DNA from: an uncultured Halomicronema sp.
Lineage (GTDB): Bacteria > Cyanobacteriota > Cyanobacteriia > Phormidesmidales > Phormidesmidaceae
Assembly (NCBI GenBank): GCA_937899725.1
Contig: CALCCA010000113.1
Span: 1 to 64,000, forward strand
DNA length: 64,000 bases
Reading direction: 5' to 3'
Shown here: one piece after another, positions 1 to 64,000 of the stretch
Layout: every line of letters starts with the position of its first letter
Position numbering within the stretch: the first letter of the stretch is position 1
Translations under genes and position numbers: made by a program
The notes under the pieces: generated by a model
The model's database searches: none
Told to the model about the DNA's origin: nothing
Seen by the model: the letters and a program-made list of their open reading frames with translations, nothing else

Positions 1-54
1 CGATGCGTCTGATATGAATCATCCTATCGGTTCAATTTCCGATAAGGTCTACTG
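1..54 (-). mobile_element. End of an insertion sequence, continuing left of the window
   Basis: Bases 24-54 are the exact reverse complement of 54181-54211, the left terminal inverted repeat of the IS5-type element later in this window (31 identical bases). Inside the element the two sequences diverge immediately (positions 1-23 do not match), so this is a related but different element or a derivative sharing the terminus. The element body lies outside the window. The homology of the following AraC gene to its paralogue at 25155 begins right at base 55, so the element is inserted in that gene. Confidence 0.75.
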
Positions 55-122
55 ATCAGATTTGGGGGTATCCCTCCCAAGTTGGCCAAGGTTATGGCCA
101 ATTCATTCCCCTGCAAGATGAT

Positions 123-1052
123 TTGACCCTGAGCATTCATGACTATGTCCTCAATCAGCATCGGGTTATTGGCCGGGTAGATACCCCCAATTCCCTAGAA
201 TTTGAGTTTCGATTAGCCGGTCGTGATGCGGGAAGCTCTTTTATTCCGCATTTTGGCCTGAGAGAGTTTGAAATCAAACCGGCGCAAAAACGGTTTTTCA
301 ACATTGAAGTTTGGTTTAAACAACCGGCTCTCACGACCTATTGTCAAGCATTCGTAGAGCGTTTATCACCTCAAACTCAAAGCAACACCGAGTGCATTAT
401 TCAATCAATCTATCGACACCAGGGGGGCGGCTCAAGCTCAACCATGATGGGCATGCTCAACCAGATTTTCGACCGGGCAACGGCACCTGGGCCGCAGCTC
501 ACCCTGGAACAAATTTTGACCGATGCTCTCTACAACGAGGTCCTCACCTTTCAAGACTCTTCCCGCAGCCCGATCACCCCGGCAATGGAACAAGTGATTG
601 GGCGAATTTTCAGCTGTCCTTACCAGGGTGCCACTCGCCGCACCTACTTAAAACACCAAGCCCTATCACTGGTGAGGCTTTATCTTGAGGCGATAGTACA
701 CCGTCGTCGGCACGAATCTGACCTCGACTATGTTTACCAGGCCAGCACGATTTTAAGAAACCAGAGCGCGAATCCGCCGACGATTGAAGCCCTGGCGCGG
801 CAGGTTGGCACCAATCGGCTCACGCTAACCCAAGGCTTCCATAAATTATACGGAACGACGCCCTTTGGCCACTTGCGCAACTATCGTCTATTACAAGCCC
901 AGCGCCTGCTAATGACCTCAGACCTGTCGGTCACGGAGGTGGCAGCAGCTGTCGGTTATACCAGTCGTAATCGCTTTGCCACGGCGTTTCGTCACAGAGT
1001 TGGCCTCAACCCCAAAGCGTTTCAGATGCGGGTTTGGCAGCAGGCTAGCTAA
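123..1052 (+). CDS. AraC/PchR-type regulator of module 1, 5'-truncated by an IS
   Basis: The C-terminal ~100 residues form the two-HTH AraC DNA-binding domain (GTTPFGHLRNYRLLQAQRLL, then VGYTSRNRFATAFR). It is closely similar to the regulator at 25155. Recognisable homology begins at about base 55, in the same open frame, immediately after the IS end. The first ~30 residues of the paralogue (its DWLLPS region) are missing. The open frame has no ATG or GTG before the HTH-containing part; TTG at 123 is the only plausible internal start, so expression may depend on the IS or the gene may be dead. It precedes the receptor at 1251. Family knowledge: PchR/YbtA-type regulators activate siderophore uptake genes when the siderophore is bound. 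Confidence 0.75.
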   Translation: MTLSIHDYVLNQHRVIGRVDTPNSLEFEFRLAGRDAGSSFIPHFGLREFEIKPAQKRFFNIEVWFKQPALTTYCQAFVERLSPQTQSNTECIIQSIYRHQGGGSSSTMMGMLNQIFDRATAPGPQLTLEQILTDALYNEVLTFQDSSRSPITPAMEQVIGRIFSCPYQGATRRTYLKHQALSLVRLYLEAIVHRRRHESDLDYVYQASTILRNQSANPPTIEALARQVGTNRLTLTQGFHKLYGTTPFGHLRNYRLLQAQRLLMTSDLSVTEVAAAVGYTSRNRFATAFRHRVGLNPKAFQMRVWQQAS

Positions 1053-1071
1053 GCCCTGCCTGATTGGTAGG

Positions 1072-1121
1072 GGGGCCAAAATCTCAGCAAAAGAATTGCG
1101 TTTGAGGCCCGAAATCACTAG
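1072..1121 (+). promoter_or_regulatory. Class I AraC operator upstream of receptor 1
   Basis: The core TTGCGTTTGAGGCCCGAAAT followed by CACTAG (1096-1121) matches elements before the ABC pair (5178-5203), receptor 2 (10948-10973) and receptor 5 (26406-26430). A second CCAAAATCTCAG-like half site lies at 1076-1087. It is located between an AraC gene and its receptor. The operator role is inferred from conservation and position. Confidence 0.55.
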
Positions 1122-1148
1122 CAAGCGATCGCAAATTCTCTTACGCTA

Positions 1149-1170
1149 GCTGAGAATAATTCGCTTCAAG
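1149..1170 (+). promoter_or_regulatory. Fur-like box upstream of receptor 1
   Basis: The sequence TGAGAATAATTCGCTTCAAG at 1151-1170 resembles half of a Fur palindrome and is repeated with one change upstream of receptor 5 (26461-26480). It lies about 80 bases before the receptor start, between the AraC operator and the gene. Iron-dependent repression is inferred. Confidence 0.5.
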
Positions 1171-1250
1171 CTCAATCACTCAATCTTGGTGGCGGCGCGT
1201 CAGGTCGCCGACCCAATTTCCTGTTGAGCAGAAGCAGCTGTGTGAGGGAC

Positions 1251-3932
1251 ATGATGGGAAAATCGTCACAGAATTGGCATTATCTCTGGGTTTTAGCCGC
1301 CGCGAGCCTACCGATTGCGGTTGCCGAAACGGCTGCAGCACAAGAGTTATCGGATAGAGCGTCCTTGGCTAATCGTTATGGGTTATTCGATCGGCCTCAA
1401 GGACCCGCAACCGATGTTTTTCCCGCTGTCACTTCACCCCCTGACTTCGTCACCCAGACCCCACATCCGACAACGCACACCCCACAACGAGTCACCGTCT
1501 CAGACTCAATTGCTCAGGCCGCAACCGCCCCCATCTCAATCATCGGCATCCAATTGGAGGAGACCGAAACCGGCTTGCAGGTCCGCTTAGAAACCGCTGA
1601 CGGTGACTTGCCGGTGCCGACGACAACGGTGTCGGGCGACGCGCTGATTATCGCAATTGCCAATGCGGTGTTATCGCTGCCCGCAGGCGACGAGTTTTTA
1701 GAGTTTGCCCCCATTGAGGCCATTGCCCTGGTACAAGTCTCAGCTTTACCAGGAAACCAAGTACAGGTGGTGATTACCGGCGCAAACGCGGCCCCCACTG
1801 CCGAGGTTGAGCCCACCGCCACTGGCCTGGCGCTCAGCGTGGTACCGGGCGTAGCTCAAGCGAGTGCAGACGATGAAGCGCTCAGAATTGTGGTCACGGG
1901 TGACGAAGACCCAGGCTATGCCGAGCCCAATACCACCACTGCGACTCGCACCGAGACGCCACTGATTGAGATTCCCCAATCCATTCAGGTCATTCCTGCA
2001 GCAGTGCTAGCAGATCAGCAGGTCATCCGCCTGAGTGATGCGCTGCGAAACGTGCCGGGCGTGGTGCCGGGCAATAACTTTGGCGGCGGTCTCGATATTT
2101 TTACAATTCGTGGGTTCGAGGGAGCGGCCATTCTCCGCGATGGCTTTCGGACTAGTGAATCTGCCAATATTGGTCAAGGGGGTCTTCAGGAAACAGCCAA
2201 CCTAGAACGCATTGAGGTGTTGCGGGGACCGGCTTCGATTCTCTACGGCAATGTCGAGCCGGGTGGCATCATCAATTTGGTCACCAAGCAGCCGTTAGAC
2301 ACCCCCTTTGCTGAGGTGACCACTCAGATCGGCAGCTATGGACTCTTTCGGCCCACGCTCGATGTCACAGGCCCGCTCGACGCTGAGGGCAATATTCGCT
2401 ATCGACTGAATGCAGCCTATGAGCGGGCGGATGGGTTTCGCGATTATGATACCGAGATTGACCGCGTCTTCATCGCCCCGGTGATTGCTATTGATTTGGG
2501 CGATCGCACCGACTTGACACTAAATTTAGAGTACTTCAACGACCAGCGCCCGTATGACAAAGGGATTCCTCCCATCGGGGATGAGTTGGCGGATGTTCCC
2601 CTCGACACGATTATCGGCGAACCCGATGACTTCTTTAGGACGCAAAGTACCCGCGTTGGCTATCGTTTAGAGCATCGCTTTAGTGAGACCTGGCAGCTCC
2701 GTCATCGCTTTCGCTATACCGACAGTAGCTCTGTGAGCCGCCGAACTCAGTTAGAGGAAATCTTGGGGGGTCTAAACGAAGCTACGGGTGACATTACCCG
2801 CCTCTATTACTTCAGCGATAGCGACCTCGATAGCTATGAATTTCAGACGGAGGTGATTGGCGAGTTTGCCACCGGCTCGATCAATCACACCCTACTAGCG
2901 GGCATTGATGTATTTTTTGATGACTCGGACTTTTTTGTTGCCAATGATCTAGCGCCCCCGGTCAATCTATTCGATCCAGAGATTGGGGTCGTCCCCCGGC
3001 CAGACCTACCGTTGACATTTACGACAACTGATACGACCGCCAGTCGCAACCGGGTGGGCCTGCTGCTGCAGAACCAAATCGAACTCTTGCCAGAGGTCAC
3101 TCTGCTGCTAGGTGGGCGGGTTGATTTCTTTAACCAAAGCACCACTGCCGCCGCCGTTTCCATTCCCGGCATCTTTGAAACCCCCGCGCGCGACAATGAA
3201 CAGTCTCAAACGGCGTTTACCCCACGGGTGGGCATCGTCTATCAGCCGACGCCAGAACTGGCTCTGTATGCCAGCTACAGCCGCTCCTTTGAGCCCAACC
3301 TCTTAACGGCCACTACCCTTGAGGGCGAATTTCTGGACCCGGAGGAAGGCGAACAATTTGAGGTGGGTCTGAAGACGGAGCTGTTCGACGGGCAGCTCGC
3401 GGCCACCCTCTCTTTCTTTGATATTAGTCGCACCAATGTGGCAGCTGCAGACCCCAACAGTATCAACTCTGTCGTGCCGATTGGTGAGCAGACGAGTCGG
3501 GGAATGGAATTTAATGTGACCGGGGAAATCCTGCCGGGGTGGAACATTCTGGCCGGCTTGAGTTTATTAGATGCGGAAATTGAAGAAAGTGTCAATTTTG
3601 CAGCGGGCGCCACGCCGCCCAATGTCCCGGAAACGGCAGCCAGCCTGTGGACAACCTACGAAATTCAGTCGGGTGACCTAGCGGGACTGGGCTTTGGGTT
3701 GGGACTGTACTACGTGGGCGAACGCCAAGGGGATAATGAAAATACTTTCACGATGGACGAATATTTGCGTACCGATGCGGCCATTTACTACCGCCAGGAA
3801 GATGTCCGCCTCGGGCTCAATTTTCGCAATCTCTTCGACATCAACTATTTCGAGAGTACCGAGGCGGGGCGGGGTGGCACGACACCGGGTGAGCCCTTCA
3901 CCGTCATCGGCAGCGTTTCCGTCACGTTTTAG
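1251..3932 (+). CDS. TonB-dependent siderophore receptor 1 with AMIN domain
   Basis: Outer-membrane gated channel for ferric siderophores, about 893 residues. An N-terminal signal segment ending near ETAAAQE is followed by a linker and an AMIN domain at about residues 95-200 (ISIIGIQLEETETGLQVRL). A TonB-box-like RIVVTG comes next, then the plug (IPQSIQVIPAAVL, RGPASILYGNVEPGG) and a C-terminal beta barrel ending in aromatic GSVSVTF. AMIN fusions of this kind are typical of cyanobacterial receptors. The ATG at 1251 is preferred to the TTG at 1224 because it follows a conserved GTGTGAGG leader and begins a normal signal peptide. The SBP gene begins 14 bases after the stop, with a Shine-Dalgarno sequence overlapping the stop. 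The substrate is not deducible; the class is FhuA/FecA-like. Confidence 0.93.
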   Translation: MMGKSSQNWHYLWVLAAASLPIAVAETAAAQELSDRASLANRYGLFDRPQGPATDVFPAVTSPPDFVTQTPHPTTHTPQRVTVSDSIAQAATAPISIIGIQLEETETGLQVRLETADGDLPVPTTTVSGDALIIAIANAVLSLPAGDEFLEFAPIEAIALVQVSALPGNQVQVVITGANAAPTAEVEPTATGLALSVVPGVAQASADDEALRIVVTGDEDPGYAEPNTTTATRTETPLIEIPQSIQVIPAAVLADQQVIRLSDALRNVPGVVPGNNFGGGLDIFTIRGFEGAAILRDGFRTSESANIGQGGLQETANLERIEVLRGPASILYGNVEPGGIINLVTKQPLDTPFAEVTTQIGSYGLFRPTLDVTGPLDAEGNIRYRLNAAYERADGFRDYDTEIDRVFIAPVIAIDLGDRTDLTLNLEYFNDQRPYDKGIPPIGDELADVPLDTIIGEPDDFFRTQSTRVGYRLEHRFSETWQLRHRFRYTDSSSVSRRTQLEEILGGLNEATGDITRLYYFSDSDLDSYEFQTEVIGEFATGSINHTLLAGIDVFFDDSDFFVANDLAPPVNLFDPEIGVVPRPDLPLTFTTTDTTASRNRVGLLLQNQIELLPEVTLLLGGRVDFFNQSTTAAAVSIPGIFETPARDNEQSQTAFTPRVGIVYQPTPELALYASYSRSFEPNLLTATTLEGEFLDPEEGEQFEVGLKTELFDGQLAATLSFFDISRTNVAAADPNSINSVVPIGEQTSRGMEFNVTGEILPGWNILAGLSLLDAEIEESVNFAAGATPPNVPETAASLWTTYEIQSGDLAGLGFGLGLYYVGERQGDNENTFTMDEYLRTDAAIYYRQEDVRLGLNFRNLFDINYFESTEAGRGGTTPGEPFTVIGSVSVTF

Positions 3933-3946
3933 GAGGCTGATACAGG

Positions 3947-4951
3947 ATGCATATTCGAGTCGGCATCAAGGCTATGGGGCTGCTTCTAGCAACTTTAGTC
4001 GCGGTCGTGACGTTTTCTGCGTGTGGCGCTAACCAATCTAGCGATCAGCCGATTCCCGCTGCGGCAGGGCGCACGATTCAACATGCGATGGGTGAAACCG
4101 TCGTGCCCCAAACGCCCGAACGGGTAGTACTGCTGTGGTCAGCGTTGGATACGCTGGCGCTAGGAGTGGAGCCCGTTGGAGCGGTGCTGAGCGGGCCGTC
4201 TCAAATGGTCGGGGAGGCACTTATTCCCATGTTTAGCGATCGCACTGCAGGCATTGCCGCCGTGGGGAATTACGCCCAGCCTAATCTCGAGACCATTGTT
4301 GAGCTGCAGCCAGATTTGATTCTGGGCACCACGTTCGCTGAAAGCTTTTATCCGCATTTGTCGCAGATTGCGCCTACCGTGCTGATGGATATCTCAGGTG
4401 GGGCAGCCGCTTGGAAAACGTACGTACTGACCTGGGCAACGGCCTTGGGGAAACCGGATGCAGCCCAGGCCCTGATCCAACAGTACGAGCAGCGCATTGC
4501 CCAGTTTCAGCAGGTGATGGGCGATCGCCTCCAGAACACCCGGGTCTCGGTAGCGCGGTTCGGTTCCGATCGGATTCGCATCTACCAAACAGATAGCCTG
4601 CCAGGAGCAGTGTTAGCGGAGACCGGGCTGCTGCGTCCGGAGAGTCAGCAGCAGCGCAACCATGATGAAACCATCAGTCTCGAAAGTCTCCCCAGCATCG
4701 ATGGCGACGTTCTGTTCTTTGTGCAGGACGACCCTGAAGCATCGACATTAGCTCAGGCGCAGGAGAGCCAACTGTGGTCTCAACTCGATGTGGTGCAGCG
4801 GGGACAAGTGCATGAGGTATCGGCGGAGGTTTGGTTTCTCAATCTAGGTATTGTCAGCGCTCATCTGATGTTAAATGACCTGTTTCGCACCCTCGTCCCC
4901 GACGGCGAGCAGTATGTCATCCATCAGGTGGGCGAGTTGCCCCTACCGTGA
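3947..4951 (+). CDS. FecB-type iron-siderophore binding lipoprotein 1
   Basis: Periplasmic binding protein family 2 (FecB/BtuF-like), 334 residues. The lipoprotein signal peptide ends in a FSAC lipobox near residue 26. The conserved N-lobe signature is HAMGETVVPQTPERVVLL, followed by the helical-linker region PNLETIVELQPDLILG. It would hand ferric siderophore in the periplasm to an inner-membrane transporter. AGGAGG overlapping the receptor stop codon serves as its ribosome-binding site, so the two genes are translationally adjacent. No cognate FecCD permease is in the window. Confidence 0.92.
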   Translation: MHIRVGIKAMGLLLATLVAVVTFSACGANQSSDQPIPAAAGRTIQHAMGETVVPQTPERVVLLWSALDTLALGVEPVGAVLSGPSQMVGEALIPMFSDRTAGIAAVGNYAQPNLETIVELQPDLILGTTFAESFYPHLSQIAPTVLMDISGGAAAWKTYVLTWATALGKPDAAQALIQQYEQRIAQFQQVMGDRLQNTRVSVARFGSDRIRIYQTDSLPGAVLAETGLLRPESQQQRNHDETISLESLPSIDGDVLFFVQDDPEASTLAQAQESQLWSQLDVVQRGQVHEVSAEVWFLNLGIVSAHLMLNDLFRTLVPDGEQYVIHQVGELPLP

Positions 4952-4978
4952 GAGCGCCCCCTGCGAGAGCGCAAACAA

Positions 4979-5026
4979 GTGGGCGGGTGACACTTTCGAC
5001 ACAAGTCAAAGAAAAACTCCGCCCAC
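4979..5026. terminator. Weak inverted repeat after SBP1
   Basis: GTGGGCGG (4979-4986) pairs with CCGCCCAC (5019-5026) across a long 32-base loop, without a T run. It may attenuate or stabilise the receptor/SBP transcript, but the loop length makes this uncertain. Confidence 0.25.
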
Positions 5027-5150
5027 CCGACCAACAGACACCGCTCACGCCCCAAACTGATAGCAAAGGCACCATCGCCGCCTATAGGCCCCTTGCAAAG
5101 CCATGAATTAGCGAGAGCAGTACCAGGAGAACTGTAAAAGTGCCACCCCC

Positions 5151-5203
5151 AAAAGTGTGCAGCGAGTTCAAAAAAAAGTGTGTTTGGGGTTCAAAATCTC
5201 TAG
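5151..5203 (+). promoter_or_regulatory. Tandem class I AraC operator before the ABC pair
   Basis: Two direct repeats of AAAAGTGTG...GTTCAAAA start at 5151 and 5174, a 23-base period (about two helical turns). The second extends to TTCAAAATCTCTAG, matching the class I core upstream of receptors 1, 2 and 5. The position 66 bases before the ABC gene suggests that the exporter-fold pair has its own siderophore-responsive promoter. Confidence 0.55.
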
Positions 5204-5268
5204 TATTTTGCGCGCGCTAACCGTACCCTAATCGACGAACTCAAGCCGTCGTATGGTCTCTTGATCGA

Positions 5269-7041
5269 ATGAGATTAGCCTTTCGCCAGTTCACGTCAAA
5301 TCCCTACACTCGTTTGCTGGGGCGCTATCTCAAATCCCAGCGACTGCGCGTGGTGGGGCTGGCCCTCACCCTATTTTTCAGTATTGCCCTGCAGCTCATT
5401 AATCCCCAAGTTCTGCGTTACTTCATCGATACCGCGCTCAATCCAGAGCCAGGTGCATCCCTGCCGCAAGCAGCGCTTCTATTCATCAGTATTGCCCTCA
5501 TCACACAGGGCTTGACTCTGATGAGCACCTACTTAGGAGAAACGGTTGCCTGGCAAGCCACCAATGCGCTGCGGACCGATCTCGCGGCCCATTGCCTACA
5601 CCTCGATCTCTCCTTTCATCAGTCTCGCACCCCGGGTGAACTGGTCGAGCGGGTCGATGGCGACGTCACCACACTGGCCCGCTTTTTTGCTCAATTTACC
5701 CTCTACATCTTGGGTAACAGTCTGCTGCTGCTGGGCATCCTCGCCGTGCTGTGGTTAGAGGATTGGCGAGCGGGGTTGAGTTTGACTCTGTTTGTCCTAT
5801 TTGCCTTCGGCGGTTTAACCCGTCTCCTGCGATTTGCCTTACCGGTCTGGGTGGCTTATCGCCAGCTCAGTGCTCGCTTTTTTGGTTTTCTCAGTGAATA
5901 CTTGGCGGGTCGAGAAGACCTACAGGCCAATGGCAGCAACGGTTATGTGATGCATCGCTTCTATCAAATGCTGCAGCAGTGGTTGCCCATTTTTCACCGG
6001 GCGCGCTGGGCTCAAACGGTGCTCTGGAGCAGCTCAGTGGCGCTCTTAACGACGGGCAATATCATCGCCCTCAGTGTCGGTGCCTATCTCTGGTCTCAGC
6101 AGGCCATTACGATCGGCACGGTGTACCTGATTTTTTATTACACCAATCAGTTACGGCAGCCCATGGCGAGTATTCTGAGTGAACTGAGCGATTTCCAGCA
6201 GGCCCAAGCCAGCATCCTGCGGGTACAAGAGCTACTCACGACGCCGTCACGTCTCCCCCCGGCAGGCGATCGCCCGCTGCCCAGCGACGCCTTGGGGGTA
6301 ACCTTCGACCACGTGGGGTTTAGTTACGACGCGGATCCGCCCCATGACTGGGCTTTGCAGGATGTCTCTTGGTGCTTACCTGCCGGTCAGGTGTTGGGGG
6401 TGGTCGGTCGCACGGGCAGTGGCAAAACGACGTTAACGCGCCTGCTGTTGCGGTTCTATGCGCCCCAGGCGGGGACGATTAGTTTAGGTCAAGTTCCCCT
6501 TGAGACGGTGTCTCCGGCCGGCCTCCGGCAGCGAGTCGGCATCGTCACTCAGGACGTGCAACTGTTTCAGGCCAGCGTGCGCGATAACTTGACGCTGTTT
6601 GACCCGGCCATTGAGGATGGCCAAATTCAGCACGCTTTAGAGGCTTTAGGGCTGCTCGATTGGCTGCGATCGCACCCCCAAGGGCTCGATACGCTGCTCG
6701 CTGCTGACAGTGGTGGGCTGTCAGCGGGCGAGGCCCAGCTTCTGGCCTTTGCTCGCATCTGGCTGCGAAACCCCAGTTTAGTGATTCTCGACGAAGCTTC
6801 TTCCCGCCTTGATCTGCTGACAGAACGTCGCGTTGAGCAGGCCACCCAACAGTTGATGCAAGGACGCACCGGGATCATCATTGCCCATCGCCTCAGCACG
6901 CTCCAGCACGTCGATTACATCCTCGTTTTAGAGCAGGGAAAAGTCGTTGAATATGGCCCCCGCCAGGACTTGGCAAACCAATCAACCTCACGCTTTGCCC
7001 GCCTTTTACAGAGGTCTCAAACCGTTCCTCCCGCACTTTAA
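5269..7041 (+). CDS. Exporter-fold ABC transporter subunit A, catalytic Walker B
   Basis: Fused six-helix ABC type-1 membrane domain (residues ~20-320) and nucleotide-binding domain, 590 residues. Walker A is GRTGSGKTT near residue 380, the Q-loop region is TQDVQLFQASVRDNL, and Walker B LVILDEASS near 504 keeps the catalytic Glu. The switch His is in IIAHRLST. The signature motif is LSAGE (near 483) instead of LSGGQ. This complements the partner at 7080, which has LSGGQ but lacks the catalytic Glu, the classical layout of an asymmetric heterodimer. It sits in module 1 behind a class I operator, so siderophore export or YbtPQ/IrtAB-like import is the likely role. Confidence 0.88.
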   Translation: MRLAFRQFTSNPYTRLLGRYLKSQRLRVVGLALTLFFSIALQLINPQVLRYFIDTALNPEPGASLPQAALLFISIALITQGLTLMSTYLGETVAWQATNALRTDLAAHCLHLDLSFHQSRTPGELVERVDGDVTTLARFFAQFTLYILGNSLLLLGILAVLWLEDWRAGLSLTLFVLFAFGGLTRLLRFALPVWVAYRQLSARFFGFLSEYLAGREDLQANGSNGYVMHRFYQMLQQWLPIFHRARWAQTVLWSSSVALLTTGNIIALSVGAYLWSQQAITIGTVYLIFYYTNQLRQPMASILSELSDFQQAQASILRVQELLTTPSRLPPAGDRPLPSDALGVTFDHVGFSYDADPPHDWALQDVSWCLPAGQVLGVVGRTGSGKTTLTRLLLRFYAPQAGTISLGQVPLETVSPAGLRQRVGIVTQDVQLFQASVRDNLTLFDPAIEDGQIQHALEALGLLDWLRSHPQGLDTLLAADSGGLSAGEAQLLAFARIWLRNPSLVILDEASSRLDLLTERRVEQATQQLMQGRTGIIIAHRLSTLQHVDYILVLEQGKVVEYGPRQDLANQSTSRFARLLQRSQTVPPAL

Positions 7042-7079
7042 CTCCTCCCCTGTCTTCACCCCACCACGCCCTCTCCGCG

Positions 7080-8924
7080 ATGACCCTGCCCACCCCGCTG
7101 CCCCTCTGGCCCCTACTCTGGCGCTTGATTTGCTACACCCCGAAACTGGCCCTCGTAGACGCTGGACTGTGGCTGCTGATTTCGGGCGTCTTTCCGGCGA
7201 TTCCCGGTCTGATTATTCAAGGGTATTTTGATGCCCTGACCGAGACTGCCCCCCTGGCACTGTCGCCTCTAGCCTTCCTCGGTTTACTCGTCGCGACGAG
7301 TGTGGGAGAAATTGTGGCGCTCTTTGCCGGTCAGTGGGTGCGCACCCAGTATCGCTTTAACCTGCGATCGCTGCTGCGTCACAATCTCTTAGACCAGCTT
7401 TTACAGCAACCCGGCGCCCAGCCCTTATCGATTGCGGAGGGGCCACAAAGGCAAACGATCTCACCCGGAGAAGCCATCTCCTACTTTCGCGAAGACCCCG
7501 AACTGATTGAGCAAACCATCGTCAAAACCGCCGACCTGATCGGGTACGGACTTTTCGCCCTGGGCGCGATCGGGCTCTTGCTGAGGCTCAACCCTCAGAT
7601 CACCCTGATGGTCTTTCTCCCTCTAGCGGTGATCTCAGCGGCGGTTCAGCAAGCTCAACAAAAGATCAAGCAATATCGTCGGGCGAGCCGTCGGGCTACG
7701 CAAGCCGTCACCGGATTTCTCGGGGAAATCTTTACTGCGGTGCAAGTGCTCAAAGCAACCGGCACCGAAACCGCTGTCCTCAATCACCTCAATCACCTTA
7801 ATGGCCAGCGTCAGCAACAAATGGTGAAAGACCGATTGCTGATCACAGTCCTCAATTCTGGCTTCGAGAACCTCACCAACCTCGGGATCGGCTTCATTCT
7901 TTTATTGATGGCCACCGGCCGTACATCGGCCACCAGCGGGCTCTCCGTGGGTGATTTTGCCTTGTTCATTTACTATCTAGCTTTGGTCGCAACTGCTTTC
8001 CGGGCCTTTGGCCAGTATCTGACTTGGTTAAAACAAACCGAAGTCTCGTTTGAGCGCTTAAGGGCGCTGCACCGACCAGACTCGCTCACCGAGCATCGCA
8101 GTTCGCCAGCGGCGGCAGCATTTGCACTGGTCGCCCATCAACCGCTTTATTTGGCTGGGCTTTGGGGTCGCCAACCGCCACTGCCCCCCCTCCAGCCGCC
8201 TCACCCAGAGGCCCCATCTCATTTCAAAGAGTTGGCTGTTGTCGGCCTCTCCTATCACTATCCCCACGCTAGCCGAGGCATTGAAGCGATTAGTTTCTCG
8301 TTGCGCCGAGGTAGCCTCACCGTCATTACGGGCCCGGTCGGCTCCGGCAAAACCACCCTTCTGCGCGTCCTGTTAGGATTGCTCCCTCGCCAAACTGGCA
8401 CGATTTATTGGAACGGCCAACCCGTTGAGCATCCCGCCACTTTTTTCTGCCCTCCCCGTAGTGCCTACACACCCCAGGTGCCGCATTTATTTAGCGATAC
8501 CCTCCGCAACAATCTCTTGCTGGAGTTAGAAAAATCCGACGCTGCCCTTGGTGAGGCTCTCCGCCTGTCAGTTTTTGCCCAAGACGTTGGGGCCATGCCC
8601 ATGGGTTTGGCCACCTTAGTGGGCACCCGAGGGGTGCGCCTCTCAGGTGGGCAACGCCAGCGCGCGGCGGCAGCGCGAATGCTGGTACGCCAGCCCGAAC
8701 TCTTGATCTTTGACGATTTATCTAGCGCCCTTGATGTTGAGACCGAGCAAAGTTTGTGGGAAGGACTCTTTGCCACTGGCCAGGCCACTGCAGCGGGACG
8801 GCCAACTTGCCTGATCACGTCTAACCGACCCGATGTCCTGCGCCGGGCCGATCGCATTATTGTCTTGAATGAGGGACGAATCGAGGCGATGGGTCGCTTT
8901 GATGAATTGCCATCGCTCAGCTAA
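7080..8924 (+). CDS. Exporter-fold ABC transporter subunit B, degenerate ATP site
   Basis: Second half of the pair, 614 residues, 38 bases after subunit A. An N-terminal membrane domain is followed by a nucleotide-binding domain with Walker A GPVGSGKTT near residue 417 and signature LSGGQ near 520. Walker B is LLIFDDLSS near 541, where the catalytic Glu is Asp. The switch position reads ITSNRPD, with Asn instead of His. Its canonical signature therefore completes the active site of subunit A, while its own Walker site is expected to bind but hardly hydrolyse ATP. Known heterodimers such as TM287/288 show the same division. Substrate is unproven; module context points to a siderophore. Confidence 0.88.
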   Translation: MTLPTPLPLWPLLWRLICYTPKLALVDAGLWLLISGVFPAIPGLIIQGYFDALTETAPLALSPLAFLGLLVATSVGEIVALFAGQWVRTQYRFNLRSLLRHNLLDQLLQQPGAQPLSIAEGPQRQTISPGEAISYFREDPELIEQTIVKTADLIGYGLFALGAIGLLLRLNPQITLMVFLPLAVISAAVQQAQQKIKQYRRASRRATQAVTGFLGEIFTAVQVLKATGTETAVLNHLNHLNGQRQQQMVKDRLLITVLNSGFENLTNLGIGFILLLMATGRTSATSGLSVGDFALFIYYLALVATAFRAFGQYLTWLKQTEVSFERLRALHRPDSLTEHRSSPAAAAFALVAHQPLYLAGLWGRQPPLPPLQPPHPEAPSHFKELAVVGLSYHYPHASRGIEAISFSLRRGSLTVITGPVGSGKTTLLRVLLGLLPRQTGTIYWNGQPVEHPATFFCPPRSAYTPQVPHLFSDTLRNNLLLELEKSDAALGEALRLSVFAQDVGAMPMGLATLVGTRGVRLSGGQRQRAAAARMLVRQPELLIFDDLSSALDVETEQSLWEGLFATGQATAAGRPTCLITSNRPDVLRRADRIIVLNEGRIEAMGRFDELPSLS

Positions 8925-9368
8925 CGTTTCTATCGCAAAGGGTAGAAAGGGGCAGGGCTCAAGGGGCAGGGAAGAGCATTGCCGCAAGCGATCTGGCCAT
9001 TTGAAGCGTCCGCAACTGACTGCGGCTCACCATCGCTCCGCAATCTTGTCCACACTGGACTGACGACTGCGATCGCGCCAAATGTCTTCCGGGGAGGGTC
9101 AGCCCTTATGACCGACCAGTGCAGACACCATCAGAAGAAGAGGGCGATAAATCTCAGCGATCGCTATCCGGCAGGAAACTTTCTCGCCAAGATCAGCCCC
9201 ATAGAGGCCGATTTTGGCGATCCCTGAATGGCGGCGAACCGAGGTTAACTGGCTCAATCTGTCCTGACCATACCGGCCTATGCTTTCTCAGGAATCGCCC
9301 CCAGTCGGGTTATCAAGATCTGACGCCGGGCAGCTCATATGCAGCAATTCTCATTTTGGAAAACTTGT

Positions 9369-9450
9369 CGTTCGCCCTGAGCCTGTCAACGGGTGAACCG
9401 GCTTTCTCCCTTCGGGAGACGCTGCGCGAACGACAGGCTCAGCCTGAGCG
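9369..9450. repeat. Imperfect inverted repeat with internal hairpin
   Basis: The arms 9369-9387 and 9432-9450 both contain CTGAGCCTGTC in opposite orientation (15 of 19 positions pair). A smaller hairpin CTCCCTTCGGGAG sits between them. The internal GGGAGACGCTGCGCGAACG is, to my knowledge, a widespread dispersed sequence in cyanobacterial genomes, so this is likely a mobile palindromic repeat rather than a terminator. Confidence 0.55.
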
Positions 9451-9654
9451 GTATTGCTGAGGCAGCGAAGCCATATTGAGAATTGCCACCTCATCTGCGA
9501 ATGAATTGCAATAAGCTGTCAGAGATGGCAGGCTAATAACTTACCCCGACAGGTCTCCTAATCTGCATCGGGCGGACGCCTCTCCCTTCAATTCCTCCAG
9601 TTCTGGAGGCTACTAAGTACACATAAGTTGTCCGTCATGACTTACCAGTGATCT

Positions 9655-9730
9655 AGCCCCCTAAATCCCCCTAAATTGGGGGACTTTAACTCCGGTCTCC
9701 CCCCAGGATGGGGGGGAATAAGGGGGGCAA
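9655..9730. repeat. Dispersed CCCCTAAATCCCCC-type repeat
   Basis: The run CCCCCTAAATCCCCC followed by AATTGGGGGACTTT and further C and G tracts forms overlapping short palindromes. This family of intergenic repeats is common in cyanobacteria. It carries no coding potential. Confidence 0.6.
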
Positions 9731-9872
9731 ATGCCGCATTTCAAGAGCCCAACCGAATGTGTATACGTAGTTGCTTCGGGAGGAGGAGGAAGCCGGTTTC
9801 TCAAAAGTTGAGAGTTGCCCACACCGGATTTATTGGCCAGTCCCGACGCAGTACGGTTCATTGACAAAACCT

Positions 9873-10973
9873 ATGGCAATCGAACTTTTACTTAACCACC
9901 CCGACGATTGGTTGCAGCCCGAGAGCGCTAGCCAGATTAACCTGCCTCACGTCAGCTATACCGACACCACCATGCGGTGTCCGCAGGCCTTAGGGCGGGG
10001 GTATCGACAATGCCTGGCGATGCGCGATGGGTTGAGCATCGTCATCTTAGATTATGAATTTCACGATGATTTTGTTAGAAAAATTCAAGCGTTTGAGCGC
10101 CCCGTGGGGCTAGAGCTCGCGTTTATGTTGACGGGCCCCAATGTCGGGCAGAGCAAATTGTTTCTCGCTGCGGGTCGGGAAATTGCCAGCTCTATCGGTC
10201 GCTATCCCGGTCATCAGCGCATCTTGAAAGTGGAGCTGCATCTCCAGTTACCCATGCTGCAAGTTTTTTTAGACGGTTTATTGGAGGCATTACCAGCCCC
10301 ACTGAAACCTTCTGCTGACGAGTATTTTGAAAAGTTTTACTCACGGCAAATCCCCCCGCTGAGCCCCCTCATCGAGCAGGCCTACTCGCTGGCCAGTTGG
10401 GCCGTGATTACGCCTCAAATGATGCAGGTATTGCAGCAGATTCTCAGCTGCCCCTATCGGGGGCTCAACCGCTGGGTATACCTGGAGGGCAAAGCCACCG
10501 AACTGATGACCTTGCGATCGCAGCAAATTGTCGAGCAACTGGTCAGTTTTGACCAGCAACTGGCGGCGCCAGCGACGCTACCACCGGATGAACTCAACCG
10601 CATTTACCAGGCCAAGGAACTGCTGCTCAGTGATTTACAGCATCCCCCGTCAATTCCGGAATTGGCGCAACACGTCAATCTCAATCGCCGGAAACTGAAT
10701 GAAAGTTTCCAGCAGGTATTTCACATGACCCCGTTTGAGTATTTGCAAGACTACCGATTAAAGCAGGCGCAAAGCATCTTGAAGTGTCCCGATACGAAAG
10801 TTGAGGACGTGATTCAAACCGTCGGCTACCGGAGTCGCAGCAACTTTGCCGTGGCGTTCCGCAAAAAATTTGGCCTCAATCCCAAACTCTATCAGCAGCA
10901 GCAGCTAAAGGGGCCGTCTGAAAAGTGCGTTGGCGGTTCGCAAGAAAGTGCGCTAACGGTTCAAAAGCCCTAG
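9873..10973 (+). CDS. AraC/PchR-type regulator of module 2
   Basis: AraC-family activator of about 366 residues. The N-terminal ligand-responsive part shares the layout of regulators 1 and 5. The C-terminal double-HTH domain includes LNRRKLNESFQQVFHMTPFE and VGYRSRSNFAVAFRKKFGLN. The ATG at 9873 (MAIELLLNHPDDWLQP) is chosen over the TTG at 9771 because it aligns with the start of the paralogue at 25155. The last ~18 codons run beyond the usual family end and are written through the tandem operator of the next gene. Probably activates receptor 2 and perhaps other class I promoters. Confidence 0.88.
   Translation: MAIELLLNHPDDWLQPESASQINLPHVSYTDTTMRCPQALGRGYRQCLAMRDGLSIVILDYEFHDDFVRKIQAFERPVGLELAFMLTGPNVGQSKLFLAAGREIASSIGRYPGHQRILKVELHLQLPMLQVFLDGLLEALPAPLKPSADEYFEKFYSRQIPPLSPLIEQAYSLASWAVITPQMMQVLQQILSCPYRGLNRWVYLEGKATELMTLRSQQIVEQLVSFDQQLAAPATLPPDELNRIYQAKELLLSDLQHPPSIPELAQHVNLNRRKLNESFQQVFHMTPFEYLQDYRLKQAQSILKCPDTKVEDVIQTVGYRSRSNFAVAFRKKFGLNPKLYQQQQLKGPSEKCVGGSQESALTVQKP
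10921..10973 (+). promoter_or_regulatory. Tandem class I AraC operator overlapping the regulator 2 tail
   Basis: AAAAGTGCGTTGGCGGTTCG at 10921 and AAAGTGCGCTAACGGTTCAA at 10945 are direct repeats with a 23-base period. The second ends in AAAAGCCCTAG, where TAG is also the stop codon of regulator 2. It resembles the tandem before the ABC pair. It lies 113 bases before the receptor 2 start. Confidence 0.55.
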
Positions 10974-11085
10974 CACGTTTTGCCCACAATCCATATTCTG
11001 CTTATTGAAAAGGGTTATCAAGTAACCCAGAGGCTGTCACCCCCGGTTCACGTCTGGAGGTAGTCCATTTTGGCAGTGAAAAAAC

Positions 11086-13695
11086 ATGGGATATCGAGTG
11101 CAATTCACCCCGAGTCTGGTGGCCGCGATCGCGGCGGTGACGATCGCGCCGCCCGCCGTTGCGCAGGGGGTGCAAATCAATCAAGTGCAAATCAATGCGG
11201 TGAATGATGCTTTAGAGGTGCAGTTGACCACCCTCAATGGCAGCCCGCCGCAAAGCTTTACCAGCCGCTATGGCACCACGGTAGTGATTGATCTGACCAA
11301 CACCCAGCTGAACTTACCAACGGGCGATCGCTTTGTTCAAGCCGAGCCAGCGGTGGGGGTGGCCTCGATTCAAGTGGCCCCGCTCGATGACCACAGCGTT
11401 CGGATCACGATTGTCGGCCAGACGCAGGCTCCCACCGTCAATTTGACCACGGCTAACGGCACCCTGCTGGTGAGTGTGGCCCCTGCCGGAGCCGAGGTTG
11501 AGCCACCGCCTGTCACCCGCCCCGTCCCGCCCGACGCGGCGCTGCCCGAGACCGACGTTGAACCGCCCCCAGCTCTCGCTGACCCCACCGATGAAACCCT
11601 GCCCGAGGCCGACGCCGCACCGGCAACAGACCCCACCGCCGCCGAAATTCGGATTGTCGTTACCGGAGACCCCACGGAGACCGACTATTTAGCGCCTGAG
11701 ACGACGACCGGCACCCGCACTAATACCGCCATTTTTGCAATCCCCCAGACGATTCAAGTGATTCCGGCGCAGGTGCTCGAAGATCAGCAGGTCATTCGCC
11801 TGCGGGAAGCTCTGCGCAACGTGCCCAACACGGTAGCAGGCAATACCTTTGGGGGAACGAGTGAAGAATTTGTGATTCGCGGCTTTAGCGGGGCGGCCAT
11901 TTTACGCGATGGCTTTCGCACCGCTAATACGGATGAAGCCACCGCCGGCTTTGAGGAAATCGCAAACGTTGACCGGGTTGAGGTGCTCAGCGGTCCGGCC
12001 TCGATCCTCTACGGCAGCATTGAACCCGGCGGGGTGATTAATTTAGTCACCAAGCAGCCCCGGCCCGAGTTTTTTGCCGAAGCGGAAGTGCAAATTGGCA
12101 GTTTTGGCTTAATCCGGCCCACGGTCGATATTTCTGGCCCTCTAACTGAAGACAGTGGTCTGTTTTATCGTCTCAATGCGGCCTACGAATCCAGCGATGG
12201 TTTTCGCGACTTTGAGACCGATGTCGAGCGGTTTTTTATCGCGCCAACAGTGGCGTGGGAGATTAGCGATCGCACCCGGCTCACCTTTGAGTTGGAATAT
12301 TTGGACGATCGCCGGCCCTTTGATCGCGGCATTCCCGCTGTTGGCGATGCCGTCGCCGATGTGCCCCTCGATACCATCATCGGTGAGCCCGATGATTTTG
12401 CTGAAGTCGAAACGCTGAATCTCGGCTATCGACTTGAGCATTCGTTCAACGATCAATGGCAATTGCGCAACCGCTTCCGCTACCGAGACTCGGATTTTCT
12501 GAATCGGCGGACTGAGGTTAATTTGCCCCTCGGTGGCATCAATGCCACCACCGGCGACATTGTCCGCACCTTTGACGCCAACGAGAGTACCTCAGAGAGT
12601 TTTGAGTTACTGACAGAAGTGGTGGGCGAATTTACGACCGGCTCCATTGAGCATACGGTGCTGTTTGGCTTCGATGTGCTGTATTCCGACAACAGCAACC
12701 TCGCGACCACCGACTTTGCCCCACCCATCAACCTGTTTGATCCCCAACCAGGCCGGGTCGAGGCTCCCGAACTGCCGCTAGCGCTCACCTTGCTCGATGC
12801 CAACGTAGAGCTAGCTCAATTCGGGGTAATTGTGCAAAATCAAGTGCAACTCTTACCCAATCTCACGGTTCTACTGGGTGGCCGGTTGGACGTGGGTCGC
12901 CAAGATCGGCAAACGGCACCGGTCTTTATTCCCGGATTTCTTTCATCCCCTGGCACGGATGATCAGCAAGACTTCAGTCATTTCAGCCCCCGAGTTGGAA
13001 TCGTTTATCAACCCATTGATCCGCTGTATTTATATGCCAGCTACAGTCAATCTTTTCGGCCCAACACCTTGGCTCAAACCACGGTTGATGGCGACTTTTT
13101 AGATCCAGAAGAGGCGGAGCAGTTTGAAGTGGGCATCAAGGCAGAGTTATTAGAAGGTCGATTAGCGGCAACGTTAGCCGTCTTCGATATTACTCTCGAA
13201 AATATTGCCGCTTCTGATCCCAACAATCCGACTTTTGTCGTCCCCATCGGGCAGCAAACCAACCGAGGCGTTGAACTGGTTTTGCAGGGGGAGATCTTAC
13301 CCGGATGGAATGTGATCGGTTCCTACGGCTTTATCGACGCTGAGATTGCAGAGAGCGAAGATTTTCCCGAGGGGGCCACTCCGCGCAACGTGCCGGAAAA
13401 TACGGCGAGCTTGTTCACCACCTACGAAATTCAGGCCGGCCCCCTCGCAGGCCTCGGTTTTGGCCTCGGCCTGTTTTTTGTCGATCGCCGATTTGGCGAC
13501 AGCGGCAACACCTTTGAACTGGACAGCTATTGGCGCACCGATGCCTCCATCTTTTATCGCCGCGATCGGCTGCAGGTCGGCCTCAACTTCCGCAATCTTT
13601 TTGACGTCGACTATTTTGAAAGCGCCGTCGATCGCCGAGGTGCCAATCCAGGAGAACCCTTTACCGTTTTAGGGTCAGTCTCCTACACGTTTTAA
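11086..13695 (+). CDS. TonB-dependent siderophore receptor 2 with AMIN domain
   Basis: Outer-membrane ferric-siderophore receptor of 869 residues. Signal peptide ending near PPAVAQG, AMIN domain at about residues 28-130, then a long Pro/Glu/Ala-rich periplasmic linker (about 130-185). The TonB-box-like RIVVTG follows, then plug (IPQTIQVIPAQVL, SGPASILYGSIEPGG) and beta barrel ending in GSVSYTF. It is most like receptor 1 and belongs to the FhuA/FecA class. The unusual feature is the proline-rich linker, which may extend the AMIN domain towards peptidoglycan. The binding protein gene follows after a 280-base gap rather than directly. Confidence 0.92.
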   Translation: MGYRVQFTPSLVAAIAAVTIAPPAVAQGVQINQVQINAVNDALEVQLTTLNGSPPQSFTSRYGTTVVIDLTNTQLNLPTGDRFVQAEPAVGVASIQVAPLDDHSVRITIVGQTQAPTVNLTTANGTLLVSVAPAGAEVEPPPVTRPVPPDAALPETDVEPPPALADPTDETLPEADAAPATDPTAAEIRIVVTGDPTETDYLAPETTTGTRTNTAIFAIPQTIQVIPAQVLEDQQVIRLREALRNVPNTVAGNTFGGTSEEFVIRGFSGAAILRDGFRTANTDEATAGFEEIANVDRVEVLSGPASILYGSIEPGGVINLVTKQPRPEFFAEAEVQIGSFGLIRPTVDISGPLTEDSGLFYRLNAAYESSDGFRDFETDVERFFIAPTVAWEISDRTRLTFELEYLDDRRPFDRGIPAVGDAVADVPLDTIIGEPDDFAEVETLNLGYRLEHSFNDQWQLRNRFRYRDSDFLNRRTEVNLPLGGINATTGDIVRTFDANESTSESFELLTEVVGEFTTGSIEHTVLFGFDVLYSDNSNLATTDFAPPINLFDPQPGRVEAPELPLALTLLDANVELAQFGVIVQNQVQLLPNLTVLLGGRLDVGRQDRQTAPVFIPGFLSSPGTDDQQDFSHFSPRVGIVYQPIDPLYLYASYSQSFRPNTLAQTTVDGDFLDPEEAEQFEVGIKAELLEGRLAATLAVFDITLENIAASDPNNPTFVVPIGQQTNRGVELVLQGEILPGWNVIGSYGFIDAEIAESEDFPEGATPRNVPENTASLFTTYEIQAGPLAGLGFGLGLFFVDRRFGDSGNTFELDSYWRTDASIFYRRDRLQVGLNFRNLFDVDYFESAVDRRGANPGEPFTVLGSVSYTF

Positions 13696-13974
13696 GCACC
13701 GGGAGCAGCAGGCCAAAGGCTAAGGGCACAAGACCCCAATAACCAGGAATCAATAAGTAGGTAGCCATAAATAAACATTGCTGTAGGGTGCGTTGTGGTG
13801 ACAGCCCAACGCACCACCAGGGTGGGCTTTGGTGCGTCACGCTAGGCGATGACACACCCTGGGATAACTAGGGCTTTCTACTTCACAAAGAACTAGGAAC
13901 CAGGAATCCAGAACCAGGAATCCAGAACCCGAAACCTAGAATCCAAAACCCCAAATCCATTGGCACATAGCAAA
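13696..13974. repeat. Intergenic repeats between receptor 2 and SBP2
   Basis: No gene is visible. The stretch contains an inverted repeat GGTGCGTT/AACGCACC around 13785-13820 and short direct repeats of CCAGGAATCCAGAA around 13900-13935. These interrupt the receptor-SBP spacing, which is only a few bases in modules 1, 3 and 4, so repeat insertion probably enlarged the gap. Confidence 0.5.
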
Positions 13975-15009
13975 ATGACATCGGCTCGACAAAAGTCAAA
14001 AAGGTTTCGGCTGCAGGTAATCTTTGGTCTGATGTGCCTGCTCATGATCGCTTGCAGCGGGCGGTCGACATTGCCGCCCCCCGCCGACCCAGGAATCCCA
14101 GCGACTCGCACGGTAGCCCATGCGCTGGGCCAAACCGAGGTGCCCTTGCAGCCCAACCGAGTCGTAGTGATGAATCCGGTTGTGGACTTAGACAATTTGT
14201 TGGCGTTAGGCATTAAGCCCGTCGGATTCGCTGAATTCACCCAAGACCGCCCCTTTCCGGTACCGCCCTATTTGTCTAGCCAGACGGCAGGAGTGGCAAC
14301 GGTAGGCGTGCTCACGCAGCCCAATCTCGAAAGCATCCTGCTGCTCAATCCCGATTTGATCATCATTAGCGAATCGCAGCGCCGACTTTATCGCCAGTTG
14401 TCCAAAATTGCCCCCACTGTCGGCGTCAGCCCCCGCGTCAGCCAATGGCAAGACCGATTTTTAGCCTTGGCTGACGCGGTGAATCAAACGGCAACCGCCG
14501 AGCAGTTGCTCAATGAATATGACCAAAAGGTGGCCACGTTTAAGCAAACCCTGGGCGATCGCCTCACTGATGTTGAGGTCTCGTACATTCGCGTGCGCAC
14601 AGACGGCATTTTTCTCTATGTCAGATCCTCCTTAGTCGGGGATGTGATGACCGACTTAGGCCTGCGGCGGCCCCCCGCGCAGGATGTCGTTTTAGCCAGG
14701 AGCACCCGGATTCCCATTAGCCTGGAGGAATTGGCAAAGGCCGATGGTGATGTCATGTTTGTGTTTGGCGTCGAATTTGGCGACACCCCCGCCATGTTTG
14801 CCCAACTGCAAACCAATCCGCTTTGGCAACGGCTCAACGCCGTTAAAACCGATCAGGTGTATGTCGTCACCGAAACTTACTGGAGCTTTCCCGGTATTCA
14901 AGGGGCCAAATTGCTAGTGGATGATTTAACTCAGTACTTAACGCAATATCTAGCAGACGTTGACCCTAATGGCGGAGGGGTACAGGGCGAGGGTTCTGGG
15001 CGACCTTGA
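13975..15009 (+). CDS. FecB-type iron-siderophore binding lipoprotein 2
   Basis: Periplasmic binding protein family 2. The lipoprotein signal peptide has a LMIAC lipobox. The N-lobe signature is HALGQTEVPLQPNRVVVM, followed by the PNLESILLLNPDLIII segment. The ATG at 13975 is preferred to the TTG at 13960. The last residues (GGGVQGEGSGRP) extend past the normal end and are encoded by a perfect hairpin, suggesting that the original stop was lost into a downstream structure. Presumed partner of receptor 2. Confidence 0.9.
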   Translation: MTSARQKSKRFRLQVIFGLMCLLMIACSGRSTLPPPADPGIPATRTVAHALGQTEVPLQPNRVVVMNPVVDLDNLLALGIKPVGFAEFTQDRPFPVPPYLSSQTAGVATVGVLTQPNLESILLLNPDLIIISESQRRLYRQLSKIAPTVGVSPRVSQWQDRFLALADAVNQTATAEQLLNEYDQKVATFKQTLGDRLTDVEVSYIRVRTDGIFLYVRSSLVGDVMTDLGLRRPPAQDVVLARSTRIPISLEELAKADGDVMFVFGVEFGDTPAMFAQLQTNPLWQRLNAVKTDQVYVVTETYWSFPGIQGAKLLVDDLTQYLTQYLADVDPNGGGVQGEGSGRP

Positions 15010-15019
15010 ACCCTCGCCC
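14985..15019. terminator. Hairpin overlapping the SBP2 stop codon
   Basis: GGGCGAGGGTTC (14985-14996) and GAACCCTCGCCC (15008-15019) form a perfect 12-base-pair stem with an 11-base loop. The SBP2 stop lies at the loop/stem border. There is no T run, so it may be a factor-dependent terminator, an mRNA-stabilising end or a repeat. Confidence 0.5.
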
Positions 15020-15057
15020 CGCAACGGCGATCGCTCATCCACTGTCACAGCAGTGCT

Positions 15058-15080
15058 AATATTGAGAATTATTCCTAGCA
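15058..15080 (+). promoter_or_regulatory. Fur-like box upstream of regulator 3
   Basis: AATATTGAGAATTATTCC around 15058-15075 resembles a Fur half-palindrome. It lies about 45 bases before the ATG of regulator 3, where it could repress the regulator under iron sufficiency. Confidence 0.5.
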
Positions 15081-15119
15081 ATGTAATACTTGACCGAAGT
15101 GTTTTAAGGCCAGGGCGGC

Positions 15120-16115
15120 ATGGCAAACGTCTTAACCGGTACTGAAGTTCAGGAAATCTTGCAGGCGTGCCGCGCCCAGGGGGCAGTGGCCGATTACGTC
15201 GAGGGGGCGGAACATTTTTTTGAGCTGCCCGCAAAACTCGGGCGCGGTTACTGGCGCAAAATCGAGCTCCGTCCTGGCTGGCAGCTCAGCTTGAGTGATC
15301 TGGAGAAACGCCAGATTCATCGTCACCGCATTCGCCAACATCCCCAGCCCATGCCACTCACCTTTAGCTACTATCTGTCGGGGGGCTGCCAGGTTGAGAA
15401 TGACGGCCTCAAGATGACCCAAGAAGAGGTTGCCGGTCACAGCTATCTCTACTGCTTACCAGCGACAGCGGAGGTTGAGCAGTACCCTGTCGGACAGCGA
15501 ATTCTCAACCTGACGCTGAGAATTCAGCCAGATCTACTGCCGGCGGTGAGCGATCGCCTGCATGAACTGCCCACTGAGATTCGCACCGCGATCGAGCAGC
15601 CTGAGCAAGCGATGCTGTACGCGGCGGGTCGCATTACCCCAACGCAGCAGCAGGTACTGAAGCAAATTTTTCACTGTCCGTATCAGGGCCTGACACGGCA
15701 GTTTTATCTAGAGGCCAAAGTCTTAGAACTGCTGGCGCTACAGTTTGATCAAATGCTGTCGTCGTCCCAGTCGCCAGCGTTGGCCGTCAACGACATTGAT
15801 CGCATTTATCAAGCCCGTGAGATCTTAATCCGCGAGATGACTGGCCCGCCCTCGCTCACCGAGTTGGCCCGGCAGGTGCAGCTAAACGAGCGCAAATTGA
15901 AGGAAGGCTTTCGGCAGGTCTTTAAGACCACTGTTTTTGGCTATTTGCAGACATATCGGCTGCAACAGGCTCGACAACTGCTCCAGGCGGGTGGCACCAC
16001 CGTTCAAGCGACGGCCCACGATGTGGGCTATGCCAGTCGCAGCTCTTTTGTGGCCGCGTTCAAAAAGCAGTTTGGGGTGACGCCCAGCAGCTGCTGTCAG
16101 CCGTCTAGTCGCTAG
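15120..16115 (+). CDS. AraC/PchR-type regulator of module 3
   Basis: AraC-family protein of 331 residues with C-terminal double HTH (LNERKLKEGFRQVFKTTVFG, then VGYASRSSFVAAFKKQFGV). The N-terminal half includes YYLSGGCQVENDGLKMTQEE, shared almost exactly with regulator 4 and more loosely with regulator 6, but not with regulators 1, 2 and 5. It therefore belongs to a second regulator subgroup that accompanies IutA-like receptors. A Fur-like box precedes it and a tandem GAAGAC operator lies just downstream. Confidence 0.92.
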   Translation: MANVLTGTEVQEILQACRAQGAVADYVEGAEHFFELPAKLGRGYWRKIELRPGWQLSLSDLEKRQIHRHRIRQHPQPMPLTFSYYLSGGCQVENDGLKMTQEEVAGHSYLYCLPATAEVEQYPVGQRILNLTLRIQPDLLPAVSDRLHELPTEIRTAIEQPEQAMLYAAGRITPTQQQVLKQIFHCPYQGLTRQFYLEAKVLELLALQFDQMLSSSQSPALAVNDIDRIYQAREILIREMTGPPSLTELARQVQLNERKLKEGFRQVFKTTVFGYLQTYRLQQARQLLQAGGTTVQATAHDVGYASRSSFVAAFKKQFGVTPSSCCQPSSR

Positions 16116-16126
16116 CGTTCAGAAAA

Positions 16127-16163
16127 GTCCGGTTAGAAGACACAAACAGTTCTTTTGGAAGAC
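16127..16163 (+). promoter_or_regulatory. Class II tandem AraC operator upstream of receptor 3
   Basis: GTCCGGTTAGAAGAC (16127-16141) and GTTCTTTTGGAAGAC (16149-16163) are direct repeats with a 22-base period. The same GAAGAC-ended tandem occurs before receptor 4 (21091-21126). Two direct repeats about two helical turns apart fit AraC-family binding. Confidence 0.55.
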
Positions 16164-16199
16164 GAGATCACCCTTGCTGTCACCACCAACCACGATATC

Positions 16200-16221
16200 T
16201 TACTGAGAACAGTTCTTAACT
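16200..16221 (+). promoter_or_regulatory. Fur-like box upstream of receptor 3
   Basis: The near-palindrome TTACTGAGAACAGTTCTTAA lies 50-70 bases before the receptor ATG and downstream of the AraC operator, the order also seen in modules 1, 4 and 5. Confidence 0.5.
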
Positions 16222-16269
16222 AACTCTGGGTTAAGCACGGTTTGGTGTGACTGATTGGTGTGAGGCGTG

Positions 16270-18852
16270 ATGACAATAGCAAGCTTTTCAGGATTAAATT
16301 TGCTGGCGATTAGCCTGTGGGCAACGGTGATCGCAGTACCCGCTGCCGCCGCCGAGTCGGTGGCCGATGTGCCGCGGCCCGACGTAGAGGTTGCTACCAC
16401 CGCTGCTGACCTATTGGCCCAAGATGAGACGACGTCTGTGGTCATCACCGATATCCAGATTGAGTCAACGGCAGATGGCTTGACAATCACTTTGGTCTCA
16501 AATCAATCTTTGGCTGCCGGGGCCCCACAGACTGTTGGCAACGCTCTGATTACCGATATCCCCAACGCCACTCTTAATCTGCAAGATCCAGCCGCTGCCG
16601 AGCAGTTTGGGCCGACTGAGGGGATTGCTCTGGTGCAAGTGTCTGAAACCCCAGACGGCGATGTGCAAATTGCCATCACCGGTACCGATGGCCCACCGGC
16701 AGCGCAACTCAGTACCCAAGGTGGCAATCTCGTGCTGAACGTCTTGCCAGGAGTCGCCACGGCGATTGAGGACGCGGACGCGGAGACGATTCAGGTGGTG
16801 GTCACTGCCACTCGCACTGAAGAAGACATTCTCGATGTGCCTCAATCCGTTACGGTGATTGACCGCGAGCAGATTCAGCAGCAGCTACAATTCACCAATA
16901 ATCTGCCCGATATTTTGGGAGAACTCGTACCCGGTTTAGGGCCACCGACGTTTCAAGATAGTACGCGTAATCTATCGCTACGAGGTCGAACCGCTCTGAT
17001 TTTGATTGACGGCGTGCCACAGAATCCCAATAGCGGCTTTGATACCGAACTCAACACCATTGATCCGGCTTTGGTAGAGCGTATTGAAATTGTCCGCGGA
17101 CCCAGTGCAATTTATGGCGATGGCGCGACCGGCGGCATTATTAATATCATCACGCGCACCCCCATCGAAGAGGGAGTTGCTTATGACATCAGGGTGGGCA
17201 CTAATGTGGGTCTCACCTCGGTTGAAGAAGATAGCTTTGGTTACACCTTCCAAGCTGGGGTAGCCGCTGCAGACGAACAGGCGGATGCTAGCTTTAACTT
17301 GACTTATGACATCCAGAACGCCCGCTTCGATGCTGAGGGCGATCGCATCCCGGCTGAGACTGGCATCGACGATACTGATCGCGTCGGACTGTTGACCAAA
17401 CTGGGATACGACTTGACTGAGGAGCAACGAGTAGCGTTGACCCACAGTTTTTACCGAGAATCCGTCGATACCGACTTCATATCCGATCCCGTTGTATTCG
17501 AAATTCCTGGCCAGCAGACAGCCAGAGCTTTAGAAATCGGGAGTATTGACTATGAAGAAGAACCGCAACAAACGAACCACGTCATTAATCTGACTTATCG
17601 TCACACTAATCTCCTCGGTTCCCAGTTTGATGCTCAGGTCTACTACCGTGATACCGAATTAACGCAGATCCTCTCAGATATTCGAGGAAGCGGGCGGCCT
17701 GACTTTCAGCCGCAGCTCTTTCAAACGGCTTTAGATTCTCTAGAGTGGGGCGGACGAGCCCAGTTTGACACCGAGTTGAGCAATAGTTTTAGCCTACTGT
17801 GGGGCGCTGACTACGGTCAGGAAGAAAATGCGCGTGTAGTGCTGGAATCAGATGCGACGACCTTTAATGAAACGGGTGAGTTGGTGATTATCGATGAATT
17901 AGGCCAAACGCCCGCATATGACTTGGAGACTTTCGGGGTGTTTGCCCAGGCCACCTGGGACATCAGCGAGCAGTGGCAGCTCAGCGGTGGACTGCGCTAC
18001 GACACCTTTGATGCCTCCGTTGAAGATACGGTCCTGGCGTTTCGCCGTAATGAAGAGGATGTTCGTACCGGGGGCGATATCCAGGCGGATGATGTGTCGT
18101 TTAATGCCGGACTGATTTACAAGCCAGTGCCCGAGATTGGCATATTTGCGAGCTTTTCTCAGGGCTTTTCCATTCCGGATATTGGTCTGAGCGCCGGTAC
18201 TAGACTGCCCGTAGAGGTTGATATCAGTACCGATGTGGCGCTGGAACCACAGCAAGTCAATAACTACGAACTGGGCGTTCGCTTTGAGTTTGGCCGCGTG
18301 CAAGCTAGCCTAGCGGGCTTTTACAGCGAGTCGGAGTTGGGGAGTGCCTTACAAATTGACGCTGATGGCTTCACGGAACTGGTGCGGGCGCCGCAGCGCA
18401 ACTATGGGCTAGAGGCCACCCTCGACTGGCAGCCTAGCGATACCTGGCGACTCGGCGGTTACTTTAGCTGGAATGAGGGTGAAAATGATGTTGATGATGA
18501 TGGCGAGTTTGAGGCGTTGAGTTCGGTGGAGGTACAGCCCTATAAGCTGGGCTTGTATGTGGAAAATGACACCACTCCCGGCTGGACCACTCGACTGCAG
18601 CTGCTAGCGGTGGGCGATCGCGATCGCGCCTTGGATGAGGACGTTGATGGGTTTGCCATTGATGGCTATGTCACCCTAGATCTCCTCAGCAGTGTTCAGT
18701 TGGGGCAAGGACGATTGACGATGGGAGTTGAAAACTTGCTGAACAGCCAATACCTGCCGGTCAGTTCTCAAGAACGTATCGGTGGCACGGAAGAACGACG
18801 CTATGCGGCACCTGGCATCACCCTGAGTCTGAGTTATTCCATCGAGTTTTAA
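16270..18852 (+). CDS. TonB-dependent receptor 3 with AMIN domain, IutA/SchT-like
   Basis: Outer-membrane receptor of about 860 residues. Signal peptide ending near PAAAAES, AMIN domain at about residues 55-165, TonB-box-like QVVVTATRTEE, plug (DVPQSVTVIDREQI, RGPSAIYGDGATGG) and barrel ending in LSLSYSIEF. The VVVTATRTEE and DGATGGIINIITR motifs place it with the IutA/hydroxamate-type receptors, to which the Anabaena schizokinen receptor SchT belongs. This differs from receptors 1, 2, 5 and 6. ATG at 16270 is chosen over the overlapping GTG at 16267. SBP3 starts 3 bases after the stop. A hydroxamate or citrate-hydroxamate substrate is inference. Confidence 0.92.
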   Translation: MTIASFSGLNLLAISLWATVIAVPAAAAESVADVPRPDVEVATTAADLLAQDETTSVVITDIQIESTADGLTITLVSNQSLAAGAPQTVGNALITDIPNATLNLQDPAAAEQFGPTEGIALVQVSETPDGDVQIAITGTDGPPAAQLSTQGGNLVLNVLPGVATAIEDADAETIQVVVTATRTEEDILDVPQSVTVIDREQIQQQLQFTNNLPDILGELVPGLGPPTFQDSTRNLSLRGRTALILIDGVPQNPNSGFDTELNTIDPALVERIEIVRGPSAIYGDGATGGIINIITRTPIEEGVAYDIRVGTNVGLTSVEEDSFGYTFQAGVAAADEQADASFNLTYDIQNARFDAEGDRIPAETGIDDTDRVGLLTKLGYDLTEEQRVALTHSFYRESVDTDFISDPVVFEIPGQQTARALEIGSIDYEEEPQQTNHVINLTYRHTNLLGSQFDAQVYYRDTELTQILSDIRGSGRPDFQPQLFQTALDSLEWGGRAQFDTELSNSFSLLWGADYGQEENARVVLESDATTFNETGELVIIDELGQTPAYDLETFGVFAQATWDISEQWQLSGGLRYDTFDASVEDTVLAFRRNEEDVRTGGDIQADDVSFNAGLIYKPVPEIGIFASFSQGFSIPDIGLSAGTRLPVEVDISTDVALEPQQVNNYELGVRFEFGRVQASLAGFYSESELGSALQIDADGFTELVRAPQRNYGLEATLDWQPSDTWRLGGYFSWNEGENDVDDDGEFEALSSVEVQPYKLGLYVENDTTPGWTTRLQLLAVGDRDRALDEDVDGFAIDGYVTLDLLSSVQLGQGRLTMGVENLLNSQYLPVSSQERIGGTEERRYAAPGITLSLSYSIEF

Positions 18853-18855
18853 CCG

Positions 18856-19848
18856 ATGTTCGATTCCAGTTTTCGCCGCACCGTCATCTGGTTAGCGATG
18901 GGTGTCTTGCTAACGGGTTGTCAGTCTGGTGCCGAGGTGTCACCAGCAACGACTCCCAATCGCACCAGTCGCACCATTGAACATGCGATGGGCAGCGTCG
19001 AGGTACCGGTCTCTCCCCAACGGGTCGTTGTCCTCGATACGGCCCCCCTCGATGCGGCCCTAGCGCTAGGCGTTAAGCCCGTGGGCACCATTGTTTATCG
19101 CCAGTCCCCTGACTACTTGGGCGATCGCACCGAGGGGATTGAAATTATTGGCGATGGCAATAAGCCCAATCTAGAAGCCGTCTTAAACCTGCAGCCAGAC
19201 CTGATTCTCGGATCAAAAATTGGCGCTGGCGAACTCTATACCCAGCTCTCTCAAATTGCTCCAACTGTGCTGACAGAGGGGAGCGGGCGAGCCGGTGACT
19301 GGCCAGAAAACTTGCAGCTCTATGCCGAGGCCTTGGGCCAATCGACCGCAGCAGAGCAATTGTTAGCAGATTATCGACAACGCGTGCGGCAACTGCAAGC
19401 CGCCATCGATCAGCCACAGGCGTTGGAGATTTCGGTGGTGATCGTTCCTAAAGATATCGTTAGAGCATTCACAACGGGTAGCTTTGCGGGGTCGGTGCTG
19501 CAAGATATCGGTTTCTCTCGTCCCCCCGCTCAAGATGATCCCGACGGGTATGTCGCCCGATTATCGGCCGAGTCTTTAGAGGCGCTTGATGGCGATTATG
19601 TTTTTCTTATTTACTCAACCTATCGACCGGGGGGAACCTCAAAAGCAGCGTTTGTGACGCACCCAATTTGGTCGCAGCTGCAGGCCGTGCAGCAAGATCG
19701 CGTGTGTGAAGTTGACGGAGCCGTTTGGGTTGCCGGTCGCAGCATTCTGGCGGCCAAGCAGATTTTGACCGATATTGAAGCCTGTTTGACCCGTACCTCA
19801 CCTCAAATTAGGAACAGTGACGGTGCTGTCAATCTCAATACGCACTAG
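18856..19848 (+). CDS. FecB-type iron-siderophore binding lipoprotein 3
   Basis: Periplasmic binding protein family 2, 330 residues. Lipobox LLTGC near residue 22, signature HAMGSVEVPVSPQRVVVLD, and the PNLEAVLNLQPDLILG segment. Two Cys near the C-terminus (VCEVDGAVW and DIEACLT) are conserved in SBP4 and could form a disulfide. The gene starts 3 bases after the receptor stop, implying translational coupling. Confidence 0.92.
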   Translation: MFDSSFRRTVIWLAMGVLLTGCQSGAEVSPATTPNRTSRTIEHAMGSVEVPVSPQRVVVLDTAPLDAALALGVKPVGTIVYRQSPDYLGDRTEGIEIIGDGNKPNLEAVLNLQPDLILGSKIGAGELYTQLSQIAPTVLTEGSGRAGDWPENLQLYAEALGQSTAAEQLLADYRQRVRQLQAAIDQPQALEISVVIVPKDIVRAFTTGSFAGSVLQDIGFSRPPAQDDPDGYVARLSAESLEALDGDYVFLIYSTYRPGGTSKAAFVTHPIWSQLQAVQQDRVCEVDGAVWVAGRSILAAKQILTDIEACLTRTSPQIRNSDGAVNLNTH

Positions 19849-19852
19849 TTTA

Positions 19853-19885
19853 TTGAGAGTTAGTGTCAAGAGTGTCATAATGGGT
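19853..19885 (+). promoter_or_regulatory. Possible Fur-like box upstream of regulator 4
   Basis: ATTGAGAGTTAGTGTC with a following TGTCATAATGGG lies 25-55 bases before the ATG of regulator 4. It is a poor match to the Fur palindrome but stands at the same position as the better box before regulator 3. Confidence 0.3.
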
Positions 19886-19907
19886 CAATGCTAGATGGCG
19901 ATGCTTT

Positions 19908-20906
19908 ATGGTCAAGCTCCTGACCGGTCTCGAAATTAGCGGCATCCTGGCCGAGTGTCGGGCCAACGGCACGCTATCAGAATATTGTGAAGGGCCAGAA
20001 TCCTTTGTGAGAGCCCCCCAGTCTTTGGCTCGCGGGTACGGACGCAAGATTTGCCTGCGCCAGGGACTACATCTGAGCATTATGGATTTCCAAAAACGCC
20101 AGATTCATCAATATCAAATTCGGCAGCATTCACCATCGATGCCACTCACTTTGAGCTACTACCTGACGGGCGGTTGTCAGGTGAGCAACGATGGGCTCAA
20201 AACGACCTATGAAGAAGTAGCTGGCAAAAGTTACTTATATTGCGTGCCCAACACGGCTGAGCTCGAAAAGTATCCAGCCGAGCGTCGGATCTGCCGGATA
20301 CAAATTCAGATCTCACCAGAATTGCTTCAGGGCTTTAGCGATCGCCTGCACGAGTGGCCTACCGAGCTTAAACAAGCGATCGAGCAGCCCGAGAGGGCCT
20401 TATTTTGCCTGCCCAGCCGCATTACCCCCGCTCAGCAACAGGTGCTGCAGCAAATTTTAGAGTGGCCTTATCACGGGTTGACCCGACAGCTATATATCGA
20501 GGGTAAAGTTCTAGAGTTACTGGCGCTGCAGTTCAGTCAGTTCACCACAGGGCAACCAGAACACTCCAGCACTTTAAAGCCCCGCGATTTGGACCGCATT
20601 TATGAAGCGCGGGACATCCTCATTCAGAATCTGGACGCTCCCCCCTCACTCACTAATTTGTCGCGGCGAGTTCATCTCAATGAGAACAAGCTCAGTCAGG
20701 GGTTCCGTCAGGTCTTTAACGTGACCGTTTTTGGCTATCTGCATAACCACCGCATGGAGCAAGCGCGCCACCTGCTGCAAACCGACAGTCTCAATGTCCA
20801 AGAAATTGCCTGCCGGGTCGGGTACGCTAGCCGCAGCTCTTTTGTCGCTGCCTTTAAAAAGAAATTCAACATGTCCCCCAGTCACTACCTCAAGGAAATG
20901 AACTGA
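19908..20906 (+). CDS. AraC/PchR-type regulator of module 4
   Basis: AraC-family protein of 332 residues, closely related to regulator 3 along the whole length (shared YYLTGGCQVSNDGLKTTYEE). C-terminal double HTH with LNENKLSQGFRQVFNVTVFG and VGYASRSSFVAAFKKKF. Its receptor is likewise the closest relative of receptor 3 here, so modules 3 and 4 look like a duplicated pair. Probably controls the class II operator at 21091. Confidence 0.92.
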   Translation: MVKLLTGLEISGILAECRANGTLSEYCEGPESFVRAPQSLARGYGRKICLRQGLHLSIMDFQKRQIHQYQIRQHSPSMPLTLSYYLTGGCQVSNDGLKTTYEEVAGKSYLYCVPNTAELEKYPAERRICRIQIQISPELLQGFSDRLHEWPTELKQAIEQPERALFCLPSRITPAQQQVLQQILEWPYHGLTRQLYIEGKVLELLALQFSQFTTGQPEHSSTLKPRDLDRIYEARDILIQNLDAPPSLTNLSRRVHLNENKLSQGFRQVFNVTVFGYLHNHRMEQARHLLQTDSLNVQEIACRVGYASRSSFVAAFKKKFNMSPSHYLKEMN

Positions 20907-21090
20907 GAAAGCAGCTGGGAAATACGGGACCCGCCGGTGGCCATGGGTGAATGGGAAAAATCCAGGTTTCAGGTTCCAGGTTTTAGTTCAAGGCAAACCT
21001 CGGTACCGGTTACCCTGCACCGTACACCGATCTCCTTATGCGCCGTACACCCTGAATCAGCCGTCCACTTGAGCATCAAAATCACGGAAA

Positions 21091-21126
21091 ATCGCTCTCG
21101 AAGACAAAACGATTAGGCTCGAAGAC
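21091..21126 (+). promoter_or_regulatory. Class II tandem AraC operator upstream of receptor 4
   Basis: ATCGCTCTCGAAGAC (21091-21105) and ATTAGGCTCGAAGAC (21112-21126) repeat with a 21-base period and share the GAAGAC core with the operator before receptor 3. Confidence 0.55.
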
Positions 21127-21160
21127 AGTTTCGGCTTAACGCTGGCTAGCGCACCGCGTA

Positions 21161-21185
21161 GTATTGAGAACAATTGTTAATAATC
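21161..21185 (+). promoter_or_regulatory. Fur-like box upstream of receptor 4
   Basis: TATTGAGAACAATTGTTAAT (21162-21181) contains the near-palindrome AACAATTGTT and resembles the box upstream of receptor 3. It lies 35 bases after the AraC tandem and about 105 bases before the receptor ATG. Confidence 0.5.
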
Positions 21186-21289
21186 AATCGTTTGCCTGCT
21201 GTTGGGCTTGAGCACCGGCTCCGTTCTATCCGTTGCATCAGATGTCAGCCCACCCGGCTGCGGCAGGCACGGTTTAGGTGTGAGAAATC

Positions 21290-23971
21290 ATGACAACTCA
21301 GATTACGCTGGTTGGCTACAGTGCGTTAGCCAGTCTCATTTTGGCTGGAATCCATTATCCGGCTGAGGCCCAAGTTTCCACCTCGGCGGCCCCTCTAGAG
21401 GATGCCGAAACTGCGGTAACGGCTGAGATCGCCGATGGCGTACCCACGGTTGCCGCAGCGGCTCCCCTGCCTAGCGAAGCGAGCAGTGGAGCCGCTGCTC
21501 TACGCGACCAGCCGATTGACCAGCCGTCGGAACTGCCCCCCGCTGAGCACATCACCCAGGGGGAAGTCGCCGTCATTACCGATGTGCAAATTAGTGAAAC
21601 GCCTGACGGGCTCAGTCTGGTTTTAGTCTCTGAGCAGCCTTTATCAGCAGGCCCGGCCCAGATATCGGGCAATGCGGTGGTGACCGAAATCGCTAATGCC
21701 ACGCTAGAGCTGACGGATGAAGCCGCCGCCCAGCAGTTCGCCCCAGCTGAGGGCATCGCTCTAGTGCAGGTATCAACCCTACCGAATGGCAACGTGCAGG
21801 TGGCAATTACCGGAACGGATGCTCCGCCAGCAGCTGAGGTAACTGTCGATGCGGGTAATGTGGTCTTTACCGTGGTGCCGGGCGTTTCCGTAGCTCAAAC
21901 CGCAGACCCCGATACGATTCAAGTCGTGGTCACTGCCACCCGTACAGAGGAGGAAGTGATTGACTTGCCGCGATCGGTGACGGTGATCGAGCGCGAGGAA
22001 ATTGAGCAGCAGATAGAATTGACGAATAACCTGCCCGATATCTTAGGGAAGTTGGTCCCTGGCCTATCACCGCCGCCCCTGCAGGCCACAACCCGGGGCT
22101 TCACGCTGCGTGGTCGCAATGCCCTCATCCTGATTGACGGGGTGCCGCAGGGGGGGAACAGTGGTGGCTTGCGAGCGCTGAATGGCATTGCCCCTGAATT
22201 TATTGAACGAATTGAGGTGGTGCCAGGAGCGAGCGCTATTTTTGGCGATGGGGCTACGGGTGGGATTATCAATATCATTACCCGCGTCCCCATTGAAGAA
22301 GGGGCAATCTATGACCTGAGTGTGGGTACCCGCGTTGGCGTCACCGCCATCGAAGGCGATAGTTTTAGCTACAACTTTCGGGTTGGCGCTGCTGCTGCAG
22401 ACGGCCCAGTCGATGGTCGGTTTTCGTTTACCTATGATGTTGACAATGCTCGCTTTGATGCGGATGGCGATCGCATCCCGCCGACGGGGGCGGGTGAAAA
22501 TGACGAGCTAGGCTTGCTGGCCAAATTGGGCTATGACATCGATGAGCAGCAGCGGTTAGAGCTGACCTTCAGCTATTACCGCAGCGATCCGAATACTGAG
22601 TTCGCCACCGATCTCTCGATCTTTCAGATTCCGGGTACCCAAGTCGCCAGAGCCATCAGAGTCGGTAGTTTTGATTACGAGCGTGAGCCTCAAAGTACGA
22701 ATCAGTTCATTAACCTCACCTACCGCAACACTGATGTATTCGGGTCGCAAGTTGATGCCCAGATTTACTATAGCGATGAAGAATCTGCAGGCGCATTCCG
22801 CGATTTTCGCCTCAGAAATGCTGCCGACTTTTTCCCAGACATCTCTCAACAAGTTAGCGACATTTCGGAACTAGGGGCGCGTTTACAGATAGACACCCCG
22901 ATTGGCAACTCCGCCAGCGTGCTCTGGGGGGTCGATTATTCCCAAGAAGATAATGAGGTTGCCGTTTTGTTCGCCGACCCCAACGCACTGGATGCGAACC
23001 GAGAAGTGAATATCATTGATGAATTTTCCTTGTTTCCCCCCTATGAGTTGGAAAACTTAGGACTGTTTACCCAGGCGCGATGGGATATCACGGAGCAGTG
23101 GCAAATCAGCGGCGGCATACGCTACGACGACTTTGATTTTTCCGTCGATGATTATGCCCTTGCATTCCGATTTCCGCGCGAGCGAGAGGGCGGCAGCGGT
23201 GGTACCGATGGATTCTCTTTCAATGCTGGGCTGCTGTACAAACCCATTCCAGAAGTTGGTCTATTTGCCAACTTTTCCCAAGGCTTTTCGATTCCCAATC
23301 TGGGCTCGGTTTTTTCGGGTGCAACGACCACGTTTAGCCTGGAGGACGATTTGCTGCTGGAACCGCAAACGGTAGATAGTTTTGAGATTGGGGCGCGAGC
23401 AGAATTTGGCCAAGTGCAAGCCAGCATATCCGGGTTTTACAATGAGTCCGAACTGGGTAGTTTTATCCGGTTCAATCAAGAGACTGGAACCTCACAACTG
23501 TTGCGAGCACCGCAGCGTAACTATGGCTTAGAAGCCGCTGTTGACTGGCAGCCTAGCGATATCTGGCGGCTGGGCGGCTACTTTAGCTGGAGCGAGGGAG
23601 AAAGTGACAACGATGATGATGGGGAGTTTGAGGCGCTGGGCTCCCTCAACGTGCCGCCTTATCAGATCGGGCTCTATGTAGAAAACGACACCACGCCGAC
23701 CTGGAGCAATCGCTTGCAGATGTTGCTAGTGGGAGATCGCGATAGCGCGTTCGATGATGGAGTCGATGCCTTTGACATCGATAGCTATGTCACGCTGGAT
23801 TTCATCAGCAGCCTACAGTTGGGGCAAGGACGTTTGACCTTGGGCATTGAAAATCTGCTCAACACCGACTATCTGCCCCTCACCTCGCAAGAGCGTGTTG
23901 GCGGCTTTGAAGAACGGCGCTTTGCCGCACCAGGCACCACGGTCAGCTTGCGCTACTCAATCACCTTCTAA
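21290..23971 (+). CDS. TonB-dependent receptor 4 with AMIN domain, IutA/SchT-like
   Basis: Outer-membrane receptor of 893 residues, paralogous to receptor 3. Signal peptide ending near PAEAQVS, an Ala/Glu-rich linker, AMIN domain at about residues 95-205, TonB-box-like QVVVTATRTEEEV, plug (DLPRSVTVIEREEI, FGDGATGGIINIITR) and barrel ending in RYSITF. A negatively charged loop (SDNDDDGEFEAL) is shared with receptor 3. The ATG at 21290 follows GGTGTGAGAAATC. SBP4 begins 5 bases after the stop. Same substrate class as receptor 3 is likely, with specificity differing in extracellular loops. Confidence 0.92.
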   Translation: MTTQITLVGYSALASLILAGIHYPAEAQVSTSAAPLEDAETAVTAEIADGVPTVAAAAPLPSEASSGAAALRDQPIDQPSELPPAEHITQGEVAVITDVQISETPDGLSLVLVSEQPLSAGPAQISGNAVVTEIANATLELTDEAAAQQFAPAEGIALVQVSTLPNGNVQVAITGTDAPPAAEVTVDAGNVVFTVVPGVSVAQTADPDTIQVVVTATRTEEEVIDLPRSVTVIEREEIEQQIELTNNLPDILGKLVPGLSPPPLQATTRGFTLRGRNALILIDGVPQGGNSGGLRALNGIAPEFIERIEVVPGASAIFGDGATGGIINIITRVPIEEGAIYDLSVGTRVGVTAIEGDSFSYNFRVGAAAADGPVDGRFSFTYDVDNARFDADGDRIPPTGAGENDELGLLAKLGYDIDEQQRLELTFSYYRSDPNTEFATDLSIFQIPGTQVARAIRVGSFDYEREPQSTNQFINLTYRNTDVFGSQVDAQIYYSDEESAGAFRDFRLRNAADFFPDISQQVSDISELGARLQIDTPIGNSASVLWGVDYSQEDNEVAVLFADPNALDANREVNIIDEFSLFPPYELENLGLFTQARWDITEQWQISGGIRYDDFDFSVDDYALAFRFPREREGGSGGTDGFSFNAGLLYKPIPEVGLFANFSQGFSIPNLGSVFSGATTTFSLEDDLLLEPQTVDSFEIGARAEFGQVQASISGFYNESELGSFIRFNQETGTSQLLRAPQRNYGLEAAVDWQPSDIWRLGGYFSWSEGESDNDDDGEFEALGSLNVPPYQIGLYVENDTTPTWSNRLQMLLVGDRDSAFDDGVDAFDIDSYVTLDFISSLQLGQGRLTLGIENLLNTDYLPLTSQERVGGFEERRFAAPGTTVSLRYSITF

Positions 23972-23976
23972 TCAAG

Positions 23977-24924
23977 ATGACCTCCAGGATACTTTGCCCA
24001 GGTCTGGTTGGTTTGGCCCTATTGACGCTGCTCACGAGTTGCCAGCAGCTTCAGTCAGTGCCGCCAGAGACCGACAATACCGTGCCTACGCGATCCGTTG
24101 AGCATGCAATGGGCACGGCAGTCGTGCCCATTGCACCCGAGCGCGTCGTCGTGCTCGACTATGCGCCGCTGGATAGTGCTTTAGCTTTGGAAGTTGCGCC
24201 GATTGGTCGAATGACAATCCTGCCTTCCAGCCTCTATCCATCATCTGTCGAGACCATGCCGATAGTGGGAACCGGACGTCAGCCCGACTTAGAGACCATT
24301 TTGCAATTACAGCCAGATCTGATTCTGGGTAACAGGCGTAGCTCTGGCCAGATCTACTCAAAATTGGCGCAAATTGCCCCTACAGTTCTGACTCCAGACA
24401 ATGGTCGTGAGGGCGAGTGGCAAGACAATTTTCAGCTTTATGCGGAAGCGTTAGGAAAACCGGAACAGGCCGAGCAGCTTTTAGCGGATTATCAACAGCG
24501 CGTTAAAGCCGTGCAGGCGGCATTACCTCAAGCGCCAGAAGCGATCGCGGTCTCAGTTATTGCCCATTGGAGCGGGGGTATCGTGGCCTACAGTGCCGAC
24601 AGCTTTCCCGGTTCGGTGTTGAAGGACGTGGGTTTTGCCCGCAATCCGGCTCAGGATGCAGGAAAACACTACGGGATTCGGCTATCGCGGGAGGATTTGA
24701 CTCAAATAGATGGCGATGTCATATTTTTACTCCACAACTCCGGGTCAGAAGACAGTGTTGGCAGAGCAGAGTTTGTCAGCAATCCGCTGTGGTCGCAGCT
24801 AGATGCGGTGCAGCAGGGCATGGTGTGTGAAGTGGACAGCGCCAATTGGTCAGGGGGACGCAGCATTCTAGCAGCCAATCAGATTTTGACTGATGTGGAA
24901 GCGTGTCTCACAACCGCCAACTGA
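23977..24924 (+). CDS. FecB-type iron-siderophore binding lipoprotein 4
   Basis: Periplasmic binding protein family 2, 315 residues. Lipobox LLTSC near residue 22, signature HAMGTAVVPIAPERVVVLD, PDLETILQLQPDLILG segment. It shares with SBP3 the C-terminal Cys pair (VCEVDSANW, DVEACLT). Starts 5 bases after receptor 4. Confidence 0.92.
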   Translation: MTSRILCPGLVGLALLTLLTSCQQLQSVPPETDNTVPTRSVEHAMGTAVVPIAPERVVVLDYAPLDSALALEVAPIGRMTILPSSLYPSSVETMPIVGTGRQPDLETILQLQPDLILGNRRSSGQIYSKLAQIAPTVLTPDNGREGEWQDNFQLYAEALGKPEQAEQLLADYQQRVKAVQAALPQAPEAIAVSVIAHWSGGIVAYSADSFPGSVLKDVGFARNPAQDAGKHYGIRLSREDLTQIDGDVIFLLHNSGSEDSVGRAEFVSNPLWSQLDAVQQGMVCEVDSANWSGGRSILAANQILTDVEACLTTAN

Positions 24925-25029
24925 GATCAGGCGCGATCGCAGCTCGATGGCGGCCGATCCATCAAGGGACAGGTTGCTGAATCGATTTGCCGATCGGCAG
25001 AGGGGGCGGGCAAACGCCTCAGTCCGTCA

Positions 25030-25070
25030 TGATATAGTTTCTAATTAAGAATTAATATCATTTAGATGTC
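25030..25070 (+). promoter_or_regulatory. AT-rich promoter region before regulator 5
   Basis: TTTCTAATTAAGAATTAAT (25038-25056) is a short AT-rich palindromic stretch about 100 bases before the regulator 5 start. It is a weak candidate for a Fur box or the core promoter. Confidence 0.3.
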
Positions 25071-25154
25071 AGATTTAGTGGTGTCTGCGTTTAGCTCAGG
25101 AGCCACGCTTGCTTTCAAGGCGATCGCGGCAGACTGGCTCGGGAGTACAGCTCG

Positions 25155-26243
25155 ATGACGACTCGACTGCAGTTAAAAAATTGGACTGATTGGCTCTTGC
25201 CCAGTGATGCAGACTATACCCGGTTGTTACATGCGGATGTGTCTGACCACATTCAAGTCTGTCCGCCGCAGTTGGGGCACGGCTATTTGCAAAAAATCAC
25301 CTTGCGAGATGATCTGACCCTGGTGATTTTGGACTACACGCTCCACCAAAATGTGGTGGTGGACGCCGCCGGTGAGGGGGAGAGCCTTGAACTGACCTTC
25401 CATCTGGATAGTCGGACGCCCGGATACAGTTTTTTCTGTCCCGATTTTGGCCTGAGGGACTTAGCCGTGATGCCGACTCAACAGCGCTTTTTTAAAGTTG
25501 AGCTGTTCTTTAAACGCCCCACGCTCGCGCCCTACTATCAAACATTTTTAGAGCGATTGCCCGCCCAGACGTATGACACCGTCGAACACATCATTCAATC
25601 TCTGAGCCGGACTCCAGGGCGCATGGCCAGAACTCATGTGGCTGAAAAGTTAGACCACTTACAACAGGCTGCAACTGCCAACACTGTCTGCCGTTGGAGT
25701 CAAAGCTTGACAGATATGATCGGCCGGGAAGAGATCACCCTGAACCATGCCGTCCGCAGCCCCGTAACGCCCGCGATGAAGTCAGTGATCGGGCGGATCT
25801 TGAGTTGTCCTTACCAAGGTCGCACTCGCCGCGCCTATCTCGAACGTCAAGCGCTCAAGCTGACCGCCCTGCGCTTTGACGCGATGATTGCATCTCGCCA
25901 ACTGGCCGCCGACCGCGATTGCATTTATCAAGCAGCCGCCATTTTAAGACAAGAGTTTGCGCAGCCCCCGAGTATCGAAAAGCTGGCTCGTCAGGTTAGC
26001 ACCAATCGTTTCAAGCTCAATCAAGGGTTCCATGAGGTTTATGGAACGACCCCCTTTGGCTATCTACGAGACTGTCGCCTCTTGCATGCCCGCCGCTTGT
26101 TGATGACGTCAGGACTCTCCATTAGCCAAGTGGCAACTGCCGTCGGCTATACCTGCCGGAGCAAATTTGCCACGGCCTTTCGGCAGCAAATGGGTCTTAA
26201 TCCCAAAGCGTTTCAAATGCAGGCTTGGCGGTTAGTCAGCTAA
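25155..26243 (+). CDS. AraC/PchR-type regulator of module 5
   Basis: Intact AraC-family regulator of 362 residues and the best full-length template for the truncated regulator 1. N-terminal part with DWLLPSDADY, middle region, and C-terminal double HTH (GTTPFGYLRDCRLLHARRLL, VGYTCRSKFATAFRQQMGLN). It is followed by a class I operator and receptor 5. Because receptor 5 carries two stops while this gene is intact, it may now mainly serve other class I promoters such as those of modules 1 and 2 (inference). Confidence 0.92.
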   Translation: MTTRLQLKNWTDWLLPSDADYTRLLHADVSDHIQVCPPQLGHGYLQKITLRDDLTLVILDYTLHQNVVVDAAGEGESLELTFHLDSRTPGYSFFCPDFGLRDLAVMPTQQRFFKVELFFKRPTLAPYYQTFLERLPAQTYDTVEHIIQSLSRTPGRMARTHVAEKLDHLQQAATANTVCRWSQSLTDMIGREEITLNHAVRSPVTPAMKSVIGRILSCPYQGRTRRAYLERQALKLTALRFDAMIASRQLAADRDCIYQAAAILRQEFAQPPSIEKLARQVSTNRFKLNQGFHEVYGTTPFGYLRDCRLLHARRLLMTSGLSISQVATAVGYTCRSKFATAFRQQMGLNPKAFQMQAWRLVS

Positions 26244-26393
26244 GGTAGTCACGCCAAAATACCGTCCTAATTGCCGGGGGGAGAGCGCCTAAATCTGGAC
26301 CATAGGGGCGGCTGGTCTTGGAGGGGTGATTGGCATGCCGCGTCTTCAGTGCAGTGGGGGATTGGGCGACGATCGCCCCTAGCATCAGCCATT

Positions 26394-26430
26394 TGCGCTG
26401 ACAAAATGCGTTTGGGCACCAAAATCTCTA
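26394..26430 (+). promoter_or_regulatory. Class I AraC operator upstream of receptor 5
   Basis: The core AAATGCGTTTGGGCACCAAA and following ATCTCTA (26404-26430) matches the class I elements at 1096-1121 and 5178-5203. A partial upstream TTTGCGCTGACAAAA (26393) may be a second, weaker site. Confidence 0.55.
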
Positions 26431-26457
26431 CCCAGCGATTAGCAATTCCGATACCGT

Positions 26458-26480
26458 ACTTGAGAATGATTCGCTTCAAG
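26458..26480 (+). promoter_or_regulatory. Fur-like box upstream of receptor 5
   Basis: TGAGAATGATTCGCTTCAAG at 26461-26480 differs from the module 1 box (1151-1170) by a single base. The equal order of operator, Fur-like box, leader and receptor supports modules 1 and 5 being duplicates. Confidence 0.55.
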
Positions 26481-26560
26481 TCAAGCGATGGCTGGAGAAG
26501 ACGGCTAGAGCCTGATCTCCCCGCGCAACTGGGCTTGGAAACTGGTGTGTGAGGAAGCTG

Positions 26561-29200
26561 ATGGAAAACAGATGGCTGGGGTTGAAACTATCGCTCCTGT
26601 TAACTGCGGGTGGGCTAACCGGGATAGCAGAAGCCGCTGGGGCTCAATCGGCCTCTGAAGCTGGGGCACCCCAAATTCTGAAAGCGGCAGCAGCAAAGGC
26701 GTCGCCAGATAGCTTGGTGACGGGAACGGCGCTGTTCTCATTGGTGAATGAGGCGATCGCGTCCCCTCCCTCATCATCCCTAGCGCCAACTGACGACGCT
26801 GACAGGCTGGCCCAAACAGACTCAACACCGGTCGCCATCACCGATATTCAAATCGAGTCCACCGAGACTGGTTTGCAAATCGTGCTGACCACCGCCGAGG
26901 GCGAACTCGCCGCACCTGACACCTCGACCGTCTCGGGCAATGCTCTGATTCTCGAAATTCCTCATGCCACGCTGGTTCAGGCTGAATTTCAAGAATTTCA
27001 ACCCGCTGAGGGCATTGCGCTCATTCAGGCTTCGGAGTTGCCAGGAGATCGGGTCCGGCTGGTAATTACGGGGGCCGATGCTGCTCCTGTCGCTGAAGTT
27101 GATGCAGCAGCGACCGACCTCGTCTTGAACATTACGCCCGGTGTCGCGATCACCGGGGATGTCGCTGAAGACGCCATTCAAATTGGTGTGGTGGGTGCTG
27201 ACTCAGACGATTATGTTGTCCCCAATGCCACCACCGCCACCCGCACCGATACGCCCCTGCGAGACATTCCCCAATCGATTCAGGTCATTCCGCAAGCCGT
27301 ACTCGAAGATCAGTAAGCCATCCGCCTGAATGACGCGCTGCGCAATGCCAGTGGTGTGGTCGCGGGCTCTAATGATCCGCGTGGTCAACGTTTTACGATT
27401 CGCGGCTTCGACAGTGCTTCCGTGCTGCGCGATGGGTTTCGCCTGACCAATGGGGGCACAGGCAATATCGGCTTTCCCGAACTGGCCAACATCGAGCAAT
27501 TAGAGGTGTTGAAAGGTCCCGCTGCCATCCTGTTCGGTGCTCTAGAGCCCGGCGGCGTGATCAACCTCGTCAGCGAACAGCCCTTGAGTGACCCTTTTTA
27601 TGAGCTAAGTTTTCGCGGTGGCAATCGCGCGCTGGTCGAACCCGGTATTGATATATCCGGGCCCGTGACCGCAGACGGCCGGGTGCTCTATCGATTGAAC
27701 GCGCTCTATCGGCGAGAGGATTATTTTCGCGATTTCACTAATCCAGTAGAGCGGTTTTTCTTTGCCCCTATCGTCAGTATCGCCATTAACGAACAAACCG
27801 ATCTCACGTTTGAAGTGGAATACCGCGACGACGAACGGCCCAATGATTTTGGGTTAGTGGCGATCGGTGATGAGGTCGCTGATATCCCCTTTGATCGGGC
27901 GCTGAACGATCGCGATCAAACGGCCACGGCTGAGTTTGTTAGAGCCGGTTATCGGTTTGAGCATCGGTTTAACGACGACTGGAAACTCCGTAATGCTTTT
28001 TACTACACTCAATCTGACACCAGCGTCATCGTCGGGTTTGGGCCGGGTTTCAACGAAGCTGCTGGTACCATTTTTAGTATCCCCGTGCGGCTCAATCAGC
28101 CCACCGACTCATTTGAATTGCAAACCAACGTTGTCGGTGAATTTTCGACCGGCGCAATTAACCACACGCTGCTGGCGGGGGTTGACCTCAATCGTCGCCG
28201 CGACGACGGCACCGAAGCCCGTGGTGATTTGTCGATCATCAACGCGCTCAACATTTTTGACCCAGATTACGATAGCTTGGTGACGCCAGACTTCGAAACG
28301 GCCCCGGTAGTGTTGAGTTCTGATGGCAACACTGACAGTTTGGGCATTTATCTGCAAGACCAAATTACGCTGCTCGATAATCTCAAGCTGCTGGTGGGCC
28401 TACGCTACGATACTGTCGATCAAGAAAACTTTAATGCCAGCTTTCGCAACCCGGCGGGCGCTGAGATCACCCGCTTTGATGATGCGTTTAGTCCCCGAGT
28501 GGGCTTGGTTTATCAGCCCATTGAGGAAGTTTCTCTCTACACCAGCTACAGTCAATCGTTTGCGCCTAACTTTGGCAACACCGCTGATGGAGAGATCCTT
28601 GAACCTGAGCGCGGCGAGCAATTTGAGCTGGGCACTCGCGCCGAACTACTAGCGGGGCGACTCATCGCCAATCTGGCTTTGTTCAGTATTACGAAAGAAA
28701 ATGTCGCCACGACGGATCCTGATGAGCCGCTCTTTTCCGTGGCGATCTGAGAGCAACGCAGTCGCGGGGTCGAACTCGATGTGATTGGTGAAATTTTGCC
28801 AGGGTGGAATATCGTCGCCAACTATGCCTACACCGACACCGAAATTACCGAAGACAATGATGGGTTAGAGGGGAATCAACTATTTGGAGTCCCAGAGCAC
28901 AACGCCAACCTATGGACGACTTACGACATTCAAGCGGGACCACTCAGCGGCCTAGGGTTGGGAATCGGCGTCAACTTTGTCGGAGAACGCTTTGGTGATA
29001 ACGCTAACAGCTTCACACTAGATAGCTACTTTCTTACCAATGCCGCGATCTCCTACCAACGCGATAACTGGCAGGCCGGCCTCAATTTCCGCAACTTGTT
29101 TGATGTGAACTATATCGAAAGTGCTGAAAATAGCCGCACCGGCGAAATCAATCCGGGAGAAGGGTTCACTGTGGTGGGGTCAGTATCGGTTGAATTTTAA
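26561..29200 (+). pseudogene. TonB-dependent siderophore receptor 5, two in-frame stops
   Basis: AMIN-plug-barrel receptor of the FhuA/FecA class with the full length of the family (about 879 codons) but interrupted twice. TAA at 27314-27316 lies in the plug, after VLEDQ where paralogues read DQQ. TGA at 28748-28750 lies in the barrel, after FSVAI where paralogues have a Gly codon (IGEQ). All three segments are in one reading frame, so no indels have occurred and barrel features remain conserved to the terminal GSVSVEF. This suggests very recent inactivation, two sequencing errors, or recoding. Start ATG at 26561 (MENRWLGLKLSLLL) follows GTGTGTGAGG. SBP5 follows after 67 bases and is intact. 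Confidence 0.85.
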
Positions 29201-29267
29201 CCGGCTCAATACCGCTCATCAAGGCTAAATTTTCCTGCTCTACAGCTCACTTATCCCTACTTTCGCT

Positions 29268-30314
29268 ATGCGTTATTCTCGCTATTGGCACGGCCTCTGG
29301 GCTCTCCTGACCTGTTGCGTCGTGGTTGCCTGCAGTTTCGAACCGACTCTGGCTCCAACCGCCACCGATTGCCGCCAGGTATCCCATGTTCTGGGTGAAT
29401 CTGAAATCTGTGGCACCCCCGACAAAATTGTCGCCCTAGATGCCCATTCCCTCGATTTGCTGCTTTCCCTCGGCCAGCAGCCTGCGGGCACACTCACAAT
29501 CCTGCCGTCCCAGTCCGAAGTGATTGAACAGCCCCGCGTGGCCATCCCTTACCTGGGGAACTACATTACGACGCAACCCGTTAACATCGGCGGCATGGGT
29601 GGCGGCCCCTCTTTGGAAGTTTTAACCCAGCTCAAGCCCGATTTAATTGTGGGGGAATCTCGGTATATCGAAGAGACCTCTGATTTGCTGACCCAAATTG
29701 CGCCGACCCTACCGCTAGATGTCCGCAGTCAAAAGGGCAAGTGGCGAGACAATATCCGCGCCTTGGCCCAGGCTTTGGGGGATGAAACCTTGGCAGAAGC
29801 GGCCATTGAGAGCTATCAGCAGCAGGTCGCAGCGGCCCGTGCCGACCTCGCTTCGGTGCTCGAAACCCAGCCTAAAGTTTTAGTACTGACAGCAGAAAGC
29901 CTCAGCCTTGGCAATTTTCAGGCGATCACGGCGGCCAGCTTTATTGGGGAATTATTAGAAGCAGTGGGGTTCGAGTTGGTCTATCCGCCTAATAGCACGA
30001 CCAACGCCGCTCCCCTGTCGATCGAAATTCTGCCAGATCTAGACGAAGCGGATTCTATTTTCGTGTTGGGCTACAACCGAGACCTGGCTCAACCGAGCAA
30101 AGCAACTGCAGGGACTGACCCTGCCAACCTTGTGCAGCAGCAGGTTGCTGGCATTGAAGCGGAATGGACGGGGAATGAGATTGCCCAATCACTGACGGCC
30201 AGCCAAGAAAATCGGGTTTATTTCACCACCTTCTATCAGTGGAATCTCTTTAACGGCCCCATTGGAACTGAGTTGATTTTGGCCGATCTACGGCGATTTT
30301 TCTTAGCCAGTTAA
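29268..30314 (+). CDS. FecB-type iron-siderophore binding lipoprotein 5
   Basis: Periplasmic binding protein family 2, 348 residues. Lipobox VVVAC near residue 22. The mature start carries a Cys pair, DCRQVSHVLGESEICG, shared with SBP6 and absent from SBP1-4, probably a disulfide that marks a subgroup. The gene is intact although its receptor is interrupted. Confidence 0.92.
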   Translation: MRYSRYWHGLWALLTCCVVVACSFEPTLAPTATDCRQVSHVLGESEICGTPDKIVALDAHSLDLLLSLGQQPAGTLTILPSQSEVIEQPRVAIPYLGNYITTQPVNIGGMGGGPSLEVLTQLKPDLIVGESRYIEETSDLLTQIAPTLPLDVRSQKGKWRDNIRALAQALGDETLAEAAIESYQQQVAAARADLASVLETQPKVLVLTAESLSLGNFQAITAASFIGELLEAVGFELVYPPNSTTNAAPLSIEILPDLDEADSIFVLGYNRDLAQPSKATAGTDPANLVQQQVAGIEAEWTGNEIAQSLTASQENRVYFTTFYQWNLFNGPIGTELILADLRRFFLAS

Positions 30315-30441
30315 CCGGCTCTCAACCGACCGCTAATGATGTCGATAGCGCTTTCGGCGATTTGACGGTGCTTGCACCAAGGGCTGACGCGATCGCAACC
30401 CATCAACCCTAAACAAGACCTCACAAAAAATGTGGTAGTTT

Positions 30442-30464
30442 AACAGGAATCAATCTCATTTGAG
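30442..30464 (+). promoter_or_regulatory. Possible Fur-like box at the start of regulator 6
   Basis: AACAGGAATCAATCTCATTTGAG (split as AACAGGAATC, AATCTCATTTGAG) contains the inverted half site CTCATT and lies just before the proposed ATG at 30481. It is a moderate match only. Confidence 0.3.
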
Positions 30465-30480
30465 CGCAGTGGTTTACCCC

Positions 30481-31533
30481 ATGCCGTCGAGTTCCTGTCC
30501 ATCCCTTCCCCGATCCGCTCGCCCACCCACCCTGTCAACCACGGACTGGCAGGCGATCTGCCAGCAGGCCCAGCAACGCGGCGAACAACTCTGTCAGACT
30601 GCTGCAGGCGGCACTCAAACCTTCTTGCCGCAGCGCTTAGGAAAAGGGAGCGAGCACCACATCAATCTGCGGGGCGGCCTTTCGCTCACTATTCGCCAAG
30701 GCCACCTAAGACGCCCCCTGCGCTATGCCTCCGAACATGGTGCAGATTTTCCACTGGTGGCTAAGTTCTATCTATCCGGTTCGTCACGGGTAGAGACGCC
30801 TAATGTGGCCAACGTCAAAAGCACCTATGAAGAGCGCCAGGGTTGCCACTATCTCTATCATTTACCTAATTTGACGGAGGTCGAAGAGTGGCCTGCGAAT
30901 GAATCGCTGCAAGTGGTCTACGTTTGTGTTGAGCCGAACTACTTCCGCACTTTTGAGATGGGTAAAGCAGCGCCGATCACCTCCCTACAATCGCTGCTTC
31001 ACGCAGAGACGTCGCACCGCTTTCATCAACCTTTGGGCCGCATCACGGCTGAAATTGGACAGATACTCCGGCAGATTACGCACTGTCCCTATGCCGGCAT
31101 CATGCAGCAGCTCTATTTAGAGAGTAAGGCTTTAGAACTGTTGACCCTCCAGTTTGCTACCTGGGCAGAGCAGCATTCCCAGCAGCCAGCGATCGCTCTC
31201 AAATCCCCCGACATTGAGCAGCTTTATCAGGCGAGAGACATTCTGCAGCAGCAAGCCGATCAGCCGCCGTCACTGACCGAATTGGCACGTCAGGTGGGGT
31301 TGAACGATCGCAAGCTCAAGCAAGGATTTCGGCAACTGTTTGGCACTACGGTCTTTGGTTACCTACAAAACTATCGTCTAGAGCAGGCCCAACTGCTGTT
31401 GAAAAATGCCGATTTCACGATCGCGCAAGTCGCGTTAAAAGTGGGCTACACCAACCCAGAAGCCTTTAGCACAGCCTTTCGGCGAAAATTTGCGGTCAGT
31501 CCCAAAGCGTATCAATTGGGCAGACATCGTTAA
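30481..31533 (+). CDS. AraC/PchR-type regulator of module 6
   Basis: AraC-family protein of about 350 residues. The C-terminal double HTH contains LNDRKLKQGFRQLFGTTVFG and VGYTNPEAFSTAFRRKFAV. The N-terminal half is related to regulators 3 and 4 (a FYLSGSSRVETPNV segment with a CHYLYHLPN motif) but diverged. ATG at 30481 is preferred over TTG at 30460; the choice is uncertain because the N-terminal ~25 residues are low-complexity. A class III tandem operator follows directly after the stop. Confidence 0.9.
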   Translation: MPSSSCPSLPRSARPPTLSTTDWQAICQQAQQRGEQLCQTAAGGTQTFLPQRLGKGSEHHINLRGGLSLTIRQGHLRRPLRYASEHGADFPLVAKFYLSGSSRVETPNVANVKSTYEERQGCHYLYHLPNLTEVEEWPANESLQVVYVCVEPNYFRTFEMGKAAPITSLQSLLHAETSHRFHQPLGRITAEIGQILRQITHCPYAGIMQQLYLESKALELLTLQFATWAEQHSQQPAIALKSPDIEQLYQARDILQQQADQPPSLTELARQVGLNDRKLKQGFRQLFGTTVFGYLQNYRLEQAQLLLKNADFTIAQVALKVGYTNPEAFSTAFRRKFAVSPKAYQLGRHR

Positions 31534-31575
31534 GGTCCGTTTGCCAAAGAAAAAAGTCCGTTTGGCAAAGAAAGT
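31533..31575 (+). promoter_or_regulatory. Class III tandem AraC operator upstream of receptor 6
   Basis: GGTCCGTTTGCCAAAGAAA and AGTCCGTTTGGCAAAGAAAG are direct repeats with a 21-base period starting immediately after the regulator stop. A close copy with the same period stands before the MFS transporter (37391-37430). Confidence 0.6.
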
Positions 31576-31663
31576 CATCGCTCATCCCCACTACCATGCT
31601 GTCACCAAGCCAATTAAGAATGGCTGGCATTAGTGTGTGACCGACTCGGGTGAACGGAGCGTG

Positions 31664-34390
31664 ATGGTGAAACTAGCGTATGGCACGGCTTGGACGATTG
31701 GCGTCGCGGCAATCGCGGCATTGGCGGTAGAGCCCGCCTGGGCAGAACTGCTCACCCCCCTGCCGGAGAGCGATCCAGCGATCATTGACTCCACCTCAGC
31801 GGCAGCACTGCTGGCTAACCCTAACGTTGCAGCCGAGTTGCCGAGTCTGGAAAATACGCCAAACAGTGAAATCGCATCGACTGCAGCCGACCCCCAATCC
31901 ACTGGCGCAGCAGCCGTCGTCTCCAATGCTGAAGCCGTGTCAGTGGTGGATGCTCCAGAATCCATGCCACTGGCGATTACCGATGCCGGGCCTGCGATCT
32001 CCCAAGCCCAACCCGTTGCCATCACCGATGTGCAAGTTGAGGAAACCGCCGATGGATTTAGCCTGCGGTTAGAAGCAAGCGGTGAACTGGCAGTGCCGGA
32101 AACTTCGGTGACGGGAAATGCGGCGATCGCCGACCTTCCCAATGCTGTGCTGCAGCTGCCTGATGAGGATAACTACTTTGCCAGCAATCCCGCTGAGGGC
32201 ATCGCGCTAATCAACGTCACCAATCTGCCTGACAACCAGGTGCGCATTGCCATTACTGGCACCGATGCCCCGCCCGCAGTCAACCTGAGTATTGCTCCCG
32301 CTGGCCTCACCATCAGCGGTGTGCCTGGCGATCCGACCGTTCAGGTATCGAGTGAGGACGCCATTCAGGTGGTGGTGACGGGGGAAGCGGATGACGGTGA
32401 TTACTTTGTGCCCAACGCCAGCACTGCCACCCGCACCGATACGCCCTTACGCGATGTACCTCAATCCATTCAAATAATTCCGCGTCAGGTGATTGAGGAT
32501 CAACAGGCAATTGGGTTAGAGGATGTGCTCGAAAACGCTGCTGGTGTAACGTTTCTTGGAAATAATGCAGGCCGCGGCCTCACCTTTAGCATTCGTGGAT
32601 TCAATAACGTTCCCGTCCTGCGAGATGGCTTTCTCCTGCCTAATTTTATTGGCGATGCCGCCGAGCCAGAAGTCGCGAACCTAGAGCGTGTGGAGGTGCT
32701 GAGAGGGCCTGCATCGGTTTTATATGGTCAGGCGGAACCAGGCGGCGTAGTCAATCTGGTGACTAAGCAACCCTTGTCGGAACCGTACTACAACCTTCAA
32801 TTTCAGGTTGGTAATGGCGGATTTGTCAATCCAAGTATTGATTTGTCGGGACCACTAACAGATGATGGTCGCTTACTCTATCGCTTAAATGCGCTGTATC
32901 GACAAGAAGATAGTTTTCGCGATTACGACAACAATCTTGAGCGCTTCTTTATCGGCCCAACCTTGACTTGGTTGATTAGTGACCAAACTGATTTGACCAT
33001 CAACCTAGAATATATTGACGATAGGGAACCTTTTGATAGTGGCATTATCCCGTTCGGAGATGGCATCGAACCGATTCCTCTAGATCTAGTACTTAATAAC
33101 CCTGACGATATCGTTGAGCAAGATTATCTAAACATCGGCTATGCCCTAGAACATCGCTTCAGTGAAAACTGGCAACTGCGCAATCAGTTTCGCTTTACCT
33201 CTAGCACCTATAACCTTGGTGTGAATCCAACTCCGCTTTTTATAGACGAATCTACCGGAATTCTGACCCGCGCATTTTCATTTCAAGAAACTGAAGTAGA
33301 TACTTACTCGCTTTACACCAACGTTCAAGGCAAATTCAACACAGGCTCTGTAGAACATACACTGTTGGCCGGGATTGATTTGACTCGTTGGAATCAAGAA
33401 GGTGTATCAGGCTTTGACTTTAATCAACAATCCCTAATCAACATATTTGACCCAGACTACCCGGATCCTTCATCATTTCCAACAGAGGACAGCCTGCCTA
33501 TCTTCGCTATTATTAGCAATCCTATTGAGACAGACCAGCTGGGAGTTTATCTACAAAACCAGATTGATATTTTGGACAACCTTATTGTGGTAGCAGGGCT
33601 ACGCTACAACACTGTCAATCAAGAAACAACTGACCGTTTCACTGATGCCGTAACAGAGCAATATGATGATGCTTTTGTTCCTAGAATCGGCGTTGTTTAT
33701 CAACCCATTGAACCAATTTCAATATATGCAAACTATTCTCGCTCTTTTGTACCCAATTCAGAAACTGATGCCGATGGCAATTTTCTAGACTCTGAAGAGG
33801 GCGAAGGATTTGAGGTGGGCATTAGAGGCGAAATTATCGAAAATCGACTTGCAGCGACACTCGCCTACTTCGATATCACGAAACAAAATGTGGCGACCCC
33901 TGACCCAGATCCAAACAACCCTTTTTCCTCAGTTTCTACAGGAGAACAACGGAGCCGAGGCGTTGATTTCAACTTAACTGGTGAAATCCTGCCAGGGTGG
34001 AATATTGTAGCTTCCTATGCTTACATTGATGCAGAAGTCACTGAAGATAATAATATCGATCTTGTCGGCAATCGACTATTTGGCGCTCCCGAGCACAGTG
34101 CTAGTTTATGGACAACTTACGAAATCCAGTCCGGAGACTTGCAAGGACTAGGCTTTGGTTTAGGGTTTAATTTTGTCGGAGAGCAACAGGGCGACTTAGC
34201 TAATAGTTATCAGATAGACAGTTATTTTCTCGCCAACGCAGCCCTCTTTTATCAACAAAATAATTGGCAAGCACAGCTCAACATTGACAACATATTTGAT
34301 GTCGATTACGTCCGCGCTCCTGGCATTAGAAATGGAATCAATCGAGGCGAACCTCTAACGATTCGAGCCTCCGTTTCCTATGATTTTTAA
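31664..34390 (+). CDS. TonB-dependent siderophore receptor 6 with AMIN domain, mosaic
   Basis: Outer-membrane receptor of about 908 residues. Signal peptide ending near EPAWAELL, a long linker, AMIN domain at about residues 120-235, TonB-box-like QVVVTG, plug (DVPQSIQIIPRQVI, RGPASVLYGQAEPGG) and barrel ending in RASVSYDF. It belongs with receptors 1, 2 and 5. Base use changes inside the gene: up to about 32.7 kb it is GC-rich like the neighbours, while the barrel and following SBP6 are clearly AT-richer and lack GCGATCGC sites. ATG at 31664 (MVKLAYGTAWTIG) is preferred over GTG at 31637, since it follows CGGAGCGTG and starts a signal peptide. Confidence 0.92.
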   Translation: MVKLAYGTAWTIGVAAIAALAVEPAWAELLTPLPESDPAIIDSTSAAALLANPNVAAELPSLENTPNSEIASTAADPQSTGAAAVVSNAEAVSVVDAPESMPLAITDAGPAISQAQPVAITDVQVEETADGFSLRLEASGELAVPETSVTGNAAIADLPNAVLQLPDEDNYFASNPAEGIALINVTNLPDNQVRIAITGTDAPPAVNLSIAPAGLTISGVPGDPTVQVSSEDAIQVVVTGEADDGDYFVPNASTATRTDTPLRDVPQSIQIIPRQVIEDQQAIGLEDVLENAAGVTFLGNNAGRGLTFSIRGFNNVPVLRDGFLLPNFIGDAAEPEVANLERVEVLRGPASVLYGQAEPGGVVNLVTKQPLSEPYYNLQFQVGNGGFVNPSIDLSGPLTDDGRLLYRLNALYRQEDSFRDYDNNLERFFIGPTLTWLISDQTDLTINLEYIDDREPFDSGIIPFGDGIEPIPLDLVLNNPDDIVEQDYLNIGYALEHRFSENWQLRNQFRFTSSTYNLGVNPTPLFIDESTGILTRAFSFQETEVDTYSLYTNVQGKFNTGSVEHTLLAGIDLTRWNQEGVSGFDFNQQSLINIFDPDYPDPSSFPTEDSLPIFAIISNPIETDQLGVYLQNQIDILDNLIVVAGLRYNTVNQETTDRFTDAVTEQYDDAFVPRIGVVYQPIEPISIYANYSRSFVPNSETDADGNFLDSEEGEGFEVGIRGEIIENRLAATLAYFDITKQNVATPDPDPNNPFSSVSTGEQRSRGVDFNLTGEILPGWNIVASYAYIDAEVTEDNNIDLVGNRLFGAPEHSASLWTTYEIQSGDLQGLGFGLGFNFVGEQQGDLANSYQIDSYFLANAALFYQQNNWQAQLNIDNIFDVDYVRAPGIRNGINRGEPLTIRASVSYDF

Positions 34391-34502
34391 CTGCATGATT
34401 CCTGAATTTTGAATTTTTGAGGAAAAGTAATAACATCTTATTTTCTTATTGAAGAGATTGAAGCAAGGAAACTCGACTTGGATGGAAAGAAATTGGTAGC
34501 TT

Positions 34503-35549
34503 ATGCAAAGACTTTCGCAAATCAAGCTTTTAGCATTAAGTCTGATAATGGCACTTGCGCTCATCGCTTGCCAGACTCTAACTGATCAACCATCAAGTGA
34601 TTCTGCCAATACTGTAGCACCTGACCTGACCGACTGTCGTACTATTGAGCATGAGATGGGAGAAGCAGAGGTTTGTGGTCAACCTCAGCGAATTGTCGTT
34701 TTAGGTCCCTATTTTCTAGAATCCCTACTAGCTCTCAATGTTCAGCCTGTTGGGTATGCTGATCATGTGCCATTTCATCAAGGAGATTACACTAATCCTA
34801 GTGAACAAATCCCTTATTTGGGTGATCGGATTACTCAACCGCTAAAAAACGTTGGTCTGGCTTTTCAACCTTCAATTGAAGCTATTGTTAACCTTCAGCC
34901 CGACTTGATTATCGGTCTTGATGATTTCAGTGAACCGTATGAAAACCTTTCGAGTATTGCGCCCACATTATTACTTGATTATGATGCACCTGAAGAAAGC
35001 TTGAGAGCGATTGCTAAGGCTGTCAATCGGCCTGGGCAAGCCGAGCAGCTATTAATCCAAACGCAACAAAAAATTGAGAAGGCACGAGAAGATTTTGTCT
35101 CCTTGATTGCAACTTATCCCCAAATGTTGCTGCTCACTTCATCATCGCAATTACAAAATATACGTCTATCGAACTCTGCCGGACTTTGTAGTTCACTCGT
35201 TGAAGAGCTAGGCTTCCAATCGGCGGCTTCACCTGGTTTTGACAACTCTCGTCCCCTTTCACCAACACCTATTTCTCTCGAAGGCTTATCAGATTTTGAC
35301 GACGCTGATCTGATCGTTCTGTTGGGAGATGACTATAGAGAGATCGAGGATGTAGATAACTTTAGAGAACACCAACTGTCGAACTTAAAGCAAGCATGGT
35401 CAGACAACAAGATCGCTCAATCCCTTAATGCCAGCAAAGCCGGACGAGTCTACTTCATTCCAGCCTATCTATGCTACGGTCTTCCCGGCCCTATCGGCAC
35501 CGAGCTGTATCTCGAAGAACTGCAAGAACAGCTGTTGCCATCCGATTAG
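34503..35549 (+). CDS. FecB-type iron-siderophore binding lipoprotein 6
   Basis: Periplasmic binding protein family 2, 348 residues. Lipobox ALIAC near residue 23. Cys pair DCRTIEHEMGEAEVCG as in SBP5, and the PSIEAIVNLQPDLIIG segment. It is AT-rich like the 3' half of receptor 6. The tail (SLNASKAGRVYFIPAYLC) recurs as a decayed copy at 36363-36493, beyond the Uma2 gene. Confidence 0.92.
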   Translation: MQRLSQIKLLALSLIMALALIACQTLTDQPSSDSANTVAPDLTDCRTIEHEMGEAEVCGQPQRIVVLGPYFLESLLALNVQPVGYADHVPFHQGDYTNPSEQIPYLGDRITQPLKNVGLAFQPSIEAIVNLQPDLIIGLDDFSEPYENLSSIAPTLLLDYDAPEESLRAIAKAVNRPGQAEQLLIQTQQKIEKAREDFVSLIATYPQMLLLTSSSQLQNIRLSNSAGLCSSLVEELGFQSAASPGFDNSRPLSPTPISLEGLSDFDDADLIVLLGDDYREIEDVDNFREHQLSNLKQAWSDNKIAQSLNASKAGRVYFIPAYLCYGLPGPIGTELYLEELQEQLLPSD

Positions 35550-35575
35550 TGTTTCATCCCAGCAGGTCATTGCCC

Positions 35576-36265
35576 CTATTGCGGGAGGTCATTGGGGTCG
35601 ATGCCTTGCGATCGCAAATAAGCTTCCAGGCGTTCCACTCGTTGCCGTTCCTGCTCTGCGGCACTGAGGTGACGATGGCCCTGAGCGTCGTACCAGGTCA
35701 AAAGTTCTTGCGGTATGCCACCAAATTGGCCCTGATAGCGACCGATACCCAGTCCCGCTTCCGGCATCCAGTAAGGTTCGCCGATTTGCAGTCGATAAGT
35801 ATCGCCCTCTAGTTTGTAAACCTCAAACGGCTGATGGCGATCGCGCTGCCAAAACTCGGGGTTGTAAATCACGTAGTACAGCACCCCGAGTTGGCTGTAG
35901 GTTTCCAGTTTGCGGGTGTATTCATCCCCTGGCTGGTGAGACACTATCTCCAGCACGAATATCGGTGGAACGTTTTGCTCTTCCCACATCACATAGCTGC
36001 GCCGCGACTTACCGCCCTTTTTGCGCTCTACTCCCAGGCTGAGAAAGCCATCGGGCACTACCGGCACCAAATGACTTGGCCCAGTGGTGTGGTAAACCGC
36101 CATATCAGCCCCAAAGTACCAGTCCAGGCGCTCTGACCACAGATGCGTCAACAGCAGCAACAGCAAATTGGGCAGCAGATTCTGATCTTCATTATCCACT
36201 GGAGTATCGTCCGAGCAGGGAAGTTCTGCGGCACTGGGTAGCGATTGATTGACGGATGACAACAT
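35576..36265 (-). CDS. Uma2-family (DUF820) predicted endonuclease
   Basis: About 229 residues with the PD-(D/E)XK-like Uma2 core: VPDGFLSLG (metal-binding Asp), VLEIVSHQPGDEYTRKLETY (Glu and Lys) and the C-terminal segment RQRVERLEAYLRSQGIDPND. Uma2 genes are highly repeated in cyanobacteria and their biological role is not settled. The ATG at 36265 (MLSSVNQSLP) is preferred over the longer 36301 start. The gene is convergent with SBP6 and lies between SBP6 and a decayed SBP6-like tail, so it looks inserted. Confidence 0.85.
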   Translation of the reverse strand: MLSSVNQSLPSAAELPCSDDTPVDNEDQNLLPNLLLLLLTHLWSERLDWYFGADMAVYHTTGPSHLVPVVPDGFLSLGVERKKGGKSRRSYVMWEEQNVPPIFVLEIVSHQPGDEYTRKLETYSQLGVLYYVIYNPEFWQRDRHQPFEVYKLEGDTYRLQIGEPYWMPEAGLGIGRYQGQFGGIPQELLTWYDAQGHRHLSAAEQERQRVERLEAYLRSQGIDPNDLPQ

Positions 36266-36362
36266 GATGAGTCGTTTCGCTCCGCAAGGGGGCAATTGCA
36301 CTAATTATAGTGACTCTTCTTTGGGCAAGTTGCGCGATGTTCCATTGGAGAGGCTGCGCCAA

Positions 36363-36493
36363 CGCTCAATCCCTCGACGCCAGCAAAGCCGGATGAGTCT
36401 ATTGCATCCTGGCCTATCTGTGCTGAGGTTTACCTGGTCTCACCGACACCAGTTGTATCTTAATGAGCTAAGGCCGCAGTTGCTCCCAGTTCC
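36363..36493 (+). pseudogene. Decayed fragment of an SBP6-like gene (3' end)
   Basis: In one frame the sequence reads AQSLDASKAG, stop, VYCILAYLC, stop, GLPG, which parallels the SBP6 ending AQSLNASKAGRVYFIPAYLC followed by YGLPG. Homology starts abruptly at about 36363 and fades near the position of the SBP6 stop. It is the remnant of another module copy or of a duplication around the Uma2 gene. Confidence 0.75.
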
Positions 36494-36651
36494 ACAACAG
36501 TAGGTAGCTCTGATGAGGCTTCCCCTTTAACCGCAGAGTGCAAGCCCCGTTTGGAGGTTGCTAAAACTAGCGGCGAAGACCTTGTCGGCTGGCGATCGCC
36601 GCCGACCGATAAGGTCTGAGGATATTGTCAAATAAATTAGGCTTAGCCCCG

Positions 36652-37385
36652 ATGAACTGGAATATCGCAATCGCGACTGGTGGTAGCGCCAGTCTGGAAT
36701 TTTTAGAAACAGCGGTCATTGCTTATGCGATCGCTCGTTCGGGTTACAGACGGGAAGCGATCGCTGGCTGCCTGATTGGCATCTCTGCGGTTGCCCTGGC
36801 GGCGATCGCGCTGGGCACGAGTATCCAAGCGATTCCCCTGCACTGGCTGCAAATCGTCACTGGTGTCGTGTTGCTGTGGTTTGGTTGGGGCTGGGCCAAA
36901 AAAGCGGTACAGCGCAAGCTAGTGGCCGGCGGGCGGGCTGGTTAGATGACGATCCCCTCGCTGCCGAAGCGATTTCTCTAGAGACGGAGCAGCGAGGATT
37001 TAGCACCGCCAACTTTATCGTCATGACGAAGAGTGCTGCTTTGGAAGCCTTTGAGATCGCTGTCATTGCCATCACTCTAGGCACCGCCTCTAATGCTTGG
37101 CGTGAAGTCTTGGGCGCAGTTGGCGTTGCCGGTGTGGGCTCAGTGGTGTTGGTCGTTGCCCTACATGCTTACCTACTCAAGGTGCCGGATGTGTTCATCA
37201 AGTTGGGTACGGGTATCTTGCTGTCGGCTCTAGGCACATTCTGGCTGGGAGAAGGGCTGGGGTGGGATTGGCCTTTGGGAGACTGGGCCATTTTGGGCTT
37301 GCTGGGCCTGTTTAGCCTGATTGCGGCTCTATCGATCTTTTGGCTCAGGCGCAGAGATCAAGAGACGGCTAGTTTACCCGGCTGA
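36652..37385 (+). pseudogene. COG4280-type membrane protein, frameshifted
   Basis: Two overlapping frames together make one protein. Residues MNWNIAIATGGSASLEFLET to LLWFGWGWAKKAVQRK are in the first frame (36652-36945). The second continues from about 36930 with LDDDPLAAEAI, SAALEAFEIAVIAITLGT and a final helix block to 37385. The duplicated LEFLETAVIAYAI / LEAFEIAVIAITL halves, each starting with an acidic helix, are characteristic of the COG4280 predicted membrane protein family. A single frameshift near 36915-36945 breaks it. The function of the family is unknown. GC-rich and HIP1-containing like the general chromosome. Confidence 0.7.
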
Positions 37386-37390
37386 AGCAA

Positions 37391-37430
37391 AGTTCGTTTA
37401 GCAAAGAAAAAACTCCGGCACGCAAAGGAA
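37391..37430 (+). promoter_or_regulatory. Class III tandem AraC operator before the MFS transporter
   Basis: AGTTCGTTTAGCAAAGAAA and ACTCCGGCACGCAAAGGAA are direct repeats with a 21-base period, the same motif and spacing as the tandem in front of receptor 6 (31533-31575). It lies about 55 bases before the GTG start of the transporter. Confidence 0.55.
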
Positions 37431-37482
37431 TTTAGCCCGCAGAACCTTTAGGATGCTTCTGCTCAGATTCTGACCTGATATT

Positions 37483-38781
37483 GTGCGGACTTTTCTCATC
37501 CTCTGGCTGGGGCAGATGGTTTCTGCCATCGGCAGCAGCATGACCTACTTTGCGCTCACCCTCTGGATGTGGCAGCAAACCCAGTCGGCAACCGCGATCG
37601 CCCTCATCCTCGTTTTCTATCAGCTCCCACAGTTGGCCATTACGTTATTCTCCGGCATGTTAATTGATCGCCTGCCGCGCAAAGTGCTGCTGTGGTTGAG
37701 TGACGCGGGGGCTGCCTGTTGCACCCTCTCCGTGGGTATTCTGGCCGGGTGGCAAATCTTGCAAATTTGGCACATTTATCTCATCGCGGCCATCATTGGC
37801 TGCTTTGGCAATGTGCAAAGCCTGACCTATGCCACGCTGGTGCCGCTGATTGTGCCACAACAGCAGCATACTCGCGCCAGCAGCATGGGAGCCTTGGTAG
37901 AACATGGGGCCGTTATCCTGTCACCCGCGTTGGCGGGGGTGCTGTATCCGCTCATCGGCCTACTGGGAATTACGACGATTGATATGACGACGTTTGCGAT
38001 CGCCATGCTAACCCTCGCGATCGTCAAAATTCCTGGAACCGCACAGAAAACGGGAGAGAGTCCACCACCGCCCTCAAAGCCCACACTCTGGCAGCAGATT
38101 AGCCACGAGGTCACCTTTGGCTTTCGCTATATTGCCGCTCACCCCAATTTGTTGGCGATGGTCGTGGCCTTGTCCACCTTCACCTTTCTCCACCAGATCG
38201 GTGAAGCGCTTTATCAGCCGATGATTTTAGCCCGCACTGGCGGTGATACGCAGACGCTCGGGTGGGTCGTCGCGGCTTCTGGCCTTGGCGGTGTCGTGGG
38301 CGCGATCGCCTTTAGTCTCTGGGGAGGCTTTCGGCGGCGGCCATTGGGCCTGCTAGTCGGCTTTATCGGCACCGGCTTGAGCAAGCTGTTGTTGGGGCTA
38401 GGTAACGTTCCCAGCGTTTGGGCCACCGCCCGAGTTGGCACGTCCTTTCACAATCCGCTGATCATGAGTTCCTACATGGCGATGTGGTACGACCGAGTCG
38501 CGCCAGAGCTGCAGGGGCGCATCTTGGCCGCCGACTATCTTGTGGGCACCTTGGTGATGCTCATGGCTAATCTAGTGGCGGGACCGTTAGCAGACCAAGT
38601 ATTTGAACCGTGGATGCAGCATCAAACCACGGTGGCAATATCGCTGTGGGGTCGTGGGCCTGGTAGCGGCATGGCCCTGCTCCAGGTGATTTTAGCCTTA
38701 GGCATTCTTGCAGTGGGGGCCATTGGCTGGGGAATTTATGGTCGCGCTGTAGAGCCGGGCGATCGCGATCGGCAGTTATAA
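37483..38781 (+). CDS. MFS transporter, EntS/SchE-like candidate siderophore exporter
   Basis: 432-residue major facilitator of the MFS_3 (enterobactin exporter EntS) type with about 12 membrane helices. The N-terminus LILWLGQMVSAIGSSMTYFA and the loop DRLPRKVLL after helix 2 are typical. Start is GTG at 37483, with an in-frame stop at 37471. In Anabaena a related MFS protein, SchE, exports schizokinen. The upstream tandem repeat shared with receptor 6 ties it to the siderophore regulon. Export is favoured by family, but uptake cannot be excluded. Confidence 0.87.
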   Translation: MRTFLILWLGQMVSAIGSSMTYFALTLWMWQQTQSATAIALILVFYQLPQLAITLFSGMLIDRLPRKVLLWLSDAGAACCTLSVGILAGWQILQIWHIYLIAAIIGCFGNVQSLTYATLVPLIVPQQQHTRASSMGALVEHGAVILSPALAGVLYPLIGLLGITTIDMTTFAIAMLTLAIVKIPGTAQKTGESPPPPSKPTLWQQISHEVTFGFRYIAAHPNLLAMVVALSTFTFLHQIGEALYQPMILARTGGDTQTLGWVVAASGLGGVVGAIAFSLWGGFRRRPLGLLVGFIGTGLSKLLLGLGNVPSVWATARVGTSFHNPLIMSSYMAMWYDRVAPELQGRILAADYLVGTLVMLMANLVAGPLADQVFEPWMQHQTTVAISLWGRGPGSGMALLQVILALGILAVGAIGWGIYGRAVEPGDRDRQL

Positions 38782-39394
38782 ATGTTGAAGATTTTCCGAC
38801 TGTGGCAGAGAGCCAGATTACTGACAGCGTTGGCTTTCACACCTGATCTGCAACCAATCCCCCATGGCCATCCCAGCCGTTCGACGCCGTTACCGGCTAT
38901 TTAATTGGGTCATCTTGGCCCGCTGATGCAGCTGTCAGTCCTGCCTTAACTCGCGATCGTTAAAGCGAAAATAGGTAATGTCTCGAGAACTTAGGTCAGA
39001 CTTGATTTTGCCGTTATCAGTGCTGAGCTTTGGCCCGCGATCGCCCGCCTGTTGATGCTGCTGTCTGGCAAACCGATAGACAGGCTGTAGCGCTGGCTCC
39101 AGTAGCTTCACTGCAGCCGTAAGTGCTCGGCATAACCTTCGACCTTCACTTGTCCTTTAGCCATAGTTCGGAGTGGGGGTAAAGGACATCACCTACACCC
39201 TTACTGTTGCCTACGGTTATGCCAAATCTCATCAGTTCGCTTTTCGTGCCCGGAGGTTTATACCAATTTCGTACCAATTTTTACTCCCAAATTGCCTCAA
39301 AGTGACCCAACGTCACGGCCACTGTGCCAAAAAGAATCAACATCTTGATGACTGCAGTCCTCTTTAGAAAAGGAATTGAGGCTGAAGCAATTGA
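38782..39394. other. Non-coding stretch with degraded sequence
   Basis: Apart from the integrase-like remnant on the minus strand no gene is supportable. Frames are short and unlike any family I know. It separates the siderophore region from the tRNA-bounded island. Confidence 0.5.
38935..39164 (-). pseudogene. Remnant of a tyrosine recombinase N-terminal domain
   Basis: Reading leftwards from ATG at 39164 gives MAKGQVKVEGYAEHLRLQ, stop, SYWSQRYSLSIGLPDSSINR. After a frame change it continues IKSDLSSRDITYFRF. This resembles the arm-type DNA-binding N-terminus of phage-like integrases found in cyanobacteria (pattern RLRLxW...RYSLSLGLPDTxxNR...DI). The catalytic domain is absent. It lies about 230 bases from the tRNA-Gly fragment at 39395, a natural place for an integrase gene. 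Similarity was judged by eye only. Confidence 0.45.
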
Positions 39395-39443
39395 AAGCGG
39401 GTGAACGGACTCGAACCGTCGACATTCAGCTTGGGAAGCTGAC
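39395..39443 (-). repeat. tRNA-Gly(CCC) 3' fragment, putative attachment site
   Basis: Forty-nine bases identical to 55406-55454: the 3' part of the tRNA-Gly gene from the anticodon arm through the T arm and acceptor strand to the end, in the same orientation. The D arm and 5' acceptor strand are missing. Exact retention of a tRNA 3' end at a distance is the usual result of integrase-mediated insertion into a tRNA gene. Confidence 0.8.
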
Positions 39444-39927
39444 TTCAATCCTTAATATATAAGGCTTCCAGAGAACGATTTAGAAGTTTATAGCAGATAT
39501 GGCCCGATGAAGAGTGAGCTTCAGCCTTCTCGACTATGTATTATGCGAGCAATCCTCTATACCCTCCTCTGAAGGGAACCAAATTGGCAGCAGATTCAGA
39601 GCTTGGTATGGAGGATGCAGAGAACTGAAATGTGGATAGCGCAACCAGGGACATGGTGTATTCAGCTTTGGTTGCGTAGTTCTGCTCCATCAACTCTCAT
39701 CAGCTGACTAGCTGTGTAAGCGATTCGATTTTCAAAATTACTGCAGATCGTTTACGTTTAATATCTGATTGAGGTTGTTTGCACCGGTTTGAACGGCACT
39801 CACATCACCTGAGATAGGTTTCCACAAAATCAAGAATGGTCTTGTATCCGCGAAGCTAATTTTCCTTGCTGTGATGAGCCTGGAGCTTGGCATATACTTC
39901 TTCCAATAGCCCTATGCAATCCTCAGC
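39444..39927. other. Intergenic region before the AAA/WD40 gene, nothing recognised
   Basis: About 480 AT-rich bases without a supportable gene, tRNA or repeat; presumably holds the promoter of the following gene. Confidence 0.5.
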
Positions 39928-42900
39928 GTGGCTAACTATTACCAAATCGGCGGCAGTCTCGACTACGATGCCCCCACCTACATCGAACGGCAAGCGGATA
40001 AAGACCTCTACACCGAGTTGTTAGCGGGCGAGTTTTGCTACATCTTTAATTCGCGTCAAATGGGTAAGTCGTCGCTGATGGTAAGCAGTTGGCATCGGCT
40101 ACAGGCAGAGGGAAATCGCTGCGCCGTGGTGGATGTCACGAACATCGGCAGCGACCATATTACCCCCGAGCAGTGGTACCGGGGCATGATGGGCACTCTG
40201 GCGATGCAGTTTAATCTGCCAACCCATGACATTCGTACCTGGTGGGATGAGCGCAGTCATCTCTCTTTAACTCAAATTCTGAGTCAGTTTATTGAACTAT
40301 TGTTGGCTCAATGCCCTGAGCAGCGACTGTTCATCTTTGTCGATGAGGTGGACAGTCTGTTGAATCTACCCTTCTCCGTTGATGACTTTTTTGCGTTGAT
40401 TCGCTTTTGCTACAACCGCCGCACCATTGAGCCGGACTACAAACGATTGACCTTTGCCATCTTTGGGGTGGCTGCGCCAGCTGATTTGATTGCCGATAAG
40501 CAACGCACGCCGTTCAACATTGGTCGAGCGATTGTGTTAGGTGGCTTTAGCTTAGAAGAAGCTACGCCTCTGGCTACGGGATTAGCGATCCAAACTTCCA
40601 ATACCCAAACGATTTTGCAAGAGGTGTTGCATTGGACGGGTGGTCAGCCCTTTTTGACTCAAAAGGTCTGCCAATTACTGGTCAGCTCTAGCCAAACGGC
40701 AGTGAAGGAGCCGTTAAATGTCCCTCCTGGGATGGAGAAATTCTGGGTGGATAGCGTGGTGCGATCGCGCATTATCGATCATTGGGAATCGCAGGATGAG
40801 CCGGAGCATTTGCGCACGATTCGAGATCGCCTCCTCTATGACGATCGCCGTACAGGTCGCCTGCTCGGGATTTATCAACGCTGGCTAGAAGGTCAAGCCA
40901 TCTCCACTGACGATAGCCGCGATCAGATTGATCTATTGCTGAGCGGATTGATGGTGCAGCAACAGGGCACTCTCTGTGCCAAAAACCGAATCTACGAAAC
41001 CGTTTTTAACCTGGAGTGGGTACAGCGGCAGTTAACGGCTCTACGCCCTTACTCAGAGGCTTTCGACGCTTGGATGGCTTCAAATCAAGCAGATGAGTCG
41101 CGACTGCTGCGGGGGCAGGCACTGCAAGATGCCCAAGCCTGGGCCAGGGGCAAAAGTCTGAGCGATTTAGACTATCGTTTTCTGGCCCTGGGGCAAGAAC
41201 AGGAGCAGGCTGAAATTCAGCGATCGCTCGACCTCGAAAAGGCGGCAGCCGCCAAACGCACAACTCGTTTACAGCGGATTCTTCTCGGCATTACCTCAGG
41301 GGCATTGGCAATCGTTTCACTATTGGGGATTGCGGCATTTTGGCAATATCGGCGGGCGATCGCCAGCGAGCACACCGCTCGTTTGAATGAGGTTCAGGCA
41401 CTCATTTCATCGGCAGAAGGACAGTTTGCGGCTCACCAAGAACTCGACGCCCTCGTTGATGCCATTAAGGCCAAGCGCAATCTCCGGGCACTTGATGAGC
41501 CTCATCCAGAGCTAAATGCAGCCGCTGATCGCGTGCTGCATCAGATTGTTTACTGGATAAATGAACGCAATCGGCTGTCGGGACATGCGACGTCGATTCT
41601 CGGCGTTGCCTATAGCCCAGACGGGAACTTGATTGCCACGAATAGCAGCGATTCTATCGTTAAGCTCTGGGCTCGAGATGGTGAGCTATTACAGGTGTTT
41701 GAAGATGCGGGTGATAGCTATGGCGTCGCGTTTCATCCCCAGCGTCCGCTAATGGCAACCGCTAATTTGGACGGTAGCTTGCAACTTTGGAACCTTACCC
41801 ATAAGGAGTTAGTGCAAACGATTCAGGCTCATATAGGCCCGGCTTGGGACGTAACCTTCAGTGCCCATAGTGATGGAGCTGAGTTTTTAGTGTCAGGGGG
41901 GGCTGATCAAACGGTTAAAGTGTGGAACCTGGACGGCACCTTACACAACACCTTGTCTGGGCATCAAAGCGGGATTTTGCGAGTTGCCGCGAATGCCACC
42001 AAGCAACTGATTCTCTCAACGGGCCTGGATAATATTGCCAAAGTTTGGACGCTTGACGGTCAGCTTTTGAGTACTTTACCCGCCGCTGCTAGTGGCGGTA
42101 GCCTCTGGAGTGGAGCGGTTGACCCCACTGGCGACATGATCGCCATCGGCGGCGATGACCGGATGGTACAGCTCTGGCAGCCGGATGGCACACTGATGAA
42201 AACGTTGGCAGGCCATACAAAGCGGGTCGGTGGTATCGACTTTAGTCCCGATGGTGGGGCGATTGCTTCCGCTGGGCTAGACCGCACTATCTGGATGCGT
42301 GGGCCAGACGGCTCTCCCTGGCGTGTGCTCCAAACGGCAGGCGATATGCGTGGCATTAACTTTTCCGGCAGCGATGCTCAAACACTGGTAACAATAGACA
42401 CCGGCAACACCGCCCAACTGAGGCAATGGGAATCCCCTTTGCTGCAAACGATCTTTTTGGATGACGATGTCTGGGATATCGCGATCGATCCAGAGGGTGA
42501 ACGTCTCATTTCTGGCGACAGTCCTATTGTTCATGTATGGGATCAAGACCGCAAAATCGTTGCCACCCTCGATGCCGGACAAGACACGCTATTTGGGTTT
42601 GATTACAGTCCCAATGGTCAAATGATTGCAGCCGTAGGGGCGAACGGCACGGCTCAGCTCTGGAGTCCCACGGGTGAGCTGTTGCACGATCTGCAAGGCC
42701 TCGGCGACATACAAGCCTGGGGGACGAGTTTCAGTCCGGATAGTCAGCGGCTCGCTGCCATCGCCGAAGATGGCAGAATTCTGGTGTGGCAGACAACCGA
42801 TGGCGAACTTATTTACACGCTTCAGGGTAATAAGGATCTAGGGCTAAGGGTTGTGTTTAGTCCCGATGGTCAGCAATTAGTTGCCTCTAGTGGCAGCGGT

Positions 42901-43410
42901 ACGCTTCAGGTTTTTCAGGCTGATGGCAAGCTTCTCCATGAGATTGAGGGCCATGATGCGGCTGTTTTTGGCCTCTCCGTAAGCCCTGATGGTCAGTTTT
43001 TTGTTTCTGCCAGTCGCGATTCAACCGCCAAGCTATGGCGTTGGGATGGCACCTTAGTCAGAACCTTCGAAGGGCATACCAACGCTATTTTTGGAGCGGA
43101 TTTTAGTGCCGATGGTCAAATACTGGCGACGGCCAGTGCCGATAATACAGTTAACTTGTGGTCTCTGGAAGGCGAGAAAATCAAAACACTGTATGGTCAC
43201 GGCCCTGGCTTTAAGGACGTGAAATTCAGTTCTACTGAAGAACTAGTGACCGTTGCTGAAGACGGCACCCTCACCCGGTGGAATCTAAAGAAGGTGTTGG
43301 CGCTAAACGAGTTGGAATACGCCTGCGCCTGGATAGCGGATTACTTGCGGACAAATATTGATGTGGCAGAGAGCGATCGCACCCTGTGTGAGGGAATTCA
43401 GGCAGATTGA
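39928..43410 (+). CDS. AAA-like ATPase fused to WD40 repeats
   Basis: 1160-residue signalling-type protein. Residues ~10-380 form the AAA-like domain of cyanobacterial multi-domain proteins (PF14516-type), with Walker A in SRQMGKSSLM near residue 45 and Walker B in LFIFVDEVDSLL. A membrane helix (~447-470, LLGITSGALAIVSLLGIAAF) follows. From ~545 onward there are about 13 WD40 units (repeated FSPDG, VKLW/VKVW, LSGH/LAGH motifs). Start is GTG at 39928. Such architecture resembles STAND-like sensor switches in which the propeller senses and the ATPase signals. The partner may be the related ATPase at 43567. Function unknown. Confidence 0.88.
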   Translation: MANYYQIGGSLDYDAPTYIERQADKDLYTELLAGEFCYIFNSRQMGKSSLMVSSWHRLQAEGNRCAVVDVTNIGSDHITPEQWYRGMMGTLAMQFNLPTHDIRTWWDERSHLSLTQILSQFIELLLAQCPEQRLFIFVDEVDSLLNLPFSVDDFFALIRFCYNRRTIEPDYKRLTFAIFGVAAPADLIADKQRTPFNIGRAIVLGGFSLEEATPLATGLAIQTSNTQTILQEVLHWTGGQPFLTQKVCQLLVSSSQTAVKEPLNVPPGMEKFWVDSVVRSRIIDHWESQDEPEHLRTIRDRLLYDDRRTGRLLGIYQRWLEGQAISTDDSRDQIDLLLSGLMVQQQGTLCAKNRIYETVFNLEWVQRQLTALRPYSEAFDAWMASNQADESRLLRGQALQDAQAWARGKSLSDLDYRFLALGQEQEQAEIQRSLDLEKAAAAKRTTRLQRILLGITSGALAIVSLLGIAAFWQYRRAIASEHTARLNEVQALISSAEGQFAAHQELDALVDAIKAKRNLRALDEPHPELNAAADRVLHQIVYWINERNRLSGHATSILGVAYSPDGNLIATNSSDSIVKLWARDGELLQVFEDAGDSYGVAFHPQRPLMATANLDGSLQLWNLTHKELVQTIQAHIGPAWDVTFSAHSDGAEFLVSGGADQTVKVWNLDGTLHNTLSGHQSGILRVAANATKQLILSTGLDNIAKVWTLDGQLLSTLPAAASGGSLWSGAVDPTGDMIAIGGDDRMVQLWQPDGTLMKTLAGHTKRVGGIDFSPDGGAIASAGLDRTIWMRGPDGSPWRVLQTAGDMRGINFSGSDAQTLVTIDTGNTAQLRQWESPLLQTIFLDDDVWDIAIDPEGERLISGDSPIVHVWDQDRKIVATLDAGQDTLFGFDYSPNGQMIAAVGANGTAQLWSPTGELLHDLQGLGDIQAWGTSFSPDSQRLAAIAEDGRILVWQTTDGELIYTLQGNKDLGLRVVFSPDGQQLVASSGSGTLQVFQADGKLLHEIEGHDAAVFGLSVSPDGQFFVSASRDSTAKLWRWDGTLVRTFEGHTNAIFGADFSADGQILATASADNTVNLWSLEGEKIKTLYGHGPGFKDVKFSSTEELVTVAEDGTLTRWNLKKVLALNELEYACAWIADYLRTNIDVAESDRTLCEGIQAD

Positions 43411-43566
43411 TTGGCTACATTGCATTAAATTAACAAGTCATTACTCAAAATAGTCAGAAAAGACGGAAAAGACGGAAGCTACCAGGAGAATAGTTGCGGC
43501 TCAAAGGTTTCATGGGAAATTGATAGATAATTCCTGTAAAGCTCCCAGTCACGTATCAAATAGGCT

Positions 43567-44910
43567 ATGGATCCTGATGAAGTTCTAAGAGCCATCGAAG
43601 ACCGGTTTCTAAAGCGCAAACTTACCCCTGCCGAGCGAATTGTTCTAGGACAAACCTGGAATAAACAAACCTATGACCAGATGGCCCAACATTCGGGCTA
43701 TGGTGACGCTCACCTCAAAGATACAGGGTATAAATTGTGGCGAGCCATTTCTCAAGCCTTAGGACAGCGGGTCACCAAGAAAAGTCTGCTCTTTGTCCTG
43801 CGAGAACATCTAGAGTTACCCAGCTTGACATCAGCGCCGACCGTCGCTGTCGAGGAGCGATCGGCTCAGACGATATTGAGACCGGTATCGCCACCGCAGT
43901 ACCCCTCTGGCCCCTTATCACCGGATTCGCCACTTTACATCAATCGCCCCCCCAACGAAGACCTGGCCCATTCAGAGATTCAGCGCCCTGGAGGTTGCCT
44001 GCGGATTAAAGCGCCCCAAAAAATGGGCAAAACCTCCTTGGTCTTTCGCCTGATTCAGGCTGCCCATCACCAGAACTATAAAACAGCCAACTTAGACTTA
44101 CAAAGTATTGATAAAGCTGCCTTTAAAAGTACTGAAGTCTTTTTAGAGTGGTTTTGCTTACGGGTCAGTCAAGAGCTGAAACTCCCCCCCAAACTGCATG
44201 AGTATTGGGACTCTTCAATGGGTTACAAGGTTAGCAGTGAACTGTATTTTCAAGAGTACATTTTGGCGCAAACTCAAACACCAATCGTACTGTTCATCTC
44301 AGCAGTCGAAGATCTGATTGAGCATCCTAAACTAGCCCAAGATTTTTTTCCTTTACTGCGCTATTGGCATGAGAAAGCTAAATGGAGCCAAGCCTGGAAG
44401 AGGTTGCGTATCGTGATCTCCCATTCCACTGAGATTTACGTTCCCCTTAAAATCAACCAGTCTCCATTTAATATTGGTCAATCGCTCAAGTTACCGAGAT
44501 TTTCCGCCGCACAAATCTATGAGCTTGCGCTCCGCTACGGATTGGAGCAAGTCAATCTTGAATACGCCCAACAATTAATCTCCCTAGTCGGGGGACATCC
44601 CTATTTAGTGAATGTCTTTTTCTATCATCTAGCCACTCAGGAAATTTCACTAGAAGCATTAATGCACAAAGCCTCAACCCCCTCAGGGATTTATGGCGAT
44701 CATCTCCGCAATTATTTAATGATTCTCAATCATGAGTCGGATTTGGCCATGGCCCTCAAACAAATTGTGGCGGCAAAAGAATCCCTTGAGTTAGATGCGG
44801 TCACACTATATCGATTGGAAAGCTTAGGATTAATCCAAATCAAAGGATATCAGGCAATTCCCAGTTGCGAAGTCTATCGATCCTATTTTCAGCAGCAGCT
44901 TGATCTTTGA
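43567..44910 (+). CDS. AAA-like ATPase with N-terminal HTH, altered Walker B
   Basis: 447 residues. The N-terminal ~80 residues (LTPAERIVLGQTWNKQTYDQ, then GYKLWRAISQALG) resemble the HTH module of vWA-MoxR-associated cyanobacterial proteins. The AAA-like domain has Walker A APQKMGKTSLVF near residue 150. The Walker B equivalent reads IVLFISAVEDL where the protein at 39928 has LFIFVDEVDSLL, so the metal-coordinating Asp appears lost and ATP hydrolysis may be impaired. The C-terminal region (VGGHPYLVNVFFYHL) matches the family. No effector domain is attached. It may act as a DNA-binding partner of the WD40 ATPase 156 bases upstream (inference). Confidence 0.82.
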   Translation: MDPDEVLRAIEDRFLKRKLTPAERIVLGQTWNKQTYDQMAQHSGYGDAHLKDTGYKLWRAISQALGQRVTKKSLLFVLREHLELPSLTSAPTVAVEERSAQTILRPVSPPQYPSGPLSPDSPLYINRPPNEDLAHSEIQRPGGCLRIKAPQKMGKTSLVFRLIQAAHHQNYKTANLDLQSIDKAAFKSTEVFLEWFCLRVSQELKLPPKLHEYWDSSMGYKVSSELYFQEYILAQTQTPIVLFISAVEDLIEHPKLAQDFFPLLRYWHEKAKWSQAWKRLRIVISHSTEIYVPLKINQSPFNIGQSLKLPRFSAAQIYELALRYGLEQVNLEYAQQLISLVGGHPYLVNVFFYHLATQEISLEALMHKASTPSGIYGDHLRNYLMILNHESDLAMALKQIVAAKESLELDAVTLYRLESLGLIQIKGYQAIPSCEVYRSYFQQQLDL

Positions 44911-45052
44911 ATTGGTGAATTTTTCGAGATCTACAATAATTTCACCGTTTTTGTGGAGTTGAAAATAACCGATTTTTCCGACTTTACTTCTCCTGCTTGA
45001 TTTGCTTAGATATCGACAGAGAAGTTCCGCTCATGAATTTCTTTACCTGCAT

Positions 45053-45078
45053 GCGGAACATTGACTTGTTCCGCATTT
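45053..45078. promoter_or_regulatory. Inverted repeat, possible operator
   Basis: ATGCGGAAC and GTTCCGCAT are perfect 9-base arms around an 8-base spacer. It stands alone in the 370-base region before the HTH gene at 45284 and could be its operator or a small hairpin. Confidence 0.4.
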
Positions 45079-45225
45079 CATATCAATGCGACTTGGCATT
45101 CAGTCACTGATACGGCCCTCTATAGGTAAACTAGGCCTTGATATTTCAGGGTGGCAAGATTGAGGTCTAACTGAGCGTTGCTTCTCTGAGGTTATCGGGG
45201 TTGGTAGCCATTAAATATGGGTGTT

Positions 45226-45253
45226 GAGTCGGCTTTCATGAAGAAGCCGACTC
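45226..45253. promoter_or_regulatory. Hairpin just upstream of the HTH gene
   Basis: GAGTCGGCTT (45226-45235) and AAGCCGACTC (45244-45253) form a perfect 10-base-pair stem with an 8-base loop, 30 bases before the ATG of the HTH gene. It could be a terminator for the upstream transcript or a leader structure; no T run follows. Confidence 0.45.
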
Positions 45254-45283
45254 CATTATCTGTAGTCAGGAAAAGTAGGCTAG

Positions 45284-45547
45284 ATGGAGAAACTTGAGCT
45301 AAGAACACTTCAGCAAGTCAGACTCGCAGAAATCGGCCAATACTTATCCCAACTTCGCCGAGAACAGGAAATTCTGATTGATCATATTTCGGTGCAAACA
45401 AAAATTCAGGTCTATCAACTAGAGGCCATTGAAATGGGAGATGTCAGCTGCCTGCCGCCTGCTATTTATATTCAGGGCTTCATCAAGCTATACGCCAATG
45501 CTCTGAATATAAATGGTACGGCAATCGCTTCGACTTTTCCTCTCTGA
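45284..45547 (+). CDS. Small RodZ-like helix-turn-helix protein
   Basis: 87 residues with an N-terminal HTH_25/RodZ-type fold: IGQYLSQLRREQEILIDHIS, then QLEAIEMGDVSCLPPAIYI and QGFIKLYANALNI. In RodZ this domain is followed by a membrane helix and periplasmic part; here the protein ends right after the HTH. It may be a free regulator or truncated. Located alone between the ATPases and amt. Confidence 0.75.
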   Translation: MEKLELRTLQQVRLAEIGQYLSQLRREQEILIDHISVQTKIQVYQLEAIEMGDVSCLPPAIYIQGFIKLYANALNINGTAIASTFPL

Positions 45548-46045
45548 TGGCAAAGCGATGATAGTGAGCTTTCATAGACTATTCAAACACGTTCCTTCAT
45601 GCTGATGCGGGACACAATCATGTCGCGTATTTTTATTGGAATAATCCCGTCATTTCCGTTTTTTTGATGTTTCTTTATATTGAAAATTATGCCCTTCGGA
45701 GTGCTATTCCCGAACAATCAGTCTTTACTTACCTCTCTATTTTACGCTTCAATTACCAGTGATTTCACGGGTAAGTTTGTGTGATTATTCCAGCTTGAGT
45801 CTTCACCTTAGATTTACTGATCATGTTAGAGGAATCACGATCTGTAGATTCAATTGATCAAATATTGTCTTAGGAATCTGACTGAGTTTGGTGACAAGTG
45901 AAATTGATTGAATAAGACCTAGTTTTTAGCCTGTAATCATCTACCTCTTAAGGATCTAAAGCCATCTCATGAGGGTCTAAATGCTCTCTGGATGGCGGGC
46001 TGCGCACCATCAGGATTTGATTCACCATTTGAATGAGGAGTGACA
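45548..46045. other. AT-rich intergenic region upstream of amt
   Basis: About 500 bases without a gene, markedly AT-rich. It probably carries the amt promoter. GTAATCATCTAC at 45933-45944 has the outer triplets of an NtcA site but a 6-base spacer rather than 8, so it is not called. No riboswitch was recognised. Confidence 0.45.
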
Positions 46046-47509
46046 ATGTCTAGTTCTATCAAACGGGTTAAACCGTGGTTGAGTGACTATCCACCTGCCC
46101 CAGAAGATACTCGCTATCGTGATGCTCTCGTTGCTTTGCTGAGATGGATTTCTCGGCATCAGGTGCTGATGCTTTGTGTGCTGTCCGCTGGCGTGGTCAT
46201 CGGTTTGTCAGCAACCACCTTTGCCCAAGATGACGTGACCCTAGAGTCCCTGGCTGAGCAAGTAGCCCTCCAGCAGGGGAATCTCAACGTTGTGTGGATT
46301 CTGGTGGCTTCCACGCTGGTCGTCTTTATGAATGCTGGATTCGGCATGCTTGAAGTGGGCATGTGCCGTCAGAAAAATGCGGTCAACATCCTGTCCAAAA
46401 ACTTGATCGTATTTGGGTTGGCCCTGCTGACCTATTGGGCTGTCGGCTTTGGATTTATGTTTGGCGAAGGGACTAGCTTCATCGGTCTGAGCGGTTTCTT
46501 TATGTCTGGAGACTCGGCCACCTATGGTTTAGATCCCTTTCCTGCCGGGCTGCCGGTAACGATTTTCTTCCTGTTCCAGGCGGCGTTTGCTGCCACATCC
46601 GCAACAATCGTGTCGGGGGCAGTTGCCGAACGGATTAAATTCGACGCCTTCTTGATTTTCAGTGTGGTGAATATTGCCTTTTACTGCATCTCCGGCAAGT
46701 GGGCCTGGGGCGGTGGTTGGTTGGGCGACCTGGGATTCGCTGACTTTGCGGGCTCTACCGTGGTGCACAGCGTCGGGGGCTGGTCGGCGCTGGTCGGCGC
46801 GATCGTTCTGGGAGCTCGCTACGGTAAGTATGAAGGCAAGCTGGTGAAGCCGATTCCGGGGCACAACTTGAGCTTGGCAACGCTTGGCTGTCTGATTCTG
46901 TGGATTGGCTGGTTTGGGTTTAACCCAGGGTCTGAACTCGCTGCGAATGAAAACATTGCCTACATTGCCATTACCACCAACTTATCAGGTGCAGCGGGGG
47001 GCACGATCGCGACCTTCGTCTCTTGGATCAAAGGAGGTAAGCCCGATCTCAGCATGGTGATCAACGGCATTCTGGCTGGACTCGTAGGCATTACGGCGGG
47101 CTGTAATCAAGTTTCGATCCCCGCTGCCATCATTATTGGCTGCGTTTCTGGGGTGCTGGTAGTCTTCGCGGTTGACTTCTTCGATCGCCTCCGCATTGAT
47201 GATCCAGTCGGGGCGATTTCAGTGCACTTGTGCAATGGTATCTGGGCCACCTTGGCCGTGGGCATCTTTGGCGAAAACGCTGGCCTTCAACAGTTCGGCG
47301 TGCAGCTCCTGGGAGTCATTGCCTACGGGGCCTTTACCGTTGCGACTGGCTTCATTGCTTGGTGGGTGCTGAAGGCCACAATTGGTATTCGCGTCCATGA
47401 CTACGAGGAAATCGAGGGTCTGGATATCCACGAACATGGTCAAATCGCCTATGCCGGTTTCTCGATGGTAGATGAGGCTCCCACTTCAGAAATTGAGACG
47501 AAGTTGTAA
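46046..47509 (+). CDS. amt: Ammonium transporter, Amt family
   Basis: About 487 residues, 11-12 membrane helices, plasma membrane. Family motifs are [20 protein letters not shown], the first pore His in [20 protein letters not shown], the phenylalanine-gate and [10 protein letters not shown] region, and the second pore His in [19 protein letters not shown]. An extra N-terminal membrane segment ([20 protein letters not shown]) acts as signal sequence. The ATG at 46046 is chosen over the GTG at 46040 because GAGGAG sits 5 bases before it. A strong hairpin follows the gene. It precedes a sensor with a cyclase-like domain, an MscS channel and a glutaminase, suggesting a nitrogen-related cluster. 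Confidence 0.95.
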
Positions 47510-47528
47510 AGCTCAACATTCTTAAGTC

Positions 47529-47563
47529 TTCTGGCTCAGATGTCTGTGGGCTCTGAGCCAGAA
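47529..47563 (+). terminator. Hairpin after amt
   Basis: TTCTGGCTCAGA (47529-47540) and TCTGAGCCAGAA (47552-47563) form a perfect 12-base-pair stem with an 11-base loop, 20 bases after the amt stop. No T run follows. The apparent ATG at 47540 of the next frame lies inside it, so translation of the next gene starts later. Confidence 0.6.
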
Positions 47564-47617
47564 TTACTCCACTGGGGGTGCTCTCCACCCCCTTTCATCA
47601 TCTTTGGCACACAAGTC

Positions 47618-49813
47618 ATGTTGGGACTGGGACAGCTTCAAATCAAATCCAAAGTGATGCTGGTTTTGTTGGTGGTCAGCTTAGGGTCTTCCGCTGTGAT
47701 GGGCTTTTTAGTCTGGCAGCGAGCCCGCAATATTCTGACTCAGCGAATTTTTGATCAGCTGACCAGTGTCAAAGCCGCCAAGTCGGCGGAGATCGAATCC
47801 TACTTTCAATTCATGTATAGCCAGGTGGAAACGCTGGCTGAAGATCGCATGATGGTGTCCGCCATGATGGAATTTGACCAGGCGTTTGATCAAATTAGTG
47901 ATGCCAACTTGCCGATCGCACCCGAGTGGTCACAAGCCATTGAAAGCTACTACACGGCAGAGTTCTTTCCGCGTCTCACGGACAATATTGACGGCACCCC
48001 AATTCTTGAGATTTATAATCCCGATACTGCCGTAGCGCAGTATTTGCAGTACTACTACATTGCGAATAATCCGCATTCTGTGGGGAGTAAAGACGCCTTA
48101 ACCCAGGCGAATGATGGCAGCACATATAGTACGGTGCACAGTCGCTATCACCGCATTTTACGGAATCTGATCATTAATTTTGGCTACTACGATCTCTTTC
48201 TGATTGATCACGAAACCGGCGACATCGTTTATTCCGTTTACAAGGAAACTGACTTTGCCACCAGCCTCGATACGGGTCCCTATGCCCGCAGCAACTTTGC
48301 TGAAGTGGTCAATACCGTGCAACAAAATCCCGAACCCGGAGCCGTGCAGATTATTGACTTTGCGGCCTATCGTCCTTCCTATGGCGCACCCGCTGCTTTT
48401 TTGGCGGCCCCGATTTATGACGGTGGGCAGCAGGTCGGCATTTTGGCGATGCAGCTGCCGGTCGATCGCATTAACGACGTCCTGACCGGTAATCAAAATT
48501 GGGAAAACGAAGGACTCGGGAAAACCGGCGAAGTCTATTTGGTGGGGGATGACTTCCTCATGCGATCGATTTCGCGCTTTCTGCTTGAGGACCCCACGGG
48601 CTATCGTCAAGCCCTGCAAGCCGTGGGCACCCCCGATGATGTCCTGGAAATGATTCAGCGGTTAGAGACTTCCATTTTGCTCCAATCCGTAGAAACGGCA
48701 GGGGCTCAAGCGGCGCTCCAAGGCCAATCGGGCACTCAAATTATTGATGACTACCGGGGGGTATCGGTCTTAAGCTCCTATGCCCCCTTAAATATTAAAG
48801 GGGTGAATTGGGTCATGCTCTCCGAAATGGATTTGGCCGAAGCCTATGCACCACTAACGAATCTACAGGGTTTCATTCTGATTACGGCGGTGATCTTGGT
48901 GTTTTTGGTCACGCTGATTGCGGTGGTGGCAGCCAACAGTTTGGTCAGACCGATCAGCCTGCTGGTCGAAGACTCGCGCAAGATCATTTCTGGCGAACTG
49001 GATGAAGCTGATCTACAACCCACCACCCATGACGAATTGAGTCTATTGGTAGAGGCTTTCAACGCAGTTAACCGGAGTCTGCGCGAACAGCGATCGCTCG
49101 TCGTCGCCAAGGAACGGGAAAATAAAGCCCTGTTGCTCAACGTTTTGCCGAGTACTGCGGCTGAACGCTGGGAGCGGGGAGAGACCCTCATCACCGATAC
49201 CACCCAACAGACCACGGTCTTAGTGGCCAGTTTAGAGGGCTTAACAGAACTGTCAGCCAAGCGAGCCGTGCCGGAAGTAACAGGACTCCTCACTGAATTG
49301 TTCAATAGCTTTGACGAGGCTGCTGAGAGCCTGGATGTGCTGACGCTCAACCGGATTGGTGATTTCTACTTTGCGGTGTGTGGCTTAATCGCGCCCCGGA
49401 TGGATCACACTAAGCGGGTCGTCGATTTGGGGTTGGCGATGCTGGATAGTCTGCGGCGCTTCAATCACAAATACAAACTCGACCTGAAGCTGTGCATTGG
49501 CATTGATGGGGGGGAATCCATCGCCGCCGTGATTGAAACCAAGCGCCTTAATTATCATCTCTGGGGCGAAACGCTGGCGATCGCTTATCAACTTCATCAA
49601 GTGGCGGTCAGCAATACGATTCGAGTGACAGAAGAGGTCCATGACAGCGTGCGCGATTTATACACCTTCAAACCCGCTGAAGATATTGAGGTCAACGAAG
49701 TGGGACGCCTGACTAGCTGGGTGCTTTACCGAGGAGGCAGCGGTCGTCCTAACCGGGATGACACCGTTAGCGAAGTTGAGGCCATCGTGGCTCTGGGGCC
49801 AGATCCTGCGTAA
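47618..49813 (+). CDS. Membrane sensor: dCache-like, HAMP and degenerate class III cyclase domain
   Basis: 731 residues. Membrane helix at ~12-34, large extracytoplasmic sensor domain (~35-415, dCache-like), second helix ~419-440 (FILITAVILVFLVTLIAVVA), HAMP (~441-495), then a class III nucleotide cyclase fold (~530-700, NVLPSTAAERWERGETLI onward). The catalytic residues are poor. The first metal Asp of the DIVGFT motif is replaced (VLVASLEGLT), the second Asp is kept (RIGDFYFAV), and the usual VNLAxR is LAIAYQ, losing Asn and Arg. It is probably a pseudo-cyclase signalling by binding. The ATG at 47618 is chosen because the earlier one is in the amt hairpin. Confidence 0.85.
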   Translation: MLGLGQLQIKSKVMLVLLVVSLGSSAVMGFLVWQRARNILTQRIFDQLTSVKAAKSAEIESYFQFMYSQVETLAEDRMMVSAMMEFDQAFDQISDANLPIAPEWSQAIESYYTAEFFPRLTDNIDGTPILEIYNPDTAVAQYLQYYYIANNPHSVGSKDALTQANDGSTYSTVHSRYHRILRNLIINFGYYDLFLIDHETGDIVYSVYKETDFATSLDTGPYARSNFAEVVNTVQQNPEPGAVQIIDFAAYRPSYGAPAAFLAAPIYDGGQQVGILAMQLPVDRINDVLTGNQNWENEGLGKTGEVYLVGDDFLMRSISRFLLEDPTGYRQALQAVGTPDDVLEMIQRLETSILLQSVETAGAQAALQGQSGTQIIDDYRGVSVLSSYAPLNIKGVNWVMLSEMDLAEAYAPLTNLQGFILITAVILVFLVTLIAVVAANSLVRPISLLVEDSRKIISGELDEADLQPTTHDELSLLVEAFNAVNRSLREQRSLVVAKERENKALLLNVLPSTAAERWERGETLITDTTQQTTVLVASLEGLTELSAKRAVPEVTGLLTELFNSFDEAAESLDVLTLNRIGDFYFAVCGLIAPRMDHTKRVVDLGLAMLDSLRRFNHKYKLDLKLCIGIDGGESIAAVIETKRLNYHLWGETLAIAYQLHQVAVSNTIRVTEEVHDSVRDLYTFKPAEDIEVNEVGRLTSWVLYRGGSGRPNRDDTVSEVEAIVALGPDPA

Positions 49814-49878
49814 CTTTTTACCCATTCCAGGTTACTTCCCAGTGTTATCCCCATTCTCTAAATCACGACTACAGATCC

Positions 49879-49904
49879 TATAGCAAGCCGCAGTTTGATC
49901 AGGT
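49879..49904 (+). repeat. 26-base dispersed repeat, copy 1
   Basis: Identical, in inverted orientation, to 55319-55344 (core TATAGCAAGCCGCAGTTTGA). The flanking bases also resemble each other, so it is a copy of a dispersed intergenic repeat. The two copies bracket the MscS, glutaminase, ParA remnant and IS. Confidence 0.7.
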
Positions 49905-50072
49905 CACCTCAAATGCCTGAAAGCACCATCAAATAGGCTTTTCAATTCTGACTTCCGACTTCTGCATTCCGCCTTCTGCTATAGCCCCCTGCCCCCGCAC
50001 TCCATCTGTAGCTCTAGTAATGAGAAACGCTACTATTTCCCACCGCGTTACGACAAGGAGCCTTGATCCTTC

Positions 50073-51602
50073 ATGACTCAGACTATTTGGTTGAAAGCCC
50101 TACTCTTTGTGCTCGGTTTTCCGTTAATCACCATCATTCTGGGTGAACTGATTGATCGCCTCCAGCATCGGGGTTATAAATCCACCGCCCAACTGTTAGT
50201 GAATATTCGCCTGCTGGTGTTGCCTACCGTGGCGGTTTGGCTGCTGCTACACCAGTTTCTCGAAATCGAGCGCGACACCATCACGCTAAAGGCGATCGAA
50301 ACCGCGATTTGGGGAGCGATGATTGTCACCAGTCTGTCGCTGTTGGGGGTGCTACTTACCAGCGATTCGAGGGCGACATCCCGCAAGGTACTTCAGGTGC
50401 CGCGCCTATTTCTGCAGATTGCGCGGATTTTAATCGTCCTCAGCATTAGTTTCTATGTTTTAAGTGCCATTTGGGGCGTCGACCTCAGTAATCTAGCGGC
50501 GGCCTTGGGGGTGGGCTCTTTAGTCATTGCCTTGGCCTTACAAAATACGTTAAGCAACTTGGTATCGGGGTTTTTGCTCCTGTTCGATAGCCCCTTTCAG
50601 GTGGGCGACTGGATTCGCTTCGGCGAGATTGAAGGCCAAGTCGTGGATCTCAATTGGCGCTCCGTCCGCCTGATCACCCTCGAACAGGATCTCCTCGTGG
50701 TTCCCAACAGTGTTTTAGATCAACAAAGCATCTACAACTTCAGTCGGATCAACCCGGTTCATGCCGAACGCTACTTTGTGGGCTTTTCCTACGACGATCC
50801 CCCTAATTTTGTACGCCAAGTCCTGAAGCACGCAGCTGAAGAAACTGCTGATCTGCTGGAGAATCCGGCCCCGGACATCCGCACGATTTCCTACGACGAC
50901 TTCGCCATTACCTATGAAGTCAAATACTACATTGATGACTACGCCAACTTTGAACGTATTCGCAACGAACTGAGTACGCGGATTTTTTATGCCGCTAGAC
51001 GCAATGGCCTGACGATTCCGTTTCCCATTCGCACCTTGCATCACGTGCCGCAACGGCAGCCCAAACGAGCCGAGCACGTCCAGGAAATCAGCAACTTTTT
51101 GCGATCGCTCCCCTACTTCACGATTTTGGATCTAGATGCCATCATGACCCTGGCTGAAAGTGCGGTGTTACAGGTGTATGGCATCGGCGATCGCGTCATG
51201 GTTGAGGGCACTGCCGACGAGGGCTTTTACATCATCCGCCAGGGGAGTCTCCGGCTGTCTGTCACCGATGCCCGCCAACAGCAACGCGAGATTGCCCACC
51301 TCGCTAAAAACGACTTTTTTGGCGAAACCGCCCTGCACCCAGGGGAGCCGAGTTTGGTTACAGGTGTAGTCGAGCAAGACTTAACGGTTTTAGTGTTTGG
51401 CCATGAGGAAATCTCCACGCTGATGGCTAGTAGCGCCCGTTTTGCCAACCAGATGAACCAGTTTATTGAAGATCGTAAAACCTCGATTCGCCTGGCTCAA
51501 GAGGCTCAGCGGTACCGGCCATCGACCCGACTCACCTCGACCAATGGCCTGCCAGAGCCATCAGAAATCGCAACCCCGACCTCGACGCCTGCTTCACCGT
51601 AA
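50073..51602 (+). CDS. MscS-family channel with cyclic-nucleotide-binding-like domain
   Basis: 509 residues. Four membrane helices in the first ~150 residues end with the pore helix LVIALALQNTLSNLVSGFLL. The MscS beta domain contains GDWIRFGEIEGQVVDLNWRS and VVPNSVLDQQ. The C-terminal ~350-470 has a Crp-like cNMP-binding fold (EGTADEGFYIIRQGSLRLSV, FFGETALHPGEPSLVTGVV). The combination is that of bCNG channels of the MscS superfamily. In the phosphate-binding cassette the usual Arg is replaced (PSLVT instead of PRxAx), so cNMP binding is doubtful. The neighbour is the degenerate cyclase sensor, which suggests a functional pair. Confidence 0.9.
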   Translation: MTQTIWLKALLFVLGFPLITIILGELIDRLQHRGYKSTAQLLVNIRLLVLPTVAVWLLLHQFLEIERDTITLKAIETAIWGAMIVTSLSLLGVLLTSDSRATSRKVLQVPRLFLQIARILIVLSISFYVLSAIWGVDLSNLAAALGVGSLVIALALQNTLSNLVSGFLLLFDSPFQVGDWIRFGEIEGQVVDLNWRSVRLITLEQDLLVVPNSVLDQQSIYNFSRINPVHAERYFVGFSYDDPPNFVRQVLKHAAEETADLLENPAPDIRTISYDDFAITYEVKYYIDDYANFERIRNELSTRIFYAARRNGLTIPFPIRTLHHVPQRQPKRAEHVQEISNFLRSLPYFTILDLDAIMTLAESAVLQVYGIGDRVMVEGTADEGFYIIRQGSLRLSVTDARQQQREIAHLAKNDFFGETALHPGEPSLVTGVVEQDLTVLVFGHEEISTLMASSARFANQMNQFIEDRKTSIRLAQEAQRYRPSTRLTSTNGLPEPSEIATPTSTPASP

Positions 51603-51673
51603 ATCAGCCCTGTGTAAATCAGCCCTGTTTTGAATTTCACCTACGACGTATTCCTACCCTGTTTTTTAGTCCT

Positions 51674-53713
51674 ATGAACACCAAAAGTAAAGCCCAAGCA
51701 GACCCTAAGACTAAAGCCTCTGAGGTGTCCTCACCCAAGGAATCGCGGTCAGGGACGACCCCCTCAAAGTCGCCGTCATCCCATTCGGCAACTGCGACCC
51801 CAGAGAAAGTAACGATGGCCGCGAGTGCGGTGGATGAACAAGATTTACGCCTCTTTCAATCAGTCGATACGGACGGTAGCGGCACCATTACCCGTGAAGA
51901 GTTCTTGAATGCGTTTGTTCGGGCCGGGCTCAAACTAACCGATTTACGCTTTTCTGAAAGTCTGCAGGAATTGAGTTTTCTGTCTCCGCGTAGCGATTCG
52001 GAGATTACCCTAGCGCAGTTTCAAAAAATCATTCGGCCGAATATTCATCTCATTCGTCGCATCCTTAAGGCCCAATTGGTCATTCCTGACTTCCAGGATT
52101 TTTGTCAGGATATCGACAAGATCTACGAACAGGTAAGTGACCATACCGGGGGCACCTTAGCTGACTACATTCCTCAGCTCGCCAGAGTTGACGAACGTAA
52201 TTTTGCCGTAGCGATCTGCACCATTGATGGACAGCGCTACGCTCGCGGTAATACTCTGGAAAATTTCACGGTTCAAAGCACCAGTAAAACGATTTCCTAT
52301 TGTCTGGCTCTGGAAGAACTCGGTACCGAAGTCGCCCATCAGCATGTTGGCCGCGAACCCTCGGGTCTGGGGTTCAATGAGCTCACGCTCAACAATAAGG
52401 GACTGCCTCACAACCCCATGATCAATGCCGGGGCGATCATGTGTTGTTCCCTCATTCGCCATGATTTGGTCCATGCCGATCGCTTTGATTATGTGCTTGA
52501 TTACTGGCGTCGTCTGTCTGGGGGTGATCGCATTACGTTCAATAATGCGGTCTATCTCTCGGAGCGGGAGACGGCCCATCGCAACCGGGCCCTGAGCCAC
52601 TACATGATGGAGAAAAAAGCCTTCCCCGAGTGGGCAGATTTAGAAGAGACGCTGGAATTCTATTTTCAATGCTGTTCGATTGAATTAAATACGGATCAAA
52701 TGTCGGTGGTCGCTGCCACGATGGCGAATGGCGGTACCTGTCCGATCACTGGCGAAAAGATTTTCAAAACCAGTACTGTGCAGCACTGCCTCTCTTTGAT
52801 GTACTCCTGTGGCATGTATGACTACAGCGGTGAGTGGGCCTTCATCGTCGGTTTACCAGCCAAATCGGGCGTGTCGGGAGCCGTCCTGGTGGTGATTCCC
52901 AATGTGCTGGGGTTGTGCATTTGGTCGCCGAACCTCGATACCCAAGGCAATAGTGTGCGAGGGGTTGAATTCTGTAAGCAGCTCGTCAAAAAATTCAGCG
53001 TTCACAATTACGACAGTCTTGACTTTGAGTCGGAGAAAAAGAATCCTCGGGTCAGCCCGATTCAGCGGGAATCGGAGGAAATCACGAGTTTCATAGAGGT
53101 TGCTAGTCGTGGTGATCTCACCGCCGTCACGCAATATCAGATTCGCGGGGTGAATTTAGATGCGGGCGACTATGACAAACGCACCCCACTGCACCTCGCA
53201 GCGGCAGGCGGCCACAAAAACGTCGTCGGCTTTTTGATCGAGCACGGGGTAGATGTGAATGTCACCGATCGCTGGGGCTGTACTCCCCTCAACGATGCTC
53301 AGCAGCAGGGGCATGATGCTGTCGTCACCATGCTGCAGAAAGCTGGGGGCAAAAAAGGTCAGGAATCTTATCCACAGGCCAACATCAAACTGCCTAGTTC
53401 GGTCACGACTGACGTGACCGCGCTGATTTGGGCCGCTAGCCAGGGCAACTTGATCGCCATGTTGCCCTATATCGCTCGCGGCATTCCCATGGATGCTGCC
53501 GACTATGACGGTCGCACGGCGATTCATCTAGCCGCCTCAGAAGGACAACTGAATGTGATTGAGTTCTTGCTGGCTAATAAGGTCAACCTCAATGTGCAAG
53601 ATCGCTGGGGCTTTACCCCACTGGATGACGCGATCCGGCATCAGCATGATGCCGTCGCTGCAGCGCTTAAGGCCGCCGGTGGTCAATCAGGAACCGTTCA
53701 GCAAAGTCAGTAG
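51674..53713 (+). CDS. glsA: Glutaminase with EF-hand and ankyrin repeats
   Basis: 679 residues. The Ser/Thr/Lys-rich N-terminus is followed by an EF-hand (DTDGSGTITREE, ~residues 70-81). The serine-dependent beta-lactamase-like glutaminase domain (~165-455) has the active-site SxxK in QSTSKTISYCLALEELG, the substrate-site NPMINAGAI motif and GLPAKSGVSG. Two ankyrin pairs (~470-555 and 580-670) both contain RTPLHLAAAGG/RTAIHLAASEG and DRWG motifs. It hydrolyses glutamine to glutamate and ammonia. The architecture matches a salt-tolerant glutaminase known from Synechocystis and mirrors mammalian GLS. It lies 71 bases after the MscS channel, same strand. Confidence 0.92.
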   Translation: MNTKSKAQADPKTKASEVSSPKESRSGTTPSKSPSSHSATATPEKVTMAASAVDEQDLRLFQSVDTDGSGTITREEFLNAFVRAGLKLTDLRFSESLQELSFLSPRSDSEITLAQFQKIIRPNIHLIRRILKAQLVIPDFQDFCQDIDKIYEQVSDHTGGTLADYIPQLARVDERNFAVAICTIDGQRYARGNTLENFTVQSTSKTISYCLALEELGTEVAHQHVGREPSGLGFNELTLNNKGLPHNPMINAGAIMCCSLIRHDLVHADRFDYVLDYWRRLSGGDRITFNNAVYLSERETAHRNRALSHYMMEKKAFPEWADLEETLEFYFQCCSIELNTDQMSVVAATMANGGTCPITGEKIFKTSTVQHCLSLMYSCGMYDYSGEWAFIVGLPAKSGVSGAVLVVIPNVLGLCIWSPNLDTQGNSVRGVEFCKQLVKKFSVHNYDSLDFESEKKNPRVSPIQRESEEITSFIEVASRGDLTAVTQYQIRGVNLDAGDYDKRTPLHLAAAGGHKNVVGFLIEHGVDVNVTDRWGCTPLNDAQQQGHDAVVTMLQKAGGKKGQESYPQANIKLPSSVTTDVTALIWAASQGNLIAMLPYIARGIPMDAADYDGRTAIHLAASEGQLNVIEFLLANKVNLNVQDRWGFTPLDDAIRHQHDAVAAALKAAGGQSGTVQQSQ

Positions 53714-53858
53714 GCGACTCGATCCCTGAGTCCTCAATTCTGAGGAAGCAAGGCCTCAAAGCTATAGGGGCAGGTCGCCTGATTCGATGCCACCAGTGGA
53801 TCATGTCTAACCGCACTGCCCGACCTTTTGAACCAGTGTAATTACTCCCCGTAAAACC

Positions 53859-54115
53859 ATGCCCAAGGTCGTTTCTATCCACTCCTACCGGGGGGGGAAC
53901 GGGTAAATCCAACTTTACGGCTAATCTAGCCACCACCCTGGCCCAGCAAGGTGATCGTGTGGCGACCTCCCCCGGCATTCACAATCTGTTCAGTCTGGAG
54001 CCCGAACAGACGCATACCACCCTGAATAACTGTCTCTGGGGTGAAAGCTTCATCGAAGATGCCGCCTCTGACGTGAGTGCCGATATGGGTACTGGTGATA
54101 CAGGGCAGTCAGGTA
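53859..54115 (+). pseudogene. ParA/MinD-like ATPase, broken
   Basis: ATG at 53859 starts MPKVVSIHSYRGG. A single-base shift in a run of eight G then leads to TGKSNFTANLATTLAQQGDR, i.e. the P-loop of a ParA/MinD ATPase. After RVAT several residues (the IDTD segment) are deleted and it continues SPGIHNLFSLEPEQTHTTLN, CLWGESFIEDAA and ends. The rest is missing 65 bases before the IS. Frameshift in the P-loop, internal deletion and truncation make it non-functional. Confidence 0.75.
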
Positions 54116-54180
54116 GAATCCAAACAGTAATGATGGCTTTGTTAAGGTGTGCCTGAAGCCCTCTGATTCTTCCCCTGCCT

Positions 54181-55233
54181 CAGTAGACCTTATCGGAAAT
54201 TGAACCGATAGAATCAAGACCAGGAGCATTGATCCAGGAGATGCCATGAAAGTAACCTACGCCGAGTTGCGGAGCAAACCTCGAACCCTGTGCAGTTTAA
54301 CTGGGCTGAGGGAGTCAGAGTTTGAGGCGCTGTTGCCGAGCTTTGGCGATGCCTGGGACGACTTCATCCGAGAGACCTTTGAGCATGAAGGGCGCAAACG
54401 AGCGGTGGGAGCGGGTCGTAAAGCACACCTGAAGGGACTTGAGGACAAATTACTGTTTATCCTGATGTATTTTCGCCTCTATCCCACCCAGGAGGTGCAA
54501 GGCTTTCTCTTTAGCCTGAGCCAGGCACAAGCGAATCAATGGATTCATCGTCTCACTGGCGTGTTGAACCAAGCCCTCGGTTACGAGCGGCAACTGCCGG
54601 AGCGAGAACCGGTGAATCTGGAGACGGTGCTCCAAAACTGTCCCAGTTTAGAGTTCATGCTTGATGGTACCGAGCGCCGGATCAATCGCCCCCAAGATAA
54701 AGCGGACCGCAAGCAGTATTACAGCGGCAAGAAGAAGGCTCATACCGTTAAGAACCTGGTGATTCACGACCGTCAGGGTAAGGTGCGCTACTTGAGTGAT
54801 ACCTATGAAGGCAAGAAGCACGACAAGAAGATTGCCGAGGAGGAGGATCTACAGTTTCCCGATGGCAGCACGTTATGGCAGGATACGGGGTCTCAAGGCT
54901 TTGCCCCTGCGGGGGTGACGATTCAGCAACCGAAGAAGAAACCTCGCCAGCGCTCTCTCAGCATGATTGAGAAGATGAATAACCAAAGTATTTCCAGCAT
55001 CCGCGTGGAAGTCGAACACCACATTGGGGGTATCAAGCGGTGCCAAATTCTGGTGCAGCCGTTTCGCAATTGGCTCGACCATTTCGTCGATGACGTGATG
55101 GAAACCGCCTGCGGCTTACACAATTTCCGCTTGACTCACCGGCAAAAGCAAGGCAATGCCGCTTAGTTCTAAACACCCTCGGGAAGATGCTGACTCAAAG
55201 CAACCTCCTTCCTATTTCCGATAAAGTTTAGTG
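54181..55233 (+). mobile_element. IS5-type insertion sequence, apparently complete
   Basis: One transposase gene lies between imperfect terminal inverted repeats: CAGTAGACCTTATCGGAAAT at 54181 and CACTAAACTTTATCGGAAAT read inwards from 55233 (16 of 20 identical). Length about 1053 bases. No convincing target duplication was seen. The left terminus is identical over 31 bases to the IS end that truncates regulator 1 at positions 24-54. Confidence 0.82.
54246..55166 (+). CDS. IS5-family transposase (DDE_Tnp_4 type)
   Basis: 306 residues, intact. N-terminal HTH (LTGLRESEFEALLPSFGDAW) followed by a DDE catalytic core: Asp at ~140 in FMLDGTERRI, Asp at ~212 in LWQDTGSQGF and Glu at ~257 in RVEVEHHIGGIKR. 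The closest group is the ISL2-like branch of IS5. It likely catalyses cut-and-paste transposition of its element. Confidence 0.9.
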   Translation: MKVTYAELRSKPRTLCSLTGLRESEFEALLPSFGDAWDDFIRETFEHEGRKRAVGAGRKAHLKGLEDKLLFILMYFRLYPTQEVQGFLFSLSQAQANQWIHRLTGVLNQALGYERQLPEREPVNLETVLQNCPSLEFMLDGTERRINRPQDKADRKQYYSGKKKAHTVKNLVIHDRQGKVRYLSDTYEGKKHDKKIAEEEDLQFPDGSTLWQDTGSQGFAPAGVTIQQPKKKPRQRSLSMIEKMNNQSISSIRVEVEHHIGGIKRCQILVQPFRNWLDHFVDDVMETACGLHNFRLTHRQKQGNAA

Positions 55234-55318
55234 TCCGAGTTATACAAAATTCGGAATGTAGAGTTCGGAATTCGAAATCAAAAAGTCTGCCAGATAATGA
55301 TTGCAGCCATTTGGGATA

Positions 55319-55344
55319 ACCTGATCAAACTGCGGCTTGCTATA
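55319..55344 (-). repeat. 26-base dispersed repeat, copy 2
   Basis: Exact inverted copy of 49879-49904; see that entry. It lies between the IS and the tRNA-Gly terminator. Confidence 0.7.
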
Positions 55345-55362
55345 CCAGTGACATCAAGATCT

Positions 55363-55400
55363 TGAAGAGCCCTGAAATCAAATAATTTCAGGGCTCTTCA
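55363..55400 (-). terminator. Strong hairpin downstream of tRNA-Gly
   Basis: TGAAGAGCCCTGAAAT and ATTTCAGGGCTCTTCA form a perfect 16-base-pair stem with a 6-base loop, starting 7 bases after the tRNA 3' end on the minus strand. It is likely the tRNA transcription terminator although no T run is present. Confidence 0.65.
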
Positions 55401-55406
55401 GAAACA

Positions 55407-55478
55407 AGCGGGTGAACGGACTCGAACCGTCGACATTCAGCTTGGGAAGCTGACGTTCTACCACTGAACTACACCCGC
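55407..55478 (-). tRNA. trnG(CCC): tRNA-Gly (anticodon CCC)
   Basis: Full cloverleaf on the minus strand: acceptor GCGGGTG/CACCCGC, D arm GTTC...GAAC, anticodon stem TCAGC/GCTGA with loop TTCCCAA (anticodon CCC), T arm GACGG-TTCGAGT-CCGTT. It reads GGG glycine codons. Its 3' 49 bases are duplicated at 39395-39443. Confidence 0.93.
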
Positions 55479-55556
55479 AAAGCAGTGAATTGGGTTGAGC
55501 CGGAGAAATCCCCTAGCAACTCAACATTCACAATCTACAGCTTTTGAATTATAGGG

Positions 55557-58500
55557 CTATTTTTGGGTCGGTGTGGTGTAAGCTTCCAACTCTTTGTAAA
55601 GGGGCTTAGGAGGCGTCGAACGGAATCGACGAAAGAAATTGCCGATGCCACCTTGCAAGCCATCGATGTAGGTAAAGAAGACGGGCACAACCACCAGCGT
55701 TAACAGCGTTGACGTTGTGAATCCACCAATTACCGCGATCGCCATCGGACTACGTGTTTCACTCCCGGCTCCCCACTCTAAGGCAATGGGCACCATCCCC
55801 GCCATAGTCGAAATCGACGTCATCAAAATAGGGCGTAAGCGAGTAGTCCCCGCTTCGATGACCGCTTGGCGACGAGACTTACCCTCAGCCTTCGCAATCA
55901 GCGCATAGTCCACCAGTAGAATCGCGTTTTTGGTCACCAAACCCATGAGTAACACCACGCCGATCAGCGCGAATAGCCCCAAGGGCTTTTGTGTCACCAG
56001 CAGGCCCATCAGCGCACCCCCGACGGAAAGCGGTAGCGCTGCCATTACTGCCAGGGGATACAAGAAGCTGTTATACAGCAGCACCAGTACCGCATAAATC
56101 ATCAGGACAGCGGTGCCCAGAGCCAACAAAAATCGGCTGAAGATTTCCTGCATGATTTCTGCATCCCCGGCAGGCTGTTGCTGCACATCGGAGGGCAAAT
56201 TTTGCAGAGCTGGCAGCGGGTTAACGGCGGCGAGTCCTTGCCCCAGGGTGATGCCTTGCAGGTTGCCCCCAATCGTGACTTGGCGAGAGCGATCAAAGCG
56301 ATCGATCTGCGCGGGGCCACTGCCAAAGGCCACATCAGCAACCGCCACCAGCGGCACCAGATTGCTATTGTCGCCCGGCACTTTGAGCTGACGCAAGGTG
56401 TCAATCTGGTCGCGATAGACAGGATCAAGCTGAATACGAATGGGAATCTGGCGATCGCCCAGCGTAAATTCAGCCAGGTTAGATTCCGTATCGCCCAGGG
56501 TCGCCAAAAAAGCCGTGTTGGCGATCGCCTGCACTGAGACCCCCAAGTCGGCAGCCCGTAATGGATTAGGGGTAATTAAAATTTCTGGCTTCACTAAACT
56601 GGCGCTTGAGGTGACTTCAACCAGTCCAGCCACTGCTCGCATTTGTCGGGTCAGGGCGTTAGAAGCCTCGAGCAGCGTTGTCGGATTCTCGCCCTTGAGG
56701 ATGATCGTCAGGTCTTTGCTCTCGCCACCCGCGCCCTGACTTTCAAAACTGATGCGAGCCCCCGGCACAACTTGAAACAGTTGGCGGGCCGATCTTTCAA
56801 ACTCTTTTTGGGTAATCGTGCGCTCCGCCTCAGACTTCAGCCGCACAAATAGCGTAGCGGTATTAATTCCATCTCCGCCTTCCGAAGCCAGCACCGTTTG
56901 CACTGCCGCTTCAGACAGCAAATCATCAGTCAACCGTTCTGTAATTTGATGGGTATCTGACAGGGTTGAACCCGGCGGCAGTTCGACAATCACGGTAGAC
57001 AGGCCAGTATCACCCGATTCAAACAGGCTGGTGGGAATGTAGGGCACCAGCATCACACTGCCCACAAAAAAGACGAGAGCCAGTGTCACCGTCAGGAATC
57101 GGTTGCGCAGTCCAGCCTTGAGCAGCGTTTGATAAGGATGTAGGCGACGGCGAGACGACGACGTATGACCATTCAAAGCCGGCGCAGGCTCACCCTGAGG
57201 CGGCTTTGATTTCAGCAAGTAAGCAGCCATCACCGGGGTCATCAGTCGGGCCACCAGGGTCGAAAACATGGTGGCAGTAGCCACCGTGACACCAAACGGC
57301 TTGAAAAACTGTCCGGGAATGCCGCCCATAAAGGCCACGGGAATAAAGACAGCCACGATAGTTGCGGTCGTCGTCACCACCGCTAGCCCCACTTCAGCCG
57401 TTGAGTCAGTCGCCGCCTTAATGGGCGGTTTACCCATGCGAATGTGACGTTCGACGTTTTCAATCTCGACGATCGCGTCATCGACCAAATTCCCCACAGC
57501 TAGGGTCAATCCCAGCAGCGACATGCTGTTGAGGGTGTAGCCAAACCATTCAATGACTAAAAAGGTAGGAATGATCGACAGCGGTAAAGCGGTCGCCGTG
57601 ATCAAGGTGGCTCGCCAGTCTCGCAGAAACACGCCGACCACAACCACCGCTAAAAGACAGCCGATGACCAGCGCTTCAATCGAAGCCTGATAAGAGTCGC
57701 GGATATCGGTAGCGCGGGTGAAAATGAGCTGAAAATCGATATCTTCGGGTAGGGTTGCTTCTAATTCGGCGACCTGAGCGGTCACCCCCTCTTCAACCGA
57801 TACCAGCACGCTGCCGGTACTCCGCAATACCGAAAAAGCCACCACCGGTTGGTTATTGAAATAGGCCGCCTGCCGAGTTTCAGCGACGCCCCGTTCCACC
57901 GTGCCCAAACTTCTCAGCGGGACGGCAGTGCCGTTAGGCAGCTGAATCTGATACGTTGCAAAGGCGGCCACCGTTGGGGCACTGCCCAGGGTGCGTAAGC
58001 CTTGTTCTTGCTGGCCGACCGTCGCTCGCCCACTGGGCAAGTTGACGTTGAGCGCACGAATCTGATCATTCACCTGAGACGCAGTAATGCCCAGGGCATC
58101 GAGCTGATTGGGGTCGAGATCAATCCGAATTTCAGGATCGACGCCCCCGATACGATTAACCTGCGCAACACCAGACACCGAGAGCAAACTGCGGCTGATG
58201 TCGCGATCAACCAGATCGCTCAGTTCCTCCACCGATCGCTGATCGGAAATCACCGCATAGGTCAGAATTGAGCCCCCTTCAAAATCCAACCGGCGGACAA
58301 TCGGATCTTGGGCGCTACCGGGCAAGTCGGAACGAATCCGGGCGATCGCATCGCGCACATCATTGGTGGCGCGATCGGTATCCGTTCCCAGCGTGAAGCT
58401 AATTACAGTCTGAGAGCTACCATCCGTGATGGTTGAGCGGATTTCGTCAATGTTGCCCAGCCCCGCAACGGCGTCCTCAACATTTTTGGTGACCTGAGTT

Positions 58501-58685
58501 TCGAGCTCCTCAGGGCCGGCACCAGTTTGATTGACCGTAACCAGCACCGCCGGAAAGTCGATATTCGGGTTCAAATCCACCCCGAGGCGACCAAAGGAAA
58601 CGAGCCCTGCCAGCGTCAACACTAAGAACAGAACCAAGGTGGGAATCGGGCGGCGAATCGACCAGCCGGAGAGGTTAAAAGACAT
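55557..58685 (-). CDS. RND efflux transporter permease (AcrB/HAE1 type)
   Basis: 1042 residues, full length for the family. N-terminus WSIRRPIPTLVLFLVLTLAG as first helix. Two large periplasmic loops (starting DLNPNIDFPAVLVTVNQTGA and SLFESGDTGLSTVIVELPPG). The proton-relay Asp pair is in helix 4 (LVDDAIVEIENVERH), and the helix-10/11 motif is MGLVTKNAILLVDYA. Works in the inner membrane with an adaptor (next gene, 58847) and an unlinked TolC-like channel; substrate unknown. It is co-oriented with the adaptor with 161 bases between, and the upstream Fur-like box hints at iron or stress control. Confidence 0.93.
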   Translation of the reverse strand: MSFNLSGWSIRRPIPTLVLFLVLTLAGLVSFGRLGVDLNPNIDFPAVLVTVNQTGAGPEELETQVTKNVEDAVAGLGNIDEIRSTITDGSSQTVISFTLGTDTDRATNDVRDAIARIRSDLPGSAQDPIVRRLDFEGGSILTYAVISDQRSVEELSDLVDRDISRSLLSVSGVAQVNRIGGVDPEIRIDLDPNQLDALGITASQVNDQIRALNVNLPSGRATVGQQEQGLRTLGSAPTVAAFATYQIQLPNGTAVPLRSLGTVERGVAETRQAAYFNNQPVVAFSVLRSTGSVLVSVEEGVTAQVAELEATLPEDIDFQLIFTRATDIRDSYQASIEALVIGCLLAVVVVGVFLRDWRATLITATALPLSIIPTFLVIEWFGYTLNSMSLLGLTLAVGNLVDDAIVEIENVERHIRMGKPPIKAATDSTAEVGLAVVTTTATIVAVFIPVAFMGGIPGQFFKPFGVTVATATMFSTLVARLMTPVMAAYLLKSKPPQGEPAPALNGHTSSSRRRLHPYQTLLKAGLRNRFLTVTLALVFFVGSVMLVPYIPTSLFESGDTGLSTVIVELPPGSTLSDTHQITERLTDDLLSEAAVQTVLASEGGDGINTATLFVRLKSEAERTITQKEFERSARQLFQVVPGARISFESQGAGGESKDLTIILKGENPTTLLEASNALTRQMRAVAGLVEVTSSASLVKPEILITPNPLRAADLGVSVQAIANTAFLATLGDTESNLAEFTLGDRQIPIRIQLDPVYRDQIDTLRQLKVPGDNSNLVPLVAVADVAFGSGPAQIDRFDRSRQVTIGGNLQGITLGQGLAAVNPLPALQNLPSDVQQQPAGDAEIMQEIFSRFLLALGTAVLMIYAVLVLLYNSFLYPLAVMAALPLSVGGALMGLLVTQKPLGLFALIGVVLLMGLVTKNAILLVDYALIAKAEGKSRRQAVIEAGTTRLRPILMTSISTMAGMVPIALEWGAGSETRSPMAIAVIGGFTTSTLLTLVVVPVFFTYIDGLQGGIGNFFRRFRSTPPKPLYKELEAYTTPTQK

Positions 58686-58846
58686 AGGGGGGAGGAATCG
58701 TCAGTGGGTAGAAAGGGTTAGGGCCCAAAGGGGTCAGCGGCAGGGCAAGACATTGCTCTCATCAGAGATATTGGCGCGACCGACAATTTTGATCGAAGGC
58801 ACTGAAACCGGTTGGTTCCTAAGGCGCATCGGGTAGAACATCGGCT

Positions 58847-60139
58847 TTATTCCGCCACGGTCACGGTATCGCCGTCCTGCACATAGCCCGCGCCCGCCAC
58901 AATGACCTGTTCCCCAGCATCGAGTCCCTGCAAAATCTCGACCTGATCGGGGGCATCTCCCGCACCGGCGACGCGAGCACCAATCTCAATGCTGCGAGCC
59001 ACCGCCGTTTGATCGGCATCCAACACATAGACACGAACAGAGCCATCCGGTTGCGGCAACAGCGCTGTCGCGGGCACCGTTAGCCCCGTTCGCTGCCCGA
59101 CTTGAATATCGGCCTGCAAAAACATCCCCGCTCGCAAGCGATCACTCGCAGGCAGTTGAATCACCACCTCAGCAGTGCGCGTTTGCGGATCGATCAGCGG
59201 CTGAATCTCTTGCACCGTGCCTTGCAGCCGCAGATCAGAGTCAATGCTCGACGTCACGACAGCAGGTACGCCTACCTGAACTTTGGTCAATTGAGCCTGT
59301 GGCACCTCTCCCGCCAGCTCTAGCTGATTCCCTTGAATCAGCGATACCAGTTGATCCGAGGTCGATGATACATCGCCCACGCTCGCCGGTCGCTCTGCCA
59401 CGATGCCTGCCATCGGCGCGTTAACGGTAGTCCGAGTTAGTTGGGTTTGCAGGCGAGCCAGCTCTGACTGCTCACTGCGAATCGTCGCTGCAGCGCTGGC
59501 CACGTTGGCCTCAGCCACCCCCACTGACTCGCGCGCCGTGAGCGCTTGGGTCGTGCGACTATCCAGCTCTTCGCTACTGACGGCCCCTTGATCGGCCAGT
59601 GATTGGTAGCGCTGTCGATTCGCTTGCGCTTCTACTAGTAGGGCCTTGGCCTGAGACAAGTTAGCGGTTTGCTGCTGGAGTTGCGCTTGCGCCACATCAA
59701 TCTGCGCTTGCGCTCGCTGAATTTGATTGCGCAACTCGGTATCGTCCAGCCTCACTAAAGGCTGCCCCGCGCCGACGAGATCGCCTTCCTCCACTAACAC
59801 CTGGCGAATTTGCAAGCCGCCAATTTGCGGTGTCACTGCCAATAAATCACTTGCCTGCACCGTCCCCGTCACCGTCAGCTGCTCAGTAACTGGACCCACC
59901 TGCACGGGAACAACCGTCACCGTTTGTGCACTGACTTGGCTACTCGGCTCGCTCACCGGAGCGGGACTAGGTGCCGCGGCCCCGCCGACAAAGCGAGCCC
60001 CCACCAGGGCGATCGCCATCCCGAGGCCGACCCCCACCAGCAATTTGCCGTAGCCGCTCGACGCTTCGGTGAAACCCTTCCTTGAAGATGTCTCATCGGC
60101 CGTCAAAGCAGTTGAATCTTGGTCTTGAAGTGATGTCAC
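58847..60139 (-). CDS. RND periplasmic adaptor (membrane fusion protein)
   Basis: 430 residues. A single membrane anchor near residues 32-52 (LLVGVGLGMAIALVGARFVG), barrel-sandwich/lipoyl motif GGLQIRQVLVEEGDLVGAGQ, a coiled-coil hairpin (~135-230, AQAQIDVAQAQLQQQTANLS), the second lipoyl half TVNAPMAGIVAERPASVGDV and a C-terminal membrane-proximal domain. Links the RND pump to an outer-membrane channel. Start is GTG at 60139. First gene of the pump operon. Confidence 0.92.
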   Translation of the reverse strand: MTSLQDQDSTALTADETSSRKGFTEASSGYGKLLVGVGLGMAIALVGARFVGGAAAPSPAPVSEPSSQVSAQTVTVVPVQVGPVTEQLTVTGTVQASDLLAVTPQIGGLQIRQVLVEEGDLVGAGQPLVRLDDTELRNQIQRAQAQIDVAQAQLQQQTANLSQAKALLVEAQANRQRYQSLADQGAVSSEELDSRTTQALTARESVGVAEANVASAAATIRSEQSELARLQTQLTRTTVNAPMAGIVAERPASVGDVSSTSDQLVSLIQGNQLELAGEVPQAQLTKVQVGVPAVVTSSIDSDLRLQGTVQEIQPLIDPQTRTAEVVIQLPASDRLRAGMFLQADIQVGQRTGLTVPATALLPQPDGSVRVYVLDADQTAVARSIEIGARVAGAGDAPDQVEILQGLDAGEQVIVAGAGYVQDGDTVTVAE

Positions 60140-60178
60140 GATGTTTTTCTGACGAACTGTATTTTTTGACGAACCGAA

Positions 60179-60201
60179 GTTGAGAATGAGTCATCGTTAA
60201 G
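60179..60201 (-). promoter_or_regulatory. Fur-like box upstream of the RND operon
   Basis: AGTTGAGAATGAGTCATC (60179-60196) about 40 bases before the adaptor start, with a further TTCATTATGACTT at 60211. It resembles the boxes in the siderophore region. An iron-regulated RND pump could export siderophore or another compound. Confidence 0.4.
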
Positions 60202-60449
60202 AAGTGTATCTTCATTATGACTTAAGATTTCCCGACTGCGGGGCCGAGAGCTGCTCTATGCGACCTCGACAGCGGCCACCCCGCCAACTCAATGGGCTCG
60301 ACCACCGCCGCTCTGAAGGCGGCCTCACTTCACCGCAGAATGCTGATTCCTCAGCATTACCAGGGGCAAAAAACGCCCCATCGTCCCGGTCTGCCAACCT
60401 CTCTAGCCAAGGACAGGCAATCGCCCCAGCCCTGCTCACCGCCAAAAAA

Positions 60450-60493
60450 AAGCAGCGAGCGAGAGACTCCTTTAGTTCTCCCGTTCGCTGCTT
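60450..60493 (-). terminator. Intrinsic terminator after the DoxX gene
   Basis: On the minus strand a stem of AAGCAGCGA paired with TCGCTGCTT, extended by further pairs on the loop side, is followed by a run of eight T (60443-60450 region). This is a classic Rho-independent terminator 55-100 bases after the DoxX stop. On the plus strand the stem is followed by TTAAAAATC, so it is mainly for minus-strand transcription. Confidence 0.75.
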
Positions 60494-60547
60494 AAAAATC
60501 TCAGGACGACAGACGCAAAGCCACCCCGCCTAAGTTGTCAATCGTGA

Positions 60548-61087
60548 CTACGAAACTGTGGTCTTGTCCTGAGCCAACTCAGACGCTTGGTAGGACTTTT
60601 CGAGACGCATGATCTGCTTTTCCTTGAGCGACAGCACAGTGTTGTCTAGGAAATTAGTAATCAGCGCATCGAAGGAGTAGAGACCCGCACCATTGACTAA
60701 GAAGTACAGGAACGAAGCTGCATAAATCGCGGACAGCTCCAGATAGGGCAAGCTCAAGCCAGCAACCGAAATGTGGTGATACATTGCCACACACATGGTG
60801 CCAAACAGGCCCAGCGAAGCAAACCGGCTAAACAGACCAATGGCTAGCAAAGGCGCACCGATCAGTTCCGTGTAAGCAGCCACGTAGCTGAGAAAGATCG
60901 GAAAAGGCAGGCCCAGATACTCAACGTAAGCACGGGCAAAATTTTCGATATCTGCTAGCTTGTCGAGTCCGTTGTGAACCATCATGATCCCCAAGGTTAC
61001 CCGCAAAATTGCGAGGGTTGTTTGAGACAGAGTGTTAGCAGAAACATTGGGCCGAAAAAGCTTGGCGGCAGTGGCAGTGAGTTGCAT
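60548..61087 (-). CDS. DoxX-family membrane protein
   Basis: 179 residues with four membrane helices (ILRVTLGIMMVHNGLDKLAD at the start, SYVAAYTELIGAPLLAIGLF, LGLFGTMCVAMYHH, LELSAIYAASFLYFLVNGAG). The DoxX fold is seen in proteins linked to redox or sulfur metabolism, with no single agreed function. Followed by a strong terminator; AT-rich promoter region upstream (61100-61130). Confidence 0.88.
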   Translation of the reverse strand: MQLTATAAKLFRPNVSANTLSQTTLAILRVTLGIMMVHNGLDKLADIENFARAYVEYLGLPFPIFLSYVAAYTELIGAPLLAIGLFSRFASLGLFGTMCVAMYHHISVAGLSLPYLELSAIYAASFLYFLVNGAGLYSFDALITNFLDNTVLSLKEKQIMRLEKSYQASELAQDKTTVS

Positions 61088-61495
61088 GATTGAGAGGTAC
61101 CGGTTATGAGATTCATCAATATATACTTAACTTAACAATTTCCTTAAGAAATGCAAATGCACAATGGTGCAGATTTCTGATTTTTGAGCAGAAATCTGCA
61201 CTGCGATAGAAAAAACTGTCTTCAGTCCGCTCCCACGCTTTGAGGAAAAGACTCTGCATGATGGATGGCACGGCTCGAGATCGCTGCCTTTAGGGCACAG
61301 GCATAATCTCATCTCGTCATCTCCCAGCCTGGAAATATGTCGTCGATTTGAGAGTTATTCCCTAGCGCCGTGGCCAAAATGATCGGCCCATCAAGGTCAG
61401 GCCTGCTAGACCAAGGGGCAACTCAAGGATTGCCGTTAAGCTTTTCGCCCATGCCTCTACAACTGGGTCCTCAGCCGAACAGGTGAAATGTTGGG
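61088..61495. other. Intergenic region between DoxX and glutaredoxin genes
   Basis: No gene supported. The first 60 bases before DoxX are AT-rich with a TTAACTTAAC-type repeat, a likely promoter. The remainder shows no recognised family or RNA. Confidence 0.4.
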
Positions 61496-61813
61496 CTAGA
61501 GCGGCGCCGGTTCAGTCAGCAAGGGGGCTAGCTGTCCCTTGGCATCAAGGGCATACAGCTCATCACAACCGCCAATATGCTCATTGTTGATAAAAATCTG
61601 CGGCACGCTTTTGCGACCGTTGGCTCGCTCTGCCATGCGAACGCGCGCGCCGCCATCACCGTCAATCTTGTATTCCGTAAATTCGACGCCTTTCCACCAC
61701 AGTAGCAATTTAGCCCGAATGCAGTAGGGGCAGGTTTGCCAGGTGTAGATTTCGACCTGAGCAACTACATCATCAGAATGACGGTCAATCAAACGGCTTA
61801 AAAATGACAGCAT
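61496..61813 (-). CDS. grxC: Glutaredoxin 3-type protein
   Basis: 105 residues, thioredoxin fold with dithiol active site CPYC in YTWQTCPYCIRAKLLLWWKG, the cis-Pro in SVPQIFINNEHIGG and the GGCDEL motif. It reduces disulfides with glutathione in the cytoplasm. An N-terminal extension of ~20 residues (MLSFLSRLIDRHSDD) precedes the usual start. Confidence 0.93.
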   Translation of the reverse strand: MLSFLSRLIDRHSDDVVAQVEIYTWQTCPYCIRAKLLLWWKGVEFTEYKIDGDGGARVRMAERANGRKSVPQIFINNEHIGGCDELYALDAKGQLAPLLTEPAPL

Positions 61814-61945
61814 CGTTGGCGAATAAATAAAAGGAAGCGCTGCGGAATGACTGATTTTTCCAGCGCTCCCTCATGGTAAAGAAAATTGAGGGCAATCGTG
61901 AGCAGCTAGCACCAGAGCGATCTCTGCCGTCAAACTTGCGAGCAA

Positions 61946-62018
61946 TCCAGGGTACAGGAGTCGAACCTGTCTAAGGCGAATTATGAGTTCGCTGCCTAAT
62001 CCGCTCGGCCAACCCTGG
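61946..62018 (-). tRNA. trnI(CAU): tRNA with CAU anticodon, probably tRNA-Ile2
   Basis: Cloverleaf on the minus strand: acceptor CCAGGGT/ACCCTGG with A discriminator, D arm GCC...GGC, anticodon stem GCGAA/TTCGC with loop CTCATAA (CAT), T arm ACAGG-TTCGACT-CCTGT. The D arm resembles the chloroplast trnI-CAU (lysidine-modified) more than initiator or elongator Met tRNAs; identity as Ile2 is therefore inferred. Confidence 0.85.
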
Positions 62019-62307
62019 TCAGCATCCCCATTCTAGGCGAGAAATCAAATCTGCTAGGGAAGTACCTATCTCCAAATGATACGCAATATCTGACAGTTTG
62101 TTAGCCGCTTCAACACAGAGGGCGGAGATTGGCCGTTCTACCCCGGCCAGAAGATTGAGAGTAGGTTTAGGAGGCGCAGCGGCATGACAGTCGTTTCCTC
62201 AAGCCATTTGCCCTTGTCTATACTTTAGACTTTGAAAGCTGGCTTCTAACTTGATCAGAAGTTGGGGCTCAAGTTTTGCCCACATACTATCTTCGGTGAC
62301 AAGTGTT

Positions 62308-62547
62308 ATGGCTTTTTTCCGCTCTTACATTGCTCCCTTCCTGATTGTGCTGACCTTTTTAGTGGCCATGCTCGCGGTCAGTGCCCGCATCTTTTTGCCC
62401 AGTGACATGATGGCTCCCGCGCCGATTGAGGAGCCCATCGGCCAGCTCGAGATTTCACCCGCCACCCCCACAGCTAACAGCGGTGCAGCGCCTAACATTG
62501 CTGCCGGGTTGTCCGGGCTGATCGCCGCAGTCGTCAGGCGGGCTTAG
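62308..62547 (+). CDS. Small conserved cyanobacterial membrane protein
   Basis: 79 residues: one N-terminal membrane helix (SYIAPFLIVLTFLVAMLAVS) followed by ARIFLPSDMMAPAPIEEP and a Pro/Ala-rich tail. The start MAFFRSYIAPF looks like a conserved cyanobacterial hypothetical protein. ATG at 62308 is chosen over TTG at 62251. The acetyltransferase gene begins 8 bases after the stop. Function unknown. Confidence 0.7.
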   Translation: MAFFRSYIAPFLIVLTFLVAMLAVSARIFLPSDMMAPAPIEEPIGQLEISPATPTANSGAAPNIAAGLSGLIAAVVRRA

Positions 62548-62555
62548 TCAGCTGA

Positions 62556-63017
62556 ATGGCTTTTCCGGTTGCTGGCTATGGTGTACGACGCGGTTCCCGG
62601 TCGGAGCGATCGCTGTTAGTTAAATTTCTCAGCCAGACTTATCAAGAAATTGCTGGCACGCAAACATTCCATCACTTAACGCAAACGGTCGATCGCCATT
62701 TATCTGAGCAGACCCCGTTATGGTGGGTCGAAACTGAGCCCGCGTCTCAGAGTCCAGTCGGTTGTTTATGGTTAGGCAATGCGGTTGATCAGCAGCGCGG
62801 CGATCGCCATAGCTATGTGCTGGTGCTGTATGTCTCGCCAGCACACCGCCGCCGTGGCATTGCCACGGCCTTGCTCCATCAGGCCCAGGCTTGGGCTAAA
62901 GCAAGAGGAGATTATCAAATTGGGCTACAGGTCTTTGTTGACAATCCTGGGGCGATCGCGCTCTATCAAAAATTGGGCTATCAAACCCATTCCCTCTGGT
63001 TAACTAAACCCCTGTAG
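62556..63017 (+). CDS. GNAT-family N-acetyltransferase
   Basis: 153 residues. Acetyl-CoA-binding motif A is VLVLYVSPAHRRRGIATALL and motif B is the GLQVFVDNPGAIALYQKLGY region, typical of RimI-like GNAT proteins. Substrate is not deducible. Eight bases downstream of the small membrane protein gene, possibly co-transcribed. Confidence 0.9.
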   Translation: MAFPVAGYGVRRGSRSERSLLVKFLSQTYQEIAGTQTFHHLTQTVDRHLSEQTPLWWVETEPASQSPVGCLWLGNAVDQQRGDRHSYVLVLYVSPAHRRRGIATALLHQAQAWAKARGDYQIGLQVFVDNPGAIALYQKLGYQTHSLWLTKPL

Positions 63018-63163
63018 TCAAGACGGACAATAATCAGCGGCAGCGGCACCTCGACTTTCTCTTGCCATTTACGGCCTCTTACTAACTCGCTTGAAACGCT
63101 GCTTTTGCCCCAAGACGCAGGCATCCGCAGTAACCTTTTGAGAGCGACCGCTGCAGAGGCACC

Positions 63164-64000
63164 ATGATTTTTCAGCGAACCATTCCGCGCAGCGACCTTC
63201 TGTGTTTCGCACTCTTGTGGCTGGCAGCACTGGGCTTATTTGGCCTGGATTTAGGTGGCGTCCCGCTACGCGATTGGGATGAAGGCACCGTGGCTCAAGT
63301 CGCTCGTGAAATCAGTCAAGGAGGGACCTGGACAGCTTGGCTACATCCACAGCTATGGGGAGCCCCCTACCTGAATAAGCCCCCCCTCTTGCACAGCCTC
63401 ATCGCCGCCGCATTTCAAAACTTCGGCATCCATACTTGGGTGGCTCGACTACCCGGAGCCGTGTTGACCGCCACCTCCGTACCGCTGCTCTATCTTCTCG
63501 GGCGAGAAATCTTTCCCACGCGCACCTATGCGGGTTTGGGGGCAGGCATCTATCTGACCTGCTTACCGGTAGTGCGCCATGGCCGCTTAGCCATGCTAGA
63601 CGGAGCTGTCACCAGTTTTTTTATTGCTCTGTTATGGCTACTGCTGCGATCGCGTCGTCACCCAGTCGATGCTCTGGGAGTCGGCATTTGTTTCGCCTTA
63701 ATGTGCCTCACCAAAGGCATTTTAGGAATTTTGCTCCTCGCGATCGCCCTGTTGTTTTTACTGTGGGACACCCCAAAAGTCCTGCGATCGCCCTATCTAT
63801 GGGCCGGTTTGGCTCTCGGCAGTTTGCCGGTCATTGGCTGGTATTTCTTACAGTGGCAATATTACGGCCAGCAATTTTTAGATGTCACCTTGCTCAACCA
63901 AAATTTTGAGCGCGTCTGGAATGCCGTTGACAATCACCAAGGCCCCTTCTGGTACTACCTGCTGGAGTTGTTGAAATATGGCTGGCCCTGGCTAATCTTT
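63164..64000 (+). CDS. GT39/ArnT-type glycosyltransferase, 5' part only
   Basis: Open from ATG at 63164 to the window end (279 codons, unfinished). The N-terminus MIFQRTIPRSDLLCFALLWL begins a membrane helix. The family signature LRDWDEGTVAQVAREISQGG contains the catalytic-site DE, followed by NKPPLLH and repeated hydrophobic helices. This is the pattern of polyprenyl-phosphate-dependent PMT/ArnT glycosyltransferases that act on the periplasmic side of the inner membrane. Acceptor unknown. Confidence 0.88.
   Translation, partial: MIFQRTIPRSDLLCFALLWLAALGLFGLDLGGVPLRDWDEGTVAQVAREISQGGTWTAWLHPQLWGAPYLNKPPLLHSLIAAAFQNFGIHTWVARLPGAVLTATSVPLLYLLGREIFPTRTYAGLGAGIYLTCLPVVRHGRLAMLDGAVTSFFIALLWLLLRSRRHPVDALGVGICFALMCLTKGILGILLLAIALLFLLWDTPKVLRSPYLWAGLALGSLPVIGWYFLQWQYYGQQFLDVTLLNQNFERVWNAVDNHQGPFWYYLLELLKYGWPWLIF

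Follow-up and report, generated by a model that had tools for sequence, protein, structure and literature searches.

Operators downstream of PchR/IutR-type AraC regulators in cyanobacteria appear largely predictable from two DNA-reading helices

The separation of circuits in large sets of paralogous regulators has usually been examined in two-component systems and LacI-type repressors. Within the AraC family, MarA, Rob and SoxS act as monomers on single sites, homologous solved structures already locate both recognition helices, and in the PchR/IutR group a ferri-siderophore serves as co-activator.

At the promoter Pm, the operator of XylS is a pair of homologous 15-bp direct repeats separated by 6 bp, giving a 21-bp period; within each repeat box A lies 5' and box B 3', the promoter is contacted through recognition helices 3 and 6, and binding of the dimer activates transcription (PMC5481539). 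Helices 3 and 6 of MarA also contact DNA, and in MarA/Rob/SoxS base contacts are made by the helix 3 residues Trp42, Gln45 and Arg46, for which re-specification is possible and extends to orthogonal sites (PMC3315485). In Synechocystis the PchR-like AraC regulators IutR1-3 (sll1205, sll1408, slr1489) are encoded upstream of TonB-dependent receptors and bind the receptor promoters in EMSA and yeast one-hybrid experiments, with sites differing among the three (PMC11221513). Residues of the DNA-binding domain correlate statistically with operator bases in LacI, MerR, GntR and IclR regulators (PMC2978694, PMC5045206, PMC4494728, PMC8222616), while a search of the open-access literature found no comparable recognition-code study for AraC-family regulators.

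Regulators and operators in the window

The window is a stretch of 64,000 nt from an uncultured Halomicronema sp. (GCA_937899725.1, contig CALCCA010000113.1, forward strand), whose genome has ~29 sister regulators of PchR/IutR type. Six of them, identified by HTH_18 and alignment, are located in the window (residue numbers, e.g. 284, 287 and 333, follow R6 as reference):

123..1052, +, R1, PchR/IutR-type AraC regulator; helix 3 NRLTLTQ, helix 6 YTSRNRFAT
9771..10973, +, R2, AraC regulator; helix 3 NRRKLNE, helix 6 YRSRSNFAV
15120..16115, +, R3, AraC regulator; helix 3 NERKLKE, helix 6 YASRSSFVA
19908..20906, +, R4, AraC regulator; helix 3 NENKLSQ, helix 6 YASRSSFVA
25155..26243, +, R5, AraC regulator; helix 3 NRFKLNQ, helix 6 YTCRSKFAT
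30460..31533, +, R6, AraC regulator; helix 3 NDRKLKQ, helix 6 YTNPEAFST

All six carry the C-terminal double helix-turn-helix of AraC/XylS proteins (HTH_18 above the curated cut-off) and all six are directly followed by a TonB-dependent receptor gene, a trait of the PchR/IutR group. The receptor downstream of R5 has a broken frame, and elsewhere in the same genome several regulators are followed by RTX/PPC proteins, not receptors. The N-terminal domain of the regulators is too little conserved for inferring a ligand. A single-protein query of genome_contigs was of little help, giving two loci. The earlier note had matched three classes of tandem repeats to three regulator types, and by overall identity this grouping of the regulators holds for R3/R4 (58%) and R1/R5 (52%). 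R2 has no more than 33-36% identity with R1 and R5; the helix 3 pattern N-R-x-x-L-[NT] is nevertheless common to R1, R2 and R5.

The operators are positioned by T0, the T that opens the TCCG-like core:

1091..1112, +, R1 operator, single unit (T0 1097; -1 base T)
5150..5171, +, ABC-pair operator unit 1 (T0 5156; -1 base G)
5173..5194, +, ABC-pair operator unit 2 (T0 5179; period 23; -1 base G), predicted R2 target
10920..10941, +, R2 operator unit 1 (T0 10926; -1 base G), inside the R2 ORF at its 3' end
10943..10964, +, R2 operator unit 2 (T0 10949; period 23; -1 base G)
16122..16143, +, R3 operator unit 1 (T0 16128; -1 base G; 3' half AGAAGAC)
16144..16165, +, R3 operator unit 2 (T0 16150; period 22)
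21086..21107, +, R4 operator unit 1 (T0 21092; 3' half CGAAGAC)
21107..21128, +, R4 operator unit 2 (T0 21113; period 21)
26401..26422, +, R5 operator, single unit (T0 26407; -1 base A)
31530..31551, +, R6 operator unit 1 (T0 31536; -1 base G)
31551..31572, +, R6 operator unit 2 (T0 31557; period 21)
37387..37408, +, MFS operator unit 1 (T0 37393; -1 base G), predicted second R6 target
37408..37429, +, MFS operator unit 2 (T0 37414; period 21)

When each site was compared with 300 shuffles scored by the best repeat at offset 20-24, the observed repeat was matched in none for R6 and R2, 4 for R3, 5 for the ABC pair and 7 for MFS. The six tandem repeats reported earlier with a period of 21-23 bp all exist, that of R4 not being significant on its own (44/300). 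R1 (185/300) and R5 (263/300) are without a tandem repeat and have one recognisable unit each, a second unit sought 20-24 bp upstream not being found; the tandem structure proposed for class I is thus present for R2 and the ABC pair (23 bp) and missing for R1 and R5, neither of which had been counted among the clear cases. A gapped partial copy of the unit was noticed by eye ~32 bp upstream of that of R1.

In a list of 18 strong operators from this genome, 7.0 of 8 specificity positions agree between the two copies and 3.3 of 8 between regulators, and only 1 of 153 operator pairs reaches an agreement of at least 7/8. These figures give computational support to the proposal that each regulator has its own operator and suggest that the operators of paralogues in this genome are largely non-overlapping. 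A genome scan for the class III tandem, allowing up to 3 mismatches, gave 31534 as the sole match, and the class I consensus matched 26404 plus a further site that looks like chance. GAAGAC pairs taken bare failed as a specific marker (8 genome matches, 10 in the control). A tandem TCCG pattern scanned across the genome at 2 mismatches (36 matches, 14 in the control) was likewise discarded as not specific, dispersed AACTCCGAATTCCG simple repeats being dominant.

Family-wide survey and promoter context

The region downstream of the regulator was surveyed for 193 PchR/IutR-type AraC regulators. Direct repeats occur at an offset of 21 bp in 46 regulators, 22 bp in 15 and any other offset (12-40) in at most 4, the same test on shuffles giving 0. 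A tandem operator was detected in 130 of the 193, against 11 of 185 upstream regions, and about one third are without a detectable one. Of the 130, 86 have a period of 21 and 31 a period of 22, which corresponds to two helical turns on one DNA face, an AraC/XylS trait, and the consensus of the 130 tandem operators reads AAAAA-n-TCCG-nYT followed by a variable half of ~7 bp. The AraC-type tandem operators proposed earlier are thereby supported computationally by repeats and spacing, together with the helix covariation described below.

Relative to T0 of the survey operators, TAnnnT is found at +35 (44%) or +46 (37%), with a background of 2.2%, and in the window a predicted -10 hexamer is situated 35, 45 or 46 from T0 in 8/8 operators, as for Class II-type activators. 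Fur-like 7-1-7 boxes occur in 72 of 102 survey promoters (13 when shuffled), centred near +61 and separate from the operator units. The repeat elements, given this fixed spacing and these boxes, are therefore placed in promoters. In the window the following were identified:

1142..1147, +, R1 predicted -10 TACGCT (+45 from T0)
1151..1165, +, R1 Fur-like 7-1-7 box TGAGAATAATTCGCT (score 12/14)
5224..5229, +, ABC-pair predicted -10 TACCCT (+45)
10994..10999, +, R2 predicted -10 TATTCT (+45)
16196..16201, +, R3 predicted -10 TATCTT (+46), then Fur-like box 16204-16218
21159..21164, +, R4 predicted -10 TAGTAT (+46), then Fur-like box 21165-21179
26452..26457, +, R5 predicted -10 TACCGT (+45), then Fur-like box 26461-26475
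31592..31597, +, R6 predicted -10 TACCAT (+35)
37449..37454, +, MFS predicted -10 TAGGAT (+35)

The Fur-like boxes score 11-12 of 14 at R1-R5, and no good match was found at the R6, MFS and ABC promoters. Neither these boxes nor the fixed -10 spacing had been remarked on in the earlier note. A strict rule from residue 333 to the -10 spacing was weakly supported (new set, Fisher p 0.05) and was rejected.

Helix residues and operator bases

When covariation with the operator was ranked over 310 protein columns, 6 of the 7 highest-ranking columns for the 5' half fell in helix 3 (HTH1; hypergeometric p ~1e-9), and as many of the 7 highest for the 3' half fell in helix 6 (HTH2; p ~5e-10). In an alignment with SoxS these columns coincide with its helices, and through SoxS residues 284 and 287 of R6 align with the positions of MarA Trp42 and Gln45. 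In held-out prediction from neighbours <45% identical, the -1 base was predicted by helix 3 at 0.69 (baseline 0.35, helix 6 0.26, rest of the domain 0.33) and position 13 by helix 6 at 0.69 against a baseline of 0.48. Both results support helices 3 and 6 as the determinants of the operator sequence.

Rules frozen beforehand were then tried on new regulators sharing <70% identity with every training protein. For the -1 base the rule was correct in 50/54 (21/22 at <50% identity) and Arg333 to C at position 13 in 34/34 (18/18 at <50% identity), while operators swapped among regulators gave 0.35 on average and 0.59 at most for the -1 base. For Arg284 and G at -1, ~5.5 tree-independent pairs agree and 0.0 oppose (median p 0.03); the other tree-based tests are mostly no more than suggestive, with 4-8 supported independent pairs in most. 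R4 violates the -1 rule, its Asn-Lys predicting C where A is observed. The rule from Arg287 to G at position 2 looked promising on the training proteins, did not replicate in the new set and was dropped. Operator bases thus seem largely predictable from a few residues in both DNA-reading helices, and reading of regulator-target pairs from sequence alone can therefore begin.

The repeats and their spacing, the covariation and held-out prediction, the -10 spacing and the Fur-like boxes, all found in the sequence itself, very probably reflect AraC/XylS-type activator operators immediately upstream of the promoter that serves the gene after each PchR/IutR-type regulator, with specificity read by the helices. 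One monomer would read one ~16-bp unit, HTH1 (recognition helix 3) the near-constant 5' half, nTCCG, and HTH2 (helix 6) the variable 3' half; a second monomer would bind on the same DNA face at a distance of two helical turns (21-22 bp), and together they would recruit RNA polymerase to a -10 at fixed distance, with a Fur-like box near the start site adding iron repression at many of these promoters. By changing jointly, helix residues and operator bases would keep paralogous regulators apart, and operator identity should therefore be predictable from the helices. Binding, activation, ligand dependence, insulation and regulon assignment are what we infer for the regulators on these grounds.

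The best surviving alternative, three discrete classes with free crosstalk inside class I (R1, R2, R5 and the ABC pair), is unlikely. The three regulators do share their helix 3 pattern and a TGCG/TGTG core, but the -1 bases differ in line with the code, the 3' halves differ and single units (R1, R5) stand against 23-bp tandems (R2, ABC). Class I therefore does not hold together as one operator, and instead of discrete classes the code appears graded and modular, 5' bases tracking helix 3 and 3' bases helix 6. Because R2 and the ABC pair both have G at -1, while R1 has T and R5 A, the ABC operator is predicted to be that of R2, the most likely driver of the ABC pair as well; little crosstalk is predicted across class I. 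In class III the MFS operator matches R6, which most likely drives this transporter too.

Shared ancestry, by which duplicated cassettes merely keep similar sequences with no functional matching, is improbable and already largely refuted: regulator-operator-receptor cassettes are clearly duplicated in the window, as its direct-repeat families make evident, and close relatives have common operators, but the covariation is concentrated in the recognition helices, as opposed to the N-terminal domain and the remaining DNA-binding domain, prediction holds among proteins <45-50% identical and the tree-independent pairs fit the Arg284/G rule. Least probable of all are sites of another factor (e.g. 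Fur or a sigma factor) and elements that act in the transcript, as attenuators do, since despite the nearby Fur-like boxes, which are separate elements, and -10 elements, a common factor would not yield a distinct, internally repeated sequence for each regulator, nor covary with each neighbouring regulator's own helices.

Judged by these comparisons, the repeats are real, promoter-placed and regulator-specific, and the code seems finer and more general than three classes. We also lean towards a family-wide collinear two-helix code that would give operator and regulon across cyanobacteria, with two -10 geometries, one turn apart, that tend to go with helix 6 type.

Comparison with known systems

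The code yields testable predictions of single residues and single bases, would assign receptors and transporters to regulators without experiments and would supply orthogonal activator/promoter pairs of natural origin for use in cyanobacteria. In repeat geometry the operators resemble XylS/Pm, but XylS is a single regulator with one operator whereas here many paralogues have diverged units. The paper on IutR1-3 differs from the present analysis in reporting ChIP motifs; its text mentions direct repeats 0 times, and a residue-to-base code does not appear in the passages covered here (PMC11221513). The re-specification of MarA/Rob/SoxS concerns laboratory mutants, while the code proposed here is that of natural paralogues, and the residue-base correlation is like that of LacI, MerR, GntR and IclR, which are other protein families. 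The mechanism itself is of the known AraC/XylS type, and the apparent novelty lies in a specificity code among paralogues that is modular and allows prediction.

Tandem operators in the window and in other genomes

The window lies on contig C113 of a 7.0 Mb genome, regarded as cyanobacterial on account of its content and relatives, and contains six AraC-type regulators (HTH_18), R1-R6, each with a TonB-dependent receptor directly downstream. All intergenic regions were inspected and the repeats measured, with coordinates given as T0 (first T of the TCCG-like core of a unit). The six tandem repeats that an earlier note had described as recurring every 21-23 bases were all present, with measured periods of 21, 22 or 23, while the R1 and R5 regions showed repeats at chance level (185/300 and 263/300 shuffles reaching the same).

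Loci and operators in the window (T0 of the units; shuffles matching the observed repeat)
1097, R1 operator, single unit
5156/5179, operator of the ABC transporter gene pair, period 23, 5/300
5269-8924, ABC pair
10926/10949, R2 operator, period 23, 0/300
16128/16150, R3 operator, period 22, 4/300
21092/21113, R4 operator, period 21, 44/300
26407, R5 operator, single unit
30460-31533, R6 ORF, reference for residue numbering
31536/31557, R6 operator, period 21, 0/300
37393/37414, operator of the MFS transporter gene, period 21, 7/300
37483-38781, MFS gene

The receptor after R5 (26549-29200) is split in three frames (26549-27316, 27356-28750 and 28781-29200), due either to an assembly error or to a frameshift combined with a TGA in frame. 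A domain scan of receptor 1 (1224-3932) revealed an AMIN domain at the N-terminus, before the plug, and a Uma2-type endonuclease-fold gene (35576-36301, minus strand) separates the R6 cassette from the MFS gene.

The same genome holds 44 HTH_18 matches, 22 receptors and ~29 regulators of the R1-R6 type, and together with other genomes a set of 193 distinct regulators was gathered. Ungapped direct repeats 3' of these regulators (≥15/18 identity) had an offset of 21 in 46 cases and 22 in 15, with at most 4 cases for each other offset between 12 and 40 and none at this identity in shuffled downstream sequence; the regions upstream of the regulators had 7 with an offset of 21. With an iterated motif search, tandem operators were identified for 130/193 regulators vs 11/185 upstream control regions, the period being 21 in 86 and 22 in 31 of the 130. 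The unit consists of AAAAA-n-TCCG-[TG][CT]T and, from position 7 to 13, a variable part. The operators sit shortly past the regulator stop codon; of the 102 strongest, 29 have their first unit starting within the 3' end of the regulator itself, and the median distance from the second unit to the next large gene start is 107 bp.

Among the tidiest operators (copies 18-20/20 identical) are those of loci L050 and L051, on contigs C19 and C76 of the same genome, and also of C45, where the regulators precede very large proteins (~1070-1540 aa). None of the proteins scanned is a TonB receptor; they have PPC and RTX calcium-binding domains, and the regulator family has thus spread beyond iron receptors. 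Two tandem operator-like sites (G000:C73:3146 and C73:15866) lie by a receptor cluster, not directly behind a collected regulator, and are candidate extra targets. Dispersed AACTCCGAATTCCGAACTCC-type simple repeats on many contigs of this genome imitate tandem TCCG operators in pattern scans.

Recognition helices and operator bases

Each operator position was compared with all 310 aligned protein columns by mutual information, expressed as a permutation Z with sequence weighting (effective number ~100). Operator positions -1 to 2 scored highest with columns 284, 291, 287, 282, 285 and 283, which all lie in helix 3 of HTH1, and positions 7 to 13 with columns 335, 330, 337, 334, 333 and 332, which all belong to helix 6 of HTH2 (R6 numbering; hypergeometric p ~1e-9 and ~5e-10, respectively). 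These stretches align with the helices of SoxS, and base contacts by the aligned MarA/SoxS-type helices are known (PMC3315485). Common ancestry lifts every column but does not explain a signal falling on two short stretches. The simplest rule concerns the -1 base: residues 284-285 Arg-Lys accompany G (46/48), Cys-Thr T (40/40), His-Lys C (9/10), and Tyr/Phe followed by Lys, Leu or Met mostly A.

In nearest-neighbour prediction restricted to proteins <45% identical, the -1 base was recovered from helix 3 at 0.69 (baseline 0.35), compared with 0.26 from helix 6, 0.33 from the rest of the domain and 0.40 from the N-terminal domain. Positions 9-13 were recovered best by helix 6 (0.50, 0.64, 0.49, 0.74 and 0.69; baselines 0.34, 0.43, 0.37, 0.49 and 0.48). 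On a tree made without the helix columns, ~5.5 independent pairs agreed with Arg284/G at -1 and 0.0 opposed it (median p 0.03), and the remaining listed rules mostly went in the same direction, with too few supported pairs for significance.

The rules were fixed before new loci were analysed, and scoring was limited to the 71 regulators <70% identical to every training protein, 36 of them with a strong operator. The -1 base was correct in 50/54 and Arg333 with C at position 13 in 34/34 (21/22 and 18/18 for those <50% identical), and the helix-specific pattern of the nearest-neighbour test was repeated. Exchanging operators among regulators lowered the -1 rule to a mean of 0.35 and a maximum of 0.59 (1000 shuffles). 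The fixed rule Arg287 to G at position 2 failed on the new regulators.

Operator groups and promoter placement

The operators had earlier been sorted into three classes. That of R6 and MFS holds, with the 3' half and the -10 spacing common to both, and a genome scan for the strict R6 tandem (≤3 mismatches) gave no other site. That of R3 and R4 holds as well: helix 6 is identical in the two and GAAGAC forms the 3' half of both operators, but the 5' halves diverge, as do the helix 3 sequences (NERKLKE and NENKLSQ), and R4 breaks the -1 rule. The group of R1, R2, R5 and ABC splits: its regulators have in common a helix 3 of N-R-x-x-L-[NT], accompanying TGCG/TGTG in place of TCCG, but differ at the -1 base, which is T for R1, A for R5 and G for R2 as predicted by residues 284-285 (Leu-Thr, Phe-Lys and Arg-Lys). 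Both copies of the ABC operator carry G at -1, and its GTTC end and 23-bp period likewise match those of R2; on these sequence features it was assigned to R2, the gene of which is located just 3' of the ABC pair.

Within one strong operator of this genome the two copies agree at 7.0/8 specificity positions, compared with 3.3/8 between different ones, where 1/153 pairs reached ≥7, a pair that may be one site as the C19 operator was entered twice (L050|7 and L059|4). Such low agreement is what insulation would predict.

Counted from the second-unit T0, 44% of strong operators have a TAnnnT hexamer at exactly +35 and 37% have one at exactly +46 (background 2.2%), sites 11 bp or about one helical turn apart. 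In the window it lies at +45 for R1, R2, R5 and ABC, +46 for R3 and R4 and +35 for R6 and MFS. A Fur-like 7-1-7 box is present 3' of the operator in 72/102 vs 13 in shuffles, and where the spacing is +46 its centre mostly falls between +59 and +63; R1-R5 have boxes scoring 11-12 of 14, and no good match was found downstream of the R6, MFS and ABC operators. Of the training-set Arg333 regulators with one clear spacing, 33/38 had +46, but the new set gave a weaker link (p 0.05), and that the -10 spacing loosely follows the helix 6 type is therefore treated as a lead.

Comparison with known systems

Recognition codes exist for the LacI, MerR, GntR and IclR families, and none was found for AraC-type regulators in the open literature, where most subscription papers are missing. 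The machinery is ordinary, and a natural, predictive code among paralogues appears to be undescribed so far; ligand response, binding, activation and insulation we infer. The closest functional relatives are IutR1-3 of Synechocystis, which bind receptor promoters at sites differing among the three; the text of that paper names no direct repeats (PMC11221513). The operator geometry matches that of XylS at Pm, where a dimer activates from two direct repeats with a 21-bp period, using helices 3 and 6, with box A on the 5' side and box B on the 3' side (PMC5481539).
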